Assembly: GCF_000381905.1 (NCBI RefSeq)
Contig: NZ_KB907265.1
Coordinates: forward strand, 1 to 64,000
Source: Paenibacillus fonticola DSM 21315
Lineage (GTDB): Bacteria; Bacillota; Bacilli; Paenibacillales; Paenibacillaceae
DNA length: 64,000 bases
Reading direction: 5' to 3'
Shown here: positions 1 through 64,000 of the stretch, one piece after another
Numbering within the stretch: position 1 is the first letter of the stretch
Layout: every line of letters starts with the position of its first letter
The notes under the pieces: generated by a model
What the model was told of the DNA's origin: nothing
The model's database searches: none
The model's input: only the letters and a program-made list of their open reading frames with translations
Translations under genes and position numbers: made by a program

Positions 1-203
1 TAGACTGCATAGTATCAGCTCTCCTTTGCTATGTAGCTCTGAAATGGTTGGTCTTTCCACTTTCCATTTTAACCTACGAGATGTAGCAATGTGGAGGGCT
101 GTCTGTTTACGTTCATCATAGCTAGAATCAAACAACAGAGCCTGAACATCTCAATTGTATTGGAATGGCCTTGTGGGTCAAACCCTCGATCCCTCCACCC
201 GCA

Positions 204-262
204 TAGTGAACTGCCCCCTAGTGTTAGACACCATCTAACATATTGGGGTGCAGTTCAATAGC
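204..262. mobile_element. 51-bp relic of an IS3-type element (abutted inverted repeats with target duplication)
   Basis: Bases 208-258 start with TGAACTGCCCCC and end with GGGGTGCAGTTCA, so both ends are imperfect inverted copies of one terminal repeat, with the GTTAGA/TCTAAC blocks also mirrored. ATAG stands directly on both sides (204-207 and 259-262), as a 4-bp target duplication would. The end sequence resembles terminal repeats of IS150-group IS3 elements. No transposase gene lies between, so this is either an internal-deletion derivative or two fused ends. The rest of bases 1-310 shows no ORF I can support. Confidence 0.55.
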
Positions 263-311
263 GGGTAGTTTTTTATTTTGCGCGTTTCACGCACTCAACT
301 GGCTAAAGCCT

Positions 312-355
312 AAACAAAAAAAACCGCACACAGCTTATCAGCTTTGTGCGCGGTT
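312..355 (-). terminator. Intrinsic terminator after spoIVA
   Basis: On the minus strand an AACCGC...GCGGTT stem with a central GCTGATAAGC turn is followed by a run of eight T. It lies 15 nt past the spoIVA stop codon and closes that transcript. Confidence 0.85.
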
Positions 356-369
356 GGGAGACAATGTTT

Positions 370-1854
370 CTATAAAATGATGGCAATCAGCCCGCCGGAG
401 CCTTCATTAATAATGCGGCCCAGCGTCTCCTGCAGCTTGTAGCGGGCGTTGTCCGGCATCATGGCGATTTTGCCCTGAATGCCTTCCCGGACGATGGAAT
501 GCAGGGAGCGGCCGAATATGTCGGATTCCCATATTTTTATCGGATCGTTCTCGAAGTCCTGCATCAAATACCGCACCAGCTCTTCGCTCTGCTTCTCCGT
601 GCCGATGATCGGCGCGAATTCGGACTCGACGTCGACCCGGATCATATGAATCGACGGCGCCGTCGCTTTCAGTCGCACCCCGAACCTGGAGCCTTGGCGA
701 ATGAGCTCCGGCTCATCCAGCGCCATTTCGGCCAGAGAAGGAGCAGCGATGCCGTATCCGGTCGTCTTGACCATTTCCAGCGCTTCCGCGAAACGGTCAT
801 ATTCCTTCTTCGCATGCGTGAACTCCTGCATCAGCTGCAGCAGGTGATCCTTGCCTCTGATTTCAACGCCGACGACCTCCATCAAAATTCGGTCATACAG
901 ATCGTCAGGCGCATATAGGTCAATTTCCGCTACGCCCTGCCCCATATTCAGGCCGCTGAGTCCAGCCCGGTCGATAAATTCATATTCAAGAAAATTGCTG
1001 ACGACCCGGTCGACGTCACGGAGACGCCGAATATCTTTGACCGTATCACGAACGGAATTTTCGTAGTTGCTGCGCAGCCAGTGATTTTCGTTCAGCACCA
1101 TAACCCAGCTCGGCAAGTTCACGTTGACTTCGTGCACCGGGAATTCATACAGCACTTCGCGCAGTACTCCGGTCACGTCCTCCTCCGTCATTGTCGCCGC
1201 GCTTAAAGCGATGACCGGAATATCGTACTTCTCGGCGAGTTCCCCGCGAAGCTGCTGCGCTTCCTCGCTCAGCGGGCGCGTGGAGTTGATGACAAGCACA
1301 AACGGCTTGCCGACCTCCTTCAATTCCGCGATCACACGCTCTTCGGATTCCACGTAAGAGTAGCGCGGAATGTCCGCAATCGTGCCGTCCGTCGTTACTA
1401 CGACGCCAAGTGTGGAATGCTCCTGAATGACTTTACGCGTCCCGATTTCTGCCGCTTCCTGGAACGGAATCGGCTCTTCAAACCACGGTGTGGAAATCAT
1501 GCGCGGGCCGTTCTCATCCTCATAGCCTTTTGCCCCTTCGACGGCGTAGCCGACGCAATCTACGAGCCTGACATTTACTTCCAGCCCTTCTGCCACTTTG
1601 ATTTGCACCGCATTGTTGGGCACGAATTTCGGCTCGGTCGTCATGATCGTCTTGCCGGCTGCGCTTTGCGGAAGTTCATCCACTGCACGGATCCGATCGG
1701 CTTCGCTGGAAATGTTCGGCAGAACGACCGTTTCCATGAAGCGTTTAATAAAGGTCGATTTTCCGGTTCGGACGGCTCCAACCACACCGAGATAAATATC
1801 TCCCCCGGTGCGTTCGGCAATGTCCTTGTAAATGTCCACTTTCTCCAATACCAA
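370..1854 (-). CDS. spoIVA: Stage IV sporulation protein A, spore coat morphogenetic ATPase
   Basis: SpoIVA hydrolyses ATP to polymerise into the basement layer on the forespore outer surface, on which the coat is built and which cortex assembly also needs. The 494 residues match the usual family length. A P-loop GAVRTGKST is at residues 26-34, a Walker-B-like VRLVDCVGY near 95-103, and the C-terminus EGSGGLIAIIL is the family's conserved tail. The start is TTG with GGAGG eight bases upstream. It is monocistronic, with its own terminator and a 340-bp upstream region; mother-cell sigma-E control is known for the family but was not established from the bases here. Confidence 0.97.
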   Translation of the reverse strand: MVLEKVDIYKDIAERTGGDIYLGVVGAVRTGKSTFIKRFMETVVLPNISSEADRIRAVDELPQSAAGKTIMTTEPKFVPNNAVQIKVAEGLEVNVRLVDCVGYAVEGAKGYEDENGPRMISTPWFEEPIPFQEAAEIGTRKVIQEHSTLGVVVTTDGTIADIPRYSYVESEERVIAELKEVGKPFVLVINSTRPLSEEAQQLRGELAEKYDIPVIALSAATMTEEDVTGVLREVLYEFPVHEVNVNLPSWVMVLNENHWLRSNYENSVRDTVKDIRRLRDVDRVVSNFLEYEFIDRAGLSGLNMGQGVAEIDLYAPDDLYDRILMEVVGVEIRGKDHLLQLMQEFTHAKKEYDRFAEALEMVKTTGYGIAAPSLAEMALDEPELIRQGSRFGVRLKATAPSIHMIRVDVESEFAPIIGTEKQSEELVRYLMQDFENDPIKIWESDIFGRSLHSIVREGIQGKIAMMPDNARYKLQETLGRIINEGSGGLIAIIL

Positions 1855-2200
1855 TGATATCCCCTCCTCAAAATTCGCCGAAGGAAAAATGCCTTGAGAG
1901 CATCCGCTTCGTTATTTGCGACAACTCGTACATTCATTTGGACTAGTAACATCATATGTAGCAAATGCTGTATTATGACGGATTATACCGTCCAAGCCTA
2001 CTTTTTTTTGCACACTATCCCTCTATGGATCCTCTTTATTTTCCGCCATATTACAAATATATGTGAACCTCCCGGTTCGTATGACAGGCAAAAAAAGCCG
2101 CCCTATCACTTCAGCAAAGTAATAGGACGGCATTTTTTGAGCCTTCAGTTTGAGCATTCATTTTGAGCCTTCATTTCGATCCTTCAAAGTATGTGATTCA
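1855..2200. other. Intergenic region upstream of spoIVA
   Basis: This 346-bp stretch holds the spoIVA ribosome site at its left edge and the terminator of the next gene at 2090-2138. The remaining AT-rich part must carry the spoIVA promoter. I could not pin down -35/-10 boxes with confidence, and I see no gene. Confidence 0.5.
2090..2138 (-). terminator. Terminator after yphF-like gene (symmetrical)
   Basis: A long near-perfect stem (GCCGCCCTAT / ATAGGACGGC) has A-runs on its left and T-runs on its right, so it can stop transcription both ways. It follows the minus-strand lipoprotein gene. Confidence 0.8.
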
Positions 2201-2968
2201 CTATTCGACCTGCGGTACCGGGGCACCGTCCAGCCAAGCATAAGGCAGTGATTTGACCGGTACGAAGTAAGATTGGTTGCTTAAAATTACCCGAAGATCA
2301 CCATCTTCCTCACTGACTGCTGAGCCGGATTTATCGATTGCCTGCATAATATCCCAAGCATAGTCGACGTACACCTGACCATTTGCATCGACTATATAAG
2401 GAAGCTGCTCCCTGGAAAATACGCTAGTTAGCGCATAATTTTCACCGCGAACTTTGTTCAAATCGACTTCATGCAATCCGGGATACACTTCCGTCTCGGA
2501 TGTTACCGGCCATTGTCCCGGATTGGACCGCCCATATTGATCTACCAGCCGCTGTACATCATTAACTTTCTGTACCGTGACTAAATCCATCACCTTTACC
2601 GTCGGATTCGTCTCTTCATCAATGACGAGAAAATAGGCGCTGCCCCCCTGCTCAAAAGCCGTTGCCGGAATCTCGTCGATATATCCCATTTTATGCAGCT
2701 TGTCTAAATCAATACGGAATTTTTCGTATCGAGGCACTTCCTCCCCTGCTGTAATGATCGGCAGTATTCCTTTGTCGGCCTGAAATTGATTTAGCGCGTT
2801 TTGGATCCGGTCTACGCTTTCCCGGTAGGACACCGCATTCTCCTGGCGCTTATCTCCCGGGTACATGCAGCCTGACATGAATGATACCGCCAACATCATA
2901 ATAATGAGCAGTCCGGCATACCGGACAACCCCCTTGCTTCTCGCTAAAAAATTAACTGAACGTTTCAA
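2201..2968 (-). CDS. YphF-like lipoprotein of unknown function
   Basis: A 255-residue exported lipoprotein. A basic N-terminus, a hydrophobic stretch at residues 18-32 and the lipobox FMSGC (Cys34) predict lipid anchoring to the outer face of the membrane. The rest is a soluble acidic domain with no catalytic motif I recognise. Its place beside spoIVA matches B. subtilis yphF, and the assignment rests on context more than on sequence. The start is TTG behind AAAGGATGAAG. No function is known to me; a sporulation role is only a guess from the neighbourhood. Confidence 0.75.
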   Translation of the reverse strand: MKRSVNFLARSKGVVRYAGLLIIMMLAVSFMSGCMYPGDKRQENAVSYRESVDRIQNALNQFQADKGILPIITAGEEVPRYEKFRIDLDKLHKMGYIDEIPATAFEQGGSAYFLVIDEETNPTVKVMDLVTVQKVNDVQRLVDQYGRSNPGQWPVTSETEVYPGLHEVDLNKVRGENYALTSVFSREQLPYIVDANGQVYVDYAWDIMQAIDKSGSAVSEEDGDLRVILSNQSYFVPVKSLPYAWLDGAPVPQVE

Positions 2969-3017
2969 AGCTCTTCATCCTTTTTGTCGTTTATCCGTAT
3001 TTTATATCTATGGCCAT

Positions 3018-3362
3018 TTACCATAAATCCTCATTACGCTGCTCGAGCTGCTTGCGGATCGCTGCTTTGAGGGGATCTTCCGGGACGTTTACTGCAGTGT
3101 CGCCGCATATTTTCGCCTGACACGCCAAACGAACTCCTTGCTCCAACAGTGGACCTAGCTTGCGAAGCTCGCTAGCGGTCGGAGGGGTAAGCGCTTTGCC
3201 ATGCTCTTCATCTACTTTCACTTTGCACATTAAACAGCCGGCATTGCCCCCGCAGCGCGTAGCGATATGAATTCTGGCATCTCGTGCAGCCCGCAGGACG
3301 GTAGTTCCCCGCCGTACCTTTACGGTTTTCCCTGACGGCATAAATTGAATTGATATATGCAC
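3018..3362 (-). CDS. 2Fe-2S ferredoxin (plant-type fold)
   Basis: A 114-residue electron carrier. Cys37, Cys43 and Cys46 in the pattern C-x5-C-x2-C, plus a fourth cysteine near residue 81 in LACQAKICGD, are the ligands of a [2Fe-2S] cluster. The sequence around them (TRCGGNAGCLMC) fits the ferredoxin/FdxB-like beta-grasp family. The GTG start is well placed behind AGGAGG. It sits between a lipoprotein and a nucleotidyltransferase with short gaps, so cotranscription is likely. No redox partner is encoded beside it, so the pathway served cannot be told. Confidence 0.88.
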   Translation of the reverse strand: MHISIQFMPSGKTVKVRRGTTVLRAARDARIHIATRCGGNAGCLMCKVKVDEEHGKALTPPTASELRKLGPLLEQGVRLACQAKICGDTAVNVPEDPLKAAIRKQLEQRNEDLW

Positions 3363-3374
3363 TCCCGGCTCCTC

Positions 3375-4016
3375 CTATGCTTCGGCGTTTCGCTTGATCA
3401 GCCATTGCTCGTACAATTGAGGCGCCTGCAGCAGTTCGGCTACACCGCTCACCACCTGGGGTTCCCACACATTCCCCGCTAAAAGCGCCTGCAGCAGGGG
3501 CATGTGATGGTCCGGCGAAGAGCGGATAACTTGCGCCACAGCTGTGTAGCGATCCGGACGCTCTCTAAGCACGTTGAACAGCAGCTCATGAGCGAGCGGC
3601 ATCAAAGGGACCGAGACCCCTTCCAGCAGCTTGTTATGAGCGTGTTCTTTTAAAACGGCGTTGACTTCCGTCCGGTAAATCGATTTTCCCTTCCGGATTT
3701 CAAAGCTGCCGACGAGTTCAATCGTTATAGCTTTGATACGATAATGGCTAAGCAGGGAGGCATAGCAGCCGCTCTCGTCCCATTTGGGCTCATCCAGGGA
3801 CTGTCCGGCCAAACGGTCATGAAGCCCGCTTAAATCCGCTCTGTCGCAGTACACATCTATGTCACGCGGAGCCCGCTCAAGCGGAACCCCTTGCAGCCAT
3901 AAACCGCAGCTTCCCCCCAACAGCCAAGTAGCCCCGGCATTATTTAATTGAGCGCATAGTTCGGTTAATGCTGCGGCTAAATCGTCATGGCTATCCCCAA
4001 TTACGTCTTTATTCAT
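3375..4016 (-). CDS. Nucleotidyltransferase-fold protein
   Basis: A 213-residue protein with an N-terminal nucleotidyltransferase core: GGS at residues 34-36 followed by RDIDVYCD, whose Asp52 and Asp54 would bind the metal. This is the hallmark of the minimal NTase/AbiEii-like superfamily. The substrate cannot be told from sequence; antibiotic adenylylation is possible in principle, but there is no specific support and the locus is housekeeping. I chose the ATG at 4016, behind GGAAGAGGAAG, over an upstream in-frame start that would overlap the DUF2768 gene. Confidence 0.75.
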   Translation of the reverse strand: MNKDVIGDSHDDLAAALTELCAQLNNAGATWLLGGSCGLWLQGVPLERAPRDIDVYCDRADLSGLHDRLAGQSLDEPKWDESGCYASLLSHYRIKAITIELVGSFEIRKGKSIYRTEVNAVLKEHAHNKLLEGVSVPLMPLAHELLFNVLRERPDRYTAVAQVIRSSPDHHMPLLQALLAGNVWEPQVVSGVAELLQAPQLYEQWLIKRNAEA

Positions 4017-4068
4017 CAACTTCCTCTTCCTTTGCTCCGTTGTCCAGGCCGTATCCGCCTTGCTGTTA

Positions 4069-4248
4069 TTATGTAATCGATACAAGCCCCATCAGGAACC
4101 CGGTTAACATAATGACAAAAGCAAGCAATGACAATATGCCTTTTACAATTCCTTTTGTTTTCGTACGGGCGAAGGTGACCAAAAAGACGGACAAACCCAT
4201 TACCAAAATTGCTGCTATCGATAACCACATTTTCGTCATTGCATCCAT
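4069..4248 (-). CDS. Small membrane protein, DUF2768 (YphE-like)
   Basis: A 59-residue ORF that begins MDAMTKMWLS and ends GLVSIT. It has two hydrophobic segments (about residues 7-26 and 38-57) separated by a basic loop RTKTKGIVKG, so it is a hairpin in the membrane with the loop probably cytoplasmic. Length, pattern and position between spoIVA/yphF and gpsA match the DUF2768 protein YphE of Bacillus. Upstream GGGAGAG serves as the ribosome site. No function is known. Confidence 0.8.
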   Translation of the reverse strand: MDAMTKMWLSIAAILVMGLSVFLVTFARTKTKGIVKGILSLLAFVIMLTGFLMGLVSIT

Positions 4249-4354
4249 GAACTAAACTCTCCCATTAACGTTAATGATATGATGAATATTATAGCATTTT
4301 GCACCGAAACAGGCTATGTATAAGAGTTATTGATCCCGGTGAACTGACACCAAC

Positions 4355-4386
4355 GAAAAAAACCGCGGCAAATCGCCGCGGAGTTG
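4355..4386 (-). terminator. Intrinsic terminator after spoVIF
   Basis: On the minus strand CCGCGGC-GATTT-GCCGCGG is followed by seven T. It lies about 30 nt past the spoVIF stop. Confidence 0.88.
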
Positions 4387-4414
4387 CAAATCTGCAGGTA
4401 CCTCATCAGCACCT

Positions 4415-4687
4415 TTACTTCTTTAGCATTAATTTCATTAATGCTTCCATATTGTTCGGATTCATGCCGCTCTTCTTGACGGCTCCGATAATTTCCGTGA
4501 TCGTGCTCTCCGAGACAGGTACTTTTGCCATAGCCGATACCTGCTTGATCAGCTTCCGCAGCTCTGCTTCACTTTGCAAAGTAGAGGGTTTGACAGTGCT
4601 TGCCAGCTTTTTTACAGAGCCTTCGGTAATATTTTTGCCGGCCTTTTTGTTAATGGCGTTCAGGGCATCTTTGGAAATTTTGCTCAT
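4415..4687 (-). CDS. spoVIF: Stage VI sporulation protein F
   Basis: A 90-residue basic helical protein starting MSKISKDALNAINKK, without signal or membrane segment. The repeated amphipathic helices and the ending MNPNNMEALMKLMLKK fit the SpoVIF family, a late mother-cell sporulation protein tied to coat assembly (B. subtilis yjcC). I chose the ATG directly behind AGGGGGGAGA rather than the upstream extension. It is a single gene closed by a terminator. Confidence 0.85.
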   Translation of the reverse strand: MSKISKDALNAINKKAGKNITEGSVKKLASTVKPSTLQSEAELRKLIKQVSAMAKVPVSESTITEIIGAVKKSGMNPNNMEALMKLMLKK

Positions 4688-4774
4688 ATTCTCCCCCCTT
4701 CGGCTGTCCTCTTTCACAATGTATGAGAAACAGCCGAAAAAGGTGTGTGCAATTACCGCAGCAAGATAAACAAT

Positions 4775-5812
4775 TTAGGTGTGCCACTGCTCCCAAGTTT
4801 CCAGTGACATCACTTCCATTTCGGTTTTTCGATCCCGTCCCATCAGGGACTCTACAGCAACTCTTGGCTCAATGCCGTCGAACAGCACATGATATAGCTG
4901 CTGGGCAATCGGCATCTGCACCTGATATTTTTCGGAAATGGTCCGCGCTGCCTTTGTCGTACGAATCCCTTCCACGACCATGCCCATCGAGCCGAGAACC
5001 GCATCCAGCGCTTTGCCCTCGCCGAGCATAAAGCCTGCCCGCCAATTACGGCTATGACGGCTTGTAGCGGTAACGACCAGGTCACCCACTCCAGCCAGGC
5101 CGGCAAAAGTGAGCGGATTTGCTCCCATTTCCACCCCTATGCGGGTAATTTCTGCGAGTCCGCGGGTGAGGAGCGCTGCTTTGGCATTGTCTCCGTATCC
5201 GAGACCGTCCGACATGCCGGCACCTAAGGCGATAATGTTTTTTAGCGCACCGGCCAGCTCTACGCCGACCATGTCCCGGTTAGTATATACCCGAAAGTAC
5301 GAATTCATAAATAAATCCTGCGCGATTTGGGCTTGCTCTTCATCTAATGAGGCTACGACAACGGTCGTAGGACAGCGTTTCACGACTTCTTCGGCATGAC
5401 TCGGGCCGGACAGGACGACAATACGCCCGGCATCGCATCCCAACTCCTCGGCAATGACGACAGAAATCCGTTTCAGGGTTTCGGTTTCAAAGCCTTTGGT
5501 CGCATGGACGACAGTCATATTTTCTGTCCAATAAGGCTTTAGAGCACGGGCTACATCGCGGACGGCAGAAGAAGGAGCTACGATGACCACGGCTTTCGCG
5601 CCAGAAACCGCTTCCGCCATATTTGTCGTCGCTACAATACGGGGCGTTAATTCGACCCCGGGCAGAAATTTTTCATTCCGGTGCTTTTCGTTAATTTCGT
5701 CTCTTTGCGCCTCGTTACGGGTCCAGATCATTACATCCCTTTGTTCAGCTAGGACGCTGGCCAATGCTGTTCCCCAGCTGCCCGCTACCAATACAGCCGC
5801 TTTATCAGACAA
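4775..5812 (-). CDS. gpsA: Glycerol-3-phosphate dehydrogenase [NAD(P)+]
   Basis: GpsA reduces dihydroxyacetone phosphate to sn-glycerol-3-phosphate, the backbone for membrane phospholipids, in the cytosol. The 345 residues show the N-terminal dinucleotide fold VLVAGSWGTALASVLAEQ (G-x-W-G-T-A-L) and the C-terminal helical catalytic half with ELAGALKNIIALGAGM, including the conserved lysine after GAL. Its TTG start overlaps the last codons of plsY, whose product consumes glycerol-3-phosphate, so the two steps are translationally linked. der-plsY-gpsA form one minus-strand operon. Confidence 0.97.
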   Translation of the reverse strand: MSDKAAVLVAGSWGTALASVLAEQRDVMIWTRNEAQRDEINEKHRNEKFLPGVELTPRIVATTNMAEAVSGAKAVVIVAPSSAVRDVARALKPYWTENMTVVHATKGFETETLKRISVVIAEELGCDAGRIVVLSGPSHAEEVVKRCPTTVVVASLDEEQAQIAQDLFMNSYFRVYTNRDMVGVELAGALKNIIALGAGMSDGLGYGDNAKAALLTRGLAEITRIGVEMGANPLTFAGLAGVGDLVVTATSRHSRNWRAGFMLGEGKALDAVLGSMGMVVEGIRTTKAARTISEKYQVQMPIAQQLYHVLFDGIEPRVAVESLMGRDRKTEMEVMSLETWEQWHT

Positions 5813-6416
5813 CGCGTTTACCTCCCTTGGAGCCTAATTTATTCTCTTTGCCTTGAACCAGTTTTACGATATTGGAACGGTGTCTCCAGAAAGCAAAGAC
5901 AAATATAATAAGACTAGTCCATAAATATGGGCCGATCTCTCCCCCGAGAACAAGAAATAACGGGGTAAGCAAAACAAACAGCAAAGAGCCAAGAGAAACA
6001 TATCTTGTAATGACAATAGACAAAATAGCAATAATTCCGGCATAAAGCGCCGGAAAGAAAAATAAAGTAGCCATTACGCCGATTGTTGTCGCAATCCCTT
6101 TGCCGCCGCGAAAACGGAAATACAGGGGCCAATTGTGGCCGATGATGGCTGCAAGGCCGCATAGCAGCGGAACCCAAACATATTCTCCCCCTAACCAGCG
6201 GCCAATCCAAACAGCAGCAATACCCTTGAGAACATCTAGCGCAAGCACCATGATCGCCGGCCCTTTGCCGAGCACTCTCAGTGTGTTGGTAGCTCCAGCG
6301 TTCCCGCTACCGTGCTGACGGATATCGATTCCTTTCAAGGACTTCGCCAGCACGACACTAAAGCTGACCGATCCCAACAAATAACTGAAAATTACTGCAA
6401 TCACGGGTAAAATCAC
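5805..6416 (-). CDS. plsY: Acyl-phosphate:glycerol-3-phosphate acyltransferase
   Basis: PlsY transfers an acyl group from acyl-phosphate to glycerol-3-phosphate at the membrane, the first committed step of phosphatidic acid synthesis. The 203-residue polytopic protein carries the three family motifs: GSGNAGATN near residue 37, FRFRGGKG near 103, and a late glycine-rich SLGSLLF. The GTG start follows GGAGAGG. It lies between der and gpsA; the end overlaps gpsA by 8 bases. Confidence 0.96.
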   Translation of the reverse strand: MILPVIAVIFSYLLGSVSFSVVLAKSLKGIDIRQHGSGNAGATNTLRVLGKGPAIMVLALDVLKGIAAVWIGRWLGGEYVWVPLLCGLAAIIGHNWPLYFRFRGGKGIATTIGVMATLFFFPALYAGIIAILSIVITRYVSLGSLLFVLLTPLFLVLGGEIGPYLWTSLIIFVFAFWRHRSNIVKLVQGKENKLGSKGGKRVV

Positions 6417-6428
6417 ATTTTTCCTCTC

Positions 6429-7751
6429 CTAACTTTCATCAGACTTCCGGCGCGTAAACAAGCGAATTGGTGTACCTTCGAAATCAAAAGCCGCCCTGAT
6501 TTTGTTCTCCAAATAACGCTCATAGGAAAAGTGCATCAGTTCCGGATCATTTACAAATACAACGATGGTCGGCGGCTTTACCGTGACCTGCGTTACGTAA
6601 TTAATTCGCAATCTTCTGCCTTTATCGGTAGGCGGAGGGTTAATCGCAATCGCATCAGATACGACATCGTTCAGCAAATGCGTCTGTACTCTTTTTGCAT
6701 GCTGATCCGCCACATGCTGTACGACAGGGAGTAGTCTGTGGAGGCGCTGCTTCGTTTTAGCGGAAAGGAACACAACTGGCGCATAAGTCATGAACAAGAA
6801 ATGATCGCGGATTTTCTGTTCAAATTGATGCATCGTTTTGTCGTCCTTCTCTACAACGTCCCATTTGTTGACGACGAACACGGAAGCTTTACCCGCCTCA
6901 TAGGCATAACCGGCGATATGCTTATCCTGCTCGATGATCCCTTCCTCGCCATTAATCAGAACGAGCACGACATCCGCCCGCTCAATCGCTTTCATAGCGC
7001 GCATCACGCTGTATTTCTCCGTCGTTTCGTACACCTTGCCGCGTTTGCGCATTCCAGCGGTATCGATAAGCACGTAACGCTGCCCATCCTTCTCGAACGG
7101 CGTATCGATCGCATCGCGGGTCGTTCCGGCGATATCGCTGACGATAACCCGTTCCTCACCTAAAATCGCATTAATCAGTGACGATTTTCCTACATTCGGC
7201 CGCCCAATCAAAGCTACGCGAATGACGTCCTCGTCATATTCATCATCCGCCAGTTCGGGCAAATTGTCCGAAATCGCGTCAAGCAAGTCACCAATCCCTG
7301 TCCCGTGGCTGCCAGAAATGCCAATAGGATCGCCGAATCCCAAATTATAGAACTCGTAAATAAGATCGGAACGTCCGATATTATCGACTTTGTTCACGGC
7401 AACGATAACCGGTTTGCCGCAGCGGTACAGTAAATTTGCGACTTCCTCATCCGAGCTCGTTACGCCGGCCTTGGCATCGCACATGAAGACGATGACATCC
7501 GCCTCTTCGATCGCCAGTTCTGCCTGCATCCGGATCGACTTCAAAATCGGCTCTTCATCTCCGAGCTCGATGCCCCCCGTATCGATAATGCTGAACGGTT
7601 TGCCGTTCCATTCGCCCAAGCCGTAAATGCGGTCGCGCGTAATTCCGGGCTTGTCTTCCACAATTGCAAGGCGGTCCCCGATAATCCGGTTAAAAACCGT
7701 GGATTTCCCCACATTCGGCCTTCCTACAATCGCCACAACGGGTCTTGCCAT
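6429..7751 (-). CDS. der: Double-domain GTPase Der (EngA), 50S ribosome assembly
   Basis: Der is an essential tandem GTPase that matures the large ribosomal subunit. Two complete G domains are visible: GRPNVGKST at residues 10-18 with DTGG and NKVD, then GRPNVGKSS near 183 with DTAG and NKWD. A C-terminal KH-like domain follows, and the basic tail ends [11 protein letters not shown]. The 440 residues are the standard length. It is the first gene of the der-plsY-gpsA operon; the 275-bp upstream gap separates it from the S1 gene terminator. Confidence 0.98.
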
Positions 7752-7963
7752 AAGGATACCTCCCAGTTCATTCTTATATTTAAACGAAAAGCTTACAATG
7801 TCAATGATTCACGAATATCATCATAGCAAAAAAAGCTTTAATTGGCTAACGTTTCATTGCTTATTTTCTGCATCACTTTGTACCTAAAAAAGGAACAACA
7901 AACGTTACTATTATTGCCGGTCCCGCTTTCTTTACTCTGGAGCCGCCATAAGTCGACCCGGAA

Positions 7964-8003
7964 AAATAAAAATCGGCGAACCCATGTTAGGGGGTCGCCG
8001 ATT
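7964..8003 (-). terminator. Intrinsic terminator after ribosomal S1-like gene
   Basis: AATCGGCGAACCC pairs with GGGTCGCCGATT, and on the minus strand the stem is followed by a TTTTTATTTTT tract, 23 nt past the stop codon. Confidence 0.87.
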
Positions 8004-8026
8004 TTATGCCTGCTATATCCCGTCGC

Positions 8027-9259
8027 TTATTTCCATTTGCTCAATTTGTCGCCAAAGCGCTCGCCAAGGGTAATGCTCAGTCCTTGGTTATTCAAAGACA
8101 CGTTAGGATTATCGCCTAAGTCTTCTTTTCTCACGCTGCTGCCTCTGGACGGTTTTTCGCTTCTTTCCGGCACAGCTGGAGCTTCTTCGGTCTCCTTGAT
8201 GCTAAGGCTAATCCGTTTCTCAGCCGCATTCACATCAAGAATTTTAACTTGGACCGTCTGTCCTTCCTTCAACACTTCATGCGGTGTACCGATATGTTTA
8301 TGGGAAATTTGAGAGATATGAACAAGTCCTTCAACCCCAGGTGCAATTTCAACAAAAGCACCGAAGTTCACAAGACGCTTCACTTCACCGCTCACGATAT
8401 CTCCCGATTTAAATTGCTCGGCAGCCGTTTCCCAAGGGCCAGGTGTTGCCGCCTTAATGCTAAGGCTGATCTTCCCTTTCTCAGGATCAACTTTGAGAAC
8501 TTTCACCTTCACTTGCTCTCCTTCAGAAAGCACATCGGCCGGCTTCTCAACATGGCTCCAGGCAATTTCGGATACGTGAACGAGTCCGTCTACGCCGCCT
8601 ACATCGACGAATGCTCCGAATTGAGTCAGGCGCTGTACCGTACCTTCGATCACTTGGCCTTCTTGCAATTCACTCATCACTTTCAGCTTGTTCGCTTCAA
8701 ACTCTTCGTCAAGCACATCTTTCTGAGACAAAATAACTTTGTTGTTCTCAGGATCGATTTCCTTCACTTTAACGCGAAGTGTGCGCCCTTTATAATCGCT
8801 GAAATCTTCAACGAAGTGACGCTCCACCATCGATGCCGGGATAAATCCGCGAACGCCGACATCAGCGACGATTCCGCCTTTTACGACATCAGCAACAGTA
8901 ACCTCGAAAGTCTCTTGACTTTCAAAACGCTGCTGAAGTACTTCCCACGCATTCTCGCTGTCGATCGCACGCTTGGATAGCACGAGGCGTTCTTTCTCAT
9001 CGTCAATGCTGACGACTTTCGTCTCTACTTCTTGGCCCACTTCAACGGCATCCGCAGCGCTGTCCAAATGAACAGAAGACAATTCACGAATAGGAATAAC
9101 GCCGTCATATTTATATCCAATGCTTACATAAGCCTGGTTATCCTCGATTTTGACGATCGTTCCTTTGACGGTGTCCCCTTTTTTCAAGGATACGATTTGA
9201 TCCAGTTCATCCTGGCTCACTGCCTCGACAGCTTCTTGATTTTTGATTTCTTCCGACAT
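8027..9259 (-). CDS. ypfD: 30S ribosomal protein S1 homologue (YpfD type)
   Basis: A 410-residue protein built of four S1/OB RNA-binding repeats at about residues 20-90, 105-175, 190-260 and 275-345. Each shows the G-x-V-x-x-I/V...G-A-F-V-x-x...G-L-V-H-x-S-x-x pattern, clearest in repeats three and four (GAFVDVGGVDGLVH, GAFVEIAPGVEGLVH). Firmicute S1 proteins have four repeats rather than the six of E. coli and associate with mRNA and ribosomes less strictly. The C-terminal tail is charged and variable. The ATG follows GAGGAGGG. Confidence 0.93.
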   Translation of the reverse strand: MSEEIKNQEAVEAVSQDELDQIVSLKKGDTVKGTIVKIEDNQAYVSIGYKYDGVIPIRELSSVHLDSAADAVEVGQEVETKVVSIDDEKERLVLSKRAIDSENAWEVLQQRFESQETFEVTVADVVKGGIVADVGVRGFIPASMVERHFVEDFSDYKGRTLRVKVKEIDPENNKVILSQKDVLDEEFEANKLKVMSELQEGQVIEGTVQRLTQFGAFVDVGGVDGLVHVSEIAWSHVEKPADVLSEGEQVKVKVLKVDPEKGKISLSIKAATPGPWETAAEQFKSGDIVSGEVKRLVNFGAFVEIAPGVEGLVHISQISHKHIGTPHEVLKEGQTVQVKILDVNAAEKRISLSIKETEEAPAVPERSEKPSRGSSVRKEDLGDNPNVSLNNQGLSITLGERFGDKLSKWK

Positions 9260-9395
9260 GTCAATACCCTCCTCAATTCAGCAACCCATTTATTTAAACC
9301 CGCTTAATGCGAAGTTCAAAACAACTTTATTGATGATAGCTTTCCAAATGCTCTATAGCTTCATGCATATTCAGAGCTTATTCAGCGATCATTCC

Positions 9396-9965
9396 TTACC
9401 CTTGAGCTTTAAGCTCGTTAATACGGGCCATGATTATCTCCGTTGCCCGTTCTGCGGCGTCAGGCACATCGCCGTTTTTGAATTCCGTTAAATCGATTGG
9501 AGCTCCGTAGACAACTTTCACTTTCCTGAACAATTTATAATTGCCGACTATAGCTACGGGAATGACCGCACAATCACTGCGAAGTGCGAAGGTCGCTGCT
9601 CCTCTTTTGCCCATCCCGCCTGAACGGGACCCTTCTGGGAAAATTCCCATCACCTTGCCCGTCCGCAAAATGGTTAACGACGTCTTGATCGACTCCTTGC
9701 TAACGCCTCCCCTTTTGACAGGAAACGCACCAAGTTGTGTAATCAGCCAGCCAAATCCGAAAATGTCGAACAATTCTTTCTTCGCCATAAAATGCACTTT
9801 TCGCTTCAAAAGGATTCCGATCGTTGGCGGATCCAGTACACTGATATGATTGGAACAGAGCAGTACGCCGCCTTCCTTGGGGATATGCTCAAGACCTTTC
9901 CCCTCCAAACGGAATAGCGCTTTATAAATTAGTATTAATGCACCACGGCAAAAGCTATAAATCAT
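9396..9965 (-). CDS. plsC: 1-acyl-sn-glycerol-3-phosphate acyltransferase
   Basis: PlsC acylates lysophosphatidic acid to phosphatidic acid at the membrane. The catalytic NHxxxxD motif is NHISVLD (His40, Asp45) and the substrate-binding FPEGSRS lies near residue 108. The 189-residue length suits the short bacterial family. I chose the second ATG, at 9965, because GGGAGAGAG stands 7 nt before it, while the first ATG lacks a ribosome site. It overlaps the end of cmk by 11 bases, so the two are cotranscribed. Confidence 0.93.
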   Translation of the reverse strand: MIYSFCRGALILIYKALFRLEGKGLEHIPKEGGVLLCSNHISVLDPPTIGILLKRKVHFMAKKELFDIFGFGWLITQLGAFPVKRGGVSKESIKTSLTILRTGKVMGIFPEGSRSGGMGKRGAATFALRSDCAVIPVAIVGNYKLFRKVKVVYGAPIDLTEFKNGDVPDAAERATEIIMARINELKAQG

Positions 9966-10665
9966 TCCTGTTCTCTCTCCCATAAGCTTCGGTTAATGAA
10001 ACGATGCGGCTTGCCACTTCACGAGGAGTCAATTGTGTCGTATCCAGCAGTATAGCATCCTCAGCCTGACGAAGGGGGGACACTTCCCGCTCCTGGTCCA
10101 GCCGATCCCGCTCTGCGATATCATGGGCGATCTTCTCCATCGTAATTCCTTGCTGTTCCTGCATTTCATTGAATCTGCGACGGGCGCGCTCCTCTACGGT
10201 AGCCGTCATAAACACTTTCACTTCGGCATCGGGAAGCACCGTCGTACCGATATCGCGTCCGTCCATGACGACGCCTTTGCGCAAGGCCATTTGGCGTTGA
10301 AGAGATACGAGCCATGCCCGCAGCCCCTCGATTTGCGCATATCGGGACACTTGAGAGCTAACCGTTAGAGAACGGATTTCCGCGGTAACATCTTGACCGT
10401 TTACGATGACTTGCTGTCCATCTTCTCCCGGTATTAATTCAATACCCAAGTTCTGTATAGAATGAAGCACTTTGTCTACTTCTTCCGGCTGTATGCCGAG
10501 ATTTTGCAAATACCAGGTTGCTGCGCGATACATTGCACCAGTATCTACATAGACGTAGGACAGCAGGCTTGCCACCATCCGGGCGATTGTGCTTTTACCC
10601 GCACCGGCAGGTCCGTCAATCGCGATGTTGATCTTGCCATATTGTGATGACGATGTCCTTGCCAA
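9955..10665 (-). CDS. cmk: Cytidylate kinase
   Basis: Cmk phosphorylates CMP and dCMP to the diphosphates, feeding RNA, DNA and CDP-lipid synthesis. The P-loop IDGPAGAGKST is at residues 16-26, the substrate-binding VVMDGRDIGTTVLP lies in the middle, and the LID region follows with ARRRFNEMQ. The 236 residues are slightly longer than usual at the N-terminus. The TTG start has GAGGAGG eight bases upstream. First gene of cmk-plsC; a terminator for the upstream ypfB lies 34 bases before it. Confidence 0.96.
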   Translation of the reverse strand: MARTSSSQYGKINIAIDGPAGAGKSTIARMVASLLSYVYVDTGAMYRAATWYLQNLGIQPEEVDKVLHSIQNLGIELIPGEDGQQVIVNGQDVTAEIRSLTVSSQVSRYAQIEGLRAWLVSLQRQMALRKGVVMDGRDIGTTVLPDAEVKVFMTATVEERARRRFNEMQEQQGITMEKIAHDIAERDRLDQEREVSPLRQAEDAILLDTTQLTPREVASRIVSLTEAYGRENRNDL

Positions 10666-10698
10666 CGGTGACGCCTCCTCATGAAAAACACGGTCTCA

Positions 10699-10721
10699 AT
10701 AAAAAAGCAGGCATTGCCTGC
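10699..10721 (-). terminator. Terminator between ypfB and cmk
   Basis: GCAGGCA-A-TGCCTGC on the minus strand is followed by six T. It is a compact hairpin separating the ypfA-ypfB unit from cmk. Confidence 0.8.
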
Positions 10722-10784
10722 GACGTGAAAATTATACCACACAACGGAATGGGATGCAAAAAAACCGAAACTTTCCTGGCTTGC

Positions 10785-10994
10785 CTAGCGACCTAATGGT
10801 TGTTCGATTGCAACGCCCTCAAATTTATCAGCAGAGGCGATATATTCTCTTAAAACGGGAATACGAAGTGCCGCCTGGAAGAGGCACAGTCCGATCAAAC
10901 AGGTGATGGTCATTCGGATTAACACCGCTTCTGCCCGGCTGCTGAATTGCAAAAACATTTCCGTATATTCCTTAGAACCGCTGTCCTTCGCCAT
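10785..10994 (-). CDS. ypfB: YpfB-like small membrane protein (DUF5359)
   Basis: A 69-residue protein with one hydrophobic segment at about residues 26-45 (VLIRMTITCLIGLCLFQAAL). Its place between the PilZ gene and cmk is that of B. subtilis ypfB, which gives the name. The ATG is behind AGGAGG. Function is unknown. Confidence 0.8.
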   Translation of the reverse strand: MAKDSGSKEYTEMFLQFSSRAEAVLIRMTITCLIGLCLFQAALRIPVLREYIASADKFEGVAIEQPLGR

Positions 10995-11121
10995 AACGAA
11001 CCTCCTGCTTCATTAGATACTGATATTTTATCCAACAAAACAGCAGGCCAACCCGCGGTATCCATACGATATGCTAATTAACGTTTCTGACGTATCCCGT
11101 ACCACGTATCTTCTAAGCAGT

Positions 11122-11775
11122 TTAACGATTTTTAAAATCAAACTGGCGTTCGAAGCAATAGCGAATCAGCTTCTGCCGCTCCATGTCGGAGATGCTTACA
11201 AATTTCACCATCGTCATCGTCCGGCCTGTCTCAAGCTTTTTCGTACGTACGATTTGGGCTTCAAATGGAACATGGTCGATGGAGCCGTTCTTAAACGACA
11301 GAAGCAGCCAGCAAAACAGCGGTTCCCCTTCAGCAAGCTTGTACTTGCTGTCCGCAAGAAAAGACACCCCGCCGCCGCCGACGTCTTCAGTGAAGGCTAC
11401 AAAGCGGGTATTATCCTTCAGCCTGACTGCCAAATCAAGCTTGGCTATGACACGCAAGAAGTGGCGACGCTGAATTTTGGTAATCGTTTCCGGTTCAGGC
11501 TTCCTGATCCTTACAAGCTGAACGACATCATCTGCAAACCCGAGTACATAGGTATTGAAGTAATTTTTCACGCCCTGCTCAGTCAAAAAGTAAACAGATA
11601 ATTCATCTCCCATATACAGCCGTTTAATCCGTCCGCTGCCGCTTTCAATTGGTACTTCTATCAAAAGCGTATCTTCTTCCATATCCGCGATCCGCGATTT
11701 GCATTCTTTGTCCATATCTTTGCCGTCCGCTGATGCAACCTGAATATATAACAGGTCATTCACATTAGGAAACAA
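11122..11775 (-). CDS. ypfA: PilZ-domain cyclic-di-GMP receptor (YpfA/YcgR-like flagellar brake)
   Basis: The protein has an N-terminal YcgR-like domain (about residues 1-90, starting FPNVNDLLYIQVAS) and a C-terminal PilZ domain whose cyclic-di-GMP motif RRHFLRV and following DVGGGGVSFL are present. In Bacillus YpfA slows the flagellar motor when cyclic-di-GMP is high. The third-to-last motif position has glycine where serine is usual (DVGGGG rather than D-x-S-x-x-G). The start is uncertain: TTG at 11775 has GGAGG very close, and GTG at 11763 has it rather far. Confidence 0.85.
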   Translation of the reverse strand: MFPNVNDLLYIQVASADGKDMDKECKSRIADMEEDTLLIEVPIESGSGRIKRLYMGDELSVYFLTEQGVKNYFNTYVLGFADDVVQLVRIRKPEPETITKIQRRHFLRVIAKLDLAVRLKDNTRFVAFTEDVGGGGVSFLADSKYKLAEGEPLFCWLLLSFKNGSIDHVPFEAQIVRTKKLETGRTMTMVKFVSISDMERQKLIRYCFERQFDFKNR

Positions 11776-11898
11776 GCCCCTCCACCGCCTCAATTCGTTA
11801 TATAACTATTACCAATTGATTATAGCATGCACTAGGTCTATTGGAGCAACAAATTAAATAGCCCTTACCTCTTCATTTCTTAATCCTTAAAAACGCTC

Positions 11899-11942
11899 CA
11901 AAAAAACGAATGACTAGAAGCTTATGCTCCTAGTCATTCGTT
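11899..11942 (-). terminator. Intrinsic terminator after ypeB
   Basis: GAATGACTAG and CTAGTCATTC form a long perfect stem around AAGCTTATGCTC; the minus strand continues with a run of T. It lies 26 nt beyond the ypeB stop. Confidence 0.88.
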
Positions 11943-11967
11943 CAATCGGCCGATAAAATGTGTAAGG

Positions 11968-13338
11968 TCAGAATGACCGTTCCGGCTTCACATGACCGTC
12001 GCGAATTTGTTCCACGACTTCTTCATCTCCGTTATCAGCATTTAGATAAATGCGATATTTTGAGCCGTTAATCGCGCCGCCGAACTCATATGTCAGCACC
12101 TTTTCGGCCCTGTCATTTTCGATCAGCGCCAGGCGCTGATACTGCTCCTTGTATTCGGGATTCAAACGTTTACGGGCCTGCTGCAGAGTCAGCTTTGGCT
12201 TTTCCAGCTTTCTGTCCTTGCCTTCCTGTTGCTCGTATACGTAGTCACTGGCCTGCATCCCTATTACGTGGCCGTTATCGAGCGCAACCCTTAACGTTAT
12301 TTTCTCCGGATAGATCAGCACATCCCCATCTTTTCTTACATAAGTGAAGCTGCCGATATTGTCGTATTCATCGTAAGTAACCGGCGTCAGATCATTGTAG
12401 CCCTTACTGGACAAAAACTGATCCGCGCTCACTCTGGCTGATTCGTGGGAAACCGCTTTTGCACCGATATGGCGATCGCTCCAGTAATTGATCAAATGTC
12501 CGCCATTACGGGTAAAGTCCATAGTGAGCGCTTCATCTTTAGTGCTGCCTGGAACTTTCGCTGTATACGAGGCCCACTCCGTCCCTTTCCCGTTCTCGGT
12601 AACCTTAATGTCCTGGGTATGTTGAGCGCCAGCGAAATGAGCGGCTTTATTTTTAATATCTTGAACCGTCACCGGATTCCCGCCAAGTTTTTTTACCGAG
12701 CGCTTATTGTAAATGCTTGATACGGACGGTCCCCAATCCAGCTCCGGATATTCGCCAACACGTTTGTCCACCGTCTTGAAGCCATCGATAATCGTATTGT
12801 CCTGCTGACTATCCGGATTCGCCAGCGCCGTCTCCACATCCATCCAGCGCAGACGATTGGCAATAACCTTGTCCTGAACCTGCTGCAATTGCTTAGAAAT
12901 TTGGGAAGAGCTTTTGTAAAGCTCCTTCAAATTTTTAAGCTCACCGTCACTGAGCGGCTGTTTCGTCAAATCCCGAATCCCTGCTTGATAAGAAAACTTC
13001 GAGATGCGGGACAAAAACTCCTCCGTTTTGTTAAAAGGAAGCAGCGTCAAAGGAAGCTGGTTGATTTCATTTTGCGCTTCACTCGTAATTCTCCACACAT
13101 TTACGAGTCCCTTCCGCTGCGACCCCGATGAGGCGCTATGAACTGCCAGCGTATTTCCGAGCTCCCCGTGCAGTTTGTCAACATGAAAGGACAAATTGTG
13201 GAACGCCCGTTGATACTGATTCTCCGCTTTAATTAAAATCGCGTTCTTTTCTTGATTTTCCTGGTATCCCCACATTAAAGCACCGATTAACAAAACCGTT
13301 GCGATCGGAAACAAAATGGCACTTAAACGTTTATACAT
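11968..13338 (-). CDS. ypeB: Spore germination protein YpeB
   Basis: YpeB is exported to the forespore and is needed to stabilise the cortex-lytic enzyme SleB in dormant spores. The 456 residues start with an uncleaved membrane segment (about 7-24), followed by a long helical region and C-terminal PepSY-type repeats (for example ARVSADQFLSSKGYNDLTPV and LTLQQARKRLNPEY). In Bacillus the gene follows sleB; here only a small zinc-ribbon ORF lies between ypeB and prsW, so the partner is missing from the usual place. Confidence 0.93.
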   Translation of the reverse strand: MYKRLSAILFPIATVLLIGALMWGYQENQEKNAILIKAENQYQRAFHNLSFHVDKLHGELGNTLAVHSASSGSQRKGLVNVWRITSEAQNEINQLPLTLLPFNKTEEFLSRISKFSYQAGIRDLTKQPLSDGELKNLKELYKSSSQISKQLQQVQDKVIANRLRWMDVETALANPDSQQDNTIIDGFKTVDKRVGEYPELDWGPSVSSIYNKRSVKKLGGNPVTVQDIKNKAAHFAGAQHTQDIKVTENGKGTEWASYTAKVPGSTKDEALTMDFTRNGGHLINYWSDRHIGAKAVSHESARVSADQFLSSKGYNDLTPVTYDEYDNIGSFTYVRKDGDVLIYPEKITLRVALDNGHVIGMQASDYVYEQQEGKDRKLEKPKLTLQQARKRLNPEYKEQYQRLALIENDRAEKVLTYEFGGAINGSKYRIYLNADNGDEEVVEQIRDGHVKPERSF

Positions 13339-13493
13339 ATCATTTACACTCCTTCCTTCAACGAACTGAAGTTAGTTTGACAAGAAGGAGGTAAGTTTAT
13401 TCATTATTAGCTGCAGTTCCTAAATTCATTTTTTGTTCGAAATATTTGCCGGTCATCCTGGTTGTTGGCACCTCTCAAGGTCTGCTCTTGTCG

Positions 13494-13643
13494 TTAAGGC
13501 ATATCCTCTTCAATATCGAAATAATGGCGATTGTCACAAAGACATTGTTTAAATCCCGTCTCGATATGTCCCCGCTCTTTTCTACCGCGAAGCACGAAAC
13601 GTTCACCGCAGGATTTGCACGTAATTTTTACTTTTACCCGCAC
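13494..13643 (-). CDS. Small zinc-ribbon-like protein
   Basis: A 49-residue basic protein. Cysteines occur as C-K-S-C (residues 9 and 12) and C-L-C (34 and 36), close to a metal-binding knuckle pair. The GTG start is chosen because AAAGGGGTG stands about 8 nt upstream; the longer in-frame form reads through that site. It lies just downstream of prsW on the same strand. No function is known. Confidence 0.6.
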   Translation of the reverse strand: MRVKVKITCKSCGERFVLRGRKERGHIETGFKQCLCDNRHYFDIEEDMP

Positions 13644-13697
13644 AAAAAAGACACCCCTTTCAGTTTCCACGATTTTCAAATGGTGGATAAACTGTTT

Positions 13698-14408
13698 TTA
13701 GGATGCCCTGTTTTCGGTCTTGTTAACCCTGTCCCCCAGAAGGCGGCGGAAAGGAGATCGCTTGTTAGCCCGATACATCTTGCCAATGCCTCCGTACCAT
13801 AGAAACACCATCAATGGGATGATGTACCAGATCCAGTACTGTGAAATGTTCTCCAATATCCAATCATACACCCCGTGATAAAATAAAGGCATCAGTAAAG
13901 AATAGGCAAGGAATCTTCGGCTTTCTTTACCTGCAGCAAATTTGGCACGTCCCATGTAATAGCCCATCATGACTCCGAATAACGCGTGACCTGAAACCGG
14001 CAGCAGTGCCCGGATTAACAAGGTTGCGACGGATGCCTGCTGAGCGAAAGAATAAATCACATTCTCAACCGTAGCGAAACCTAGTGAAATAGCGGTAGCA
14101 TACATGATACCGTCATAGGGTTCATCGAACTCCGTATGATTGTATATCATATGAAACAAAACAAACCATTTCAACGACTCTTCCACACCAGCTGAGATCA
14201 AAAAAGCATTGACCAAGGAACCGTCCCCCAGCCAAAGCATCAATCCTTGCTGTACAATCATAACCGGCAGGATAATGACAAAGCCGAGAAAAAACACTTT
14301 AATAACCATATGCAGCGGTTCGGCTTCGTACTTGTCCTTAAGATAGAAATAAGTTAACAAGGCGATTCCAGGGGCTACCGCTGCGGTCACAATCGAGATA
14401 AAAATCAA
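13698..14408 (-). CDS. prsW: PrsW family intramembrane metalloprotease
   Basis: PrsW is the site-1 protease that cuts anti-sigma RsiW in B. subtilis under envelope stress. The 236-residue protein has about seven or eight membrane segments and the family's signature EESLKW near residue 77, followed by conserved histidines in later segments (SGHALFG, FYHGVYDW). Its neighbours prsW and ypeB match B. subtilis, where sleB stands between them. The substrate here is not shown by the window, as no anti-sigma gene is present. Confidence 0.9.
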   Translation of the reverse strand: MIFISIVTAAVAPGIALLTYFYLKDKYEAEPLHMVIKVFFLGFVIILPVMIVQQGLMLWLGDGSLVNAFLISAGVEESLKWFVLFHMIYNHTEFDEPYDGIMYATAISLGFATVENVIYSFAQQASVATLLIRALLPVSGHALFGVMMGYYMGRAKFAAGKESRRFLAYSLLMPLFYHGVYDWILENISQYWIWYIIPLMVFLWYGGIGKMYRANKRSPFRRLLGDRVNKTENRAS

Positions 14409-14711
14409 CGGTTATCCCCCCTCATCGACCGTTTACAACTCTTATCCAGCTTTTGGCGATGTCGAACAATTCGACGATCTATATAAGTTGAACAATTGAA
14501 ATGGATGTGCAGCAAGTCGTAAAATGATTCTGCGATCACTGTTGCTCCCAAATTTCTTAAGATGTTATAGGTTCTTAAGAGGTAGAATATCACCTCACAA
14601 AGGCGACCACAAGCGTATGCTCTCGAAGCAGCTTTCTTTCAGAAAGCTATCAGTTCCTTCGGAATCATTTTCTCCCTTGCCTGCATTCATTTTAAGTTCA
14701 TCTTATCTAAA
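14409..14711. other. 303-bp gap between mecA-type gene and prsW
   Basis: No convincing gene is present; a 62-codon minus-strand ORF here has no ribosome site and an unnatural composition. A small hairpin AGCTTTC/GAAAGCT at about 14631-14651 lacks a T-run and is only a weak terminator candidate for the mecA-type gene. The prsW promoter must lie in the left part. Confidence 0.4.
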
Positions 14712-15329
14712 TTAGTCCTGACGTTTGAAATTATCGCAGATAATCCCTACTGCATTATCGGCCATGACCCGCTTGCCGTACTCTTCCAGCATCGCAGGGG
14801 TTACCGATGTAGCCTCGCCGAATTCAGCGAGAACCGCAATGACAGCTGGATGTCTGCCAGCTTCCAATTCGTCAGGCTCTAATTGAAGAATCCATTTCCC
14901 ATTATATTTATACAGTCTGCCAGCTTCTGTAAGCATCGGCCGCAGAACGTGAGCCGCTTCAATCAGCACTTCAAAATCATCAAAAGAATATAGAATCGTA
15001 TCACTCTGCTCTAGCGTTACTTCCATCTCATATACTTCATCCGGCAATTCATCCTCATAGTGCGTTCCGATCCCATGATTGTGATCGTACTTACCTCGCG
15101 TCACTATGACGACCATTCCCTGAGCAGGAAGCGCGAATACCTCGACAGCCAAAGGGCCTGTAGCGTCAAACCCCACTTCATTATAAGCCTGATCCATCAT
15201 CTCCGTGAACAGGTCATGTACCTTGGGAATTTCCTGCCACATGTCCTCTTTCTGAATGCCGCGTTCGCTAAGGTCGTCAAACGTGAGGAAAATCCGTATC
15301 TTATCCTGGCCAATTCTTTCTATTCTCAT
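14712..15329 (-). CDS. mecA: MecA/YpbH-type ClpC adaptor protein
   Basis: MecA-family adaptors bind targets through an N-terminal domain and activate the ClpC unfoldase through a C-terminal domain. This 205-residue protein begins MRIERIGQDKIRIFLTFDDLSERGI, the typical N-terminal block, and has the C-terminal block with YSFDDFEVLIEAAHVL and LYKYNGKWILQL. The acidic linker lies at about residues 90-105. The neighbouring CPBP gene suggests correspondence with the YpbH paralogue of Bacillus, so the exact orthologue is open. Confidence 0.9.
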   Translation of the reverse strand: MRIERIGQDKIRIFLTFDDLSERGIQKEDMWQEIPKVHDLFTEMMDQAYNEVGFDATGPLAVEVFALPAQGMVVIVTRGKYDHNHGIGTHYEDELPDEVYEMEVTLEQSDTILYSFDDFEVLIEAAHVLRPMLTEAGRLYKYNGKWILQLEPDELEAGRHPAVIAVLAEFGEATSVTPAMLEEYGKRVMADNAVGIICDNFKRQD

Positions 15330-15451
15330 ACAGGATCCTCCTCCCCAAGCCTTGTTATAACAGATTATGAAACCTGCTGTAATATGTGCTGGAAATGGTT
15401 CTTTGTAAGTATGTTATCATTTATCTTACTTAAATGCACGCAATAAAATAG

Positions 15452-15502
15452 ACAAAAAAAGAATCATTTTCCGCCCAACTACATAGGAGCTGAAAATGAT
15501 CC
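15452..15502 (-). terminator. Intrinsic terminator after the 15.5-kb small membrane protein gene
   Basis: ATCATTTTC pairs with GAAAATGAT around a 20-nt loop and is followed on the minus strand by TCTTTTTTTG, just past the stop of the gene at 15518. Confidence 0.8.
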
Positions 15503-15517
15503 ATAAATTGGTATATT

Positions 15518-15919
15518 TTATAGTCCGGGAATGACCGAATTCGTCTCCTTCAAAATTTGCTCAACCTCACGGCGCACATCCGCATTGCCTTTGATAAAGT
15601 CCGTAATTTGCTTCAGATTGTATTCCTTCGAATGACTCGCATTGGCCGGAGATGCGGAACTGGGATACACCTTTTCGCCGCTAGTACTGCCTGTGCTGCT
15701 TGTGCTGCTTGTGCTGCTTGCACCGCTTGCTGCCGCAGAGCCCGAATTCCCCGCCGATTGATGGGAATTCCCTTTGCCCGCGCCCCCCATCGATAACCCT
15801 GCTAATTTCATAATCGTTCCTTTTCCCTCTTGACCTGACATTGATCCGTTTTTCTTGGCTGCCCAGACGACAGCCGCTGCTCCAACTAATGCACCACATA
15901 AAAATGAGACAGATCTCAC
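15518..15919 (-). CDS. Uncharacterised small membrane-anchored protein with Ser/Thr/Gly-rich linker
   Basis: A 133-residue protein. An N-terminal hydrophobic segment (residues 4-21, FLCGALVGAAAVVWAA) resembles the YtxH/gas-vesicle-like anchor. A low-complexity linker of Ser, Thr, Ala and Gly follows, coded by near-perfect AGCAGCACA-type triplet repeats at 15690-15725, then a C-terminal helix (QITDFIKGNADVRREVEQILKE). I chose the GTG at 15919, eight bases after AAGGAGG. No family is recognised. Confidence 0.65.
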   Translation of the reverse strand: MRSVSFLCGALVGAAAVVWAAKKNGSMSGQEGKGTIMKLAGLSMGGAGKGNSHQSAGNSGSAAASGASSTSSTSSTGSTSGEKVYPSSASPANASHSKEYNLKQITDFIKGNADVRREVEQILKETNSVIPGL

Positions 15920-16028
15920 CCAAAAAACCTCCTTCAATTGTGTTAAAATCAGTTGTAGTGTTCGCGTAAAGAATTAAACTCATGCGTATTAATTACAGGA
16001 AAGAACACGGAAAGCGAGATGAATTCCT

Positions 16029-16922
16029 TTGTTTAAAAGTAAGCTTTTGCTCCTCGCCGCCTGCTGTATAATACTTAGCTCATGCAGTCAGGATCGTCCC
16101 GCATCCAAGCCTATCGCTTCCAACGCCTCATCAAACCAGCCTCCGGAAGCGAATTCTGTGGATTTACCGGATCAAAGCGGTACGGAGGCCAATGACAGCA
16201 GTTTAAACGGCAACAGCGGTTCCGCCCCCACAGAAAATGTACAGCCGCAAGAAGCTTCCACCGAGCCCCCCGAAATTCCACAACATAAGTATCACATTAA
16301 TAATGTGTACCGTGTCGTGCCAAATGAGGACGGGATCGAGAAGAAAGTCGTCTTACTCACGTTCGACGATGGGCCTAAAGAAAAGGAAATGCTGGAGGGT
16401 TTGCTGGATACGCTCGATAAACACGAAGCTAAAGCGATATTTTTTGTCAACGGCTACCGGGTGAAAAGCAATCCGGATTTATTGAAGCTGATTTATGACC
16501 GCGGCCAAATTATTGGCAATCACAGCTGGGATCATATCGATTTGAAAAAGGAATCCGCCGACAGTGCCCGCAAGCAGGTGGAAGACGTTCAGCAGATCGT
16601 CGAGGAAACCGTCGGTGAGCGGCCGCGATTTTTTCGTCCTCCCTTCGGCTCAGGCAATGAGACGCTTCACAGCATAGTTGAAGAGAACGATATGATTTAC
16701 ATGACCTGGTCAAACGGCTCGCTTGACTGGGACGCCAAGTTCAAAAACAAGCCGGATGGCGTCATTCAAAATGTGATGGACCAGCTCCACCCTGGCAGCA
16801 ACATTTTGATGCATGAGCTCCCTTGGACCGAGGAGGCGCTGGATGAGCTGCTGACGAAAATAGAGACGGAAGGCTATGGATTCGTCGATCCGCGGACGAT
16901 CTCGGCTCCTCCCGAAAATTGA
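16029..16922 (+). CDS. Polysaccharide deacetylase lipoprotein (NodB domain)
   Basis: An exported carbohydrate esterase family 4 enzyme that would remove acetyl groups from peptidoglycan or another N-acetylated glycan at the cell surface. The lipobox LSSC (Cys19) anchors it. A Ser/Asn/Pro-rich linker spans about residues 25-85, then the NodB domain shows the catalytic TFDDGP, the zinc-site NHSWDH and RPPFGSGNE. The final HELPW supplies the last motif. The start is TTG; an ATG eleven bases earlier is out of frame. It is the only plus-strand gene in this stretch. Confidence 0.9.
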   Translation: MFKSKLLLLAACCIILSSCSQDRPASKPIASNASSNQPPEANSVDLPDQSGTEANDSSLNGNSGSAPTENVQPQEASTEPPEIPQHKYHINNVYRVVPNEDGIEKKVVLLTFDDGPKEKEMLEGLLDTLDKHEAKAIFFVNGYRVKSNPDLLKLIYDRGQIIGNHSWDHIDLKKESADSARKQVEDVQQIVEETVGERPRFFRPPFGSGNETLHSIVEENDMIYMTWSNGSLDWDAKFKNKPDGVIQNVMDQLHPGSNILMHELPWTEEALDELLTKIETEGYGFVDPRTISAPPEN

Positions 16923-16969
16923 GGCGGAATCGTAAATACGCTGGCTGCCGTCAGCTTCAGACAAACGGA

Positions 16970-17020
16970 AAGGGGTATCCCGCAAGGTCTATAAAAGACC
17001 AGGAATACCCCTGTTATTTT
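16970..17020 (+). terminator. Intrinsic terminator after polysaccharide deacetylase gene
   Basis: AGGGGTATTCC-type arms (AGGGGTATCCCG and AGGAATACCCCT) enclose a second small stem GGTCTATAAAAGACC, and TGTTATTTTG follows. It is placed 48 nt past the stop. Confidence 0.75.
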
Positions 17021-17116
17021 GTATGTTTATTACCCTTTCTATACTACAGGATCGGATTTTTTTGCGGAGACTACTTAGAAAGCGTTGGCCCTACACTGAT
17101 ATACAAAACTGCGATG

Positions 17117-17611
17117 TTACATCCCGTTGCTTTGTCCCCATGGCGACTCGCTAATACCCCACCAGAACAACGCCACCATCACGGCAATAAAAATAAACAG
17201 CAGGGCATTAAAAAAATATCTGGTCAACTTTACCCGCTGGGAAGGATAAACTTCCCGCCTGGATGGAAGCTCCTGGGCTGCTGACACTGGAGGCGCCTCG
17301 ATTTCAATTAACGGGTTGTCCGAATACTCTGCAAAACGGCGATAATCCGTTGGAGCAGCTTCCGCAACAGCGCTAGCGCCATAGTCCGCGTTCAACCCGC
17401 TCTCCAAATGCCGTTTGCGCGAGGGCTTCCGTTCCTTTGCTGATTTTTTTGGACTTGCTGCCGAACTTTTGCTCCTCAGAGCTCTGGATTTCGTTTCGCC
17501 TGGCATTTGATGCTCTGGCTGCTTCCGGTGATCTTCCCCGGACCGATGATGTCTGTCTTTGGCAATGCGGCGCTGACCGTACCGCTCTATCCTGCTCAAG
17601 CGTTCACTCAT
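17117..17611 (-). CDS. Uncharacterised basic protein with one C-terminal membrane segment
   Basis: A 164-residue protein. The N-terminal 90 residues are highly basic and probably unstructured, with many Arg, Lys and Ser. A middle acidic part follows, and one hydrophobic segment at about residues 133-153 (FFNALLFIFIAVMVALFWWG) would leave the N-terminus in the cytosol. GGAGGG precedes the ATG, which overlaps the end of the CPBP protease gene by 4 bases. In Bacillus the CPBP gene ypbD is followed by ypbE, a one-membrane-segment protein, so this is its positional counterpart, though no LysM domain is visible. Confidence 0.65.
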   Translation of the reverse strand: MSERLSRIERYGQRRIAKDRHHRSGEDHRKQPEHQMPGETKSRALRSKSSAASPKKSAKERKPSRKRHLESGLNADYGASAVAEAAPTDYRRFAEYSDNPLIEIEAPPVSAAQELPSRREVYPSQRVKLTRYFFNALLFIFIAVMVALFWWGISESPWGQSNGM

Positions 17612-18201
17612 TTTTCCCTCCGATATTTAATGACGAGTCCGGATATGAAATCAATAAGGAAGTGGCATACAATCGGTGCCCATAACGTACCCGCCTGTAT
17701 ATAAATGTAACCAAGCGCATAGCTGCTTAGAAATACCCACCCTGTCGGAATCCAGTGCCTCAGATAGCGGATATGAATCAATGCAAAAATAATACTCGTC
17801 CAATACGGCCCGATTCCATGCTGAATTGCACCGCGAAACAGCAATTCTTCACAAATCGATACAATGATGCAAATGACCGCGATATGCCAGATCGGACGGT
17901 TCCGAAACAGCATTTCGTTAATGCCCCCGTCATCGAGGCTCTCTTCTTTGACAAACCTGGACAACATAAAATCCAAACTGAACATGGCCGCTGCCAAGCC
18001 GCATCCCCAGAACAGAAAGTGAGTGTTTTCGGGAAATTGTAACAATGATATCACATTTCTCTTCTGAAAAAACAAGATGACAATTCCGATAATTAAAGTA
18101 AGTCCTTGAGTAATGTATAAATTAATTAATAATAAGCGCTCATTAAGTTGACCGGGATCGACTCTTTGAATTTTTATTTTGCCAAACTTGTTTTTTTTCA
18201 T
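17608..18201 (-). CDS. CPBP family intramembrane metalloprotease (YpbD-like)
   Basis: A 197-residue polytopic membrane protein of the CAAX-protease/bacteriocin-processing (Abi) family. Motif 1 is EELLFRGAIQHG (E-E-x-x-x-R) near residue 112, motif 2 is FALIHIRYL (F-x-x-x-H), and a third histidine is in CHFLIDF, which together form the glutamate and histidine zinc site. The usual substrates are unknown in Firmicutes. The ATG at 18201 follows a weak AGGACAGGG site; an in-frame TTG four codons earlier is also possible. Confidence 0.88.
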   Translation of the reverse strand: MKKNKFGKIKIQRVDPGQLNERLLLINLYITQGLTLIIGIVILFFQKRNVISLLQFPENTHFLFWGCGLAAAMFSLDFMLSRFVKEESLDDGGINEMLFRNRPIWHIAVICIIVSICEELLFRGAIQHGIGPYWTSIIFALIHIRYLRHWIPTGWVFLSSYALGYIYIQAGTLWAPIVCHFLIDFISGLVIKYRREK

Positions 18202-18310
18202 AGTATTTGTCAAACCCTGTCCTTTATTATAGTTCTAACTACAATCTAGTTCCTGGCATTTAAAGCTTCATAGTGCTCTCGGACTAAAAAACATTTACAG
18301 AGGAGCGTTT

Positions 18311-19225
18311 TTGACTATGCAAAAAAAATCTTATCGCTTCGAAATTTTTTTTATGCTCGGGTTTCTGTTTACGCTGATCGCCGCATTCGGAACTTTTTTC
18401 CTGGGCTTCAAAATGGGGATCAATCAGACGGAAGCAAAGTACGCTCACCTGAAAATTCAATCCGGGTTTGAAACAACGGTTTCCTACGAGCAGCAGGATC
18501 TGGTTGCTTATTACTACGTAGTGTTCCAGCCTTACGAGCAGTTCAAGGACCAATATTTCGAGCTTGTAGATCAGCTTAAACGCAGTGATTCCCGGTTGAA
18601 ATCACACAGTATTTTGAAAAATATCCGCGATGCTTCACGTGATCAGTATGACCAGATTTATTATCAATCTATTACAGTGTCTTCACCTTTGTTAAAAGAT
18701 GCACAAACCGATATTTTGAAAAGCTTGAAGCTGTTCGACGAAAGCATAGGCCGCATTGAAACCGGGAATAAAGCTGGTCCTGAAATTGCTAAATTGCTCG
18801 CTGATGACGACTTTACAAAAAGCGCGGAAAACTACGGGCTCAAAGCCCAGCAAAAATACTATACATCGATGATGAAATGGGCTGCGAAAAGCAACCAAGC
18901 CATTCCTGCAGATTTTTCTTTCAAAGACAGTACAACTGTCAAGGAATGGACAAACTTTCCATTAGCGGTAAAGAACAAAATTGTCAGCGACATGATGGCT
19001 AGCAGCAATTTATATGTATCTTACCTTCCGCAGGACATGACCGCCAAAATTGACCAAATGATCGACAGCGGCAAAGCCAGCTCCATGAAGCTGAATTCAG
19101 TCACATCGATCGTAAAAGTGCTCATGGACACAGATGCGGTGCAAGGCAAAGAGTTCATACGCTGGAAGTCGACTTACTATGCAAGCGAGTTCATCCCTGA
19201 GCTGCCTTTCTTCTCGGAACAATAG
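18311..19225 (+). CDS. Uncharacterised signal-anchored extracytoplasmic protein
   Basis: A 304-residue protein with one N-terminal hydrophobic segment (about residues 12-32, FFMLGFLFTLIAAFGTFFLGF), so probably anchored with the bulk outside the membrane. The rest is soluble, helical and lysine-rich with no motif I recognise. The start is either the TTG at 18311 (5 nt after AGGAG) or the ATG at 18317 (11 nt after). It runs opposite to the CPBP gene and stands alone upstream of the serA control region. Confidence 0.65.
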   Translation: MTMQKKSYRFEIFFMLGFLFTLIAAFGTFFLGFKMGINQTEAKYAHLKIQSGFETTVSYEQQDLVAYYYVVFQPYEQFKDQYFELVDQLKRSDSRLKSHSILKNIRDASRDQYDQIYYQSITVSSPLLKDAQTDILKSLKLFDESIGRIETGNKAGPEIAKLLADDDFTKSAENYGLKAQQKYYTSMMKWAAKSNQAIPADFSFKDSTTVKEWTNFPLAVKNKIVSDMMASSNLYVSYLPQDMTAKIDQMIDSGKASSMKLNSVTSIVKVLMDTDAVQGKEFIRWKSTYYASEFIPELPFFSEQ

Positions 19226-19330
19226 AAGACAGCGATGCATTACTTGGAACGGCGATATTCGACAGTACTAAAAGCATAACCAAAATAGCAAGCTTATTCA
19301 AGGTTCCTCCGTCCCTTATGATTACAGGTA

Positions 19331-19362
19331 TTGACACATTCATTCAGCTCGTGATACATTAT
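19331..19362 (+). promoter_or_regulatory. Probable sigma-A promoter of the serA T-box transcript
   Basis: A perfect TTGACA at 19331-19336 is followed, 18 nt later, by TACATT (19355-19360), a fair -10 box. Transcription would start about 10 nt before the first stem of the T-box leader. Confidence 0.6.
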
Positions 19363-19378
19363 GAAAAATTACATTTCT

Positions 19379-19645
19379 AAAGCACGATGAAGGAAACGAG
19401 TTTTCGCGAAGCTTACAGAGAGCCGGTGGTGCTGCAAACCGGTAGCGGAATGGGAACTCCAGCGATCCTGAGTAATTGCGTTGAACATATTTTTTAGTAG
19501 GCGCAATCGGAGGAACTCCGTTATCAACATGTCATTTATGACAACTGAGGCTGTATCTGTGAAGAGCAGCGAATTAGGGTGGTACCACGAACAACTCTCG
19601 TCCCTTACTACGGAAGTAGTGTGCGGATTGAGAGTTTTTTTATGT
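19379..19645 (+). promoter_or_regulatory. T-box leader, serine-specific, controlling serA
   Basis: This leader binds uncharged tRNA and then lets transcription continue into serA. The 14-base T-box AGGGTGGTACCACG is at 19576-19589; stem I carries the conserved AGAGAGCCGG part, and the specifier region GGGAACTCC offers UCC (19458-19460), a serine codon that fits serA. The competing terminator AACTCTC...GAGAGTT with a T-run spans about 19592-19645. Serine starvation should therefore raise expression. The specifier call rests on position by eye rather than on a folded model. Confidence 0.9.
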
Positions 19646-19739
19646 TTGTGCCTCATCTTCAACCATTGTCTGCGGGCAGCTTGTTACGTGACGCTTCGCT
19701 TCTCTAACGCATTGGGACGGCATTGGGCTATAGCACCGT

Positions 19740-19956
19740 ATACAAAACTTAAGCGAATGCTTCCGAAGAAAGTTTTGTATCGAAGACTTTCCGAAGAAGC
19801 AATGCTATATACAAAACTTAAGCGAATGCTTCCGAAGAGAGTTTTGTATCGAAGACTTTCTGAAGAAGCAATGCTATATACAAAACTTAAGCGAATGCTT
19901 CCGAAGAGAGTTTTGTATCGAAGACTTTCTGAAGAAGCAATGCTATATACAAAACT
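19740..19956 (+). repeat. Three tandem 69-bp hairpin repeats plus a partial fourth, between T-box and serA
   Basis: Units begin at 19740, 19809 and 19878, each 69 bp; a fourth start at 19947 is cut short by the serA ribosome site. In each unit ATACAAAACT and AGTTTTGTAT face each other, giving a stem of about ten pairs around AAGCGAATGCTTCCGAAGA, itself holding small nested inverted repeats. Units two and three are almost identical and unit one differs at a few bases. As 69 is a multiple of three the reading frame stays open through it, but no ribosome site supports translation there. Confidence 0.9.
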
Positions 19957-19975
19957 TTTAGGAGGAAAAGAAATC

Positions 19976-21565
19976 ATGTTCAAAGTACTAGTATCAGATC
20001 CGATCAGCGACCTGGGAATTCAGCAGTTGATGGATGCAAGCGACGTTGTAGTAGAGAAAAAGACGGGACTTTCGGAGGATGAGCTCATCCAAATCATTTC
20101 CGGCTATGACGCTTTGCTCGTACGCAGCCAAACGAAAGTCACCGAGAAAATCATGGAAGCCGGAACCAATCTGAAAGTGATCGGCCGCGCAGGCGTCGGC
20201 GTCGATAACATCAACCTGGATGCGGCAACTAAACGCGGTATCATCGTTATCAACGCTCCTGACGGCAACACGATTACGACATGCGAGCACGCTTTTGCAA
20301 TGATGATGGCTCTTGCCCGCCATATTCCGCAAGCTTACGCCAAGACGATTCAAGGAACTTGGGACCGCAAATTCCTCGGCGTTGAGCTGCGCAACAAGAA
20401 GCTGGGCGTACTCGGCATGGGCCGCATCGGCAGCGAAGTTGCCAAACGCGCCAAAGCGTTCGGCATGGACATCCTCGGCTATGATCCGTTCATGACGGAG
20501 GAGCGCGCCGAGAAGCTGGGCGTGAAGCTTGCCACCGTCGACGAAATTGTACGCAACGCCGACTTCATGACGATCCACACACCGTTGACGCCGGAGACGA
20601 AGCATATGATTTCCCGTCCGCAGTTTGAGGTGATGAAGAAAGGCATGCGCATTATCAACTGCGCTCGCGGCGGCGTAGTCGATGAGCTGGCATTGGTGGA
20701 TGCGATCGATCAAGGCATCGTGGCCGGCGCGGCCTTCGACGTATTCGAGCAGGAGCCGCCGGCAGCGGATCACCCGTTCTTGCACAACCCGAAAATCATC
20801 GTTACACCGCACCTGGGCGCATCGACCGTAGAAGCTCAGGAAAACGTAGCGATCGACGTTTCGGAGCAAGTACTGCACATTTTGCGCAACGAGCCGTTCA
20901 AGAACGCGGTCAATATGCCGCCGGTAGCAGCAAGCGTGATGAACAAGCTGCAGCCGTTTTTCGATCTAGGCGAAAAAATCGGTACATTTGCGGCCCAGTT
21001 GAATAACCAGGCTGTGCATGAAATCCATGTCGAATACGCCGGAGATCTGGCAGATGTAGATACACAACCGCTAACCCGCTACATTATCAAAGGGGTGTTG
21101 TCCCGACACTTCGGCAATGACGTAAACATCGTCAACTCGGTTCACCTGGCCAAGGTACGCGACATTGATGTCGTTGTATCGCAATCCTCGGCTTCCAAAG
21201 GCTTTACGAACCGGATCAGCGTTACGCTGAAAACAGAAGACGGCCAGGATCGCCGCATCGCAGGCACTTTGCTGAAAGAGTATGGCCCGCGGATCGTACG
21301 GATCGACAAGTTCCCGGTCGACATCGCTCCGGAAGGCAACTTGATCTTTATTTCTCATAATGATAAGCCGGGCATTGTCGGCAGCGTAGGCACCCTCCTC
21401 GGCAAAAATGAGGTAAACATTGCTTCGATGCAAGTTGGACGTAAAATTATTGGCGGCGAAGCGATTATGGTGCTGAACGTGGATAAGACGGTTTCCAAGG
21501 AAGTGCTCGATGAATTAATGAGCTTGCAGGAGCTGAACACCGCTCAGCAAATCGCCTTCGAATAA
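19976..21565 (+). CDS. serA: D-3-phosphoglycerate dehydrogenase
   Basis: SerA oxidises 3-phosphoglycerate to 3-phosphohydroxypyruvate with NAD+, the first step of serine synthesis. In the 529 residues the Rossmann motif GMGRIGSEVAKR lies near residue 147, catalytic Arg is in NCARGGVVDE, and the Glu and His pair in FEQEPP and TPHLGAST. An allosteric substrate-binding domain and a C-terminal ACT domain (NDKPGIVGSVGTLLG) complete the long form. The ATG follows AGGAGG by nine bases; a longer in-frame ORF reading back through the repeats and T-box is an artefact. Controlled by the T-box upstream. Confidence 0.97.
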   Translation: MFKVLVSDPISDLGIQQLMDASDVVVEKKTGLSEDELIQIISGYDALLVRSQTKVTEKIMEAGTNLKVIGRAGVGVDNINLDAATKRGIIVINAPDGNTITTCEHAFAMMMALARHIPQAYAKTIQGTWDRKFLGVELRNKKLGVLGMGRIGSEVAKRAKAFGMDILGYDPFMTEERAEKLGVKLATVDEIVRNADFMTIHTPLTPETKHMISRPQFEVMKKGMRIINCARGGVVDELALVDAIDQGIVAGAAFDVFEQEPPAADHPFLHNPKIIVTPHLGASTVEAQENVAIDVSEQVLHILRNEPFKNAVNMPPVAASVMNKLQPFFDLGEKIGTFAAQLNNQAVHEIHVEYAGDLADVDTQPLTRYIIKGVLSRHFGNDVNIVNSVHLAKVRDIDVVVSQSSASKGFTNRISVTLKTEDGQDRRIAGTLLKEYGPRIVRIDKFPVDIAPEGNLIFISHNDKPGIVGSVGTLLGKNEVNIASMQVGRKIIGGEAIMVLNVDKTVSKEVLDELMSLQELNTAQQIAFE

Positions 21566-21593
21566 TATTAAGCTGTAAACCGTATTAAATAGG

Positions 21594-21649
21594 AAGAAAG
21601 GGTTGTTCCAAGTGTACTGTATACACATTGGAAAAACCCTTTCTTTTGT
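21594..21649 (+). terminator. Intrinsic terminator after serA
   Basis: AGAAAGGGTT pairs with AACCCTTTCT around a loop containing the near-palindrome GTGTACTGTATACAC, followed by TTTTG. It lies 30 nt past the serA stop. Confidence 0.85.
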
Positions 21650-21692
21650 GGCAAATGTTCCACGATGAACAAGATTAATCTGCGGAAATCAA

Positions 21693-21724
21693 CAAAAAAC
21701 ATCCTCACAAAAGGATGTTTTTAC
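21693..21724 (-). terminator. Terminator of the resABCDE operon (symmetrical)
   Basis: AACATCC-TTTTGTG-AGGATGTT with T-runs on both strands. It ends the minus-strand res operon three bases before the resE stop codon's downstream edge and could also act on serA read-through. Confidence 0.8.
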
Positions 21725-21726
21725 GT

Positions 21727-23169
21727 TTATTGAACCTTTTCGACAGGGAGGACGATATGGAACTCTGCCCCTTTGCCTACCCCACTGTGAACTTGAATCG
21801 AGCCGTGATGCGCATCTACAATGTTTTTCACGATAGCCAGTCCCAAACCTGTTCCTGCTGCCGTGCCGCGGACCCGGGCTTTATCTGCTTTGTAAAATCG
21901 TTCAAACACAAATGGCAAATCTTCAGTCGGGATTCCCGACCCCTCATCGCGTATAGAAATGTGCAGTTCATGACCTTGTTTCCCTTCCAGTGTATCGGCA
22001 GCGATGTAAATGCTGCGTCCTTCCGGGGTGTGCCGAAATGCATTGTCCAGCAAATTGGTCAGCACCTGCTCCAATCGATCCTCGTTCGCTTCCTGAGCAA
22101 TCATCGCCTTGCTGCTCATATCCAAATCAAGATGGATTTGGTGCTCTTTCGCTCTGACGGCAAATTTGCGGTATACCCGCTCGATCAGCTCTTTAACGTC
22201 TACCCGGTGCATGGCAATATCTGTATGGCCAGCTTCCATCCGGGCGAGGTCGAGCAGATCGCGAACGAGGCGGCCCATACGCAGCGATTCATCATGAATG
22301 ACCTGCACGAGCTCCTGGCTTTCTTCCGGTGAGGCGGCCATTCCGTCGAGCAGCGCTTCACTGTATCCTTGCATCATCGAGAGAGGCGTACGAATTTCAT
22401 GGGACACGTTGGCGACAAAGTCCCGCCGCATTTTCTCCAATCGGACCTCCTCGGTCACATCCCGCAGAACGGCTACCGCTCCCCTGATCTCACCATCCGC
22501 AGAGAGCGGTGCCATATGAACGGACCAAACGCTCTGCTTGACGTGAATGTTGGCGCTCTGATCCCCTTCCTGATTCAGCACTTTTCTGAACATCGGCAGC
22601 AATGGCTTGGGTATCGTTATCGAACGCTCCCCATGCACATTTAACTGCAGCCCGTCATTTTCCTCATCAGGCAAATCTCCCCATAGCTGCAACAAATGAT
22701 CACCCGGAGGGTTCGTTAAAATAACGCCTCCCCCCCAGTCTAACGAAATAACCGCATCATTCATGCTTCTTAAAACGCTGGAAAGGTGCTCCTTCTCATG
22801 GTTCAAGCTGCGAATCGTATTCTCCAGCTCTTCTGCCATATGGTTAAACGTATTCGCTAATTGACCGATTTCATCGCTTGTCTGCAGCGACAGCCGCGTA
22901 TCATACTTCCCTTTGCGGATGGCGTCGGCAGCGCTGATCAGCTGCTGCATCGGCTGGGTAATTTTCGTAAACAAGAACAGAGCAAAGAAGGTCGTCAAGG
23001 AAAAGCCGATGATCGCTACGATGACAAACAGCTTCTTGACGGCTACCGGATCGGTAAAATTCGTATCGATATAGGGCAGCAGAAACAGCCCCATGCTCAT
23101 CAATACAAAGGCCACTAGGCCTATTATCGTAATCCACAGCTTGCCTACAAGCGTTCTCCAGAAGCTCAC
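21727..23169 (-). CDS. resE: Sensor histidine kinase ResE
   Basis: ResE phosphorylates ResD in response to oxygen limitation or nitric oxide. The 480-residue protein has two N-terminal membrane segments, the second around residues 46-66, then a HAMP linker, a PAS-like domain (about 115-230), the histidine box VSHEIRTPLSMM and an ATPase with DEGSGIP and GTGLGLAIV. It lacks the long extracytoplasmic domain of B. subtilis ResE (two membrane segments lie close together), so signal input is probably by membrane or PAS domain. GTG start, two bases after resD. Confidence 0.92.
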   Translation of the reverse strand: MSFWRTLVGKLWITIIGLVAFVLMSMGLFLLPYIDTNFTDPVAVKKLFVIVAIIGFSLTTFFALFLFTKITQPMQQLISAADAIRKGKYDTRLSLQTSDEIGQLANTFNHMAEELENTIRSLNHEKEHLSSVLRSMNDAVISLDWGGGVILTNPPGDHLLQLWGDLPDEENDGLQLNVHGERSITIPKPLLPMFRKVLNQEGDQSANIHVKQSVWSVHMAPLSADGEIRGAVAVLRDVTEEVRLEKMRRDFVANVSHEIRTPLSMMQGYSEALLDGMAASPEESQELVQVIHDESLRMGRLVRDLLDLARMEAGHTDIAMHRVDVKELIERVYRKFAVRAKEHQIHLDLDMSSKAMIAQEANEDRLEQVLTNLLDNAFRHTPEGRSIYIAADTLEGKQGHELHISIRDEGSGIPTEDLPFVFERFYKADKARVRGTAAGTGLGLAIVKNIVDAHHGSIQVHSGVGKGAEFHIVLPVEKVQ

Positions 23170-23170
23170 G

Positions 23171-23887
23171 TTATTTCGCGACCTCCAGCTTGTAGCCGAC
23201 GCCCCAAACCGTAGTAATCATGCTTGCCGATTCCGGCGATACTTTGTTCAGCTTTTCACGAAGCCGCTTCACATGGGTATCCACCGTCCGCAAATCTCCA
23301 AAAAACTCATAATTCCAAACGTCCTTCAGCAATTCCTCACGCGAGAACACTTTGTCAGGAGAAGTAGCCAAATAATGCAGCAGCTCGTATTCCTTCGGCG
23401 TCAGGCTGACCTCTTGCCCGCTTGCGGTGACTCGGTGCGCATCATGCTCAATGACAAGGTGCGGGAATACAATATTGTTGCTTGTTCCACTTTCTTTCGT
23501 CAAATATGCTGTAGCTGAAGCCCGTCGCATGATCGCCTTAACACGATATATTACTTCACGCGGACTAAATGGCTTGACGACATAATCGTCCGCACCCACT
23601 TCAAATCCTTGTACCCGGTTAATTTCCTCGCCCTTGGCCGTTAGCATTAATACCGGTGTCGATTTGACCTGTCTCAGCCGGCTGCATACTTCCACGCCAT
23701 CGATTCCCGGCAGCATCACATCGAGCAAAATCAATCCATAATCGTTGGAGGTTGCTTTTTTGAGAGCGGTCTCACCATCTTCCGCTTCATCGATTTCATA
23801 ACCTTCTTTTTCCAAGTACATTTTCAGCAGACGGCGAATACGTTCCTCATCATCCACTACGAGAATGCGGTTTTCCTGATCTGACAT
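23171..23887 (-). CDS. resD: Response regulator ResD (OmpR family)
   Basis: ResD activates respiration and anaerobic genes when phosphorylated by ResE. The 238 residues hold a receiver domain with DDEE at the start, the phosphorylated Asp in LLDVMLPG (near residue 58) and the lysine in VVKPFSPRE, then a winged helix ending TTVWGVGYKLEVAK. I took the ATG at 23887, eight bases after AAGGGG, in place of the longer form. It lies in the res operon between resC and resE. Confidence 0.95.
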   Translation of the reverse strand: MSDQENRILVVDDEERIRRLLKMYLEKEGYEIDEAEDGETALKKATSNDYGLILLDVMLPGIDGVEVCSRLRQVKSTPVLMLTAKGEEINRVQGFEVGADDYVVKPFSPREVIYRVKAIMRRASATAYLTKESGTSNNIVFPHLVIEHDAHRVTASGQEVSLTPKEYELLHYLATSPDKVFSREELLKDVWNYEFFGDLRTVDTHVKRLREKLNKVSPESASMITTVWGVGYKLEVAK

Positions 23888-23950
23888 GAACAACAACCCC
23901 TTCATCATCTTCCCATTCACTTGAGCTTTAGTAATAATTCCATTATATCA

Positions 23951-25198
23951 TTAGTCCGTACCCGCGTAAGAATGTAAACCAGCGATGATTAGATTAACCC
24001 CAACGAGCGTGAACATGACAACTAAAAATCCAAGAACGGCAAGCCACGAGGCTTTACGGCCATGAAATCCCCTGGACAAGCGAAGATGGAGATACACACT
24101 ATAGAATAACCAGGTTATTAAGGCCCATACTTCTTTCGGATCCCAGCCCCAGAATCTTCCCCAGGCCTGTTGGGCCCATATCATCGCAAATACGAGAGCT
24201 CCAAGCGTAAACACCGGAAACCCGATCGCGATAGCCCGATAGCTGATTTCATCCAGGTCATCCGCGTCCATTCCTTTAAGAGCCGGGGCAAGCGCCTCGC
24301 TGAGCGGCTTGCGCAGCACAAGCCGCAACACGCCATATAGTAAGGTGCCTGTTATTAAAGCCCATACGATCGTGTTGGATTTACGGCCTGCATTCACTCC
24401 TTTAAACCAGGAGGGGACCTCCACCAGCGGTTTACTCATACCAAGGAAAGAGTCTGCACTCTCCAGCTGACTCTCATAAGGCGCCACAATAGGCGGTAAG
24501 TTATACACTTCCTTAGTACCGCTGGACTGTTCAGTTGCTTCAGCACTTTGCGTGAATACCGCTTCGTATCCTGATGCGCGGAATGCAAAGACTGAAACAA
24601 TAAAGCCCACTACTATAATAATAGAATAAAACGTAATTTCAAGCCATAGTTTCTGCCTGCGGGCTGATTTATCCGTCCCTTTGAAATCAATTGTCCGCAG
24701 CAAACACATTAACCCGGCGATAAAGCCGACGGCAAAAAATGCATCCCCTGCCGCAGCAAGAGTAACGTGAATATAAAGCCAAATGGACCGCAATGACGGA
24801 ATTAATGGCTGCACGTCCCGTGGAAAAACGGCAGCATAGGCCATGACCACGATGGCCAGCGGTAAAGCGAATAAACCAACCAGCTCTTTACGGTAAATAA
24901 GGTAAACGATCGTAAAGGCTACAATAATCATTAACGACAGGAAGGTCATAAATTCATACATATTACTTACCGGAATATGCCCTGACCAAGCCCATCTTGT
25001 AGCGACATATACTAAATGGCTAAGTAAACCTAATAAAGTAGTGACAAATGAAATTTTCCCCCATTTCCGCTCATGCTGCTTAGGGTCGCGATTTTTCCAC
25101 GTTTTTCCTGTAATTGTCACCACATAGAAACAAAATGCCACACAATAGAGTAAAAAAGCAATGACAAATGCCTGTTTACTTACCTCCAATAAATTCAT
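23951..25198 (-). CDS. resC: Cytochrome c biogenesis protein CcsA/ResC
   Basis: The heme-handling partner of ResB in system II cytochrome c maturation. The 415-residue polytopic protein has the tryptophan-rich heme-binding signature WGRFWGWDPKEVWALITW near residue 345 and conserved histidines in the neighbouring segments (LLSHLVYVATR, YIHVTLA). An unusual hydrophilic insertion of about 65 residues (EATEQSSGTKEVYNLPP) sits mid-protein. The start overlaps the resB stop. Confidence 0.94.
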   Translation of the reverse strand: MNLLEVSKQAFVIAFLLYCVAFCFYVVTITGKTWKNRDPKQHERKWGKISFVTTLLGLLSHLVYVATRWAWSGHIPVSNMYEFMTFLSLMIIVAFTIVYLIYRKELVGLFALPLAIVVMAYAAVFPRDVQPLIPSLRSIWLYIHVTLAAAGDAFFAVGFIAGLMCLLRTIDFKGTDKSARRQKLWLEITFYSIIIVVGFIVSVFAFRASGYEAVFTQSAEATEQSSGTKEVYNLPPIVAPYESQLESADSFLGMSKPLVEVPSWFKGVNAGRKSNTIVWALITGTLLYGVLRLVLRKPLSEALAPALKGMDADDLDEISYRAIAIGFPVFTLGALVFAMIWAQQAWGRFWGWDPKEVWALITWLFYSVYLHLRLSRGFHGRKASWLAVLGFLVVMFTLVGVNLIIAGLHSYAGTD

Positions 25199-26871
25199 GA
25201 CCGGTTTCCTCCGTTATCCAAAGACTTCTCATCCACTTCAATCCCCATTCCCTGCAGGAACGAGGAAACTTCACGCCGCATTCCGAACCAGTTCTTCGTC
25301 GTATGTCCGCCTAACGTTACAATGCCATCATCCACGCGCAGCCAAATTCTGCGATGCTGCCAGTAAAAGCCCATGATCAGCCCGATCATGACGATGCCGA
25401 GTCCAGTCCAGACAAAAGGCATGACGCGATCAACGCGGATGTTCAAATAGCTGTTGTATTCAATAATATCCACATCCGTCATAGCGGCTAAATCCAGCTC
25501 AAGCTTGTTGTTGGTTCCGCCAAGTCTTTGGTTCAGCTGGTCCTGACCATAATACTGCTGCTGCTGCAAATAAGGGAAATAAATGTATTGTCCCCCGTCT
25601 TCGGGCAGACCGGGTCCCGTAATCGTAAATAAAAACGCCGGAGCGTTCGGCTCCCCGGATTTGGAAATTGGTCTTTTTTGCTCATCCAGCCCAAAATCCA
25701 TATATTTGTCTTTCAGCACCAATTTATAAGGACCTACTTGATACTCGGTGTCGGGATCATTCATCGTCAGCTTGAATTTACCGTAAACCTCGCCTGTCTC
25801 CTTATCGACGAGCGTCGGCTGCACGGAACGGAGTTCCGATATATTCTCAAAGCTGAATTGATAGGCTTGGAAGCCTTTATAGTTCAAAGGGTCATTTACC
25901 TGGATATTATGACGGTGGACTTCCTTCAGCTCGGGTTCAGCCAGCGGATCATCGCAGCGGGCAACGCATTGATACAATACCGCTTTTGTTTCAAACAGCT
26001 TAGGAACAACTTTCCCCTGGTCTTTGAAGTCCTCGGACATTTCATCTTCCGTGTAATATTCCACCGTGAACTTCTCGTTTTTCAAGTAGAAATGAGTGTC
26101 CGGGATAGGCGTAATTTCACCTTCCGGAAACCAGTAGTGCTCATCCATATGAAGTCCTGGCAATCCGCGAAATAAAACGGCAAGCAGGAATACGATCAAG
26201 CCAATATGGATGACATACGGGCCCCAGCGGCTGAATCGCTGCTTCTCGGCAAGGAGCGCTCCGCCTTCTGTATGAACGCGGTATCCTTTCTTCTTCAGCG
26301 GAGTTACCGCACGCTCTATCCAGGCTGCGCTGTTCTCATGGATCGGCCCTTGATATACAACCCTTTGACGCGTGAGAAACTGCATATGCTTGCGGATTTT
26401 CTGCTTTGAAAGCGCCCGGTAAAGCGGCAGCACACGGTCCAGGCTGCAAATGACCAGCGAAGCGCCAATCATGACGAGCAGCAGAATAAACCACCATGAG
26501 TTAAAAGTATCGGATAACCCAAGCTTGTAATAGATGTGGCCAATCGTGCCGTATTTCGTTTTATAATAAGTTTCAGGATTAATGGTGACGAACATCGTTT
26601 CCTGCGTGAAGACGGTTCCAAGCATTGCGCCTACTAAAGTAATAATGATTAAATAAACGGCGACTTTGACCGAGGAAAAAAAGTTCCAAACTTTATCAAT
26701 AAAATTCGGGTTGGCCCGTTGTGAACGGCGTGCTACCCCGTCGTAGCGCATTTCCAGCAGTTCGCCGGAATTTTCCATTTTCTCCTCAAATTGAGGCTTC
26801 CCGCAAGCTTCGCACAGGACGGTACCAACCGGATTCTGATGTCCGCATTCGCATTTTGTATTTTTAATCAA
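25195..26871 (-). CDS. resB: Cytochrome c biogenesis protein ResB
   Basis: ResB with ResC exports heme and ligates it to apocytochrome c outside the membrane. The 558 residues include four membrane segments (near 75, 128, 215 and 492) and a large outer domain between the last two. A short zinc knuckle at the N-terminus (C-E-C-G-H...L-C-E-A-C-G) is an extra also seen in some relatives. TTG start behind AGGAGGG; the end overlaps resC. Confidence 0.94.
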   Translation of the reverse strand: MIKNTKCECGHQNPVGTVLCEACGKPQFEEKMENSGELLEMRYDGVARRSQRANPNFIDKVWNFFSSVKVAVYLIIITLVGAMLGTVFTQETMFVTINPETYYKTKYGTIGHIYYKLGLSDTFNSWWFILLLVMIGASLVICSLDRVLPLYRALSKQKIRKHMQFLTRQRVVYQGPIHENSAAWIERAVTPLKKKGYRVHTEGGALLAEKQRFSRWGPYVIHIGLIVFLLAVLFRGLPGLHMDEHYWFPEGEITPIPDTHFYLKNEKFTVEYYTEDEMSEDFKDQGKVVPKLFETKAVLYQCVARCDDPLAEPELKEVHRHNIQVNDPLNYKGFQAYQFSFENISELRSVQPTLVDKETGEVYGKFKLTMNDPDTEYQVGPYKLVLKDKYMDFGLDEQKRPISKSGEPNAPAFLFTITGPGLPEDGGQYIYFPYLQQQQYYGQDQLNQRLGGTNNKLELDLAAMTDVDIIEYNSYLNIRVDRVMPFVWTGLGIVMIGLIMGFYWQHRRIWLRVDDGIVTLGGHTTKNWFGMRREVSSFLQGMGIEVDEKSLDNGGNRS

Positions 26872-26889
26872 TGTCTAACCCTCCTGTTC

Positions 26890-27420
26890 TCATCGGGATT
26901 TCACAAGCCGATCAATTTGCTTGTCAAGCGTTTTTAAATCAAGCTCGCCCTGAACGATGGAGGTAATCTTGCCATTTTTGTTTACAAAAAAAGTAGTCGG
27001 CATCGGCACAACTCCGTATTTGCCGACGATCTCCTTCTTCTTATCGAATAAGATCGGAAAATCTACCCCTGTCTGCTTCACGAAGTTTTTCACAGTCAAA
27101 TCATCCTCTCCGGTATTGATGCCGAGGATGACCACGTCCTGATCCTGCCATTTCTCCCACTGAGTTTGCAATGCCGGCATTTCATTGACACAATACGTGC
27201 ACCAGGTAGCCCAGAAATTAATGACCAGCGCTTTGCCCTCATATTTCTCCAGATTATGTACCTGCCCGTCGAGACCACGCAAATTAAAGGCAGGAGGTGA
27301 ATCGCCGTTCTCAGGTCTGGCCTTCTCACCTCCAAATACAGCAGTGCCTATTGCATAACCGCCCAAAATGACAATGAGCGTCAATATAATAATTTGAACC
27401 GGACGTCTAGCTCTACCCAT
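26890..27420 (-). CDS. resA: Thiol-disulfide oxidoreductase ResA
   Basis: ResA keeps the heme-binding cysteines of apocytochrome c reduced outside the membrane. The 176-residue thioredoxin-like protein has a single N-terminal anchor (about residues 10-28) and the redox motif in FWATWCTYCVNEMP (C-T-Y-C). The cis-proline is in VVPMPTTFFV. The ATG at 27420 is chosen because GAAGGAG precedes it; it is the first gene of resABCDE. Confidence 0.95.
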   Translation of the reverse strand: MGRARRPVQIIILTLIVILGGYAIGTAVFGGEKARPENGDSPPAFNLRGLDGQVHNLEKYEGKALVINFWATWCTYCVNEMPALQTQWEKWQDQDVVILGINTGEDDLTVKNFVKQTGVDFPILFDKKKEIVGKYGVVPMPTTFFVNKNGKITSIVQGELDLKTLDKQIDRLVKSR

Positions 27421-27541
27421 TATCAGCACTCCTTCTATGACAAATCTCATAATTTATGGACGAAAGGTGAATATCCTATGAACATTATAACGAAAAGTGT
27501 CATAGATTCCGCTAGGGTAAATTTGAACTTTATGTGTCCTT

Positions 27542-28285
27542 CTATCGTTTTCCTGGCTTTCCCGCGTTTCTTGCCTGCTTGAACAGCCCCTCTACTTCCT
27601 CCTTGGTCAAATGCCGATACAGCCCTCTTTTTAAATTTTCAAGGAAAACGCCGCCAAAAGAAATTCTTTTCAGCTTGACGACCGGATGCTGAATCGCCTC
27701 AAACATTCGCCGCACCTGGCGATTTCTGCCCTCATGGATCGTAATCGAAATCACCGATTGCTTCCCTTCAGGGTCCACATCGTAATATTCGACTTCCGCC
27801 GGAGATGTCAGGCCATCCTCCAGCATAATGCCCTGCTTCAGCTTGTCCAGTTCTGTGCCGTGCGGCACTCCCTTTACAGTGGCCAAATAGGTTTTCGGAA
27901 CATGATGCTTCGGATGGGTCAGCAAATGCGCAAACTCGCCATCATTAGTTAGCAGCAGCAATCCTTCTGTATCATAGTCCAGGCGGCCTACAGGATAGAG
28001 GCGCTCGGGTATGGCTTTCAAATAGTCGGTGACAATTTTTCTTCCCTGCGGATCGGATGCGCTCGTTATGACCCCTTTAGGTTTGTTAAACATAATGTAC
28101 AGCTTCTTCTCCGCACCGACCGTTTTTCCATTTACGGTTATTACATCCACGGCAGGGTCGGCCTTCGTTCCCAGAGCTGTAACGGTTTCCCCGTTCACTT
28201 GCACCAGCCCGTTCAAAATCATTTCTTCACATTTGCGCCGCGACGCCACGCCGGCGGCGGCTAATATTTTCTGTAATCTTTCCAT
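27542..28285 (-). CDS. rluB: 23S rRNA pseudouridine synthase B
   Basis: RluB-type enzymes make the pseudouridine at the helix 89-90 region of 23S rRNA. An N-terminal S4 RNA-binding domain (residues 1-60) precedes the synthase domain with catalytic Asp in GRLDYDTEGLLLLTND. The C-terminus ends KQARNAGKPGKR. The 247 residues match the family. RsuA-type enzymes on 16S RNA are the alternative, but location upstream of resA is that of B. subtilis rluB (ypuL). Confidence 0.93.
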   Translation of the reverse strand: MERLQKILAAAGVASRRKCEEMILNGLVQVNGETVTALGTKADPAVDVITVNGKTVGAEKKLYIMFNKPKGVITSASDPQGRKIVTDYLKAIPERLYPVGRLDYDTEGLLLLTNDGEFAHLLTHPKHHVPKTYLATVKGVPHGTELDKLKQGIMLEDGLTSPAEVEYYDVDPEGKQSVISITIHEGRNRQVRRMFEAIQHPVVKLKRISFGGVFLENLKRGLYRHLTKEEVEGLFKQARNAGKPGKR

Positions 28286-28399
28286 TGTTTTTTCGTCACC
28301 TCATAAACATGATACATATAGGAAAGAAAAATCACAATAGGATGGACCCAAGGGGGGACTCAGACGTCCCAGCTTAAAAATAAAAGGCTTGTATTCCAT

Positions 28400-28440
28400 C
28401 AAAAGAAGCCGCTCAACTATAATTTTATAGTTGATACGGC
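28400..28440 (-). terminator. Intrinsic terminator after spmB
   Basis: GCCGTATCAACTATA and TATAGTTGAGCGGC form a long stem followed by TTCTTTTG on the minus strand, 23 nt past the spmB stop. Confidence 0.78.
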
Positions 28441-28462
28441 CACCAGCGCTATCCGTTATTGT

Positions 28463-29002
28463 TCAACTGAAAATCAGCAAGCATACACCGATTGCGGCGA
28501 CAAACCCGACAAAATCGGAGAACAGGCCGACCTTGAGGGCATAGCGCCCATTTCGAATACCGACAGCCCCGAAATAGACGGTCAGCACATAAAGGGTAGT
28601 GTCGGTGCTGCCTTGGATCGTGGAGGCAATCCGGCCAATCATTGAATCTGGGCCATACGTTTTGATGAGGTCAGTCGTAAATGCGAGGGAGCCGGTTCCT
28701 GTCAGCGGCCGGAGAATGCCAAGCGGTAAAATCTCTGCCGGGACTTGCAGCTTCTCCAGCCATGGCCCCATCCAGCCTACAAAAAACTCCAGCGCTCCTG
28801 AAGCCCGAAACACACTTATCGCTACCATCATTCCCACCAAGTGGGGAATAATGCCAATCGCTGTTGAGAAGCCGTCCTTCGCTCCCTCTACGAAAGATTC
28901 ATAGACGGGAACCTTTTTCATAAAAGCATATAATGGAATAAACGCAATCATCGCAGGCACTGCCCAAGCCGAAATGATATTAATCCACCCTAACAAGGAC
29001 AA
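28463..29002 (-). CDS. spmB: Spore maturation protein B
   Basis: SpmB with SpmA is needed for normal dehydration of the spore core. The 179-residue membrane protein has five or six hydrophobic segments of the nucleoside-recognition (gate) domain, with IGIIPHLVGMMVAISVFR and RPLTGTGSLA. TTG start; the downstream gap carries a terminator. It ends the dacB-like-spmA-spmB unit. Confidence 0.95.
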   Translation of the reverse strand: MSLLGWINIISAWAVPAMIAFIPLYAFMKKVPVYESFVEGAKDGFSTAIGIIPHLVGMMVAISVFRASGALEFFVGWMGPWLEKLQVPAEILPLGILRPLTGTGSLAFTTDLIKTYGPDSMIGRIASTIQGSTDTTLYVLTVYFGAVGIRNGRYALKVGLFSDFVGFVAAIGVCLLIFS

Positions 29003-29632
29003 TCACCTCTTCAGAGTTATTGTGGCAGCAGGCGCAGGCGGGGTTGGCGTACGGCGAAAAGTCCTGTTTCTGTACCAGCGGTCAGCCGCGACTGCCGCCG
29101 TAGTGGCAATCGCTGTAGCTAACAGAGTCGACCCGACGATCTCCGCGGCATTAGCCGAGCCAAAATTCAGACGGATCGCGATCAGCGTAGTCGGAATTAA
29201 TGTGATGCTGGCGGTGTTCAAAGCAAGCAGCGTGCACATGGCAGCAGAAGCAGTTTCCTTATCAGGATTGAGCTCCTGCAGTTCCTGCATCGCCCGAATC
29301 CCCATCGGAGTCGCCGCATTTCCGAGCCCAAGTAAATTGGCGCTCATATTCGAAAGAATATACCCCATCGCCGGATGATTTTTCGGGACGTCTGGAAATA
29401 AATATCTGACTACCGGGCCAAGAAGGATGGAAATCGCTTTTACGAGCCCGGCATCCTCTGCCATGCGCATCATTCCCATCCAGAACACAAGTACGCTAAT
29501 CAGTCCAAAACAAACGGTGACGCCGGTAGCCGCCCCTTCAAACGCAGCTTGCGTGACGAGATTAATGTCCCCCTTTATCGCCGCAAAGGCAAAGCCGATT
29601 ATAATGAGGCCCAGCCAGATTTTATTTACCAT
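29003..29632 (-). CDS. spmA: Spore maturation protein A
   Basis: SpmA is the gate-domain partner of SpmB. The 209 residues contain about five membrane segments and the family block LSNMSANLLGLGNAATPMGIRAMQEL. It abuts spmB without a gap, so translation is coupled. The two form a probable transporter whose cargo is unknown. Confidence 0.95.
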   Translation of the reverse strand: MVNKIWLGLIIIGFAFAAIKGDINLVTQAAFEGAATGVTVCFGLISVLVFWMGMMRMAEDAGLVKAISILLGPVVRYLFPDVPKNHPAMGYILSNMSANLLGLGNAATPMGIRAMQELQELNPDKETASAAMCTLLALNTASITLIPTTLIAIRLNFGSANAAEIVGSTLLATAIATTAAVAADRWYRNRTFRRTPTPPAPAATITLKR

Positions 29633-29661
29633 CGTCCTGCCTCCTCCTCTCCTCCAGGGTA

Positions 29662-30828
29662 TTAACTTTTTACATGATCTATGAGCAGTAGCGATTTAAT
29701 GACAGCCGCGAACGCGCTTCGCCATGCAGGTTTAATATTTGCTGACAATCTGGGATTTACGTCAGGCGAGGGGATGAAGCTCCCCTGCTCGTAAACAGGA
29801 ACCCGCCCGATCTCCTGACCGTCCAGCGAAATTTTTATGTGCCCCCGGTATCCAAATGCATTGGCTCTTGCGTTCTGAAGAAGCAGCTTCCGCTCGATTC
29901 GTTCATATTCCCCGCCCGCGAGCGCATAACTAAAGCCGGCTCCGGTAACGAGCCCGTTTTCTACGGGCTGCCTGTCTTCAATAATTTGCTGCAGCGGGAA
30001 ATGGGCAAAGCCATAATCCAGCAGCTTCTGATGGTCATTCCAATCATCACCGTCATTCAAGGTGACGACAGCCAGTTGCTGTCCGGCACGGCTTGCCGAG
30101 CTGACCAGACAACGGCGGGCAATTTTCGTATAGCCTGTCTTCACTCCATCTGCGCCTTCGTAAAAGCGAAGCATTTTATTTTTGTTATCCCATTTATAAT
30201 CCCAGGGGTGATTCGGGTTAGGGGCCTTTTTGGTCTGTGTTTTTACGATTTCTTTAAAAATCGGATTTTTAAGACTATAGGCGGTAATGACCGCTAAATC
30301 ATTGGCCGAGGAATAGTGGCCTTTGGCGTCTAGTCCATGCGGATTTTGAAACCGGGTATGCTTGAGGCCGAGCATTTTTACCTTTTCATTCATTAAATGC
30401 ACAAAGCCTTCCTCTGATCCGCCGACATGCTCCGCAATCGCTGTTGCCGCATCGTTCCCAGAACGCAGCATTAACCCGTAGAGCATATTTTCCAACGTCA
30501 TCTCTTCCCCAAGTTCCAAGTAAATCGAGGAGCCTTCTTTGCGATACGCATGTTTAGAGACGCTCACCTTCTCATCCAGCTTGCCATGCTCGATCGCTAC
30601 GATCGCTGTCATAATTTTAGTCAAGCTGGCCACGGGCATTTCAGCATCTCCCTGATGGCTGTACAAAATGCGGCCCGACTTGACATCAATCAGTGAAGCA
30701 GCCTGCGCGTTCGTGGCAGGGGCACGAGAAACGGTATTTTCTTCTCCAGCAGCCGCGGTGCTGATGAGCAGAGATACAACCCATACTGCAATGAAGCTTA
30801 AATGTAATCTCGAGCGTTTTGTCATCAT
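29662..30828 (-). CDS. dacB: D-alanyl-D-alanine carboxypeptidase, DacB-like
   Basis: This penicillin-binding protein trims the stem peptide of cortex peptidoglycan and so lowers cross-linking. The 388 residues have a signal peptide (cut near residue 27), the catalytic triad motifs SLTKIM, SGN and KTG, and a C-terminal beta domain with a weak amphipathic end. Placement before spmA-spmB is that of B. subtilis dacB; dacF is the close alternative from sequence alone. The first of two adjacent ATG codons follows GGAGGAG. Confidence 0.88.
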   Translation of the reverse strand: MMTKRSRLHLSFIAVWVVSLLISTAAAGEENTVSRAPATNAQAASLIDVKSGRILYSHQGDAEMPVASLTKIMTAIVAIEHGKLDEKVSVSKHAYRKEGSSIYLELGEEMTLENMLYGLMLRSGNDAATAIAEHVGGSEEGFVHLMNEKVKMLGLKHTRFQNPHGLDAKGHYSSANDLAVITAYSLKNPIFKEIVKTQTKKAPNPNHPWDYKWDNKNKMLRFYEGADGVKTGYTKIARRCLVSSASRAGQQLAVVTLNDGDDWNDHQKLLDYGFAHFPLQQIIEDRQPVENGLVTGAGFSYALAGGEYERIERKLLLQNARANAFGYRGHIKISLDGQEIGRVPVYEQGSFIPSPDVNPRLSANIKPAWRSAFAAVIKSLLLIDHVKS

Positions 30829-30903
30829 GAACTCCTCCGCTATGTGGCGCTAATACTTGTACACTATATGCAGGAAATAAAGGGAGTATGTCCCTCGCCC
30901 CGG

Positions 30904-30940
30904 CAAAAAAAGACCCCTCCCGAAATTGGCGGAAAGGATC
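30904..30940 (-). terminator. Intrinsic terminator after ytfJ/gerW
   Basis: GATCCTTTCCG pairs with CGGGAGGGGTC (with G-U pairs) around AATTT and is followed on the minus strand by seven T. It is 31 nt past the ytfJ stop. Confidence 0.8.
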
Positions 30941-30970
30941 GCTTCAACCCTATCGGCTTGTCAGCCCACT

Positions 30971-31450
30971 TTAGCTATACGTATTTCCATCGTGTTGATT
31001 TGTTACGGGAACATCTTGTACCGAACCGGTTTGAGTCGTCCCGGCCCCGTTGTTAGCCGGAATCATCGATTGAATTTTGTCCATCACATACGGAACAGCA
31101 TCAATCATTTTCTCAAACAGATGGGTTTGGTTGTCAAGCGGAACGATGTGTACGCCTTGCTGGCCAACGACCAAAAAGGCAATCGGATTTATCGACACGC
31201 CTCCCCCGCTTCCGCCCCCAAAAGGACGTACTTTGCTCGGATCAGATGAACCGGAAGATGGGTGGCCATTTTCATCTACATTAAAATCGCTACCTCCAGC
31301 AGCAAACCCGAAGCCTACGCGGCTAATCGGCAAAATGACGCTTCCGTCCGGAGTTTCGACAGGCTCACCGACTATCGTATTTACATCCACCATATCTTTG
31401 ATGTTTTCCATGGCTGTTTGCATCAGCCCTTGGATCGGATGATCTGACAT
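30971..31450 (-). CDS. ytfJ: GerW/YtfJ family sporulation protein
   Basis: A 159-residue protein. The core SVILPISRVGFGFAAGGSDF and FGGGSGGGVSINPIAFLVV is the conserved YtfJ block, a forespore-expressed protein needed for proper lysozyme-sensitive germination in relatives. The glycine-rich middle is typical and not a repeat expansion. ATG behind GAGGAGG. Upstream lies the YtfI-like membrane protein, as in Bacillus. Confidence 0.92.
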   Translation of the reverse strand: MSDHPIQGLMQTAMENIKDMVDVNTIVGEPVETPDGSVILPISRVGFGFAAGGSDFNVDENGHPSSGSSDPSKVRPFGGGSGGGVSINPIAFLVVGQQGVHIVPLDNQTHLFEKMIDAVPYVMDKIQSMIPANNGAGTTQTGSVQDVPVTNQHDGNTYS

Positions 31451-31563
31451 GGATTACTCCTCCTCTTCAAATTAAAATAATGAGAACCGCCTTCACTCCT
31501 ACAGTTTGCTCAACCGGGAAACGTAATATGCGCCGAAAAAAGAACAAAAGAAGGTCAGCCGGC

Positions 31564-32292
31564 TTAAGACCGCGAGCTCCCTTCTTTACGTCCTTTGGCG
31601 ACGATATCCAGCCATTTTTTGACACCGCCTTTTACTTTTAACACTCGAACGATAAGTACGAATGCGGCGTAAAGCGCATAACTGCAGCGTATTTTACCTT
31701 GACACTCGAATTCGGTAGCAAACAGCGGAGGCTGGCCAAAAACAGGCACAACGAACAACCTGGGGCTGTGCTTTAAACAGATATGATATGACAGCCAGCC
31801 TACTAGCGTAGCCTTTACGCCCCACAGTGCTCCGGTCAATGTGGCCGTATGCGCCGCGTCCGTTAAGGCCACATTCGTTGACCAATCGAGCTTGTTGAAC
31901 GTAATATGCTTCAGCGTGCTGTTCATCCATTTCTTCAATCCCTTTGTCGCCCGCAACAATCGATAAAACTCATCCGCCCATAATCGGACCTTATCCTTAT
32001 CGATCTCCTGTTCATCGCTGGCAGCGTGATCTTGCCTCAGATTGTCCGTCCGATTTTGCTTCAGAAAAAACCCTTCTTTTATATTTTTAAAAATAATGTC
32101 GGGTATTTCGTAGCGCAGACGTATGATACCGAAGAGCATGACAACTTTAAGCTGAACATACTCATTCCGATTTTTTTTTCGGGCGACCAAATGGAACTTA
32201 ATCGGAGATAGCAAGATACCAACAACAGCTATAATGAGGAACAACAGGATCAGGATGACTCCGAGCCAAATCCACACAGGAAAGCCCTCCAT
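31564..32292 (-). CDS. ytfI: DUF2953 membrane protein (YtfI-like)
   Basis: A 242-residue protein with an N-terminal hydrophobic anchor (VWIWLGVILILLFLIIAVVGILL), then a beta-rich and helical soluble part with conserved FNKLDWSTNVALTDAAHTATLTGALWG. The neighbour pairing with ytfJ supports the DUF2953/YtfI assignment. The start is uncertain: no strong ribosome site is seen at any of the five candidate ATGs, and the one at 32292 puts the anchor at the N-terminus. Confidence 0.8.
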   Translation of the reverse strand: MEGFPVWIWLGVILILLFLIIAVVGILLSPIKFHLVARKKNRNEYVQLKVVMLFGIIRLRYEIPDIIFKNIKEGFFLKQNRTDNLRQDHAASDEQEIDKDKVRLWADEFYRLLRATKGLKKWMNSTLKHITFNKLDWSTNVALTDAAHTATLTGALWGVKATLVGWLSYHICLKHSPRLFVVPVFGQPPLFATEFECQGKIRCSYALYAAFVLIVRVLKVKGGVKKWLDIVAKGRKEGSSRS

Positions 32293-32436
32293 ACCAATGC
32301 AAATGACCATCTTGAAATAGTATGGCTTCATAAAAAGGAAATCATTCGTCATTCGCCAATTGCCATTCATTCATGGAACAGGAATCGTTCTCGTGATATA
32401 CTATAAATATTTCATACGGGGGCGGAGGAATACAGA

Positions 32437-33231
32437 TTGACAGTGCTTTATAAGCTGGGAACCTTTGAAGGACCACTGGATTTACTGCTGCATTTGATCG
32501 ACCAGGCCGAAATCGATATTCATGAGATTTCTGTTAGTGAAATCACGGACCAGTATCTCGAATATTTGCATAATATGCAGGAGCTGGAGCTGGAGATCAC
32601 CAGTGAGTTTCTTGTCATGGCGGCAACGCTGCTGTCCATGAAAAGCAAGCAATTGCTGCCCAAACCGCCCGTTATCGAATTGGACGATGATTTTGAATAT
32701 TACATGGATGATGAAGAAGATCCGAGGGATGAGCTGATCCGCAAGCTGATCGAATACCGGAAATATAAAGGAATCGCCGAGCACCTGCATGAGCGTGAAT
32801 GGGAAAGAAGTCTCATCTTCTCGAAGGAACCGGAGGATTTAACCCCGTTCATGCCCGAAGTAATTGAGAATCCAGTCAAAGGGCTGCATGCCAGCGATTT
32901 GATCGCGGTCTTTCAGAAAGCGCTCCGCAGGGCGGTTAAACGCAATGTGGTTGCGCGCATACACCGGGATGAAATTTCCGTAAAAGACCGGATTAAAGAT
33001 GTCATAACCGCATTTGGACATATGGGACAAGGCGGGAGACTGCTGTTCTCCAAGCTGCTGCATCCCGAAATGTACCGCCATGAAATCGTCGTTACATTTC
33101 TCGCTATATTGGAATTGATGAAAATGAAGCAGATTGTCTGTTATCAGGACAAGCTGTTCGAAGATATTGTTATGGAGTGGAGAGGGGAAGTTAAGATCGA
33201 TGAATTTTCAGGACTTGAAATCGATTATTGA
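32437..33231 (+). CDS. scpA: Segregation and condensation protein A
   Basis: ScpA is the kleisin that joins the two heads of SMC in bacterial condensin. The 264 residues start YKLGTFEGPLDLLLHLID, the family's N-terminal SMC-neck domain, have an acidic linker (ELDDDFEYYMDDEEDP) and end in a winged helix. TTG start, 11 bases after GGAGG-type GGCGGAGG. The end overlaps scpB by 32 bases. Confidence 0.96.
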   Translation: MTVLYKLGTFEGPLDLLLHLIDQAEIDIHEISVSEITDQYLEYLHNMQELELEITSEFLVMAATLLSMKSKQLLPKPPVIELDDDFEYYMDDEEDPRDELIRKLIEYRKYKGIAEHLHEREWERSLIFSKEPEDLTPFMPEVIENPVKGLHASDLIAVFQKALRRAVKRNVVARIHRDEISVKDRIKDVITAFGHMGQGGRLLFSKLLHPEMYRHEIVVTFLAILELMKMKQIVCYQDKLFEDIVMEWRGEVKIDEFSGLEIDY

Positions 33232-33829
33232 AGGCTTGCTGTTTCTGACTGGAGAAGAAGGGATAAGCGTCAAGCAGCTCGCGGAGGTGACTGAACAGCG
33301 TCAGGAAGTTATACTTGATGCGCTGGCGGATATGAAATCCTCCTTTGAGCGCGCCGGGAGAGGTTTGCAAATTGTACAGATTGCCGGCAATTACCAGCTG
33401 GCCACCCTGCCTGAGCATGCTCCATATTTCGAGCGGCTAGCCTATTCTCCTTCCCGCTCTTCGCTGTCGCAGGCTGCACTGGAGACGCTCTCTATTATCG
33501 CCTACCGCCAGCCGATCACCCGGATCGAAGTGGAAGAAATCCGCGGCGTAAAATCGGAACGGGCGATTCATACGCTGGTTAACAAGGATCTGATCGAGGA
33601 AGTCGGCAGAGCTGAGGCGATTGGCCGGCCGATCCTATACGGTACGACGAATGCATTCCTCGATTATTTCGGACTAGCCAGTCTGCATGACTTACCGGAT
33701 TTAGCCGATTACGAAAACGCGGAACATCTGGAGGAAGAAACACAGCTTCTCTTTCAGAAGCTGGAGGAGCAGCAGCTAACTTTTGACGATGTAAATGATG
33801 ATAAAATGAATGATGATAAACTAAATTAG
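33200..33829 (+). CDS. scpB: Segregation and condensation protein B
   Basis: ScpB dimers bind the central part of ScpA in the SMC complex. The 209 residues have two winged helices with SIIEGLLFLTGEEG and SQAALETLSIIAYRQPITRIEVEEIRG, the family's most conserved block. The acidic tail (about 180-209) is variable. The ATG at 33200 follows AGGGGAAG; the longer upstream extension inside scpA is rejected. Confidence 0.95.
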   Translation: MNFQDLKSIIEGLLFLTGEEGISVKQLAEVTEQRQEVILDALADMKSSFERAGRGLQIVQIAGNYQLATLPEHAPYFERLAYSPSRSSLSQAALETLSIIAYRQPITRIEVEEIRGVKSERAIHTLVNKDLIEEVGRAEAIGRPILYGTTNAFLDYFGLASLHDLPDLADYENAEHLEEETQLLFQKLEEQQLTFDDVNDDKMNDDKLN

Positions 33830-33861
33830 TCCTTGTTTCGATAGTTCATATTTTGATTAAC

Positions 33862-33915
33862 TAAAACAGCGTGCAGAGCAAAGTATCTCCGATACTTGCC
33901 GCACGCTGTAGCTTT
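33862..33915. terminator. Bidirectional terminator between scpB and ribH
   Basis: ACAGCGTGC...GCACGCTGT with an inner AGTATC/GATACT stem forms one long hairpin shared by the converging scpAB and rib transcripts. The T-run is weak on both sides. Confidence 0.65.
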
Positions 33916-33935
33916 CTGTATTCGTAAAGTCCGTA

Positions 33936-34403
33936 TTATTTCATCAAATTCGTCAAGTTGGCCATTTCGATCGCAGCCATCGCTGCATCCCATCCTTTAT
34001 TACCTGCCTTCGTACCTGCCCGCTCGATCGCCTGCTCGATGTTTTCCGTCGTCACTACGCCGAAGATCGTCGGAACGCCTGTTTTGAGGCCGATCGCCGC
34101 TACCCCTTTCGCCACTTCGTTGCAGACGTAGTCATAATGAGATGTCGAGCCCCGGATGACCGTGCCGAGCGTAATAACGGCGTCGTATTTACCGCTTTCG
34201 GCCATTTTTTGCGCGGTGAACGGGATTTCGAATGCTCCCGGAACCCAGGCTACGCTAACTTCTTCATCCTTCACGCCGTGCCGCTTCAAAGCATCGAGCG
34301 CTCCGCCCAGCAGCTTGCTCGTAATGAACTCGTTAAAACGGCCGACCACGATACCATATTTCAAACCTTCCGAGACGAGATGTCCTTCAAAAACGTGTGC
34401 CAT
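33936..34403 (-). CDS. ribH: 6,7-dimethyl-8-ribityllumazine synthase
   Basis: RibH condenses the RibA/RibD pyrimidine product with 3,4-dihydroxy-2-butanone phosphate to give lumazine. The 155 residues show [32 protein letters not shown] and the phosphate site [22 protein letters not shown] chose the ATG behind AGGAGG; the long upstream reading is repeat sequence. It is the last gene of the rib operon. Confidence 0.96.
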
Positions 34404-34479
34404 AACTAAATTCCTCCTGATAAGTAAATTGTATTTATTAGTTGTAATTTTTATTTTGCAAATTGTGCATTTGTTACTT

Positions 34480-34545
34480 TGTAATTGGTAATTAACAATT
34501 GGTAATTTGTGATTGGTAATTTGTGATTGGTAATTTGTAATTTCA
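34480..34545. repeat. Short tandem repeat tract between ribBA and ribH
   Basis: ATTGGTAATTTGTG occurs in imperfect tandem copies (for example TTGTGATTGGTAATTTGTGATTGG), with related units to both sides, in the gap between ribBA and ribH. It resembles heptameric short tandem repeats known from other bacterial genomes. No coding role is seen. Confidence 0.7.
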
Positions 34546-34573
34546 AACCGTACATCGTGCAATATTAATCCGG

Positions 34574-35800
34574 TTATTCGTTCTGCTCGATGACGTCAAA
34601 GTTGAGCAAATGCCCCAGTTTCTTCTGCTTCGTATGCAAATAATTGCTGTTGTCCTCATTTTCATGGATCTGGATCGGAACACGGTCCACGACTTCCAAA
34701 CCGTAGCCTTCAAGTCCCGTAATTTTCCGGGGATTGTTCGTCAACAAGCGGATTTTGCGGACGCCGAGGTCCTTCAAAATTTGTGCGCCGATGCCGTAAT
34801 CCCGCAAGTCGGCCGGGAAGCCCAGCTTCAGGTTGGCATCTACCGTATCGAGCCCTTGCTCCTGCAGCTTGTAGGCCTTCAGCTTGTTAATCAGCCCTAT
34901 GCCCCGTCCTTCCTGGCGCATATACAGCAGAACGCCATTGCCTTCCTCTTCGATTTGCCTTAGCGCCGCCTCGAATTGCGGTCCGCAATCGCAGCGGTGT
35001 GAATGAAATACGTCTCCGGTTAGGCATTCGGAATGCACACGGACCAGCACCGCTTCTTCGCTGGCGATTTCCCCTTTGACAAGGGCGACATGCTCCTTGG
35101 AGTCCACATCATTCGAATATGCGATCGCGCGAAACTCGCCGTAGTCAGTCGGCATGCGTACCTCAACCTCGCGGGTAACCAGCTTCTCTTTCTCGTTGCG
35201 GTAATGGATCAAATCCTTTACGCTGATCAGCTTCAAGTCGAACTGCTTAGCGATCTCGACCAGGTCAGGCAAGCGGGCCATCGTTCCGTCTTCCTTAATG
35301 ACCTCGCAGATGACCCCGGCCGGGTAAGAACCACACATCCGTGCCAGGTCGACAGCGGCTTCCGTATGCCCAGCACGCCGCAGTACTCCGCCTTTCTTCG
35401 CGATTAGCGGGAACATATGCCCCGGTCTGCGGAAGTCGGATGGCTTCGCATTGGGATCCATAATCGCTTTCACCGTTACAGCCCGCTCATGTGCGGATAT
35501 CCCGGTAGTTGTGTCATTATGATCAATTGAAACTGTAAAAGCAGTACCATGAAAATCGGTATTTTGCGCTACCATCGGCTTCAGATCAAGCTCTTCGGCT
35601 CTTTCTGCCGTAATCGGCATACAGACAAGCCCGCGCCCTTGTGTAATCATAAAGTTGATCACTTCCGGCGTCGCCTTTTCAGCAAGTGCGACAAAATCCC
35701 CTTCATTCTCCCGGTCTTCATCGTCCACAACGATGATCACTTGCCCGCGCATCAACTCGTAAATGGCCTCTTCTACCCGGTCTAATTTAATGTCACTCAT
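34574..35800 (-). CDS. ribBA: 3,4-dihydroxy-2-butanone-4-phosphate synthase / GTP cyclohydrolase II
   Basis: A bifunctional enzyme that starts both arms of riboflavin synthesis. The N-terminal half (about 1-200) has [10 protein letters not shown] and the RRPGHMFPL block of the butanone synthase. The C-terminal half has the zinc and GTP sites [20 protein letters not shown] and [13 protein letters not shown]. The 408 residues are normal. ATG behind AGGAGGG, between ribE and ribH. Confidence 0.97.
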
Positions 35801-35871
35801 AATTTTTGCCCCTCCTTTAGCTATGCAAATCCAACGCTGTGACCAGATTGCTGTCCTCTGCTGCTTAAAAT

Positions 35872-36552
35872 TTACACAAATCCGTTCTTCATCAGAAACG
35901 GCATATCGATACCGGACGGAGAGTCTTCCGTCCCGGACTGCTCTTCCGCGTTAACTCCTTTGCCATAGGCAAGCAGATGCTCTACATATTTGCCAAGAAT
36001 ATCGCATTCCAGATTGACCGTATCTCCTTGGCGCTTAAATGCCAGAACGGTTTCCGCCAACGTGTGGGGAATGATCGATACGCTGAAGCGGTGCCCCTCT
36101 GCGCGAACTACCGTCAGGCTTATACCGTCAATGGTAATGGAGCCTTTTGGGATAATGTATTTGAACAAAGACTTCTCCACAGGAGAAATATCGAAAACGA
36201 CCGCATTTTGATCCTGTTTTATTCCCATGATTGTCCCTATTCCATCTACGTGTCCTTGAACGATATGTCCGCCGAAGCGGCCATCGGCAGCCATCGCCCT
36301 TTCCAGGTTCACCTTGCTGCCCGATCTGAGCTGACTTAAGTTCGTGTTGCGATACGTTTGCGGCATCACGTCCACCGTAAAAGATGCACGATCAAATTGC
36401 GTTGCCGTCAGGCAAACTCCGTTCACGGCCACGCTGTCTCCCAGCTTCATTCCTGCCGTTACCGTGCTTGCCGATATGCTGATGACCATCGCCTCGCCCT
36501 TGCTTTGCACCGACTTGATCGCCCCGACTTCTTCCACTAATCCAGTAAACAT
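35872..36552 (-). CDS. ribE: Riboflavin synthase, alpha subunit
   Basis: RibE dismutates two lumazines to riboflavin. The 226 residues contain two lumazine-binding repeats starting with [10 protein letters not shown] and, near residue 98, [13 protein letters not shown] chose the ATG behind GGAAGGAGGG. The C-terminal tail ([24 protein letters not shown]) is longer than in B. subtilis. Confidence 0.96.
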
Positions 36553-36608
36553 GCGGTTCCCTCCTTCCTCCGCTTGCTCCAACGGTTAACCCTTCACTTC
36601 ATTTCACT

Positions 36609-37715
36609 TCACTTGGCATTCCAGACAGGATATCCCGTAATACAAACATTGTCGCCGATTTGCTCCACGGACAAATCGCTTAAGGCAACCGCATCCGCCA
36701 TGAGGTCAAAACCTTCGAACACAAAGCTGCCCGGTGCATGCAATCCGCCAATAATTTTAGGTGCCAGAAACAAAGCTACTTCATCGACCAGCTTGTTTTG
36801 CAGCAGCGATCCGTTAAGCCGACCTCCCCCTTCGACAAGAAGGGAACATATCCCGAGCTCGCTAAGCCTTTGCAATCCGGAGCGAAGATCCACCTGCGGA
36901 CCTTCACCACAAACGATCACTTGAATTCCCCGCTCTGAAACAGCTGCCCGTCTCTCTGCCGCAGCCCTCTCCGTAGTCAGCACAATCGTCGGTGCAGCCC
37001 CGTCGCGGAGCACTTTGGCTTCGTCGGGTATGCGAAGAGTAGAGTCGACGATAATTCTCGCCGGAGAAATGCCTGGTACGGTCAGTCTCGTCGTTAAAGA
37101 CGGATCATCGGCAATCACCGTATCCACGCCGACCATAATTCCATCGTGCCGATGGCGCATCGTGTGTACGAGTTCACGCGATTGTTCGTTGGAAATCCAT
37201 TTGCTGTCTCCGCTTCTCGAAGCGATTTTCCCATCCAGAGTGCTGGCGGTTTTGATCGTGACATACGGCAGTCCGGTCGTAATGTTCTTGATGAACCTGC
37301 GGTTCAGCCTGATCGCCTCATCCCGCAGTACACCGATGTGTACTTCAATCCCGTTTCGCCGCAGCAGCTCAATGCCTCTTCCCGCAACCTGAGGATTTGG
37401 ATCTTCGCACGCCACAACTACGCGGCTTACTCCGGCCTTGATCAACCCTTCGCTGCACGGGGGCGTCGTTCCATAATGGCTGCACGGTTCGAGCGTGACA
37501 TACACTGTACTTCCATTTGCCGCTTCCCCCGCCATATTAAGCGCATGGACTTCCGCATGGGGGGTTCCGCGCTTCAAGTGGCTGCCTAGCCCGATCACTT
37601 CACCATCCTTCACAATGACGGCTCCGACGACCGGATTAATGCCGGTTTGTCCCTGAGACCTGTTCGCCATGTCGAGTGCGAGCCTCATGTAGTATTCGTC
37701 ATTAATGATCTCCAA
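36609..37715 (-). CDS. ribD: Bifunctional pyrimidine deaminase / reductase RibD
   Basis: RibD deaminates the RibA product and then reduces its ribose. The N-terminal deaminase has the zinc site THPAEV-type sequence (TPHAEVHAL) and PCSHYGTTPPC. The C-terminal reductase starts at about residue 147 and contains KTASTLDGKIAS. The TTG start at 37715 lies 8 nt after GGAGG; the first ATG is nine codons in. It is the first gene of the operon controlled by the FMN riboswitch. Confidence 0.95.
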   Translation of the reverse strand: MEIINDEYYMRLALDMANRSQGQTGINPVVGAVIVKDGEVIGLGSHLKRGTPHAEVHALNMAGEAANGSTVYVTLEPCSHYGTTPPCSEGLIKAGVSRVVVACEDPNPQVAGRGIELLRRNGIEVHIGVLRDEAIRLNRRFIKNITTGLPYVTIKTASTLDGKIASRSGDSKWISNEQSRELVHTMRHRHDGIMVGVDTVIADDPSLTTRLTVPGISPARIIVDSTLRIPDEAKVLRDGAAPTIVLTTERAAAERRAAVSERGIQVIVCGEGPQVDLRSGLQRLSELGICSLLVEGGGRLNGSLLQNKLVDEVALFLAPKIIGGLHAPGSFVFEGFDLMADAVALSDLSVEQIGDNVCITGYPVWNAK

Positions 37716-37740
37716 TTTTCCCACCTCCGCTGTCAGCAAT

Positions 37741-37773
37741 AGAAACAACCCCGTCGGCCAATCCGATGGGGTT
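37741..37773 (-). terminator. Rho-independent hairpin in the rib leader
   Basis: AACCCCATCGG pairs with CCGACGGGGTT (one mismatch) and GTTTCTATT follows on the minus strand. It sits just before the ribD ribosome site and is a plausible expression platform for the FMN riboswitch about 240 nt upstream. Confidence 0.6.
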
Positions 37774-38017
37774 GATGAGAGTGATATACGCAGTAAGCAA
37801 TAAATGGATATCGCAAACGAAACGAACGAATGGGCCTAGTAACAACAAGATCCCATTTGCCGTTATCGATCATATCCTTTCTCAAGTATCTTAAGCTGGC
37901 ACAAATAGAGCTTCATAACGAGCCCCAATTTGAGCGCACTTTGTGAAAAATGGTACTTGAAATTTATGATTGCATGAGTTGGATATACTCGTTTAAGTTA
38001 CGTCATATATCCTGCGC

Positions 38018-38186
38018 GTTTCCTTCTCCCATCCAGACTATACTGTCGGTCCCGGAATCTCACCGGCTCAGCCGCATGCTTCATATGTAGCGCAAGCGGG
38101 TCACGGACTTGTACTTCCTTCAGCTCATATTGTTGAGCTAGAAGCAGTCATCACCGTCGGTAGGGAATTTCACCCTGCCCCGAAGT
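38018..38186 (-). promoter_or_regulatory. FMN riboswitch (RFN element)
   Basis: An aptamer that binds FMN and shuts down the rib operon. The minus strand reads CTTCGGGGCAGGGTGAAATTC at its 5' end and ends GTCTGGATGGGAGAAGGA, both hallmarks of the RFN six-helix junction; the middle has GAGCCGGTGAGATTCCGG. It lies about 300 nt before ribD, further than usual, with 230 nt of leader between it and the terminator. Confidence 0.96.
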
Positions 38187-38261
38187 TAACGTTAGAATAT
38201 TTAATTGTCTTCTTAACTCACTTACTCAGTTGAAGTATAAATGACTTCGTTTAGATGTTAC

Positions 38262-38308
38262 CACCAAAAAAATTAAAAAGCAAGGCGCTAATGTACAGCC
38301 CACCTTGC
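38262..38308 (-). terminator. Intrinsic terminator after the 38.3-kb zinc-ribbon gene
   Basis: GCAAGGTGGG...GCGCCTTGC on the minus strand followed by TTTTTAATTTTTTT. It separates the next gene from the rib leader. Confidence 0.75.
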
Positions 38309-38337
38309 AAAACCCCGCTTTTCACTTGACTCTCTTA

Positions 38338-38619
38338 TCATATTTGCTCCGAAAAGTGATCTTGTAAACTTTTATTGCTGTGTACGGTAAATACGTATTT
38401 CCACTTATTTTCTTCCGGTTCAAGCCATTCAAATAAATACGATATGCTGTGTCCTGTCTTCCTCACACTGAAGCATCGTATTACTGTCTCCTGATTATAA
38501 GAGTAATCTACTAGTAATTTGCCTACTTCAATAATCGGCGCCTCCACTTCTTTACCGGCGCATTCTTCCGCATCTTTCTTCCGCAAAAAAACACTGCCGC
38601 AGTGCACACAGTTATACAT
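38338..38619 (-). CDS. Small zinc-finger-containing protein of unknown function
   Basis: A 93-residue protein. MYNCVHCGSVF opens with C-x2-C and one further cysteine lies in the AEECAGKEV stretch, which suggests a small metal knuckle; the rest is a mixed alpha/beta domain (ISYLFEWLEPEENKWKYVF). The ATG follows AGGGGG. It is a minus-strand gene with its own terminator, placed at the junction between the riboflavin operon and the tail-like cluster. No family is recognised. Confidence 0.6.
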   Translation of the reverse strand: MYNCVHCGSVFLRKKDAEECAGKEVEAPIIEVGKLLVDYSYNQETVIRCFSVRKTGHSISYLFEWLEPEENKWKYVFTVHSNKSLQDHFSEQI

Positions 38620-38731
38620 CGAATACCCCCTATGATTTTATATCAATTCAATTTTCATTTTTATCAGATTACATTTACGTGAAATAGTTCTAGGCTCACA
38701 AGGACTTTATATCAAAATATAAATGAAATAC

Positions 38732-38920
38732 TTACAAAGGTTCCGTTGTTGAATGCTCGATTATTTCAACCGCAGTGTAAATAAATGCTTTGCCTTTTTT
38801 AGAGTGTTTGAGAAAAAGAATATCTCTTGCAGCCATCATTTTCAAGCCATTGTTTTCAATAGGTACAAGGACATACTGACCTTTTTCCCGGTAATAATTG
38901 CGATTGCGGTTGTAGCTCAC
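38732..38920 (-). CDS. Short LytTR-like protein (fragment or small DNA-binding domain)
   Basis: A 62-residue protein. MAARDILFLKHSKKGKAFIYTAVEIIEH resembles the first strands of LytTR DNA-binding domains (D-I-x-x-x-x plus a basic turn), and the protein stops before the rest of that domain. GTG start with only a weak AGAAGAG site, so it could be a remnant. Together with the preceding ORF it marks the boundary between core genes and the phage-like region. Confidence 0.4.
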   Translation of the reverse strand: MSYNRNRNYYREKGQYVLVPIENNGLKMMAARDILFLKHSKKGKAFIYTAVEIIEHSTTEPL

Positions 38921-38997
38921 TAATTCGATATGCTCTTCTAGTAATTAAATATTCCACACTTATCATCCGGTAACTAAAAACCCCTCACTATTCAGAA

Positions 38998-39200
38998 AAT
39001 GCGTAAAACTTGCTGATCTCATCGGTATTCAGATACTCCTCATTATTCAGGCCGCGCAACGAAGTCAATGAATGTGCCTTCAAATTTCCGATAGCACCAT
39101 GCGAAGAACCTCATAAATATTCCGATCAGAATCTGCCGTGAATGGGAACATATGTTTGCTATCTAAAAATATCCATGCTAGTATTACCTTATTGGTAACA
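38998..39200 (-). pseudogene. Possible decayed minus-strand gene
   Basis: Three short protein-like stretches occur in different frames in order along the minus strand: DVTNKVILAWIFLDSKHMFP and following residues, then EGTFIDFVARPE, then NNEEYLNTDEISKFYAFSE and a stop. Such neighbouring, abutting open segments suggest a frameshifted gene. The whole gap 38921-39529 otherwise has no supported gene, and I cannot name the family. Confidence 0.3.
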
Positions 39201-39529
39201 TCGGGTTACTTTTTATTAAAACATGATGGAGTTGAGATTTCAATATGAAAAAACAGAAAACATGGTACAAATCCGGGAAAACCACTCTACGCGCATGCTT
39301 TCCTGTATACCTACCTACTAAAGAAAGACTCTTAAAAGTCGCCGCAAGCTTGTTCAACGATAATACCATTTCGGTAATAAGGAGGGGTTCCACGGAACCG
39401 TTCCACGTCTTCGGACATCACTTTAGATGTTCAAGTGCCATGGCCATGTGCTGACGGCCAATGAGTTTAGATGATTAAAGGACAAGCTTATTTCTCTTAT
39501 AAAATGAAAAATATCATGGGAGGATCATT

Positions 39530-39664
39530 ATGATTACAAGTACGAATAAGCGCTATTGTGCCTTTCCGTGGGGAGGTGATTTGGATGAGACGCGGACATT
39601 CCAGACTAAGCTGGCAAGACCTTTATTACGACGGCGAAATCGACGACAGATCCGAAATTTTTGA
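39530..39664 (+). CDS. Tiny ORF at the head of the tail-like cluster
   Basis: A 44-codon ORF with a good site (GGGAGGATCATT before ATG). It overlaps the next ORF in another frame, and its basic C-terminal part (RRRNRRQIRNF) is coded by the same bases. It could be a leader peptide for translational coupling to the polymerase gene, or chance. Confidence 0.3.
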   Translation: MITSTNKRYCAFPWGGDLDETRTFQTKLARPLLRRRNRRQIRNF

Positions 39665-39767
39665 TGAAGACATGCAGGAAATCATTATTATTACGGCAGA
39701 GGATCGTTATGCAGCAGGAGGTAATTATATTGGCCAAACCATCAGCTTCTTTAAAATACGTCTTTAA
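39585..39767 (+). CDS. Small acidic protein preceding the RNA polymerase gene
   Basis: A 60-residue ORF with GGGGAGGTGATTTGG before the ATG. After a basic start (MRRGHSRLSWQDLYYD) it is acidic (DDRSEIFDEDMQEIIIITAED). Its end overlaps the start of the polymerase gene by 38 bases, so translation is likely coupled. No family is recognised; a small partner of the polymerase is a guess from position only. Confidence 0.5.
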   Translation: MRRGHSRLSWQDLYYDGEIDDRSEIFDEDMQEIIIITAEDRYAAGGNYIGQTISFFKIRL

Positions 39768-42474
39768 AATTCGTTCCTCCAGGCTCCGGAAAGCCAAGTG
39801 GAATCTTACCCTCTCGATTGATGAAGCAATGAAAAACGAAGAAATCGTAGCATTGGCGGATAGTACCGCGCTGCGGTTTATTTTGGAAATAGAACATAAA
39901 GAAAATCAAGATCCATACATATTGAGCATCAGAGAGCAAATCCATGCTTTAAAAATAGAAGATAACAATCTGGCTAACAAAAACAAGATCAGGTCCTTAT
40001 ATAAAAAATTGTACGAAGCCTCGTTCGTTTCAAGTTACCTAAGCGTCGTTATGGACAACAATCAGGACTATGACCGCTTAAACAGCAAAAAAGGCTTTTA
40101 TATCAATGGCATAAAATATCGAAGATTGCTGGCAACAACAAGCGGAGCAAAGAATAGTACCGTTGTGTTTGTGAATTGTGACATCTACGACGAGCTAATG
40201 AGAAGAATTGATAACGGCAGGAATATGAACAAACCTTTTGTCCCTGCCAGACTTGAAGCTTACAAATCTTTAGTATGCAGTACGAGTACACCCGTGCCCC
40301 ATCCTAATGGAATTCTGGTCGTCAACGATTGCGAAACCTCGTTTTTCAGCAATGTCATTGAAATTGACGATTCGGTCACAAAGAAGTTTCCAAAAATGAG
40401 ATACAAAGAAAATTATGATATCAAACTGAACGAAAGCGATGGTTATGGACTGATCCTCCCTTCCCTTAGCCAAAAATGGGCCAAGCAGCTCGGGGAAAAT
40501 TATATCCCTAGCGGCTTTTGCATTAGAAATGCTTTTGCAAAAGGCATGCTGTTTACGTTCGATTTCCACGCTTTTGCGGAGCAAATAGCTGAAAGCTATA
40601 TCGTAATGGATGTTTGGGGACATGAAAGAGACATCCGTCAGGCTGAAGTTGTTCTGACGGCCTCCATGCTCAAGTTATGGGATTCCTATGATCATCTTGA
40701 GCACTATCTCCATCACTGCCGGCAAAACAACTATACCTTCAGCGTAACCAAAGTGACGCCGGAAACGCTGGAGGATGAACGAAACCTTAATTACCAGTTC
40801 ATTCAGTCCCTGGATCTATCCGACGAGCAAATTCGAACGCTAATTACGCCGACCCTGAATGAAATCAATGATATTTTAGGGCTGGATCCCTACAAGAGCA
40901 TTTTGTTTTTAAACGGCAAAGATATTACAGCAGATACTTTTCATAAGAAAGGCAATGATTTCTCCAAGGCCCTGATGGCTGATCCAAGCATCATTCATGA
41001 TCCGTTCATAAGGAACAAAATTTACGGAATGATCAAGAAAAGAATGAACGACGCCAAGGTCGGCGTAATAAAAGTAGCCGGAAATTTTTCTACCATCTCA
41101 GGCGATCCCTTCAGCCTTTGTCAGAGCATGTTCGGAATGGAGGTTACGGGACTACTCCCAGCGGGCTCCTTCTATTCGGCATACTGGAATGACAGAAACG
41201 TCAGTCAGGTCGCCTGCTTCAGGGCGCCGATGACTTGTGCGGAAAACATAACAATTCTGCAATTGAAAAATACACCGGAAATGAATTACTGGTACAAATA
41301 TATGAATACGGTCACGATTTTCAATTCATGGGACACCACCACCCACGCTCTGAATGGAGCGGACAAGGACGGTGACGCCGTCCTTACTACCAATAACAAG
41401 GTGCTGTTGGACAGCATCGAGAGATTACCTGCTATCGTATGCGTCCAGAAAATCGCCGAGAAAAAGATCGTAACCGAAAAAGACGCGATCCAAGCAAATA
41501 AAAACAGCTTCGGCGACGAAATCGGCAAAGTCACAAACCGGATTACGTCCATGTTCGATGTCCGCGCCAAATTTCCCAAAGACAGCAAAGAATATAAAAC
41601 ATTAACCTACCGCATTCAATGCGGCCAAAATTATCAGCAGAATGCGATCGATAAAACGAAAGGCATCAATAGTAAGGACATGCCCAAAGAGTGGTATGAC
41701 CGCCATGCCGCCGACGCTTCAAAGGATCGGGAGATGAATCTGCGCATCCTCGCCGATAAGAAGCCTTATTTTTTCGGATACATCTATCCCGAGCTGCAAA
41801 AACAATATCGCGGCCATGTTAAAGCCTATGAAATGAACTGTATGGAAAGATTCAGAGTAAGCCTTAGCGAGCTTATGGTGAAAGAGGATCGGACAGACGA
41901 CGAGCAATTATTTTTACAAAATTACTATGACTATATGCCCCTCTCGATCACCGAGTCCGTCATGAACAGATTGTGCCGAATGGTTGAGGACGTATTCGAC
42001 CGCACGAAGGAAACCGCTTCTAATGCAGAATTTGACTACAGCATTTACAAAACAGCGAAGCCCTATTCCAAAAGAACCTATCAGCAATTATCCGAAGTAT
42101 TGGAGAATTATCAGGAAAGCGTTAAAAGCCATGTCCTCTCAGCCAGGAAAGCTAGAATGACGGAAGATGAAGCTCAGTCCGCCAGAATGATGTTCAAGCA
42201 ATCCTTCAAGCAGGAAGTATATGAAAAGTGCAGCAACACAGAAGATGTATGCAATATTCTATTGGATCTATGCTACAGCAAAAATACGACCAAACAAATC
42301 GTTTGGGACATTTGCAGCGATCAGATCCTATGCAATCTGCTCGAGAGAAAAGGTCATACCATCACTTATCCACGTTTGGATCGGTATGGCAGCCTTTCCT
42401 TCGGCGGAAGTTTGTTTTCGCTTGAAACCGTAAATTTAAAAGATTTTGATGATAAGGAGCTAGAACCCGCATGA
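39730..42474 (+). CDS. Single-chain RNA polymerase, beta-prime-like active site (YonO-type)
   Basis: A 914-residue protein. Residues 498-500 form R-A-P (CFRAPMTCAEN) and 545-549 D-K-D-G-D after N-G-A, matching in order and spacing the RAP and NADFDGD boxes of beta-prime subunits, where the three Asp bind catalytic Mg. A GxxSxxSGDP-type stretch (FSTISGDPFSLCQS) lies before them as the likely first barrel. Known single-chain proteins of this kind are YonO of Bacillus phage SPbeta, which transcribes late phage genes, and relatives; length (YonO is about 900 residues) agrees. TTG start behind AGGAGG. It heads the plus-strand tail-like cluster, which it may transcribe. Eukaryotic-type RNA-dependent polymerases share the motif and are the alternative. 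Confidence 0.85.
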   Translation: MAKPSASLKYVFKIRSSRLRKAKWNLTLSIDEAMKNEEIVALADSTALRFILEIEHKENQDPYILSIREQIHALKIEDNNLANKNKIRSLYKKLYEASFVSSYLSVVMDNNQDYDRLNSKKGFYINGIKYRRLLATTSGAKNSTVVFVNCDIYDELMRRIDNGRNMNKPFVPARLEAYKSLVCSTSTPVPHPNGILVVNDCETSFFSNVIEIDDSVTKKFPKMRYKENYDIKLNESDGYGLILPSLSQKWAKQLGENYIPSGFCIRNAFAKGMLFTFDFHAFAEQIAESYIVMDVWGHERDIRQAEVVLTASMLKLWDSYDHLEHYLHHCRQNNYTFSVTKVTPETLEDERNLNYQFIQSLDLSDEQIRTLITPTLNEINDILGLDPYKSILFLNGKDITADTFHKKGNDFSKALMADPSIIHDPFIRNKIYGMIKKRMNDAKVGVIKVAGNFSTISGDPFSLCQSMFGMEVTGLLPAGSFYSAYWNDRNVSQVACFRAPMTCAENITILQLKNTPEMNYWYKYMNTVTIFNSWDTTTHALNGADKDGDAVLTTNNKVLLDSIERLPAIVCVQKIAEKKIVTEKDAIQANKNSFGDEIGKVTNRITSMFDVRAKFPKDSKEYKTLTYRIQCGQNYQQNAIDKTKGINSKDMPKEWYDRHAADASKDREMNLRILADKKPYFFGYIYPELQKQYRGHVKAYEMNCMERFRVSLSELMVKEDRTDDEQLFLQNYYDYMPLSITESVMNRLCRMVEDVFDRTKETASNAEFDYSIYKTAKPYSKRTYQQLSEVLENYQESVKSHVLSARKARMTEDEAQSARMMFKQSFKQEVYEKCSNTEDVCNILLDLCYSKNTTKQIVWDICSDQILCNLLERKGHTITYPRLDRYGSLSFGGSLFSLETVNLKDFDDKELEPA

Positions 42475-43238
42475 AATTGATCATTAACGAAAAAGAGCTG
42501 GTTCAACAGGCGCTGACAGAAGGTTATATTCATCAGAAAACTTCTAAAACGATTACCTGTTTGATTAAACACTACTATTCGCTTGGTATGAATCGGCTGG
42601 AGGTTCGCGAAGAGATTGAATTTTTCATGGAGAACCATTATCCGCATTTCAACAGCGTTAAGTGGCAGGATACTTTGGACCGGTGGGTCAAAACGATTGA
42701 AAAACAACATCATTCGCTTCTAGAAATCACGGAAGTCGTCATAACGAATAAAGAATTGGAACATATCAAGAGTCTGAATAGTCTCGTTCATGAAAAGCTG
42801 ACCTTCGTCTATTTGGTGTACGGCAAAATTTTCAACAAGATGAACGGCAATGACTCCTATTGGGTGAACACGCCGCGAAGCGACATATTCAAAGATGCCA
42901 AGATCACGGCGAATAACGTCAAGCAGGGCCTACTCGTCAATGATCTCATGACGCTCGGCGTTATTGAACCGACCTTGAACACCAAAAAATTGAGCAAAAG
43001 AGTGTTGTTTGCGGAGGATCAGGACACAGCAGGAATCATTGTGCGAGATTTCAGAAATTACATCTATCTCTACTTGGAGTGGCGGGGTGATAAGATCATG
43101 AGCTGCTGCAGCTGCGGCATCCTGCTTCGACAAACCTCCAATCGCAAGAAGTACTGCAGCGAATGCTCCAAGGCAAAACAAAAGGAGTGGCAGCGCAATA
43201 GCATGAAGAAAATAAGGGAACGTGTGTTCGTGAAGTGA
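42471..43238 (+). CDS. Zinc-ribbon protein following the RNA polymerase gene
   Basis: A 255-residue protein. Its ATG overlaps the polymerase stop (ATGA), so the two are coupled. The first 90 residues are helical, the middle has YWVNTPRSDIFKDAKITANNVKQG and may be a winged helix, and the C-terminus has C-x2-C (212, 215) and C-x2-C (229, 232) in a zinc ribbon followed by a basic tail KEWQRNSMKKIRERVFVK. A DNA- or RNA-binding role near the polymerase, for instance promoter recognition, is inference. No named family is recognised. Confidence 0.6.
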   Translation: MKLIINEKELVQQALTEGYIHQKTSKTITCLIKHYYSLGMNRLEVREEIEFFMENHYPHFNSVKWQDTLDRWVKTIEKQHHSLLEITEVVITNKELEHIKSLNSLVHEKLTFVYLVYGKIFNKMNGNDSYWVNTPRSDIFKDAKITANNVKQGLLVNDLMTLGVIEPTLNTKKLSKRVLFAEDQDTAGIIVRDFRNYIYLYLEWRGDKIMSCCSCGILLRQTSNRKKYCSECSKAKQKEWQRNSMKKIRERVFVK

Positions 43239-43362
43239 TGGAAAACTCTCTTAAACGTTGATACATCAGGACTTTAACAGAATCGGGCCAAATTTGTATT
43301 AGTGATAGGAATTGGAATATTCCTTTTAAATAAATATTTAGCTTTTAAGGAGGTGCTTAACT

Positions 43363-43398
43363 ATGAATCAATCGGAAGGGATGGAGCCGCCGAAATGA
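43363..43398 (+). CDS. 11-codon leader ORF before the 43.4-kb gene
   Basis: MNQSEGMEPPK, starting behind a strong AAGGAGG site and ending in an ATGA overlap with the next gene's ATG. The downstream ATG has no ribosome site of its own, so coupling through this leader is the likeliest way to translate it. A single-base error making a fusion is the alternative. Confidence 0.4.
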   Translation: MNQSEGMEPPK

Positions 43399-44120
43399 CC
43401 CTTGAAGAAGACATTCATCTGGCTTTGCTGGCGAATGAACCGGTGTTTGTCACAGATATCGGCCATATTCGCTCACCGAAGCTGAGAGATGTCATTAAGC
43501 TGGGGTACAGCAGCTACATGGACTCCCTGTCGTCTCTATTGTTTGACAAGTCACGGATATCCGGCTTGGGAGAAGTGCCAGAATCGGGATTTGTGCTGGC
43601 GTGTTATTTCTTCATGCAGAACGATCACTTCCGAAATTCGTTTTCCAACGGGATCCAACTTCTATTACAAAAAGAGATCGAGCTTGTAGATGCAGAGGAG
43701 GCTCCCTATTTCAACCTAGGAGATGGGATGACCCTACACGAAGGCAATTTTCAACGTTTCCAGGAAATTGTGAAAATCGCCAACAAAGCTGAATTAGCCG
43801 ACGACAAGGAAAACTACAATCCTGGCAATTCCAAAGCCAAAGAAATGATTGAGAAGCTGATGAAGGGCAAGGCGAACAAGCCTGCCAAGAAACCGGTCAT
43901 GAATTTGCACAGCATCATATCGGGTCTGTCCTGGAAATCGACCAGCGGCATAAACATCCATAATATTTTCGAGCTAAGTATTTATCAGTTCTATGACGGC
44001 TATTACCGGCTTGAAAATATCGATCATTACAACAGCGTCGTCACTGGCATTTATACCGGCAATATCGATGCAAAAAAGATTAATATGCAAGAAATCAATT
44101 GGACAAAAATCATTTATTAG
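43395..44120 (+). CDS. Uncharacterised protein of the tail-like cluster
   Basis: A 241-residue protein. The N-terminal half is LEEDIHLALLANEPVFVTDIG... with a helical core, then a Lys-rich linker (about 150-170), then a C-terminal block with SIISGLSWKSTSGINIHNIFELSIYQFYDGYYRLENID that looks like the end of tail-assembly proteins found before tube genes. That comparison is from memory and weak. The gene ends 13 bases before the probable tube gene. Confidence 0.5.
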   Translation: MTLEEDIHLALLANEPVFVTDIGHIRSPKLRDVIKLGYSSYMDSLSSLLFDKSRISGLGEVPESGFVLACYFFMQNDHFRNSFSNGIQLLLQKEIELVDAEEAPYFNLGDGMTLHEGNFQRFQEIVKIANKAELADDKENYNPGNSKAKEMIEKLMKGKANKPAKKPVMNLHSIISGLSWKSTSGINIHNIFELSIYQFYDGYYRLENIDHYNSVVTGIYTGNIDAKKINMQEINWTKIIY

Positions 44121-44133
44121 GAGGAATTTTTTT

Positions 44134-44928
44134 ATGGCAGTTACAAATAGATGGGCAGTACGGGACGTTGCAACAGCATCATTTTTCGATATCGAAACAG
44201 GGAAGTTGAAGCTTAAAATCGACACACTGAAAATGTCTAACATTGAGAACACCGCTGAAACGGTATATGCCGTAGGCGGCAGCGGCAATCCTAAATTGGT
44301 TGGCTTCTCGGGTGGCCGTTCTGCAAGGTTCGTACTGCAGGATGCCCTGTTCTCCAACGAAATGCTGGGCATGCTGCTTGGCAACGAGGTCACTTCCAGT
44401 GCGAAGAATGTCATTAAAAATGAAGTATGCGTAGTGAATGGAGATGCCGCTACACTTACATATACGCCGGCTAGCAGCGGAGCACTGGTTAGCGTGAACC
44501 TGCTCTATGCGGACGGAACGGTAGGCAAAGCCTTTGAATATGTCGCCTCAGCACCAGCATCGAACAGCTATACCGTAAGCGGCAAGACGGTTTCCTTCGC
44601 AAGCGGCGAAATTCCAGATCAAAGCAAAATCATCGTTTACTACGAAACAGCGGCAAGCCCGGATACGAAGGAAATCCGCGCATCCTCCGATAAATTCGCA
44701 GGCAGCTTCAAGCTTGTACTCGACGTTCTGGTGCGCGACTACCATCTTCAAAAGGACTATGCAGCTCAAATTACGGTTGATAATGCAAAGATCGAGGATA
44801 ACTGGAACCTCAATATGCAGCCAGATGGAGAACCTTCTCCACTTGATATTCCGATGGAGGCATTGAAGCCAGCCGACTCCCACGATCTGTACGTGATGCG
44901 GATTTACGATGAGGAAGATTTGGCATAA
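44134..44928 (+). CDS. Probable major tail tube protein
   Basis: A 264-residue, beta-rich protein without cysteine-rich or enzymatic motifs. MAVTNRWAVRDVATASFFDI, a middle Ig-like part (YTPASSGALVSVNLLYADG) and a C-terminal ending DIPMEALKPADSHDLYVMRIYDEE fit the style of tail tube proteins from Bacillus phages, in which the tube gene precedes chaperones and tape measure, as here. It has an excellent GGAGG site. No sheath gene stands before it, which favours a non-contractile tail. Confidence 0.6.
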   Translation: MAVTNRWAVRDVATASFFDIETGKLKLKIDTLKMSNIENTAETVYAVGGSGNPKLVGFSGGRSARFVLQDALFSNEMLGMLLGNEVTSSAKNVIKNEVCVVNGDAATLTYTPASSGALVSVNLLYADGTVGKAFEYVASAPASNSYTVSGKTVSFASGEIPDQSKIIVYYETAASPDTKEIRASSDKFAGSFKLVLDVLVRDYHLQKDYAAQITVDNAKIEDNWNLNMQPDGEPSPLDIPMEALKPADSHDLYVMRIYDEEDLA

Positions 44929-45087
44929 GGACTCAGGGGGGGCTTCCCCCTCCTCCCTCCTTTCTTCTCATCTCAAAGCTAGTGAATGCGTCCTTTGCTC
45001 ATTTTCAGATGAAAAGAAAACAGCTCATCACATTATTTTAATAGCAATGACTGCTTAAGCAGAATATGAACCTAGGAGATGATTTAT

Positions 45088-45756
45088 ATGGCGTCGACTG
45101 CGACTAAAGCGTCTACAACGGCCAAAACAACCGCAGCAACTAGAACAATCGAGGCGGCTAATAGCACCAATCCAAGCACCAATACAAGCAAAGCAATCAA
45201 AACTGCAGCTAGCAGCAAGAAATCCACCAAATCGAAAAAAGTAAAAAATACGAAGCTAACGTTAGATAACTTGGTTCAAGATGCAGATAAGTACGAAAAG
45301 CTGCATCGGGTCAGCTTTGAAGATGGCCGTTATACAGAGGTATATACCTGCTTCAGGCCAACGCGGATCGATGAAATGCTCGTTAATTTCTCTGAATTCA
45401 TCACCGAGTATAATCGCAGATTTTCCGAGCTGAAAGAGAACAAATTAATGGATTATTTAAGCCTGCATATTCTGCTATTCTTCTCTACCTTAACGGAGCG
45501 GACCGATTATTCCTTTGATGAAAAAGTCGATATTTTCACTAAAATGCTGGACAGCGAGCTGGCCGAGACCATTTTTGAGCATTTTGACAAGACAGAAATC
45601 CAAAAAATCTACTCACGTATCTGGAAGAAATTCAGCATGTACGAGGAAATGGTCCAGGACAATATAGAGCTACAAAGCGGACTGCTGGATTACATCGATA
45701 ATGCGAATTTAGAAAATACAGACGTCATCAAAAACGTTCTGATCCAAAACAACTAA
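45088..45756 (+). CDS. Tail assembly chaperone-like protein, first of two
   Basis: A 222-residue protein with an unusual N-terminal 70 residues of Ala, Thr, Ser, Asn and Lys, then an acidic helical domain with VYTCFRPTRIDEMLVNFSEFI. Its position between the tube gene and the tape measure, and the following short partner, match tail assembly chaperones, which coat the tape measure during assembly. The ATG at 45088 is behind AGGAGATG. The A/T/K-rich head may be an expanded low-complexity segment. Confidence 0.5.
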   Translation: MASTATKASTTAKTTAATRTIEAANSTNPSTNTSKAIKTAASSKKSTKSKKVKNTKLTLDNLVQDADKYEKLHRVSFEDGRYTEVYTCFRPTRIDEMLVNFSEFITEYNRRFSELKENKLMDYLSLHILLFFSTLTERTDYSFDEKVDIFTKMLDSELAETIFEHFDKTEIQKIYSRIWKKFSMYEEMVQDNIELQSGLLDYIDNANLENTDVIKNVLIQNN

Positions 45757-45777
45757 ATGCCAAAGGAGCGAATCGTT

Positions 45778-46206
45778 TTGAAGTTTTTTATTCATGAACT
45801 GGAATATGTCATCTCTTTTCTGTACCGTCTGAAATTGCTGGATTTTAGCTCTCGTATGAGAACCCGCTTTATTAAAATTTTGGCGGAGCGCTTTCAGCAA
45901 TATAAGGAAGAATATTTGGACCTCGTGATGGAGCACTGTGTATTGGATGGCGATGGTCAGCCGGAAATTATTACGGAGGGTGAGGTCCAGCGTTACAACA
46001 TCAAAGATCTTCAAGCGTTCCAAACGTCCCTTGCCCCCTTGCTGAATGAGGAATTCGTCGTTGGGATTACGGACAACAACCGAAACATGCTGAAGAGCGT
46101 TGCCTACTCCGTGCTGCATTGCGGTCTGGAATTCGCAGGCGACGATCAGTTCAAATACGATGCATTAGCGGCAAAATTTGAAGAACTGAATCTGGACGAA
46201 TTTTAA
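45778..46206 (+). CDS. Tail assembly chaperone-like protein, second of two
   Basis: A 142-residue acidic helical protein. The TTG at 45778 (eight bases after AAAGGAG) is preferred to the ATG at 45757, which overlaps the ribosome site. The pairing with the previous gene just before the tape measure is the usual place for the second chaperone. No frameshift site linking the two is seen, so they would be made separately. Confidence 0.45.
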   Translation: MKFFIHELEYVISFLYRLKLLDFSSRMRTRFIKILAERFQQYKEEYLDLVMEHCVLDGDGQPEIITEGEVQRYNIKDLQAFQTSLAPLLNEEFVVGITDNNRNMLKSVAYSVLHCGLEFAGDDQFKYDALAAKFEELNLDEF

Positions 46207-46221
46207 TATACAGTTTGTAAA

Positions 46222-46247
46222 AATGGCCATCGGTTGGTCATTTTTTT
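46222..46247 (+). terminator. Intrinsic terminator just before the tape measure gene
   Basis: AATGGCCA-TCGGT-TGGTCATT with seven following T. It ends only about 20 nt before the tape measure ATG, and the intervening bases are the ribosome site, so a promoter cannot fit between. Confidence 0.78.
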
Positions 46248-46266
46248 ATTTAAAGGAGTGAGAACC

Positions 46267-49200
46267 ATGGCAAATGATACGAAGATTTTAATTACAGCCG
46301 ATATCAACATAAGTCCGTCAATCACCGCGCTGAACAAAGCTATAAAAAATATCGAAAAAAACCCTTCTTTGAAGAAAATCAAAATCAGTATTGAAATTGA
46401 TAGACAAGAAAGCGATAAGGTCGGCAGCAGCTTCGGCCAAGCACTAAAGTCTGTTTACAAACAATCGCAAACTTTCATTAAAAATAACAAGGCTCTCTTG
46501 AAGCAAGGCATGCAGGATATTATTGGCACGATACTCGAGGTCGACACGCAAATTACGCAGCTCAAACGCGTGATGAATGAAGGAACAGATTTCGAGAATA
46601 TGCTGCGCGGAAGCATTCAAACGGCGAATGAGCTGGGACATTCCATTAGTGAAGTAAACAGCCTGATGATCGATATTGGCCGCATGGGTTATAACGAGGA
46701 GCAAACTGTGGCGCTCTCCAAGACGGCCGCCCTGTTTCAAAACATCTCGGAGTTAACGCCGGATCAAACCATCCAGACTATGACGGCCGCGATGTCCGCG
46801 TTCAATATTGAAGCGGAGGACAGCATTCTAATTGCCGACAGGCTGAATGCCGTGGACAATAAATTCTCCGTGACAAGCCAGGATTTAGCCAGCAGCTTAA
46901 CCCAGGCCGGTACTGCGGCCAGTAACTATGGAATTTCCATGGAAAAGCTGATCGGTGATACGACAGCCATTTCCATAGCTACGCGTGAGAGTGGTGAAGT
47001 GATCGGTAAACTCGTTGCCGCCTGATCAAGTGATTGATCAGTGAAAATCTCGACTAATGGACTTGGAACTCCTATTTTCAAAAATAGGACAACAAGGGGC
47101 AAGTTTAAATACAGCCTGAACGACTAAATGTCGAGACATCTTCCCTTCTTTAACTTTAAGAATGTAGAAGATGATGCGATAGTCTGAACACACTAGCAAT
47201 AGTGTGAGAAGCGGTCGAGTGTAAAGACACTCCTGGAAGCACCGTTTCCGCTGCACTTCTACTGGATTTACGATTGGTGCAGTCCGTAGGACGCCATAAG
47301 TCCGAAAGTAACAGCCTGAACTCACTAACCACGATTTACTCGCGCCTGACAACTCTCGGCGAATCTGAACAGGTACTGAACAGCATCGGCATTTCCATGA
47401 AAGACATGCACGGCAACGTGAAAAACGGAGCTGATGTTCTGGACGAAGTGGCCGGCAAATGGAGTAATCTAAGCAAGGAGCAGCAGTATAATACCGCACT
47501 GCAGTTGGCCGGACAGTCCCAGCTCTCCCGGTTCATCTCCCTTATGGAGAACTATGACACCAGCACAAGAGCAAGCGAAGCCGCCCTCAACTCTCAGGGT
47601 TCTGCCATGCAGGAAAATGCCGATTACATGAACTCCCTCGAAGCCAGAATCCAAACGATGAAAAACGCCTGGGACACGCTCGCCTTATCGATGGGAAATG
47701 CCGTGATCAACGACTCCATCATTGGCGTAACGAGTGTATTAACGGGTTTGATGAAGGTGCTAACACTTAGTGTTGATAAACTTGGTTTGCTTCCTACTCT
47801 GCTGGGGATCGTCGGTACTTCGGCTGCCACTGTGAGTAAAAACTTTAGAACAACTACGATTGCCGTTTTAACGCTTGGTAAAGGCATGACATCGCTTGGA
47901 GTATCTGCAACAACCGCAAAAATAGCCATAAGAGGCTTATTGGCAAGCACAGGAGTAGGACTAGCTCTGGCAGCTCTTGGTTTTGTAATTGAAAAGGTCA
48001 TTAATTTATTTGGGAATGCGGGAGAATCTCAAGAAGAGTATTTTGACTCTTTGAAGCAAAATATTGAAGATACTGAAAGTAAGATTAATACTCTGGATGA
48101 ATTAAGTATCAAGCTGAAAGATAATACACTTTCACATGAAGAACAACTAGCAACATATGGCGAGCTAGCTAAAATTTCTTCTAAAGTTATAAGCCACTAT
48201 ACAGCAGAAGGAGAAGCAGTTTATAAAAATAAAGAACAAATAGATCAATTACTTAAAATTGAAAAGGAAAGACTTGTATTAAAAAAGAAAATTGCTGCAG
48301 AAGAAGCACTTGACTCTCTTGAAAAATCGTTACCTGACATTAGTAAAAAGAAAAAGGAAATCACTGGATTAACAGAAGAATGGAAAAAAGCATCAGCTAG
48401 TCAAGATATAGCTTTATACGCAAAATCATTTATTGAAGACAATAATATGGTCGAACTTAAAGAGTCTTCTAACAATTCCTTTAGTGATGCATATAATTAT
48501 GACAAATTATTAGGACAATTAAATAAAGAAGTAAAGCAAAAGCTGAAAGATAATAATATCGCTTCCGATTATTTCATTTATAAAAAGACCAACCTAAAGT
48601 ATTTTAACTTAGATGAATTGATAAATAGTTCTGAACGGTTTGAAATTATCACAGATAATATTGCAAGTAAAATTGAGAATAAACAAGATGAGTTAGATGA
48701 TACGATAAATAATTACAAAGAGGTCTTTCAATCTCTAGGAGAAGTAACGGTTGCTAGTGTTGACGTAAATGATAAGAATCTTGATGTATTTCTATATAGT
48801 TTGGCGGACTCTTTCATCAAAACCTCAACCATTACAGAAGATAATGCACAGAAAATAAAAATAGATTATAAAAATTTGATTCAAGACATTGCCAGAGATG
48901 CCAGAGATAACAAGATTAATCTTGCAGCCGCATTAGACACAGGTGATTTTGACGATTTAATAACAATGTATCCAAAACATGCTCAAGCCTTTAAACATAT
49001 GGCGAATTCTATCAAAGAGTCTAAAGAAGCTACTAATCCGGATTCCAACTTGCTTCCTGTATATGATGCTTTAGGTAAAAAAATCGGAGAAATCTCTGGA
49101 GTAGCTGATAAAGCGGCTGATAATTTCTATAACTTGAAAGCGAAACTTGACGATAATGGCGCTGTCATTGGTTTCACTGGATCATTAAGAAATTTAAGCG

Positions 49201-51827
49201 GTCTATTGGGATACCTATCTGAGCATGTGTCCAATGCCCAAAATGGTATCAAATTATTAGAAGAAGCTGAAGATGAGCTAAATCAAACAAATCATCTTTC
49301 TGTTGGTACTCTTCAAAAGATTGTGGAAAAATACGGTGATCGTATCGATATTTCCAAACTAACTAAAGATGGTATTAAAGGTTTAATTAAGGCTATTAAA
49401 GAAGAAGAAGCTGCACAAATAAGTAGTGAAATAAAGAAAACCGAAACAACAATAGATCAAACAAAAAAGCGCATTGCGGCAATGAAAGCAACAATGATAG
49501 CTTTTAAAATACTTGAGAAGATTAACGGGCCTACACCTGTAAGTATAGGCTATAATGCAGCTATTGAAGAAGAAGAAAAGAAATTAGAAGGACTACTGCT
49601 AGAACTCGAAATATCAAAAAAGTCATTAAAAGATATTTATTCCTACACCTCAAGATCATCTGGCTCGAAATCTAGTTCTAAATCAAACTCAAGTAGTACC
49701 AGCAGCAATAAACAGCATCTGGACGAGACTCAGGCAATTATTAATGGAATCAATAAAGAAATAGTTGCGAGAGAAAAGCTTAATGAAGTGATCAGTAAAC
49801 GAGCTAAAGAATTAGAAGAGGAAAAACGCTACGCTGACGCTATAGAGAAAACAAATGTATTATTAGCTAGTCAAAATAAAGAAATCGAAGATCTCAACAC
49901 AGCAAACTCAAAATTAAAAGCTGAGAGAAATAAACTGCAGAGCAACTCAAAGCATGATATGTCTTCCTGGTTAGATAACTCTGGCCAACAATCTCATGCT
50001 TTTATAAAACTATTCAATAGCTCATCCGAATCTGATCAAAAAGTACTGCAAGACCGCTTTGACAAATGGAAAGTTTTCTCCGAAGCCTTATCGGCTAATG
50101 AAGAGAAAATGGCTTCATTAAATGGTGCTATTAAAGATACCACGGAATCCCTGGATGCTTTAAAACTATTAGAAACGAAAGCTTATCTTGAACAACAGAA
50201 AAACATTTTGGCAGATCTTAATTATGAGATGGACATTTCGGAAAAAACCCAAGCGATGTTTTCCGAAGAAACAAAAGAATATAGCGAGCAAACTAAAATT
50301 CAAAATGGGCTGCTGCAAGAAAAAATCAAATTCTTACAGGATGAAGTAGATTGGACTACTCAAAAGCTCGCCCAAGGCGATCTAACCAATGAGCAAATAG
50401 AAGAATTAAACGAATATTTAAAACAAAATAAATTAGCTCTATTAGATGCCCAGAAGGCTGCAAGCAATTTAGCAGAAACCTACGCCGATCAGATCATCAG
50501 CAACTTCAAGAAAATGATTGAGAAAAAACGTGATCTTGAATTGGATGCTCTCGAGGAACGGACCAAAGCGGAAAATAAAAGGCACGATACGTTCATGCAG
50601 AACATCGATGAGGAAGACAGACGGTTTGAAGAGTATATCAACAAACAAATCAAGCTGCTTGACCGTCAGAATGCCTCCGATGACTATGAAACTGAACTGG
50701 AGAAAAAACTCAAAGAGCGGCAAAAGATCCAGGAAAGCCTAAACAAATGGTCCCTGGATCAATCCATGGAAGGCAAAGCGAAACGAAAAGAACTACAGGA
50801 GCAGTTGGATGCTGCAGACGAAGAGATCGAGCGCTTTAAATTAGAACGTGAAAGAACCCTCACCAAAGAAGGCTTGCAAGATCAGCTGGATGATCGGAAG
50901 AAGTATACAGAGAAGATCAAAAAGGATCAAGACGACCTTCATAAAGAAACTCTCGAGAAAATCGATACCGAGAAAGAGAAAACGCAGCAAAAATATAAAG
51001 ATATTCTCGAAAATGAGAAGTATTTTTATGAAATGAAGAAAAATCTGCTCAGTCAAGATGCTTCTGTTGTTAAAGCAACACTCAATGAAATACAGGGTGA
51101 GTATGACATATATTTTGACTTTCTTGATAGGCATGCTTTTAAAACAAGTCAAACACTTAAAAATTTACTTTACGATACCCAACTCGAGTATGAGAAGCTG
51201 CTCAATTTCCCTTTTGCGAATAATAGTAGCTCTTACAACAATAGTAACAATAGCAGCAATACTACCAGCCCTAGCTCTCCTGCCTCCCCTTCTTTTACAG
51301 CAAAAGAACTGGAAATTATCGAAATGATGAAAGGCAACAGCAAAGCTTGGGCGGCTAACACAAATCAGAACCGAAAAAATGAAATTGCAGCAGAAAACCT
51401 GCGGCTCGGAGCTCAGATTGGAGCAACGCGTGACGACAAAACCGGAATATGGTATAAAAATGGAATTAAATTATACCATGACGGCGGAGAAGTCGGAGTA
51501 GCTGGAACCACGACTCAAACCTGGTGGGAGAAAATAAAGAGCACCCTGAAGCCTAACGAAGAATTAGGCATTCTCAAGACAGGCGAAGTTGTCCTGGATA
51601 ATCCTCTGCAATTCGTTTACAACTTTGCCGGCGAAATGTCCAAGAAACTCTCTCTCCTCTCTCCGTCCAGCAGTACGGCCAATGCGGTTCAGGCGGTCTC
51701 TGGCGGAGGCGTCGCGATCGATACCGTTATCATTCAAGCCAATGACCGCGAGACGGGAACCAGCCTGCTGAACAAGTTCGAATCCGCGATGAACAGGTCC
51801 ATTAAGATAGGAACGTTTAAAAAATGA
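46267..51827 (+). CDS. Phage tail tape measure protein, gene interrupted by a group I intron
   Basis: The tape measure sets tail length and lines the tail tube. Exon 1 is 46267-47007 (247 codons), exon 2 is 47319-51827 (1502 codons), so the spliced product has 1749 residues. Joining them restores SGEVIG-NSLTTIYSRLTTL, the core of TP901-type tape measure proteins. The protein has coiled coil over most of its length, hydrophobic segments at about 130-250 of exon 2, and a C-terminal HDGGEVGVAG...ILKTGEVVLDN block. Unspliced mRNA would give 252 residues ending after KLVAA. Base composition turns AT-rich between about 47750 and 49950. Confidence 0.9.
47008..47318 (+). ncRNA. Group I intron in the tape measure gene
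   Basis: The 311-nt element has the group I order of paired elements: P1 (exon CGGU with intron GCCG, a U-G pair at the splice site), P2 (TGATCAA/TTGATCA), P3 (TCTCGAC/GTCGAGA), P5 (CCTATTTT/AAAATAGG), P7 (GACTA/TAGTC), P8 (CATCTTC/GAAGATG), P9 (CACACTA-GCAA-TAGTGTG) and P9.1 (GAGTGT/ACACTC). Exon 1 ends in T and the intron ends in G, as required. There is no homing endonuclease ORF inside. Assignment of the subgroup is not attempted; splicing itself is unproven. Confidence 0.88.
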
Positions 51828-51834
51828 TATGCTG

Positions 51835-51875
51835 GCAGAGCCGCTTTCCGATCCGAAAGCCTGCTCTGCTTTTTG
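51835..51875 (+). terminator. Intrinsic terminator between tape measure and Tal-like gene
   Basis: GCAGAG...CTCTGC enclosing a second inner stem GCTTTC-CGATCC-GAAAGC, followed by TTTTT. It is 22 nt before the next start codon, leaving no space for a promoter. Confidence 0.75.
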
Positions 51876-51897
51876 CGATTTAGGAGGTATTATCCAC

Positions 51898-54800
51898 GTG
51901 CTCGGAGAGATCGATTACAACTTAAAGCCGATACAACCGCAGTATTTTCTTTGTAAACCAAACCGTGAAATCATTGGCAAACTGAAACATATTTATAATG
52001 ATTCCATCCAGGAGCCGCTTAACCAGGTTGGCGAACTAGAATTCACCATCCCTTTGCAAATCGATTGGCACCATAAACTCATCCAAAACAAATATGCCGA
52101 GCTCATCCGCGAGAGATATTTGATCAAAGTCGTGCGCGGCCAGAAAATCGACTGGTTTATCGTGGTCAGCCTGTCCCAAGCTTCCGAGAATGACCAGGAA
52201 AGCATGACGGTAAAATGCTATTCCGCCTATCACATGCTGACTGACAAAATGATCAAGAGCTATAACGTCGAAGCCTACTATTGCCGGCAGGTGCTGACGG
52301 ATATGCTCGCTAATACCGTATGGGACATCGATTATATCGATGCCGATTTCGACCTTTCCTATCGTGCTTTTGAGTTCCAATCGAGTACAGTTCTGGACGC
52401 TATTTATTCGATTGCTGACAAATATAATGCTATCGTTGAGTTTAATACGGATGCAAGAACGTTAAGCTTCAAAAAGCCGGAATTGTTCGGCCTCAATCGA
52501 GGCCTTGCGTTCAGCTTCGGCAAATATCTCAAAAGCATGAATAAACAAACCTCGGCCGACCAAATGGTGACTAGGCTTACAGCTAAAGGCAAAGACGATC
52601 AGACGATCCATCACGTCAATCCTACAGGCCAAGGGTACGTTGAGAGCTTTAGCTACTTTGTATACCCTTTTCGCAGAGATGACCAACGAACGGTCCTCTC
52701 TTCTTCTTTTCATATGAGCGACTCCCTCTGCCACGCCCTGCTCGACTACGAAGAGCTTGTGCAATCGAAGACAGGACTGATTGAAAGCTACATTAAGCAG
52801 CGACAGGTCTATGAGGATGAGCTGAATCAACTAGACATTGACCATAACAGGCTCAAAAACAACGAAAAAGTCATAACAGACACGATGCTGAGCCAGCAAT
52901 TTGATGGCAAAATGTTTTTCGAAAAATATGTGCATAACGGAAGCTCCTCGCACACTTTTGAAGTAAACAGTACTTATGCCTATGCCGTATTGATCAAAGC
53001 CGACAATACAGCTGCTCTATCTGTCTACTTTAATGGGCAGCTCCGAAGCCTGCCCTCCGGACAATGGGCTATGCTTGGCAAAGTGAAGGATGTCGCCTCC
53101 ATTCAGGTTGCGCTCCAAGGGGGTAATACAGGAGTTTTCATCCAGGTAGCCAACATAAGCCTCGATGAATGGACCGGTTCAGGAAATGAGCAGGCCATCG
53201 TGGAGAGATACAGCCTGGATCACAAGGAGAATCAACTGCGGCTGAAGGAAATTGAAATCAACAACAAAAAGGCTCAAATTGCCGATATTCAAAATCAGAT
53301 CGATGCCGTTCAGGTTGTTTTAGCAGCCGACAACAACTTCTCCCCTGCTCAGCTTCAGGAGCTAAACGAGTTTGTCATAGAGCGGGAGTTCAGTGACGAT
53401 GTGTACGTCGACGAGCATGATCTTTATGATGCAGCTCAGGAAAAGCTGCGAGAGCTGCAGCAGCCTCAGCTTTCGATCGATATCGATATCGTAAACTTTC
53501 TGGAAATCGTCGGCGAACAGCGAAATTGGCATAAGCTTGTACTCGGCGATTTTGTTAATATCAGGTACGAACCTACGGATACATATGTCACGGCCCGGAT
53601 TGTAAGTATCAGCTACGACTATGAAGGCCAAGAAATCAGCCTTACCCTGTCCAACATTAAAGACGTCAGTGACGACAGCAAGGATATGGAGAAATTTATC
53701 CAGAACTCGACCAATACGAATATCATCGTTGACGCCAGCAAGCATAAATGGGGCAAAGCCATCGTCGATGTGTCCGAAATGTCGCAGTTGTTCGAGAATT
53801 TTTGGAACAAGGTCACCAATGATATTAATATGGCCTCCAATGAACACGTTGTGATTGACCGCAAAGGCATTACGATCATCGACCCTAATGATCCTTTGAG
53901 ATTTCTGCGTGCAACCCATGGCGTATTGGGCTTGACGCGCTCTGGCGGATTGAAGTATGAAACAGCCATCTCCCCCGACGGTGTGATTGCGGAAATGGTG
54001 CTTGGTAAAATCATCCTCGGCCAAAGGGTCGTCATTGGCGATACAACAGGAGTTTTTACGATCGAAGGCTCTCGGCTGATGATCGATGACCGCTGCGGCA
54101 GGGAAGTTCTCAAACTTGGCTTACTGTCCGAATCCCCGGATAAGTTCGGCATTTTCGTAAATCGTTATGCTTCTCCAGCGGACTGCAACAACACAACTAT
54201 TCTGAACCGGGTGAATATTACCGCCGATGAAGGGCTTGTACTGGAGCGAAATCGCAATGGGTCTTTCCAAAAAACGCTCTACACCTCCACGGACGGGGAT
54301 TTATATATGATCGGCAATCTGCGGGTTGGTGAAGATGAGCGGGTGTTCATAGCCGACCGCAACGGGATAAGCGTGGGCGCAAGCATTTGGAATGACGCCC
54401 CTTTTCGTGTAGACATGCACGGCAATTGCTGGCTGGATTCCTTGTTCGCTAATAACGCTGAAATAAAAAATTCGCTATTCAAAGATGGTCACATTGAAGG
54501 CTCCTCCCTCGTGTTGCGTGACGCCCTTGGCGGGGTTATCAAGATGTATCCAGAACATGGACTTTGGTTTGGAGCGGAACAGTTTAACGATGCTATCGCA
54601 AGCATAGCCATGGACGGCACGGCAAAATTCAAGAAATTGATCGTCACCGATGGGCAGAACAAACTTTTGATCGACAGTGAACAAAAGAAGATTTTCATGA
54701 ACAACTGGGATATCGTAGGTGCCGGCGCCATTGACACGGATCTGCTCTCCGCCAACATCGTAACTGCGATGGACGGATTTGTCACCGATCTGACGGCATC

Positions 54801-55335
54801 CCGAATGACTACCTTGACCGGTCAGATCCGAGAAAGAGCAATGGATTACATTCGAATTGACGGCCATACGCAAAAGTTCATTAGAGGAAACATTAAACCT
54901 GGTTCTGCTGTGCATAAATCTCTCCCTGACGGCAGACTGCTCTATTGGATCAACGCTTCCCAAAGCGGACAAATGACAACAGAGGTAACGAATTGGCCTG
55001 TCATGACTTATGACATGGATGAAAACGACAAGATGATCATTGGACTTAATGGGGATGGAGATCGCGCTACTCCATTTATTCAAATGGGGATCGGGGACGG
55101 GAATGATGGAAGCCTCGGTGGCAAATCACGAATCGGTAAATACGACGGCGGATTAAAAACTTCCTATCATTCCAGCGGTTCGGTGATCGAAAGAAGCATC
55201 GATCTGGGTGACAACGGCATTACGATTCAGTCGGATGGCCAAGGACATATTACGATCAAGGCTCATAGTATTAAATTAGAAGCAACTGGCACTATCAATT
55301 TTTCTGGAACGGAGTTTGTATTCACAGAACGGTAG
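51898..55335 (+). CDS. Tail-associated (Tal-like) hub and fibre protein
   Basis: A 1145-residue protein. Residues about 1-330 form the hub domain typical of phage endopeptidase-tail (Prophage_tail) proteins with LVQ/PLNQVGELEFTIPLQ and the FHKPE-like FKKPELFG. A middle with coiled coil (EIEINNKKAQIADIQNQIDAVQ) follows, and a C-terminal third is repetitive and beta-helical, ending in FSGTEFVFTER like a phage spike. The GTG start at 51898 is behind TAGGAGG. It would close the tube and contact the cell surface. No peptidase motif was recognised. Confidence 0.75.
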   Translation: MLGEIDYNLKPIQPQYFLCKPNREIIGKLKHIYNDSIQEPLNQVGELEFTIPLQIDWHHKLIQNKYAELIRERYLIKVVRGQKIDWFIVVSLSQASENDQESMTVKCYSAYHMLTDKMIKSYNVEAYYCRQVLTDMLANTVWDIDYIDADFDLSYRAFEFQSSTVLDAIYSIADKYNAIVEFNTDARTLSFKKPELFGLNRGLAFSFGKYLKSMNKQTSADQMVTRLTAKGKDDQTIHHVNPTGQGYVESFSYFVYPFRRDDQRTVLSSSFHMSDSLCHALLDYEELVQSKTGLIESYIKQRQVYEDELNQLDIDHNRLKNNEKVITDTMLSQQFDGKMFFEKYVHNGSSSHTFEVNSTYAYAVLIKADNTAALSVYFNGQLRSLPSGQWAMLGKVKDVASIQVALQGGNTGVFIQVANISLDEWTGSGNEQAIVERYSLDHKENQLRLKEIEINNKKAQIADIQNQIDAVQVVLAADNNFSPAQLQELNEFVIEREFSDDVYVDEHDLYDAAQEKLRELQQPQLSIDIDIVNFLEIVGEQRNWHKLVLGDFVNIRYEPTDTYVTARIVSISYDYEGQEISLTLSNIKDVSDDSKDMEKFIQNSTNTNIIVDASKHKWGKAIVDVSEMSQLFENFWNKVTNDINMASNEHVVIDRKGITIIDPNDPLRFLRATHGVLGLTRSGGLKYETAISPDGVIAEMVLGKIILGQRVVIGDTTGVFTIEGSRLMIDDRCGREVLKLGLLSESPDKFGIFVNRYASPADCNNTTILNRVNITADEGLVLERNRNGSFQKTLYTSTDGDLYMIGNLRVGEDERVFIADRNGISVGASIWNDAPFRVDMHGNCWLDSLFANNAEIKNSLFKDGHIEGSSLVLRDALGGVIKMYPEHGLWFGAEQFNDAIASIAMDGTAKFKKLIVTDGQNKLLIDSEQKKIFMNNWDIVGAGAIDTDLLSANIVTAMDGFVTDLTASRMTTLTGQIRERAMDYIRIDGHTQKFIRGNIKPGSAVHKSLPDGRLLYWINASQSGQMTTEVTNWPVMTYDMDENDKMIIGLNGDGDRATPFIQMGIGDGNDGSLGGKSRIGKYDGGLKTSYHSSGSVIERSIDLGDNGITIQSDGQGHITIKAHSIKLEATGTINFSGTEFVFTER

Positions 55336-55350
55336 ATTTCATCTTCAAAT

Positions 55351-55374
55351 AGTCATCTTATTGATGGCTTTTTT
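55351..55374 (+). terminator. Terminator after the Tal-like gene
   Basis: AGTCATC-TTATT-GATGGCT with six following T. It ends 33 nt before the PAAR-like gene. Confidence 0.65.
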
Positions 55375-55407
55375 CTTACTTTATTATGTTATGGGAGGTG
55401 AATTAAT

Positions 55408-55875
55408 ATGCCTGGAGTGGCTGTACATGGATCAGAAATATATGAAGTTAGAAAACCTGGTTATGTAACCTATGAGATTTGGACTGAGATACCTGTAGAT
55501 TCTGATGAATATGGTAACCCTATTTATAGATGGACGCCGACAGGATCTGGAAGTAGAAATGCTAAGATAACCGGCTATATAGTTGCATCTTCCAAGATGA
55601 AAGTCGGCGGAGCTAATGTCGCTGTGGTAGGAGATAAGACAATTGAGACTTGGGTGGCTGATCCTCCTGTGCCATCCAGTGACAGCAGTACTCAAATTAG
55701 AAACATACAACCACCTGGAGGACAGGGGAGTGGCGAAGGTGAAATCATCTCTGGCAGTACCAAGGCTAAACTAGACGGTAAGCCCATCGCCTTAATCGGT
55801 TCAACCGTAAGAACCTGTTTAGGGACTACAACTACTATCAAAACAGGCAGCGATAAATTGAAATTCAGCAGCTAA
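55408..55875 (+). CDS. PAAR-like protein
   Basis: A 155-residue protein. Two similar halves (SSKMKVGGANVAVVGDKT and GSTKAKLDGKPIALIGSTV) resemble the repeat seen in PAAR proteins, which form the sharp tip of type VI secretion spikes and contractile tails. A central Gly/Ser/Pro linker joins them. ATG behind GGGAGG. A tip protein in a tail without a sheath would be unusual. The match rests on the G-x-x-x-A-x-x-G-D pattern rather than on structure. Confidence 0.55.
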   Translation: MPGVAVHGSEIYEVRKPGYVTYEIWTEIPVDSDEYGNPIYRWTPTGSGSRNAKITGYIVASSKMKVGGANVAVVGDKTIETWVADPPVPSSDSSTQIRNIQPPGGQGSGEGEIISGSTKAKLDGKPIALIGSTVRTCLGTTTTIKTGSDKLKFSS

Positions 55876-55927
55876 AAATAAAAAATTCAATTACTAATCT
55901 TTCCAGCCAGGAAAGGAGGTGTTCAAA

Positions 55928-56548
55928 ATCACAATTCGGAATTCGTTATATTTTTCATACGCTGGCAGAGTGTCCGCTGAGTTTGGCATTTTAAATGTCA
56001 GCCTAAGCGGCGGAATGGCAGAAGAACCCTTGGCGTCAAGCCGTGAGATCTATGAGGTTTCCGTCAAAGGAAGAGATCAGCCCTATTTTCAAGGCATGGA
56101 GAAAGATCCACTGCGCTTTAACGTTTCTTTTGCCTTTAAAAATAACTGGGATTCTCAAAAATTAAGAGAAGTTACCCGATGGCTCACTGAACATGATTAC
56201 TACCAAGAGCTTTTTTTTACTAACGATATCGGAAGAGATCCTGAGCGCATCTACTATGCTCTTGTCGTTGATGACCCAACCCTAGTACACAATAGTTTGT
56301 CACAGGGCTACATTAATCTTACTTTTCGCTGCGATAGTCCGTATGCATACTCCCCAACGCGAACATCGCAATTGTACAAATGGGAAAAGAATAGTCATAC
56401 AAATACAATCTCTAATTTCTCTCAAGGCGATAAGAAATCAATGATTACCGGTACAGACGGAGGGTTGATTCTTAATCCTCACAGAACAAAATGGAGCGAT
56501 TTTTCATACGACATGAAGTGGACTGAGTTGGATCAGCTGCTGACATGA
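55928..56548 (+). CDS. Distal tail protein (Dit), N-terminal domain
   Basis: A 206-residue protein of the SPP1 gp19.1 type. It shows LYFSYAGRVSAEFGI, then the hallmark LASSREIYEVSVKGRDQPYF (target of the hub contact), YYQELFFTNDIGRDPERIYYALVVDDPTL and FRCDSPYAYSPT. No ATG or standard start fits: GTG at 55919 overlaps the ribosome site itself, so the ATC at 55928 (8 nt after AAAGGAGG) is the likely start and is marked as such. The Dit C-terminal domain is not in this protein but in the one two genes further on. Confidence 0.75.
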   Translation: MTIRNSLYFSYAGRVSAEFGILNVSLSGGMAEEPLASSREIYEVSVKGRDQPYFQGMEKDPLRFNVSFAFKNNWDSQKLREVTRWLTEHDYYQELFFTNDIGRDPERIYYALVVDDPTLVHNSLSQGYINLTFRCDSPYAYSPTRTSQLYKWEKNSHTNTISNFSQGDKKSMITGTDGGLILNPHRTKWSDFSYDMKWTELDQLLT

Positions 56549-56561
56549 GAAAGGAGTTACA

Positions 56562-57200
56562 ATGGCAACTACTACTGCTAAATTGGGCTTAGTCAAACCT
56601 GACTGGGCAAATGATGAGATCGGCTCAACTATAGATGCAATAGCTCAAAATTTTCAAACCCTAGATGATATTTCTGCCGATTATGCCGATGCACCTCCTA
56701 TATCTGGTGATTGGCCAGCAAAGCACATATTGTATGCCAATCAATTGTCGATTGGTGGGCATATTGGCTGGGTAAACATTCGAACAGGAAAAGCAGCGCC
56801 AATTTGGGAAAAGTTGAAATACTATGCTAATGGCTCACATATCGTACCTAAAAATGATAACGGCCATTACTACACATGCACTCAAAGTGGATATTCTGGT
56901 TTAATCGAACCGATCTTCCCTGTTTCTGACCAGGGGCAAGTTCAGGATACTAGAGGGGCCAATACCTGGAATGCAAACCACCTTTACCAAGTGAATGATA
57001 TTGCTCTGCCGACAATTGATAACGGACGGTTCTACATTTGTATTCAAGCTGGTGAATCTGGAGATGTTGAGCCTACATGGAGTCTTATCGATGGGGCAAC
57101 AACCTATGATAAAAATGCGGTCTGGCATGGATATAAAATAGCTAAATGGCAGGAATCTGGCGTAGCGGCACTATATAGACCCTTCGGAAAAATTGAGTAG
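56562..57200 (+). CDS. Tail protein with chitin-binding-like repeats
   Basis: A 212-residue protein. After an N-terminal part (MATTTAKLGLVKPDWANDEIGST) there are two tandem units with N/D-x-G-H/R-Y/F-Y-x-C-x-Q-x-G-x-S-G-x-x-E-P (near residues 103 and 157), which resemble carbohydrate-binding module 5/12 folds. A surface glycan on the target cell is the likely ligand. ATG behind AAAGGAG. It stands between the two Dit-like pieces, and no enzyme domain is seen. Confidence 0.65.
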   Translation: MATTTAKLGLVKPDWANDEIGSTIDAIAQNFQTLDDISADYADAPPISGDWPAKHILYANQLSIGGHIGWVNIRTGKAAPIWEKLKYYANGSHIVPKNDNGHYYTCTQSGYSGLIEPIFPVSDQGQVQDTRGANTWNANHLYQVNDIALPTIDNGRFYICIQAGESGDVEPTWSLIDGATTYDKNAVWHGYKIAKWQESGVAALYRPFGKIE

Positions 57201-57210
57201 GTGATGAAAA

Positions 57211-57846
57211 ATGGCTAGATGGATATCTCTTTTAAATCTACAAGGCATATACACCTCCCCTTCCATATTAATTCCGCTGCAAGCAGATGGAGCGCTTAGC
57301 AAGGTTTCTTGGGAAAGCAGTACTCCTGAGGGCAGCCAAATCGTAGTACAGACCCGGCTAAGTTTTGACGGATACAATTGGACAGAGTGGCGAGCTTGCA
57401 CGAACGGTGGACAAATCCCTGAAATTGACGAAGACACACCCTTATATGAAACATACCTTATGTATCGAGTCATCATGAAATCTAACTCTTATAGTGTTAA
57501 ACCTAATTTTAAAAAGATCACTTTTTTCTTCGAGCCTGTGCTTGTTTTTGACAATAAAGGCGATTTAAACTGTAAGCCAGAAATCTGGATTACGAAATCA
57601 GGAAATGGTGATTTTAGCATTCAAAATATTACTCACAACAATGAAGAATTTGCGTTCACTAATCTGCTTGATGGGGAAACGGTCTATATAGACAATGAAA
57701 ACCAAGACATTGAAACCACGCTGGCAGTTACTTATAGATACAAAGATTTCAACGATAACTACTTAAACTTTCCTCCTGGGAAAAATGTACTTCGAGTAAG
57801 CGGTAATGCTGACATCAAGTTCAGATACCAATTTACATTGCTATGA
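57211..57846 (+). CDS. Tail protein with Dit C-terminal-type domain
   Basis: A 211-residue protein. Residues about 115-211 (NKGDLNCKPEIWITKSGNGDFSI...NLLDGETVYIDNENQDI...NYLNFPPGKNVLRVSGNADIKFRYQ) correspond to the second domain of SPP1-type Dit proteins. The N-terminal part is different (LLNLQGIYTSPSILIPLQADGALS). Coded two genes after the Dit N-terminal domain. The two may have been one gene once, or the domain is reused here as an adaptor for fibres. Confidence 0.6.
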   Translation: MARWISLLNLQGIYTSPSILIPLQADGALSKVSWESSTPEGSQIVVQTRLSFDGYNWTEWRACTNGGQIPEIDEDTPLYETYLMYRVIMKSNSYSVKPNFKKITFFFEPVLVFDNKGDLNCKPEIWITKSGNGDFSIQNITHNNEEFAFTNLLDGETVYIDNENQDIETTLAVTYRYKDFNDNYLNFPPGKNVLRVSGNADIKFRYQFTLL

Positions 57847-57865
57847 TAAGAGAGGAGGTGGAATA

Positions 57866-59020
57866 TTGCCAGATTTAATAACTCAACTGCAATACAATGA
57901 CCCATTAACAATCATTTTTAGAAAAGGAACGGACGATGATCCCCTTAAAGATCGGGCAGATACGCTACCTGTTGTGAACGGCATTATCACGCTTTTTGAA
58001 ATTCCATCACTTCGTGATCGCGTACAGATTTCAGGAATGGTTGAAATTGATCAAGAAATTTATGAGCGTAGAAAAGAACTAAAGGAAAATGAATTTCTTG
58101 TCCATTATTCGATCGGGATCGTACAATTTCACCCTAAGCATGAGGGAACAACTCTTCTATGCAGATACAAGGGTCGTGGATTAATCATGTACCCGGCCTC
58201 GCGCATTTATGCCATGGTCAGAAGAAATCCAGATGTGGTTATTACACTCCAAAACTACATAGAAGAGATAGAAATAAAAATCAAAGAAAACACCTCGCTA
58301 ATTAAACGTGTTGAGGACTTAATTTCCGAAACAAGGGTTATCATCGAGGAGTCCGAGAAGGCTACAGATAATGCCAATCGAGCAGCCCAAGAAGCTGATG
58401 CTGCAAGAGACTTGGCTTTAGATGCCTATGAGACAACAAGACTTGTCTGGAAAGAGCCTGTTGACAGAGAGCAGGATATTTACACCACCTACCCCCACCC
58501 TTCCGTTGGCTGGGTCGTTCAGACCACAAGAGACGGCAAGCGGTATAGGTTTGACGGAAACCACTGGATATTGATAGATATCTTTGGATCAAATCTTCAG
58601 GTTGTGAATGAGCACAGAGATGGCCTAATGTCTGTTGGGGAACATTTGAAGTTAAAGTCATTTCCAGTTGAACTCAAGGATCGAGTCCTTATCTTCTGTT
58701 TAGCGGATATGGCTCAAGGAATTCAAGATCTGCCATTCACCCCCTTCCCCTTCAAAGGAGAAATTGTAGCGGTGGATGGTTTTTGTATTACTGCTGGAGA
58801 AACGAGGAGCGAACTATCAATTGAAAAGTCGCGAGACTTGGCGAATTGGACAGAAATCACCTCCAGGCGAATGCGATTCGAGCCGAATTCCCATATGGAT
58901 GATAAAGGAATAGTGCTAACCAGCAATACAGTTGAACCTGGGGACTTTTTTCGAATAAACGTAACCCATCTTGGACTTGGCATCAGCAACGCTACGGTTA
59001 CCGTGCGCATTAAAATTTAA
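57866..59020 (+). CDS. Coiled-coil tail fibre or baseplate protein
   Basis: A 384-residue protein. The N-terminal 130 residues are a beta-rich baseplate-like domain, then a coiled coil at about residues 130-190 (EIEIKIKENTSLIKRVEDLISETR) implies trimer formation, then a hinge (YTTYPHPSVGWVVQTTRDGKRYRFDG) and a C-terminal beta domain. TTG start at 57866 behind AGAGGAGG, near the stop of the gene before. This layout is common in tail fibre adaptors of Bacillus phages. Confidence 0.6.
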   Translation: MPDLITQLQYNDPLTIIFRKGTDDDPLKDRADTLPVVNGIITLFEIPSLRDRVQISGMVEIDQEIYERRKELKENEFLVHYSIGIVQFHPKHEGTTLLCRYKGRGLIMYPASRIYAMVRRNPDVVITLQNYIEEIEIKIKENTSLIKRVEDLISETRVIIEESEKATDNANRAAQEADAARDLALDAYETTRLVWKEPVDREQDIYTTYPHPSVGWVVQTTRDGKRYRFDGNHWILIDIFGSNLQVVNEHRDGLMSVGEHLKLKSFPVELKDRVLIFCLADMAQGIQDLPFTPFPFKGEIVAVDGFCITAGETRSELSIEKSRDLANWTEITSRRMRFEPNSHMDDKGIVLTSNTVEPGDFFRINVTHLGLGISNATVTVRIKI

Positions 59021-59039
59021 ATATAAGGAGAAATGTAAA

Positions 59040-59582
59040 ATGTCTCAACCTGTCATTACATGGATGAACGCAACTCACACTCAACAAATAACAGCTCCTC
59101 ATAACTATGGAGTAATTGATGCAGGGGACTGGTCTCCTGTCCATACATTCAACATCTGGAATAACAGAGGTGGAACGACTGATGTGTCCAAAATGGAAGA
59201 CTGCACCATTACAACTAGGGATATGTCAGGTGGGCTTGGCAACACAGTAGGAAATGAGATTGAAGTAGTAAAAAACAATTGGTTTCATGCCCAAGTTGAT
59301 TCTTTAGATGAAGCAGATATCAATGAAGAGTCTAGCCGCATTGGCAAAGATTATTCAAAGCCGATTGGCACTAAAGGTTCTACTACAAAAGATAATACAG
59401 GTGCAAGCTATCCTACTCCCCTTGTTCCAGGAGCCAAAGAGATACTGGGCGTCAGAAACAATGGAAACCCTACAGATGCCGCAGGAAACTATGTAACAAT
59501 TAGTTTTCGGGCTGAAGTCCCGCTCGATGCAAAAAGTGGGCAGCAACAATTTAAAAAAAGAATTTCATATCGTTACGTTTAA
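59040..59582 (+). CDS. Uncharacterised structural protein of the tail cluster
   Basis: A 180-residue beta-rich protein with MSQPVITWMNATHTQQITAP at its N-terminus and a glycine-rich, threonine-rich middle. It begins at an ATG behind AAGGAGAA. It lies among fibre genes and has no recognised catalytic motif. The lengths and style fit small receptor-binding or baseplate proteins, but no family was recognised. Confidence 0.5.
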   Translation: MSQPVITWMNATHTQQITAPHNYGVIDAGDWSPVHTFNIWNNRGGTTDVSKMEDCTITTRDMSGGLGNTVGNEIEVVKNNWFHAQVDSLDEADINEESSRIGKDYSKPIGTKGSTTKDNTGASYPTPLVPGAKEILGVRNNGNPTDAAGNYVTISFRAEVPLDAKSGQQQFKKRISYRYV

Positions 59583-59601
59583 TTAGGTTCATGTTATTTG
59601 A

Positions 59602-59630
59602 AGAGGCAGAAATTATTTCTGTCTCTTTTT
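59602..59630 (+). terminator. Terminator within the fibre genes
   Basis: AGAGGCAGAAA-TTA-TTTCTGTCTCT followed by six T, 20 nt past the previous stop codon. Confidence 0.82.
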
Positions 59631-59673
59631 TATTTTACAACACAACTCACAATACAATGGGAGGTACGCTCTA

Positions 59674-60288
59674 ATGATTTTTGGCAATGGCCATTTTGCA
59701 AAATCTCCAGTCCAGTCTCAAAAGTATATCTGGCTGGCAGAATATTATGACGGTACTTTTTTAACAGAATATGATCTTGAAAATCGAAAAACAAATAGTT
59801 TTTATGATATAGACAAAAATAAACTCATTAGGTTTGGGTTAATCGGTTGCGGCAACCAAATATATTTTGATGTAGCTAATGGTATTTTTAATATCAACCA
59901 TGACCGAATTATGATCTCATATGTCACCAAAGACACAGAGTATCCCTTGACGGGTAGGACGCTTCTTTACAATGATATTATCCAATTTAAAGAGGCTACC
60001 GCAGAGGCAAACCTGCTAACTAAGGGAAAATCCGAGGGAAGAATGCATAGCAGCATAGTAACGCACGCTATTGGCTATAAGAAAGCAATGGATTTGGCAG
60101 GTGTGAATATCCACTTTCAAACGATACTGCATCTTCCGCTCGATCAACCTGCATATGTACAAATTAAAATTTCTTCTAGTCAAGATTTGAATGGGAAATT
60201 AATAGTTCGTATGAATGGACTAGTTGCGAGTGAAATTGAAGCGCCGCTTAAAGCTAATATGGCTGGCATTATAAACTGGACTCCTTAA
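59674..60288 (+). CDS. Uncharacterised fibre-region protein
   Basis: A 204-residue protein with MIFGNGHFAKSPVQSQKYIWLAEYYDG at the start and no cysteine clusters, membrane segment or enzyme motif. It follows a terminator by 44 nt; GGGAGG precedes the ATG. AT-rich in codon use like the fibre genes after it. Not recognised. Confidence 0.5.
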   Translation: MIFGNGHFAKSPVQSQKYIWLAEYYDGTFLTEYDLENRKTNSFYDIDKNKLIRFGLIGCGNQIYFDVANGIFNINHDRIMISYVTKDTEYPLTGRTLLYNDIIQFKEATAEANLLTKGKSEGRMHSSIVTHAIGYKKAMDLAGVNIHFQTILHLPLDQPAYVQIKISSSQDLNGKLIVRMNGLVASEIEAPLKANMAGIINWTP

Positions 60289-60313
60289 AAAAATTAGAAA
60301 GGAACGTGCATAA

Positions 60314-60667
60314 ATGCAAGATTATTTTTACGTTGATCCATACAACAGAGTTTGGGGCAACAAAGATATTGGTGGAGATATGACGGTCACCTCCTCAAAC
60401 AACACTCTGAATATCGAATCCAGCAGCAACATTTATACAGTGACCATTCCACCAGGTACTTATCATACCGAGTATACGCTGAACAAATCTGAGCTTGTTG
60501 AAGCGATTGCTGAAGAGTTTGAGCATAACCAGCTTCCTGTTGAAGTGTATCTTGGCGGTAATCATAAAGATGTTAAGTATAATTCCATCGTTTTTCGTTT
60601 GTCAGATGGTTCCGAGATTCAAGATATTAACGGCACGTTTTTTGAAGCGTTTTTTGATTCCATTTAA
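60314..60667 (+). CDS. Small uncharacterised fibre-region protein
   Basis: A 117-residue beta-rich protein (MQDYFYVDPYNRVWGNKDIGG...). A region with TYHTEYTLNKSELVEAIAEEFE resembles small linker domains of tail fibre bases. AAAGGAACG precedes the ATG. No family was recognised. Confidence 0.45.
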   Translation: MQDYFYVDPYNRVWGNKDIGGDMTVTSSNNTLNIESSSNIYTVTIPPGTYHTEYTLNKSELVEAIAEEFEHNQLPVEVYLGGNHKDVKYNSIVFRLSDGSEIQDINGTFFEAFFDSI

Positions 60668-60681
60668 AAGCAGGTGTAAAT

Positions 60682-61257
60682 ATGGCTGTGACACATGAAG
60701 TTGGACTACCTCTTGATTTAAGTAAGGGTACTTTTGCTGATACGGAATATACAGATGGTTTTCTACAATTAAAAGTTATGAAAGTTTCGGATATAGGTAA
60801 TGCCATCTATGCAGAATCTGGCTACTGGGAGTCTGAGATTATTGATATAAAAGACAAGATTACAGCATTCAAAAGAATTAGTAAGACATCTCAATTAGTA
60901 AATGGTGCAACTTATAAGATCTTCACCTCTTCCTCTGAGGACAGAGCTGTGTGGAGCGCTTGGGAAGAAATAGACTATGCCGATGGCACAATCAAGAGTC
61001 CTAAAAATAGCTATGCCAAAGTCAGAATAGAAATTAAATCCACAATGTCAGATGAGATTGTAACGGTTGATGACTTCACGGTTGTAGGAAAGTATAGCAA
61101 TGAGTTCGTGAATAGTGATAAGGGTGTCTTGGAGTTAAAGAGGGTTTATGAATATGAGATGAACAATGAACTCGGACAAGAAAATATTCATAGAAAATTA
61201 ATTGAAAGAAATAAATTTAATAAAATTAATAGTATTCATATAAATTCTGATCAGTAA
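60682..61257 (+). CDS. Uncharacterised fibre-region protein
   Basis: A 191-residue protein. The middle YKIFTSSSEDRAVWSAWEEIDYADGTIKSP recalls a carbohydrate-binding or discoidin-like beta-sandwich that also occurs in the 57211 gene (DGYNWTEWRAC). It ends 15 nt before the GLUG gene. Likely a spacer or receptor-contact domain. Confidence 0.45.
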   Translation: MAVTHEVGLPLDLSKGTFADTEYTDGFLQLKVMKVSDIGNAIYAESGYWESEIIDIKDKITAFKRISKTSQLVNGATYKIFTSSSEDRAVWSAWEEIDYADGTIKSPKNSYAKVRIEIKSTMSDEIVTVDDFTVVGKYSNEFVNSDKGVLELKRVYEYEMNNELGQENIHRKLIERNKFNKINSIHINSDQ

Positions 61258-61271
61258 AGGAGGCGAATTAT

Positions 61272-62861
61272 TTGGCAAATGGTAACTTTGCGGGCGGTAC
61301 TGGAACAATTGATGATCCCTATCTGATTGAGGATGCTCATGATTTTAATAGAATTTATTCTGGATTGAGCAGTCATTATAAATTGGTATATGATATTGAC
61401 TTTTCGATTGTGGGTTTTAATCGCCCTGATGCTGGGGTTTTTACTGGTTCGCTTGATGGGGATGGGCACACAATTTCAAATTACTCTTTTGGAACTTTGG
61501 GAGTTACAGGTAATGCCGGATTGTTTCGCGGTATTAATGGAGCAACAATAAAAAATATGAACATTGAAAATGCCCGTATCGCTAGTGCAGCCTCATCTGC
61601 TGTACTAGCTGGTGCAGCTGTCGGAGAAAACAACACAATACAAAATGTTCATATTATTAATTCTAGGATAGAGTCTACATCGAACGGCATTGCAGGTTTT
61701 TGTGGGCAGGCAGGGGGAGCGGTAAAATTATTAGACTGTTCATTTCAGGGGGAGATTGTAAGAAACTCTGGTACTAGTGATAGTGGTTATGTAGGTGGTC
61801 TTATTGGAGATTTATTTGGAAACGTGACTATTAAAAAATGCAAAACAAACCTCACTATATCCACCTCAAACTGCTCTAATTGCGGAGGACTAGTTGGGAG
61901 AATAAGGGGTTTAACTCAGAGAATAATCATTGAAAATTGTCATTCGCAATTTACCATAATCAATTCAGGATCGGGCAGTAGTTATGGTGGGTTAATTGGG
62001 TATTCTGATAATGTAGACATATCAGAATCATCAGCTATTGGAGTTATCTCCGCCCCTACATCCACTGGTCAAATGTATGGAGGCTTGATTGGGTATCTGA
62101 CAAATACAAATGCTAGCTCTTGCTACTCTAATGTAAAAATTGAAGCACCCAATACTTTCAACAGTGGCGGTGTGTTCGGATCAGTCTATGGTGGAAATAT
62201 AATAAATAACTGCTATGGACATGGTAGTATTATAGGGAACCTTAGAATTGGAGGCTTGTCAGGGTATACAGTAGGCAATAGCAGTTTACCCTCAACCATA
62301 AAAAACTCGTACTCCACTGTATCTGTGATTGTCACAACCACTACCAATCAGAAGGCTGCTTTTGCTTCCAACGTAGATTTTAGATACGTAACTTTTTCAA
62401 ATAACTATTGTGACATTGAGGCAACAGCAGGAAGTGGTAGTTTATATGCAATCTCAGGTACTACTGCTTACACCGGTGGGATTGAAGGCAAAACAACATT
62501 GGAAATGAAAACTCCCTCCACCTTTAGTGCATGGGATACAGATGTGTGGAAATTTATTGAGGGACAATATCCTAAGCTATTCTTCGAACCAATAAATACA
62601 TCATTCCTTTATAATAAAGGAAATTACAAAAAATGGAATAATGATCATTGGCAAACAATTTCGACAACACTGCCAACAGAACCAATTTTCAAAGATGAGG
62701 GAATGTATAGCTTATCAGCCCTAGATCGAAAACAAACTACAATCACAATTCCAATGGATGACAACACTCCACAAGGACAGCCTTTAGGCAATGGTAGAGT
62801 ATTTAAAGAAAAGATCAATCTTAAGAAATACATGGAAATCAATAGTATTAATGTGAAGTAG
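61272..62861 (+). CDS. GLUG-repeat adhesin-like tail fibre
   Basis: A 529-residue protein. After ANGNFAGGTGTIDDPYLIEDAHDF, repeats with GGLIGD-, GGLVGR-, GGLIGY- and GGVFGS-type cores spaced by about 35 residues form a GLUG beta-helix, seen in adhesins. The C-terminal 100 residues (YNKGNYKKWNNDHWQTIS) form a separate domain. TTG start behind AAAGGAGG. Strongly AT-rich. Such a fibre is the likely determinant of host or target range. Confidence 0.7.
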   Translation: MANGNFAGGTGTIDDPYLIEDAHDFNRIYSGLSSHYKLVYDIDFSIVGFNRPDAGVFTGSLDGDGHTISNYSFGTLGVTGNAGLFRGINGATIKNMNIENARIASAASSAVLAGAAVGENNTIQNVHIINSRIESTSNGIAGFCGQAGGAVKLLDCSFQGEIVRNSGTSDSGYVGGLIGDLFGNVTIKKCKTNLTISTSNCSNCGGLVGRIRGLTQRIIIENCHSQFTIINSGSGSSYGGLIGYSDNVDISESSAIGVISAPTSTGQMYGGLIGYLTNTNASSCYSNVKIEAPNTFNSGGVFGSVYGGNIINNCYGHGSIIGNLRIGGLSGYTVGNSSLPSTIKNSYSTVSVIVTTTTNQKAAFASNVDFRYVTFSNNYCDIEATAGSGSLYAISGTTAYTGGIEGKTTLEMKTPSTFSAWDTDVWKFIEGQYPKLFFEPINTSFLYNKGNYKKWNNDHWQTISTTLPTEPIFKDEGMYSLSALDRKQTTITIPMDDNTPQGQPLGNGRVFKEKINLKKYMEINSINVK

Positions 62862-62888
62862 TTGATCAAATTCAGCTACTTCTTTTTT
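62855..62888 (+). terminator. Terminator overlapping the end of the GLUG gene
   Basis: GAAGTAG pairs with CTACTTC around a 14-nt loop, followed by six T. The stop codon lies inside the stem. Confidence 0.75.
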
Positions 62889-63057
62889 GTGTTTAAAATA
62901 CCAATTTTAAAAGATGGGACAGAATATTAGATTCAGATTCTCCTCCGAGATCAGGAAAAACATTTGAGCATACAGTTGATTAAAGTAAGCTAAGGACAGA
63001 TAAGATTGTTTGGGAGTAGAAAGGTGAACTTTATATAGGAAGGGGAGATAGTAACAC

Positions 63058-64000
63058 ATGGAGAGCATTAATGTTACATTGAATCCTAATGATATGGGAT
63101 CAGGAATTACGCTAAGTAATGGTAATTTAACTGTAACTACTGCATCAAACAATAATAGTATCCGTGCTACACATGGCAAAATACTTGGTAAGTGGTATTG
63201 GGAAGTTAAACTAAGTAATGGAGTAGATTCTACTATAGGAATTTCAAATAAATCATTTTCTATGATTTCTTCAGAAATTAATACCAGCAATAATTGGAGA
63301 GTATATAATGTAGCAGGTGGTAGGAAGTTTCCTGAAAATACGACATACGGAACGCCTTCTACAGTAGGCAATACCATCGGTGTGGCTCTCGATCTAGATA
63401 ATGGAACTTTAGAGTTTTATAAAAATGGAATTAGTATGGGAATAAGTCATGCCAATGTGAAGGAATTAGGTGAAGTTTATCCAACGTTGCGTTTCTATTC
63501 GAATACTAGTCAAACGATGAATATAAACTTTGGTGCGACTTCATTTACCTATAATATTCCTCATGGTTTTATGCCATATGCTATGTATCCTTCGCATAAA
63601 ATCTTACTTTCATCAAATGAGAGTAAGATTAAGGGAATCAAAAAAGGAGCTATAGATGATTCAAATGCCATTCCACCGATGACTTCTAATATCGCTCCGA
63701 GCGGTGTGGCAAGCGCAAGCTCAATCTATAGTTCAACTTATGATGTTTGGAAAGCATTTGACATAGATGACACAGGCACTTCGTATTGGAGGTCTGCAAA
63801 TAACACAGTCTACCCGGTTTATTTGGAATACGAATTCCCGACCCCAATTAGGATCGGAAGATACGGGCTAATAGGTGTGACGAGTGTACTCCCTAAAGAA
63901 TGGACATTTGAAGGTTCCAATGATGGGGTAAGTTGGGTCATCCTAGATGAACGAACAGTCACATTAACTGCCTTAGTATTAACAACATTTGATTTAGTTA
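63058..64000 (+). CDS. SPRY plus discoidin (F5/8 type C) domain fibre protein, cut by window edge
   Basis: The ORF starts at ATG 63058 behind AAGGGGAG and stays open to the edge (314 codons). Residues about 30-165 form a SPRY domain (GKWYWEVKLSNG, VGIS-type TIGISNKSF, GVALDLDNGTLEFYKNG). Residues about 215-310 are a discoidin-like domain (YDVWKAFDIDDTGTSYWRS and EWTFEGSNDGVSW). Both are protein or sugar recognition modules, so this is another receptor-binding protein. Confidence 0.7.
   Translation, partial: MESINVTLNPNDMGSGITLSNGNLTVTTASNNNSIRATHGKILGKWYWEVKLSNGVDSTIGISNKSFSMISSEINTSNNWRVYNVAGGRKFPENTTYGTPSTVGNTIGVALDLDNGTLEFYKNGISMGISHANVKELGEVYPTLRFYSNTSQTMNINFGATSFTYNIPHGFMPYAMYPSHKILLSSNESKIKGIKKGAIDDSNAIPPMTSNIAPSGVASASSIYSSTYDVWKAFDIDDTGTSYWRSANNTVYPVYLEYEFPTPIRIGRYGLIGVTSVLPKEWTFEGSNDGVSWVILDERTVTLTALVLTTFDLV

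Follow-up and report, generated by a model that had tools for sequence, protein, structure and literature searches.

Tailocins are generally viewed as transcribed by the host RNA polymerase under phage-type or pyocin-type regulators. In a 64,000-nucleotide stretch of Paenibacillus fonticola DSM 21315 (the window; contig NZ_KB907265.1, positions 1 to 64,000), phage tail genes stand behind the gene of a YonO-type single-chain RNA polymerase. This arrangement raises the question of whether the cluster belongs to a phage, is the remnant of one, or forms a tail system with a polymerase of its own.

Anatomy of the island

The original prediction described a tail-only cluster behind the polymerase, with no terminase, portal, capsid or integrase in view, and reading through to host genes on both flanks confirmed it. 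The island extends from the polymerase gene at 39730 to the end of a holin gene at contig position 70012 (69467-70012), with host genes beyond. Extension of the right edge, a test set beforehand, brought fibre genes, the holin and then host genes, and no head genes. Family searches of the island up to the flanking host genes matched no terminase, portal, major capsid or integrase, the genes expected of a complete SPbeta-like prophage. The left-flank host gene (93 aa, 38338..38619, minus strand) is also present at the island-free sites of three relatives (genomes G037, G035 and G008).

The island genes lie on the plus strand. The polymerase (39730..42474, 914 aa) has both double-psi barrels in one chain, as judged by fold match, and its DxDxD metal-binding motif (D545/D547/D549) is invariant in 27 of 27 sequences. 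A small ORF of 60 aa (39585..39767) overlaps its start; four species have conserved this ORF ahead of the polymerase. A polymerase 89% identical to this one occurs in Paenibacillus bouchesdurhonensis, a carrier that can be cultured. The next gene, gp2 (42471..43238), encodes a four-cysteine ribbon (C212, C215, C229, C232) and is proposed to be a partner of the polymerase. The polymerases of islands at this address form two lineages, 21-25% identical, each heading orthologous tail cassettes; in the other lineage, a ribbon resembling that of gp2 is the terminus of the polymerase itself. Rfam did not recognise an insert in the polymerase gene of G042. The spacer after gp2 (43239..43352), invariant at 98 of 114 columns across four species, is a candidate for the promoter that the island polymerase would use.

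The tail genes start with gp3 (43353..44120; phrog_4051, the family of the BUCT082 gene directly upstream of the tube gene) and the tail tube protein (44104..44928; phrog_2729, a family that includes the 'major tail protein' of PMBT24). A pair of genes, gp5 (45079..45756; phrog_7383) and gp6 (45757..46206; phrog_1401), follows, gp5 occupying the place of a tail-assembly chaperone, a function assigned by position only. The tape-measure gene (46234..51827) consists of two exons (46234-47007 and 47319-51827), giving a spliced product of about 1749 aa, around a group I intron (47008..47318); this intron matched Rfam RF00028 with 45.6 bits (E 1.9e-10), below the gathering score of 50, and its exon ends and reading frame fit. 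By the rule of 0.15 nm per residue, a tape measure of this size would predict tails of about 260 nm. Then come a YomG-like tail hub of 1168 aa (51829..55335), a PAAR-motif tip protein (55408..55875; PF05488, 33.9 bits against a cut-off of 27 bits), a Dit-like distal tail protein (55919..56548), and about a dozen tip and fibre genes (56562..64000, continuing to contig position 69483) with GLUG, SPRY, F5/8C and CBM96 domains. Family scans of the island recognised the holin and no separate endolysin. The tape measure matches phrog_669, a family labelled endolysin.

The sheath protein expected of an R-type tailocin or a contractile injection system has no family match among the island proteins, which do include a PAAR protein. 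The set of tail parts (tube, tape measure, hub, fibres and no sheath) is the one expected of an F-type tailocin. The same applies to the lack of head, terminase and portal genes, with the caveat that two PHROGs families matched by one island protein each bear head labels: phrog_2729, that of the tube, and phrog_20658, labelled head decoration and matched by the first gene of the tip and fibre block (56562-57200). Families labelled 'minor head protein' also match the hub, though more weakly.

From its genes and their conservation, we think it probable that the island is a domesticated, headless, long non-contractile tail system (F-type tailocin-like), in which the late-gene polymerase of the ancestor has been kept as switch and engine. 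A tail device with a role other than killing kin (such as injection, action against eukaryotes or service as a decoy for phages) could be seen in the PAAR tip, in the SPRY, F5/8C, CBM96 and GLUG domains of the fibre proteins, and in the derivatives reduced to fibres that occur in eight species. However, domain scans of the island found no toxin or cargo families, and non-contractile tail genes together with a holin fit a tailocin released by lysis; we therefore consider such a role improbable.

Conservation, fibre exchange and decay

Seven Paenibacillus-type species (G000, G036, G009, G004, G014, G034 and G046) carry orthologous islands, all at the ribD-ppiB address. The core genes are under purifying selection in four species (dN/dS 0.03-0.14), with values of 0.10-0.12 for the polymerase, 0.04-0.05 for the tube, 0.06-0.09 for the hub and 0.03-0.08 for the holin, and higher values for PAAR and Dit (0.10-0.31). 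Exchange has affected the fibre genes that lie between hub and holin, while the flanks are conserved; the identity of three fibre genes falls to 29-40% in two of three relatives.

The original prediction had left the choice between a tailocin and a stripped prophage. A decaying SPbeta-like prophage, deprived of head and integration genes and of any present function, would agree with the lack of a recognised integrase or separate endolysin, and cases of reduction do exist. In G037 and G035, the island is reduced to what lies upstream of the polymerase; a reading of these empty sites as ancestral was rejected, since the promoter region is still there, which makes them deletion scars. The promoter region is absent from the island-free site of G008. 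In eight species of one genus, only the polymerase, gp2 and fibre genes are left; among them, G157 has a broken polymerase, and in G107 the C-terminus of the polymerase is out of frame. Against decay, reading frames are open in four species, with a dS of 0.20-0.57 and a dN/dS of 0.04-0.14 from polymerase to hub. The stripped remnant is disfavoured because intact, selected genes stand at a single address in seven species, because fibres were exchanged between flanks that stayed conserved, and because the LexA-type promoter and its spacing were kept in the seven islands (see below). It appears unlikely, and the tailocin-like reading is the one supported.

The head might also come from elsewhere in the genome. 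A profile of YonO-type phage terminases found none in this genome, nor in any of the seven same-genus carriers, and we rejected this candidate within the reach of the profile, which has ten rows, detects only their relatives and missed the unrelated terminase of G053. A related idea is a helper-dependent element that exchanges parts with another phage, either giving it tails or using its heads. A partner with heads only could be complemented by a tail cassette that has its own polymerase, and two survey genomes, G040 and G041, do hold YonO-phage terminases at other polymerase loci. Yet no packaging or integration genes were matched in the island, the seven same-genus carriers lack a terminase of this type, and the island stays at a fixed address, where it is lost by deletion. 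This explanation is the least credible of those considered.

The control region

A LexA-type box (GAACATATGTTT, 39146..39157, plus strand) lies upstream of the polymerase, at the same place in all seven ribD-site islands. It adjoins a proposed sigma-A promoter (39155..39184, plus strand), in which a -35-like TTTGCT at the end of the box is separated by 18 bp from a -10-like TAGTAT; the 18-bp spacing from box to -10-like element is kept in 7/7 islands. This promoter has a weak -35, is weak by consensus and is absent from the consensus-scan list. The host lexA gene has four LexA-type box matches upstream. Across the host genome the pattern shows no enrichment, with 24 sites versus 42 for the reversed control. 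Five of the six ribD-site islands compared have a second LexA-type box where gp2 ends (here 43218..43229, plus strand). As a general feature before gp3 such a second box was dismissed, occurring at 4/40 loci versus up to 2/40 for controls.

Next to the -10 lies a palindrome, TTACC-N5-GGTAA (39184..39198), with a looser copy at 39363-39377; it is a possible second operator. Copies are exact or near-exact in G036, G009 and G014 and imperfect in G004 and G034, and none was found in G046. The palindrome was not recovered as an SPbeta MrpR element, being absent from the searched SPBc2 and BUCT082 stretches. No MrpR-like repressor was matched in this genome; one lies beside the polymerase in G014 and G044, and on another contig in G043.

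Related polymerase loci

We sorted 80 related polymerase loci by the genes that follow: at 42 there are tail genes and no head genes were seen, at 20 there are head genes, and 18 are uninformative. Among the 64 family genomes with a match, stretches were taken from 35 and loci analysed in 34. One region, L293 (G033), had no polymerase in it. L188, from Bacillus xiamenensis (G053), was withdrawn from the tail-only loci and counted as head-bearing, since a wider stretch showed unrelated terminase, portal and capsid genes behind the tube; further distant tail-only loci could conceal head genes in the same way.

In the first survey, a LexA-type box preceded 30 of 41 tail-only and 0 of 19 head-bearing polymerases (Fisher p 5e-8, kinship not corrected for), whereas six control patterns reached at most 2/41 and 3/19. 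In a second set the box was present at 2/10 tail-only versus 0/14 head-bearing loci. The best of the six control patterns also reached 2/10, and because the box does no better, the SOS link is not replicated outside the first set and SOS wiring is not general. On a tree of both sets pooled, 10 independent pairs associated the box with tail-only loci in 5.9 cases on average and never the reverse (median p 0.03). At many Lachnospiraceae loci the first LexA box was seen, by eye, within the spacer of a promoter-like pair facing a divergent gene, which it may serve.

Comparison with known systems

YonO is known to transcribe the structural and lysis genes of SPbeta (PMC5467207). The island shares with SPbeta the single-chain two-barrel polymerase, a late operon including a YomG hub and tape measure, and possibly the response to mitomycin C, reported for SPbeta (PMC5467207) and here suggested by the LexA-type box at the predicted promoter. 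In contrast, SPbeta is a complete phage and the island is headless, and the MrpR site at yonP, the gene before yonO (PMC10516654), is replaced here by a LexA-type box. In the cited part of the work on YonO, chromosomal YonO-like enzymes are speculated to serve particular host gene sets, with no link to headless tails (PMC5467207).

The closest phage polymerases (37-38% identity), followed likewise by gp2, belong to Enterocloster phage PMBT24 and relatives (OQ326496), and the PMBT24 tube is of the same family as that of the island. In PMBT24 and BUCT082, however, terminase, portal and other head genes lie between polymerase and tube, the PMBT24 head module sitting between gp2 and the tube, whereas the island has only gp2 and gp3 there.

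Monocin and rhizoviticin are F-type tailocins. Like the island, monocin (PMC6872733) and rhizoviticin (PMC10811719) are headless tail clusters; they are SOS-linked, as the island may be, and monocin is kept vertically. Unlike the island, they are controlled by CI- or LexA-family repressors, and the cited passages describe no polymerase of their own, the rhizoviticin cluster also having a sigma factor gene (PMC10811719). The clostridial (PMC10538166) and Brevibacillus (PMC9406221) R-type tailocins likewise come from spore-forming Bacillota and are phage-tail particles, which the island may encode too, but they are contractile. In the cited part of the clostridial work, the sole mention of polymerase and sigma genes is within a general list of regulatory genes (PMC10538166). 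Our literature search found no published report of a headless tail cluster paired with its own polymerase.

A proposed mechanism and its implications

The cluster is probably switched on by DNA damage. Once LexA is inactivated, the host RNA polymerase would start at the LexA-box promoter (about 39.15 kb) and transcribe the genes of the island polymerase and gp2. The single-chain enzyme, probably together with gp2, would then transcribe the tail-to-holin operon of about 27 kb, starting most likely in the conserved block after gp2. Tails would assemble and be released once the holin opens the membrane, and would then act on related bacteria, with the exchangeable fibres determining which ones.

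Similar clusters in other bacteria suggest a domesticated, polymerase-driven tail weapon. We give about even chances to the broader view that most chromosomal YonO-type polymerases in Bacillota serve headless tail systems as dedicated engines. Such a class would have arisen many times from YonO-phages, or traded polymerases with them, under direct LexA control in part; the polymerase could be swapped while the tail genes and the chromosomal address stay the same, and would be retained in the fibre-only form when the remainder is shed.

A headless tail operon switched by a single-chain two-barrel polymerase of its own would be a different control design, and would give a concrete role to chromosomal YonO-like genes, about which their discoverers only speculated in the cited text (PMC5467207). 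The islands provide a series of tail clusters from Gram-positive bacteria whose fibres were exchanged in nature, and a small, probably inducible system in which to locate YonO-type promoters and to learn what the ribbon protein gp2 does. If these polymerases are mostly engines of headless tails, the purpose of 'orphan' single-chain polymerases would be explained.

Gene content of the island and absence of head genes

The island lies on contig C21 (116,865 bases, of which the window covers positions 1 to 64,000) of the source genome, a 6.3-Mb genome of a Paenibacillus-type bacterium. On the plus strand, the polymerase gene starts at 39730 with a TTG codon behind GGAGG and encodes 914 residues; it overlaps by four bases with gp2 (plus strand, start 42471), which encodes a four-cysteine ribbon protein. 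These are followed by gp3 (the phrog_4051 protein), the tube, two small genes, the tape measure, hub, PAAR and Dit genes, and about a dozen tip and fibre genes. This order agrees with the original prediction of a plus-strand run headed by the polymerase and leading to tube, tape measure, hub, tip and fibres. That prediction had left open whether head genes follow the right edge of the window. The plus-strand cluster does continue across this edge, and its last gene encodes a holin (contig 69467-70012, plus strand), where the island ends; the host gene tlp follows at about 70142. Past tlp, the opposite strand carries genes for a solute-binding protein, ppiB, lysA, spoVA, sigF and dacF, named by reading their translations and not by search. 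From polymerase to holin, family searches gave no match to terminase, portal, major capsid, sheath or integrase families.

Two labels run contrary to this absence: the tube family, phrog_2729, is filed under head and packaging in PHROGs, and the product of 56562-57200 matches phrog_20658, labelled 'head decoration'. We read both as tail genes, because the tube family takes in the annotated major tail protein of the Enterocloster phage PMBT24, and because the 56562 gene, here as in most related islands, is flanked by Dit and the fibres. In PMBT24 and phage BUCT082, polymerase and gp2 are followed by HU, terminase, portal and other head genes before the tube is reached, with gp3 recognised ahead of the tube in BUCT082, whereas in the window gp2 is directly followed by gp3 and the tube. 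We found no report of a YonO-like polymerase joined to a headless tail cluster in those parts of the open-access literature that were searched; within that literature the pairing appears new, headless tail clusters themselves being known.

The PAAR-motif protein (55408-55875) sits in a non-contractile tail cluster and was matched in nine of ten related Paenibacillus islands compared (exception G043; G033 was read over a shorter stretch). The tape-measure gene contains a group I intron (47008-47318) common to four species (302-311 nt), with exons ending in GGT and beginning with AAC. Two other Paenibacillus polymerase genes are broken up at or beside codons of the catalytic DxDGD motif: the interruption in G043 (L208:6259-6521) is a group I intron (46.8 bits), and the insert in G042 (L206, about 6571-7002) was not recognised by Rfam. 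A T-box leader (19378-19608) and an FMN riboswitch (38017-38191) in the window are ordinary host elements.

Survey of polymerase loci

Scanning of genome contigs confirmed 102 relatives, and the 80 loci kept were classed with iterated profiles. In the first scoring, gp3 or tube was found 282-3188 bp after the polymerase, without terminase, portal or capsid match, in 43 loci; a terminase or portal was present in 19, another 11 lacked both kinds of match over a stretch of 8 kb or more, and seven were too short. Wider regions were then read for nine tail-only genomes. One locus (L188, genome G053) was rejected as tail-only, its wider region being a phage with unrelated head genes. This reclassification leaves 62 informative loci, 42 of them tail-only and 20 head-bearing; for 31 tail-only loci, the view was limited to the stored flank of 1.5 to 10 kb downstream. 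By ORF reading and profiles, no head genes were found up to host or unrelated genes in G041-G044, G046, G057 and G058, nor within 39 kb in G050. Among ten G058 proteins compared with PHROGs, matches were to endolysin, Dit, hub, fibre, transposase-like and integrase families, and none to a head family. A terminase profile, which recovered both positive controls, was negative in 28 of 30 candidate genomes, these 28 including G053 with its unrelated terminase; the matches in G040 and G041 lie at other polymerase loci.

Several loci have peculiarities of their own. Stretch L218 of G053 (Bacillus xiamenensis) is a YonO-type phage of unusual order, with the tube gene ahead of unrelated terminase, portal and capsid. 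The headless Lachnospiraceae clusters L217 (G057) and L221 (G050) carry a cysteine-desulfurase-like gene directly after the tube (Pfam Aminotran_5, E 1.9e-47, in G057; by reading in G050).

A LexA-type box upstream of the polymerase

A LexA-type box, GAACATATGTTT, lies at 39146-39157 (plus strand) upstream of the polymerase, and four similar matches lie 58-186 bp upstream of the host lexA gene (TIGR00498). In all seven islands at the ribD site, three of which carry another polymerase lineage, the end of the box forms a -35-like hexamer 18 bp ahead of a -10-like one; several also have the palindrome TTACC-N5-GGTAA on the -10 side. A consensus promoter scan did not list the proposed polymerase promoter. 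Genome-wide, the box pattern is no commoner than its reversed control (24 sites versus 42). Of the 114 columns of the gp2-gp3 spacer, 98 are invariant across four species; among third codon positions of the polymerase, the figure is 523 of 891. This unusually conserved spacer is a candidate promoter for the island's own polymerase.

Divergent genes were seen beside some polymerases. In G058, such a gene (L214:2061-3833) has weak sigma-70 and GmrSD_N matches, and the upstream region common to both genes contains a LexA-type box. G014 combines the box with divergent MrpR (YopR)-like and YopQ-like genes (L082:12057-14364); G044 has only the divergent MrpR-like gene (C1:316755-317738).

When the 700 bp ahead of each polymerase were searched, 30 of 41 tail-only loci had the box (a 42nd was set aside for its short upstream sequence) and none of 19 head-bearing loci did (the 20 less one; Fisher p 5e-8), with six control patterns reaching at most 2/41 and 3/19. 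A family survey gave 64 genomes with a polymerase match among 394, and 38 stretches from 35 of these formed a second set, 37 with the polymerase found. Here the box occurred in 2/10 tail-only loci, a rate matched by the best control pattern, in 0/14 head-bearing loci (two repeating the first set) and in 0/13 loci of neither class. The box therefore marks the ribD-site islands and many first-set loci and is not general; it is absent from every head-bearing locus examined. On a tree of both sets with 85 rows, used to allow for kinship, ten independent pairs were on average 5.9 concordant and 0 reverse (median p 0.03). The tree was made by a quick method, and long branches in it were flagged; it requires 13 head/tail changes, ten or more of them on well-supported branches, reflecting either repeated loss of heads or repeated polymerase exchange.

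Fibre-only forms and exchange of fibres

Eight of the 13 loci of neither class, from eight species of one genus (L260, L264, L265, L267, L268, L269, L272 and L276), pass directly from polymerase and gp2 to fibre genes; gp3, tube, tape measure and hub are gone. In six, the polymerase is full length; in G107 its C-terminus is out of frame, and in G157 it is broken. Its dN/dS among the first seven loci is 0.06-0.12. These forms are intermixed with full-length relatives at one address (the G104 and G142 polymerases are 98% identical); the loss could thus be recent or have spread by recombination. Among the others, the G366, G381, G094 and G255 loci look, on reading, like other phages, and the G404 locus is a tail cluster in which neither gp3 nor tube was recognised.

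Compared with three close relatives (G036, G009 and G004), dN/dS in the island is 0.10-0.12 for the polymerase, 0.09-0.13 for gp2, 0.08-0.14 for gp3, 0.04-0.05 for the tube, 0.06-0.09 for the hub, 0.03-0.08 for the holin and 0.10-0.31 for PAAR and Dit. Hub and holin are 94-97% and 92-96% identical. Between them, three fibre genes are 72-96% identical with G004 and fall to 29-40% with G036 and G009, an exchange of the receptor-binding part.

Chromosomal address and age of the island

Searches for ppiB and ribD placed both on one contig in 36 of 39 genomes of the genus; from the listed coordinates, the interval is at most 6.1 kb in 29 and larger in seven. Four of these seven (the source genome, G004, G009 and G014) hold the island, and three (G005, G011 and G012) other genes. 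The island also occupies this address in G036, G034 and Paenibacillus sp. J5C2022 (G046), making seven species in total; the polymerase is matched in 7/40 genus genomes. G005 has a 55-kb insert of other content here (C2:28587-83999), and this address could be a hot spot for insertions. G037 and G035 lack the island and retain the sequence as far as the start of the polymerase, at 95-97% identity to G036. Their sites are deletion scars, and the island thus predates these species.
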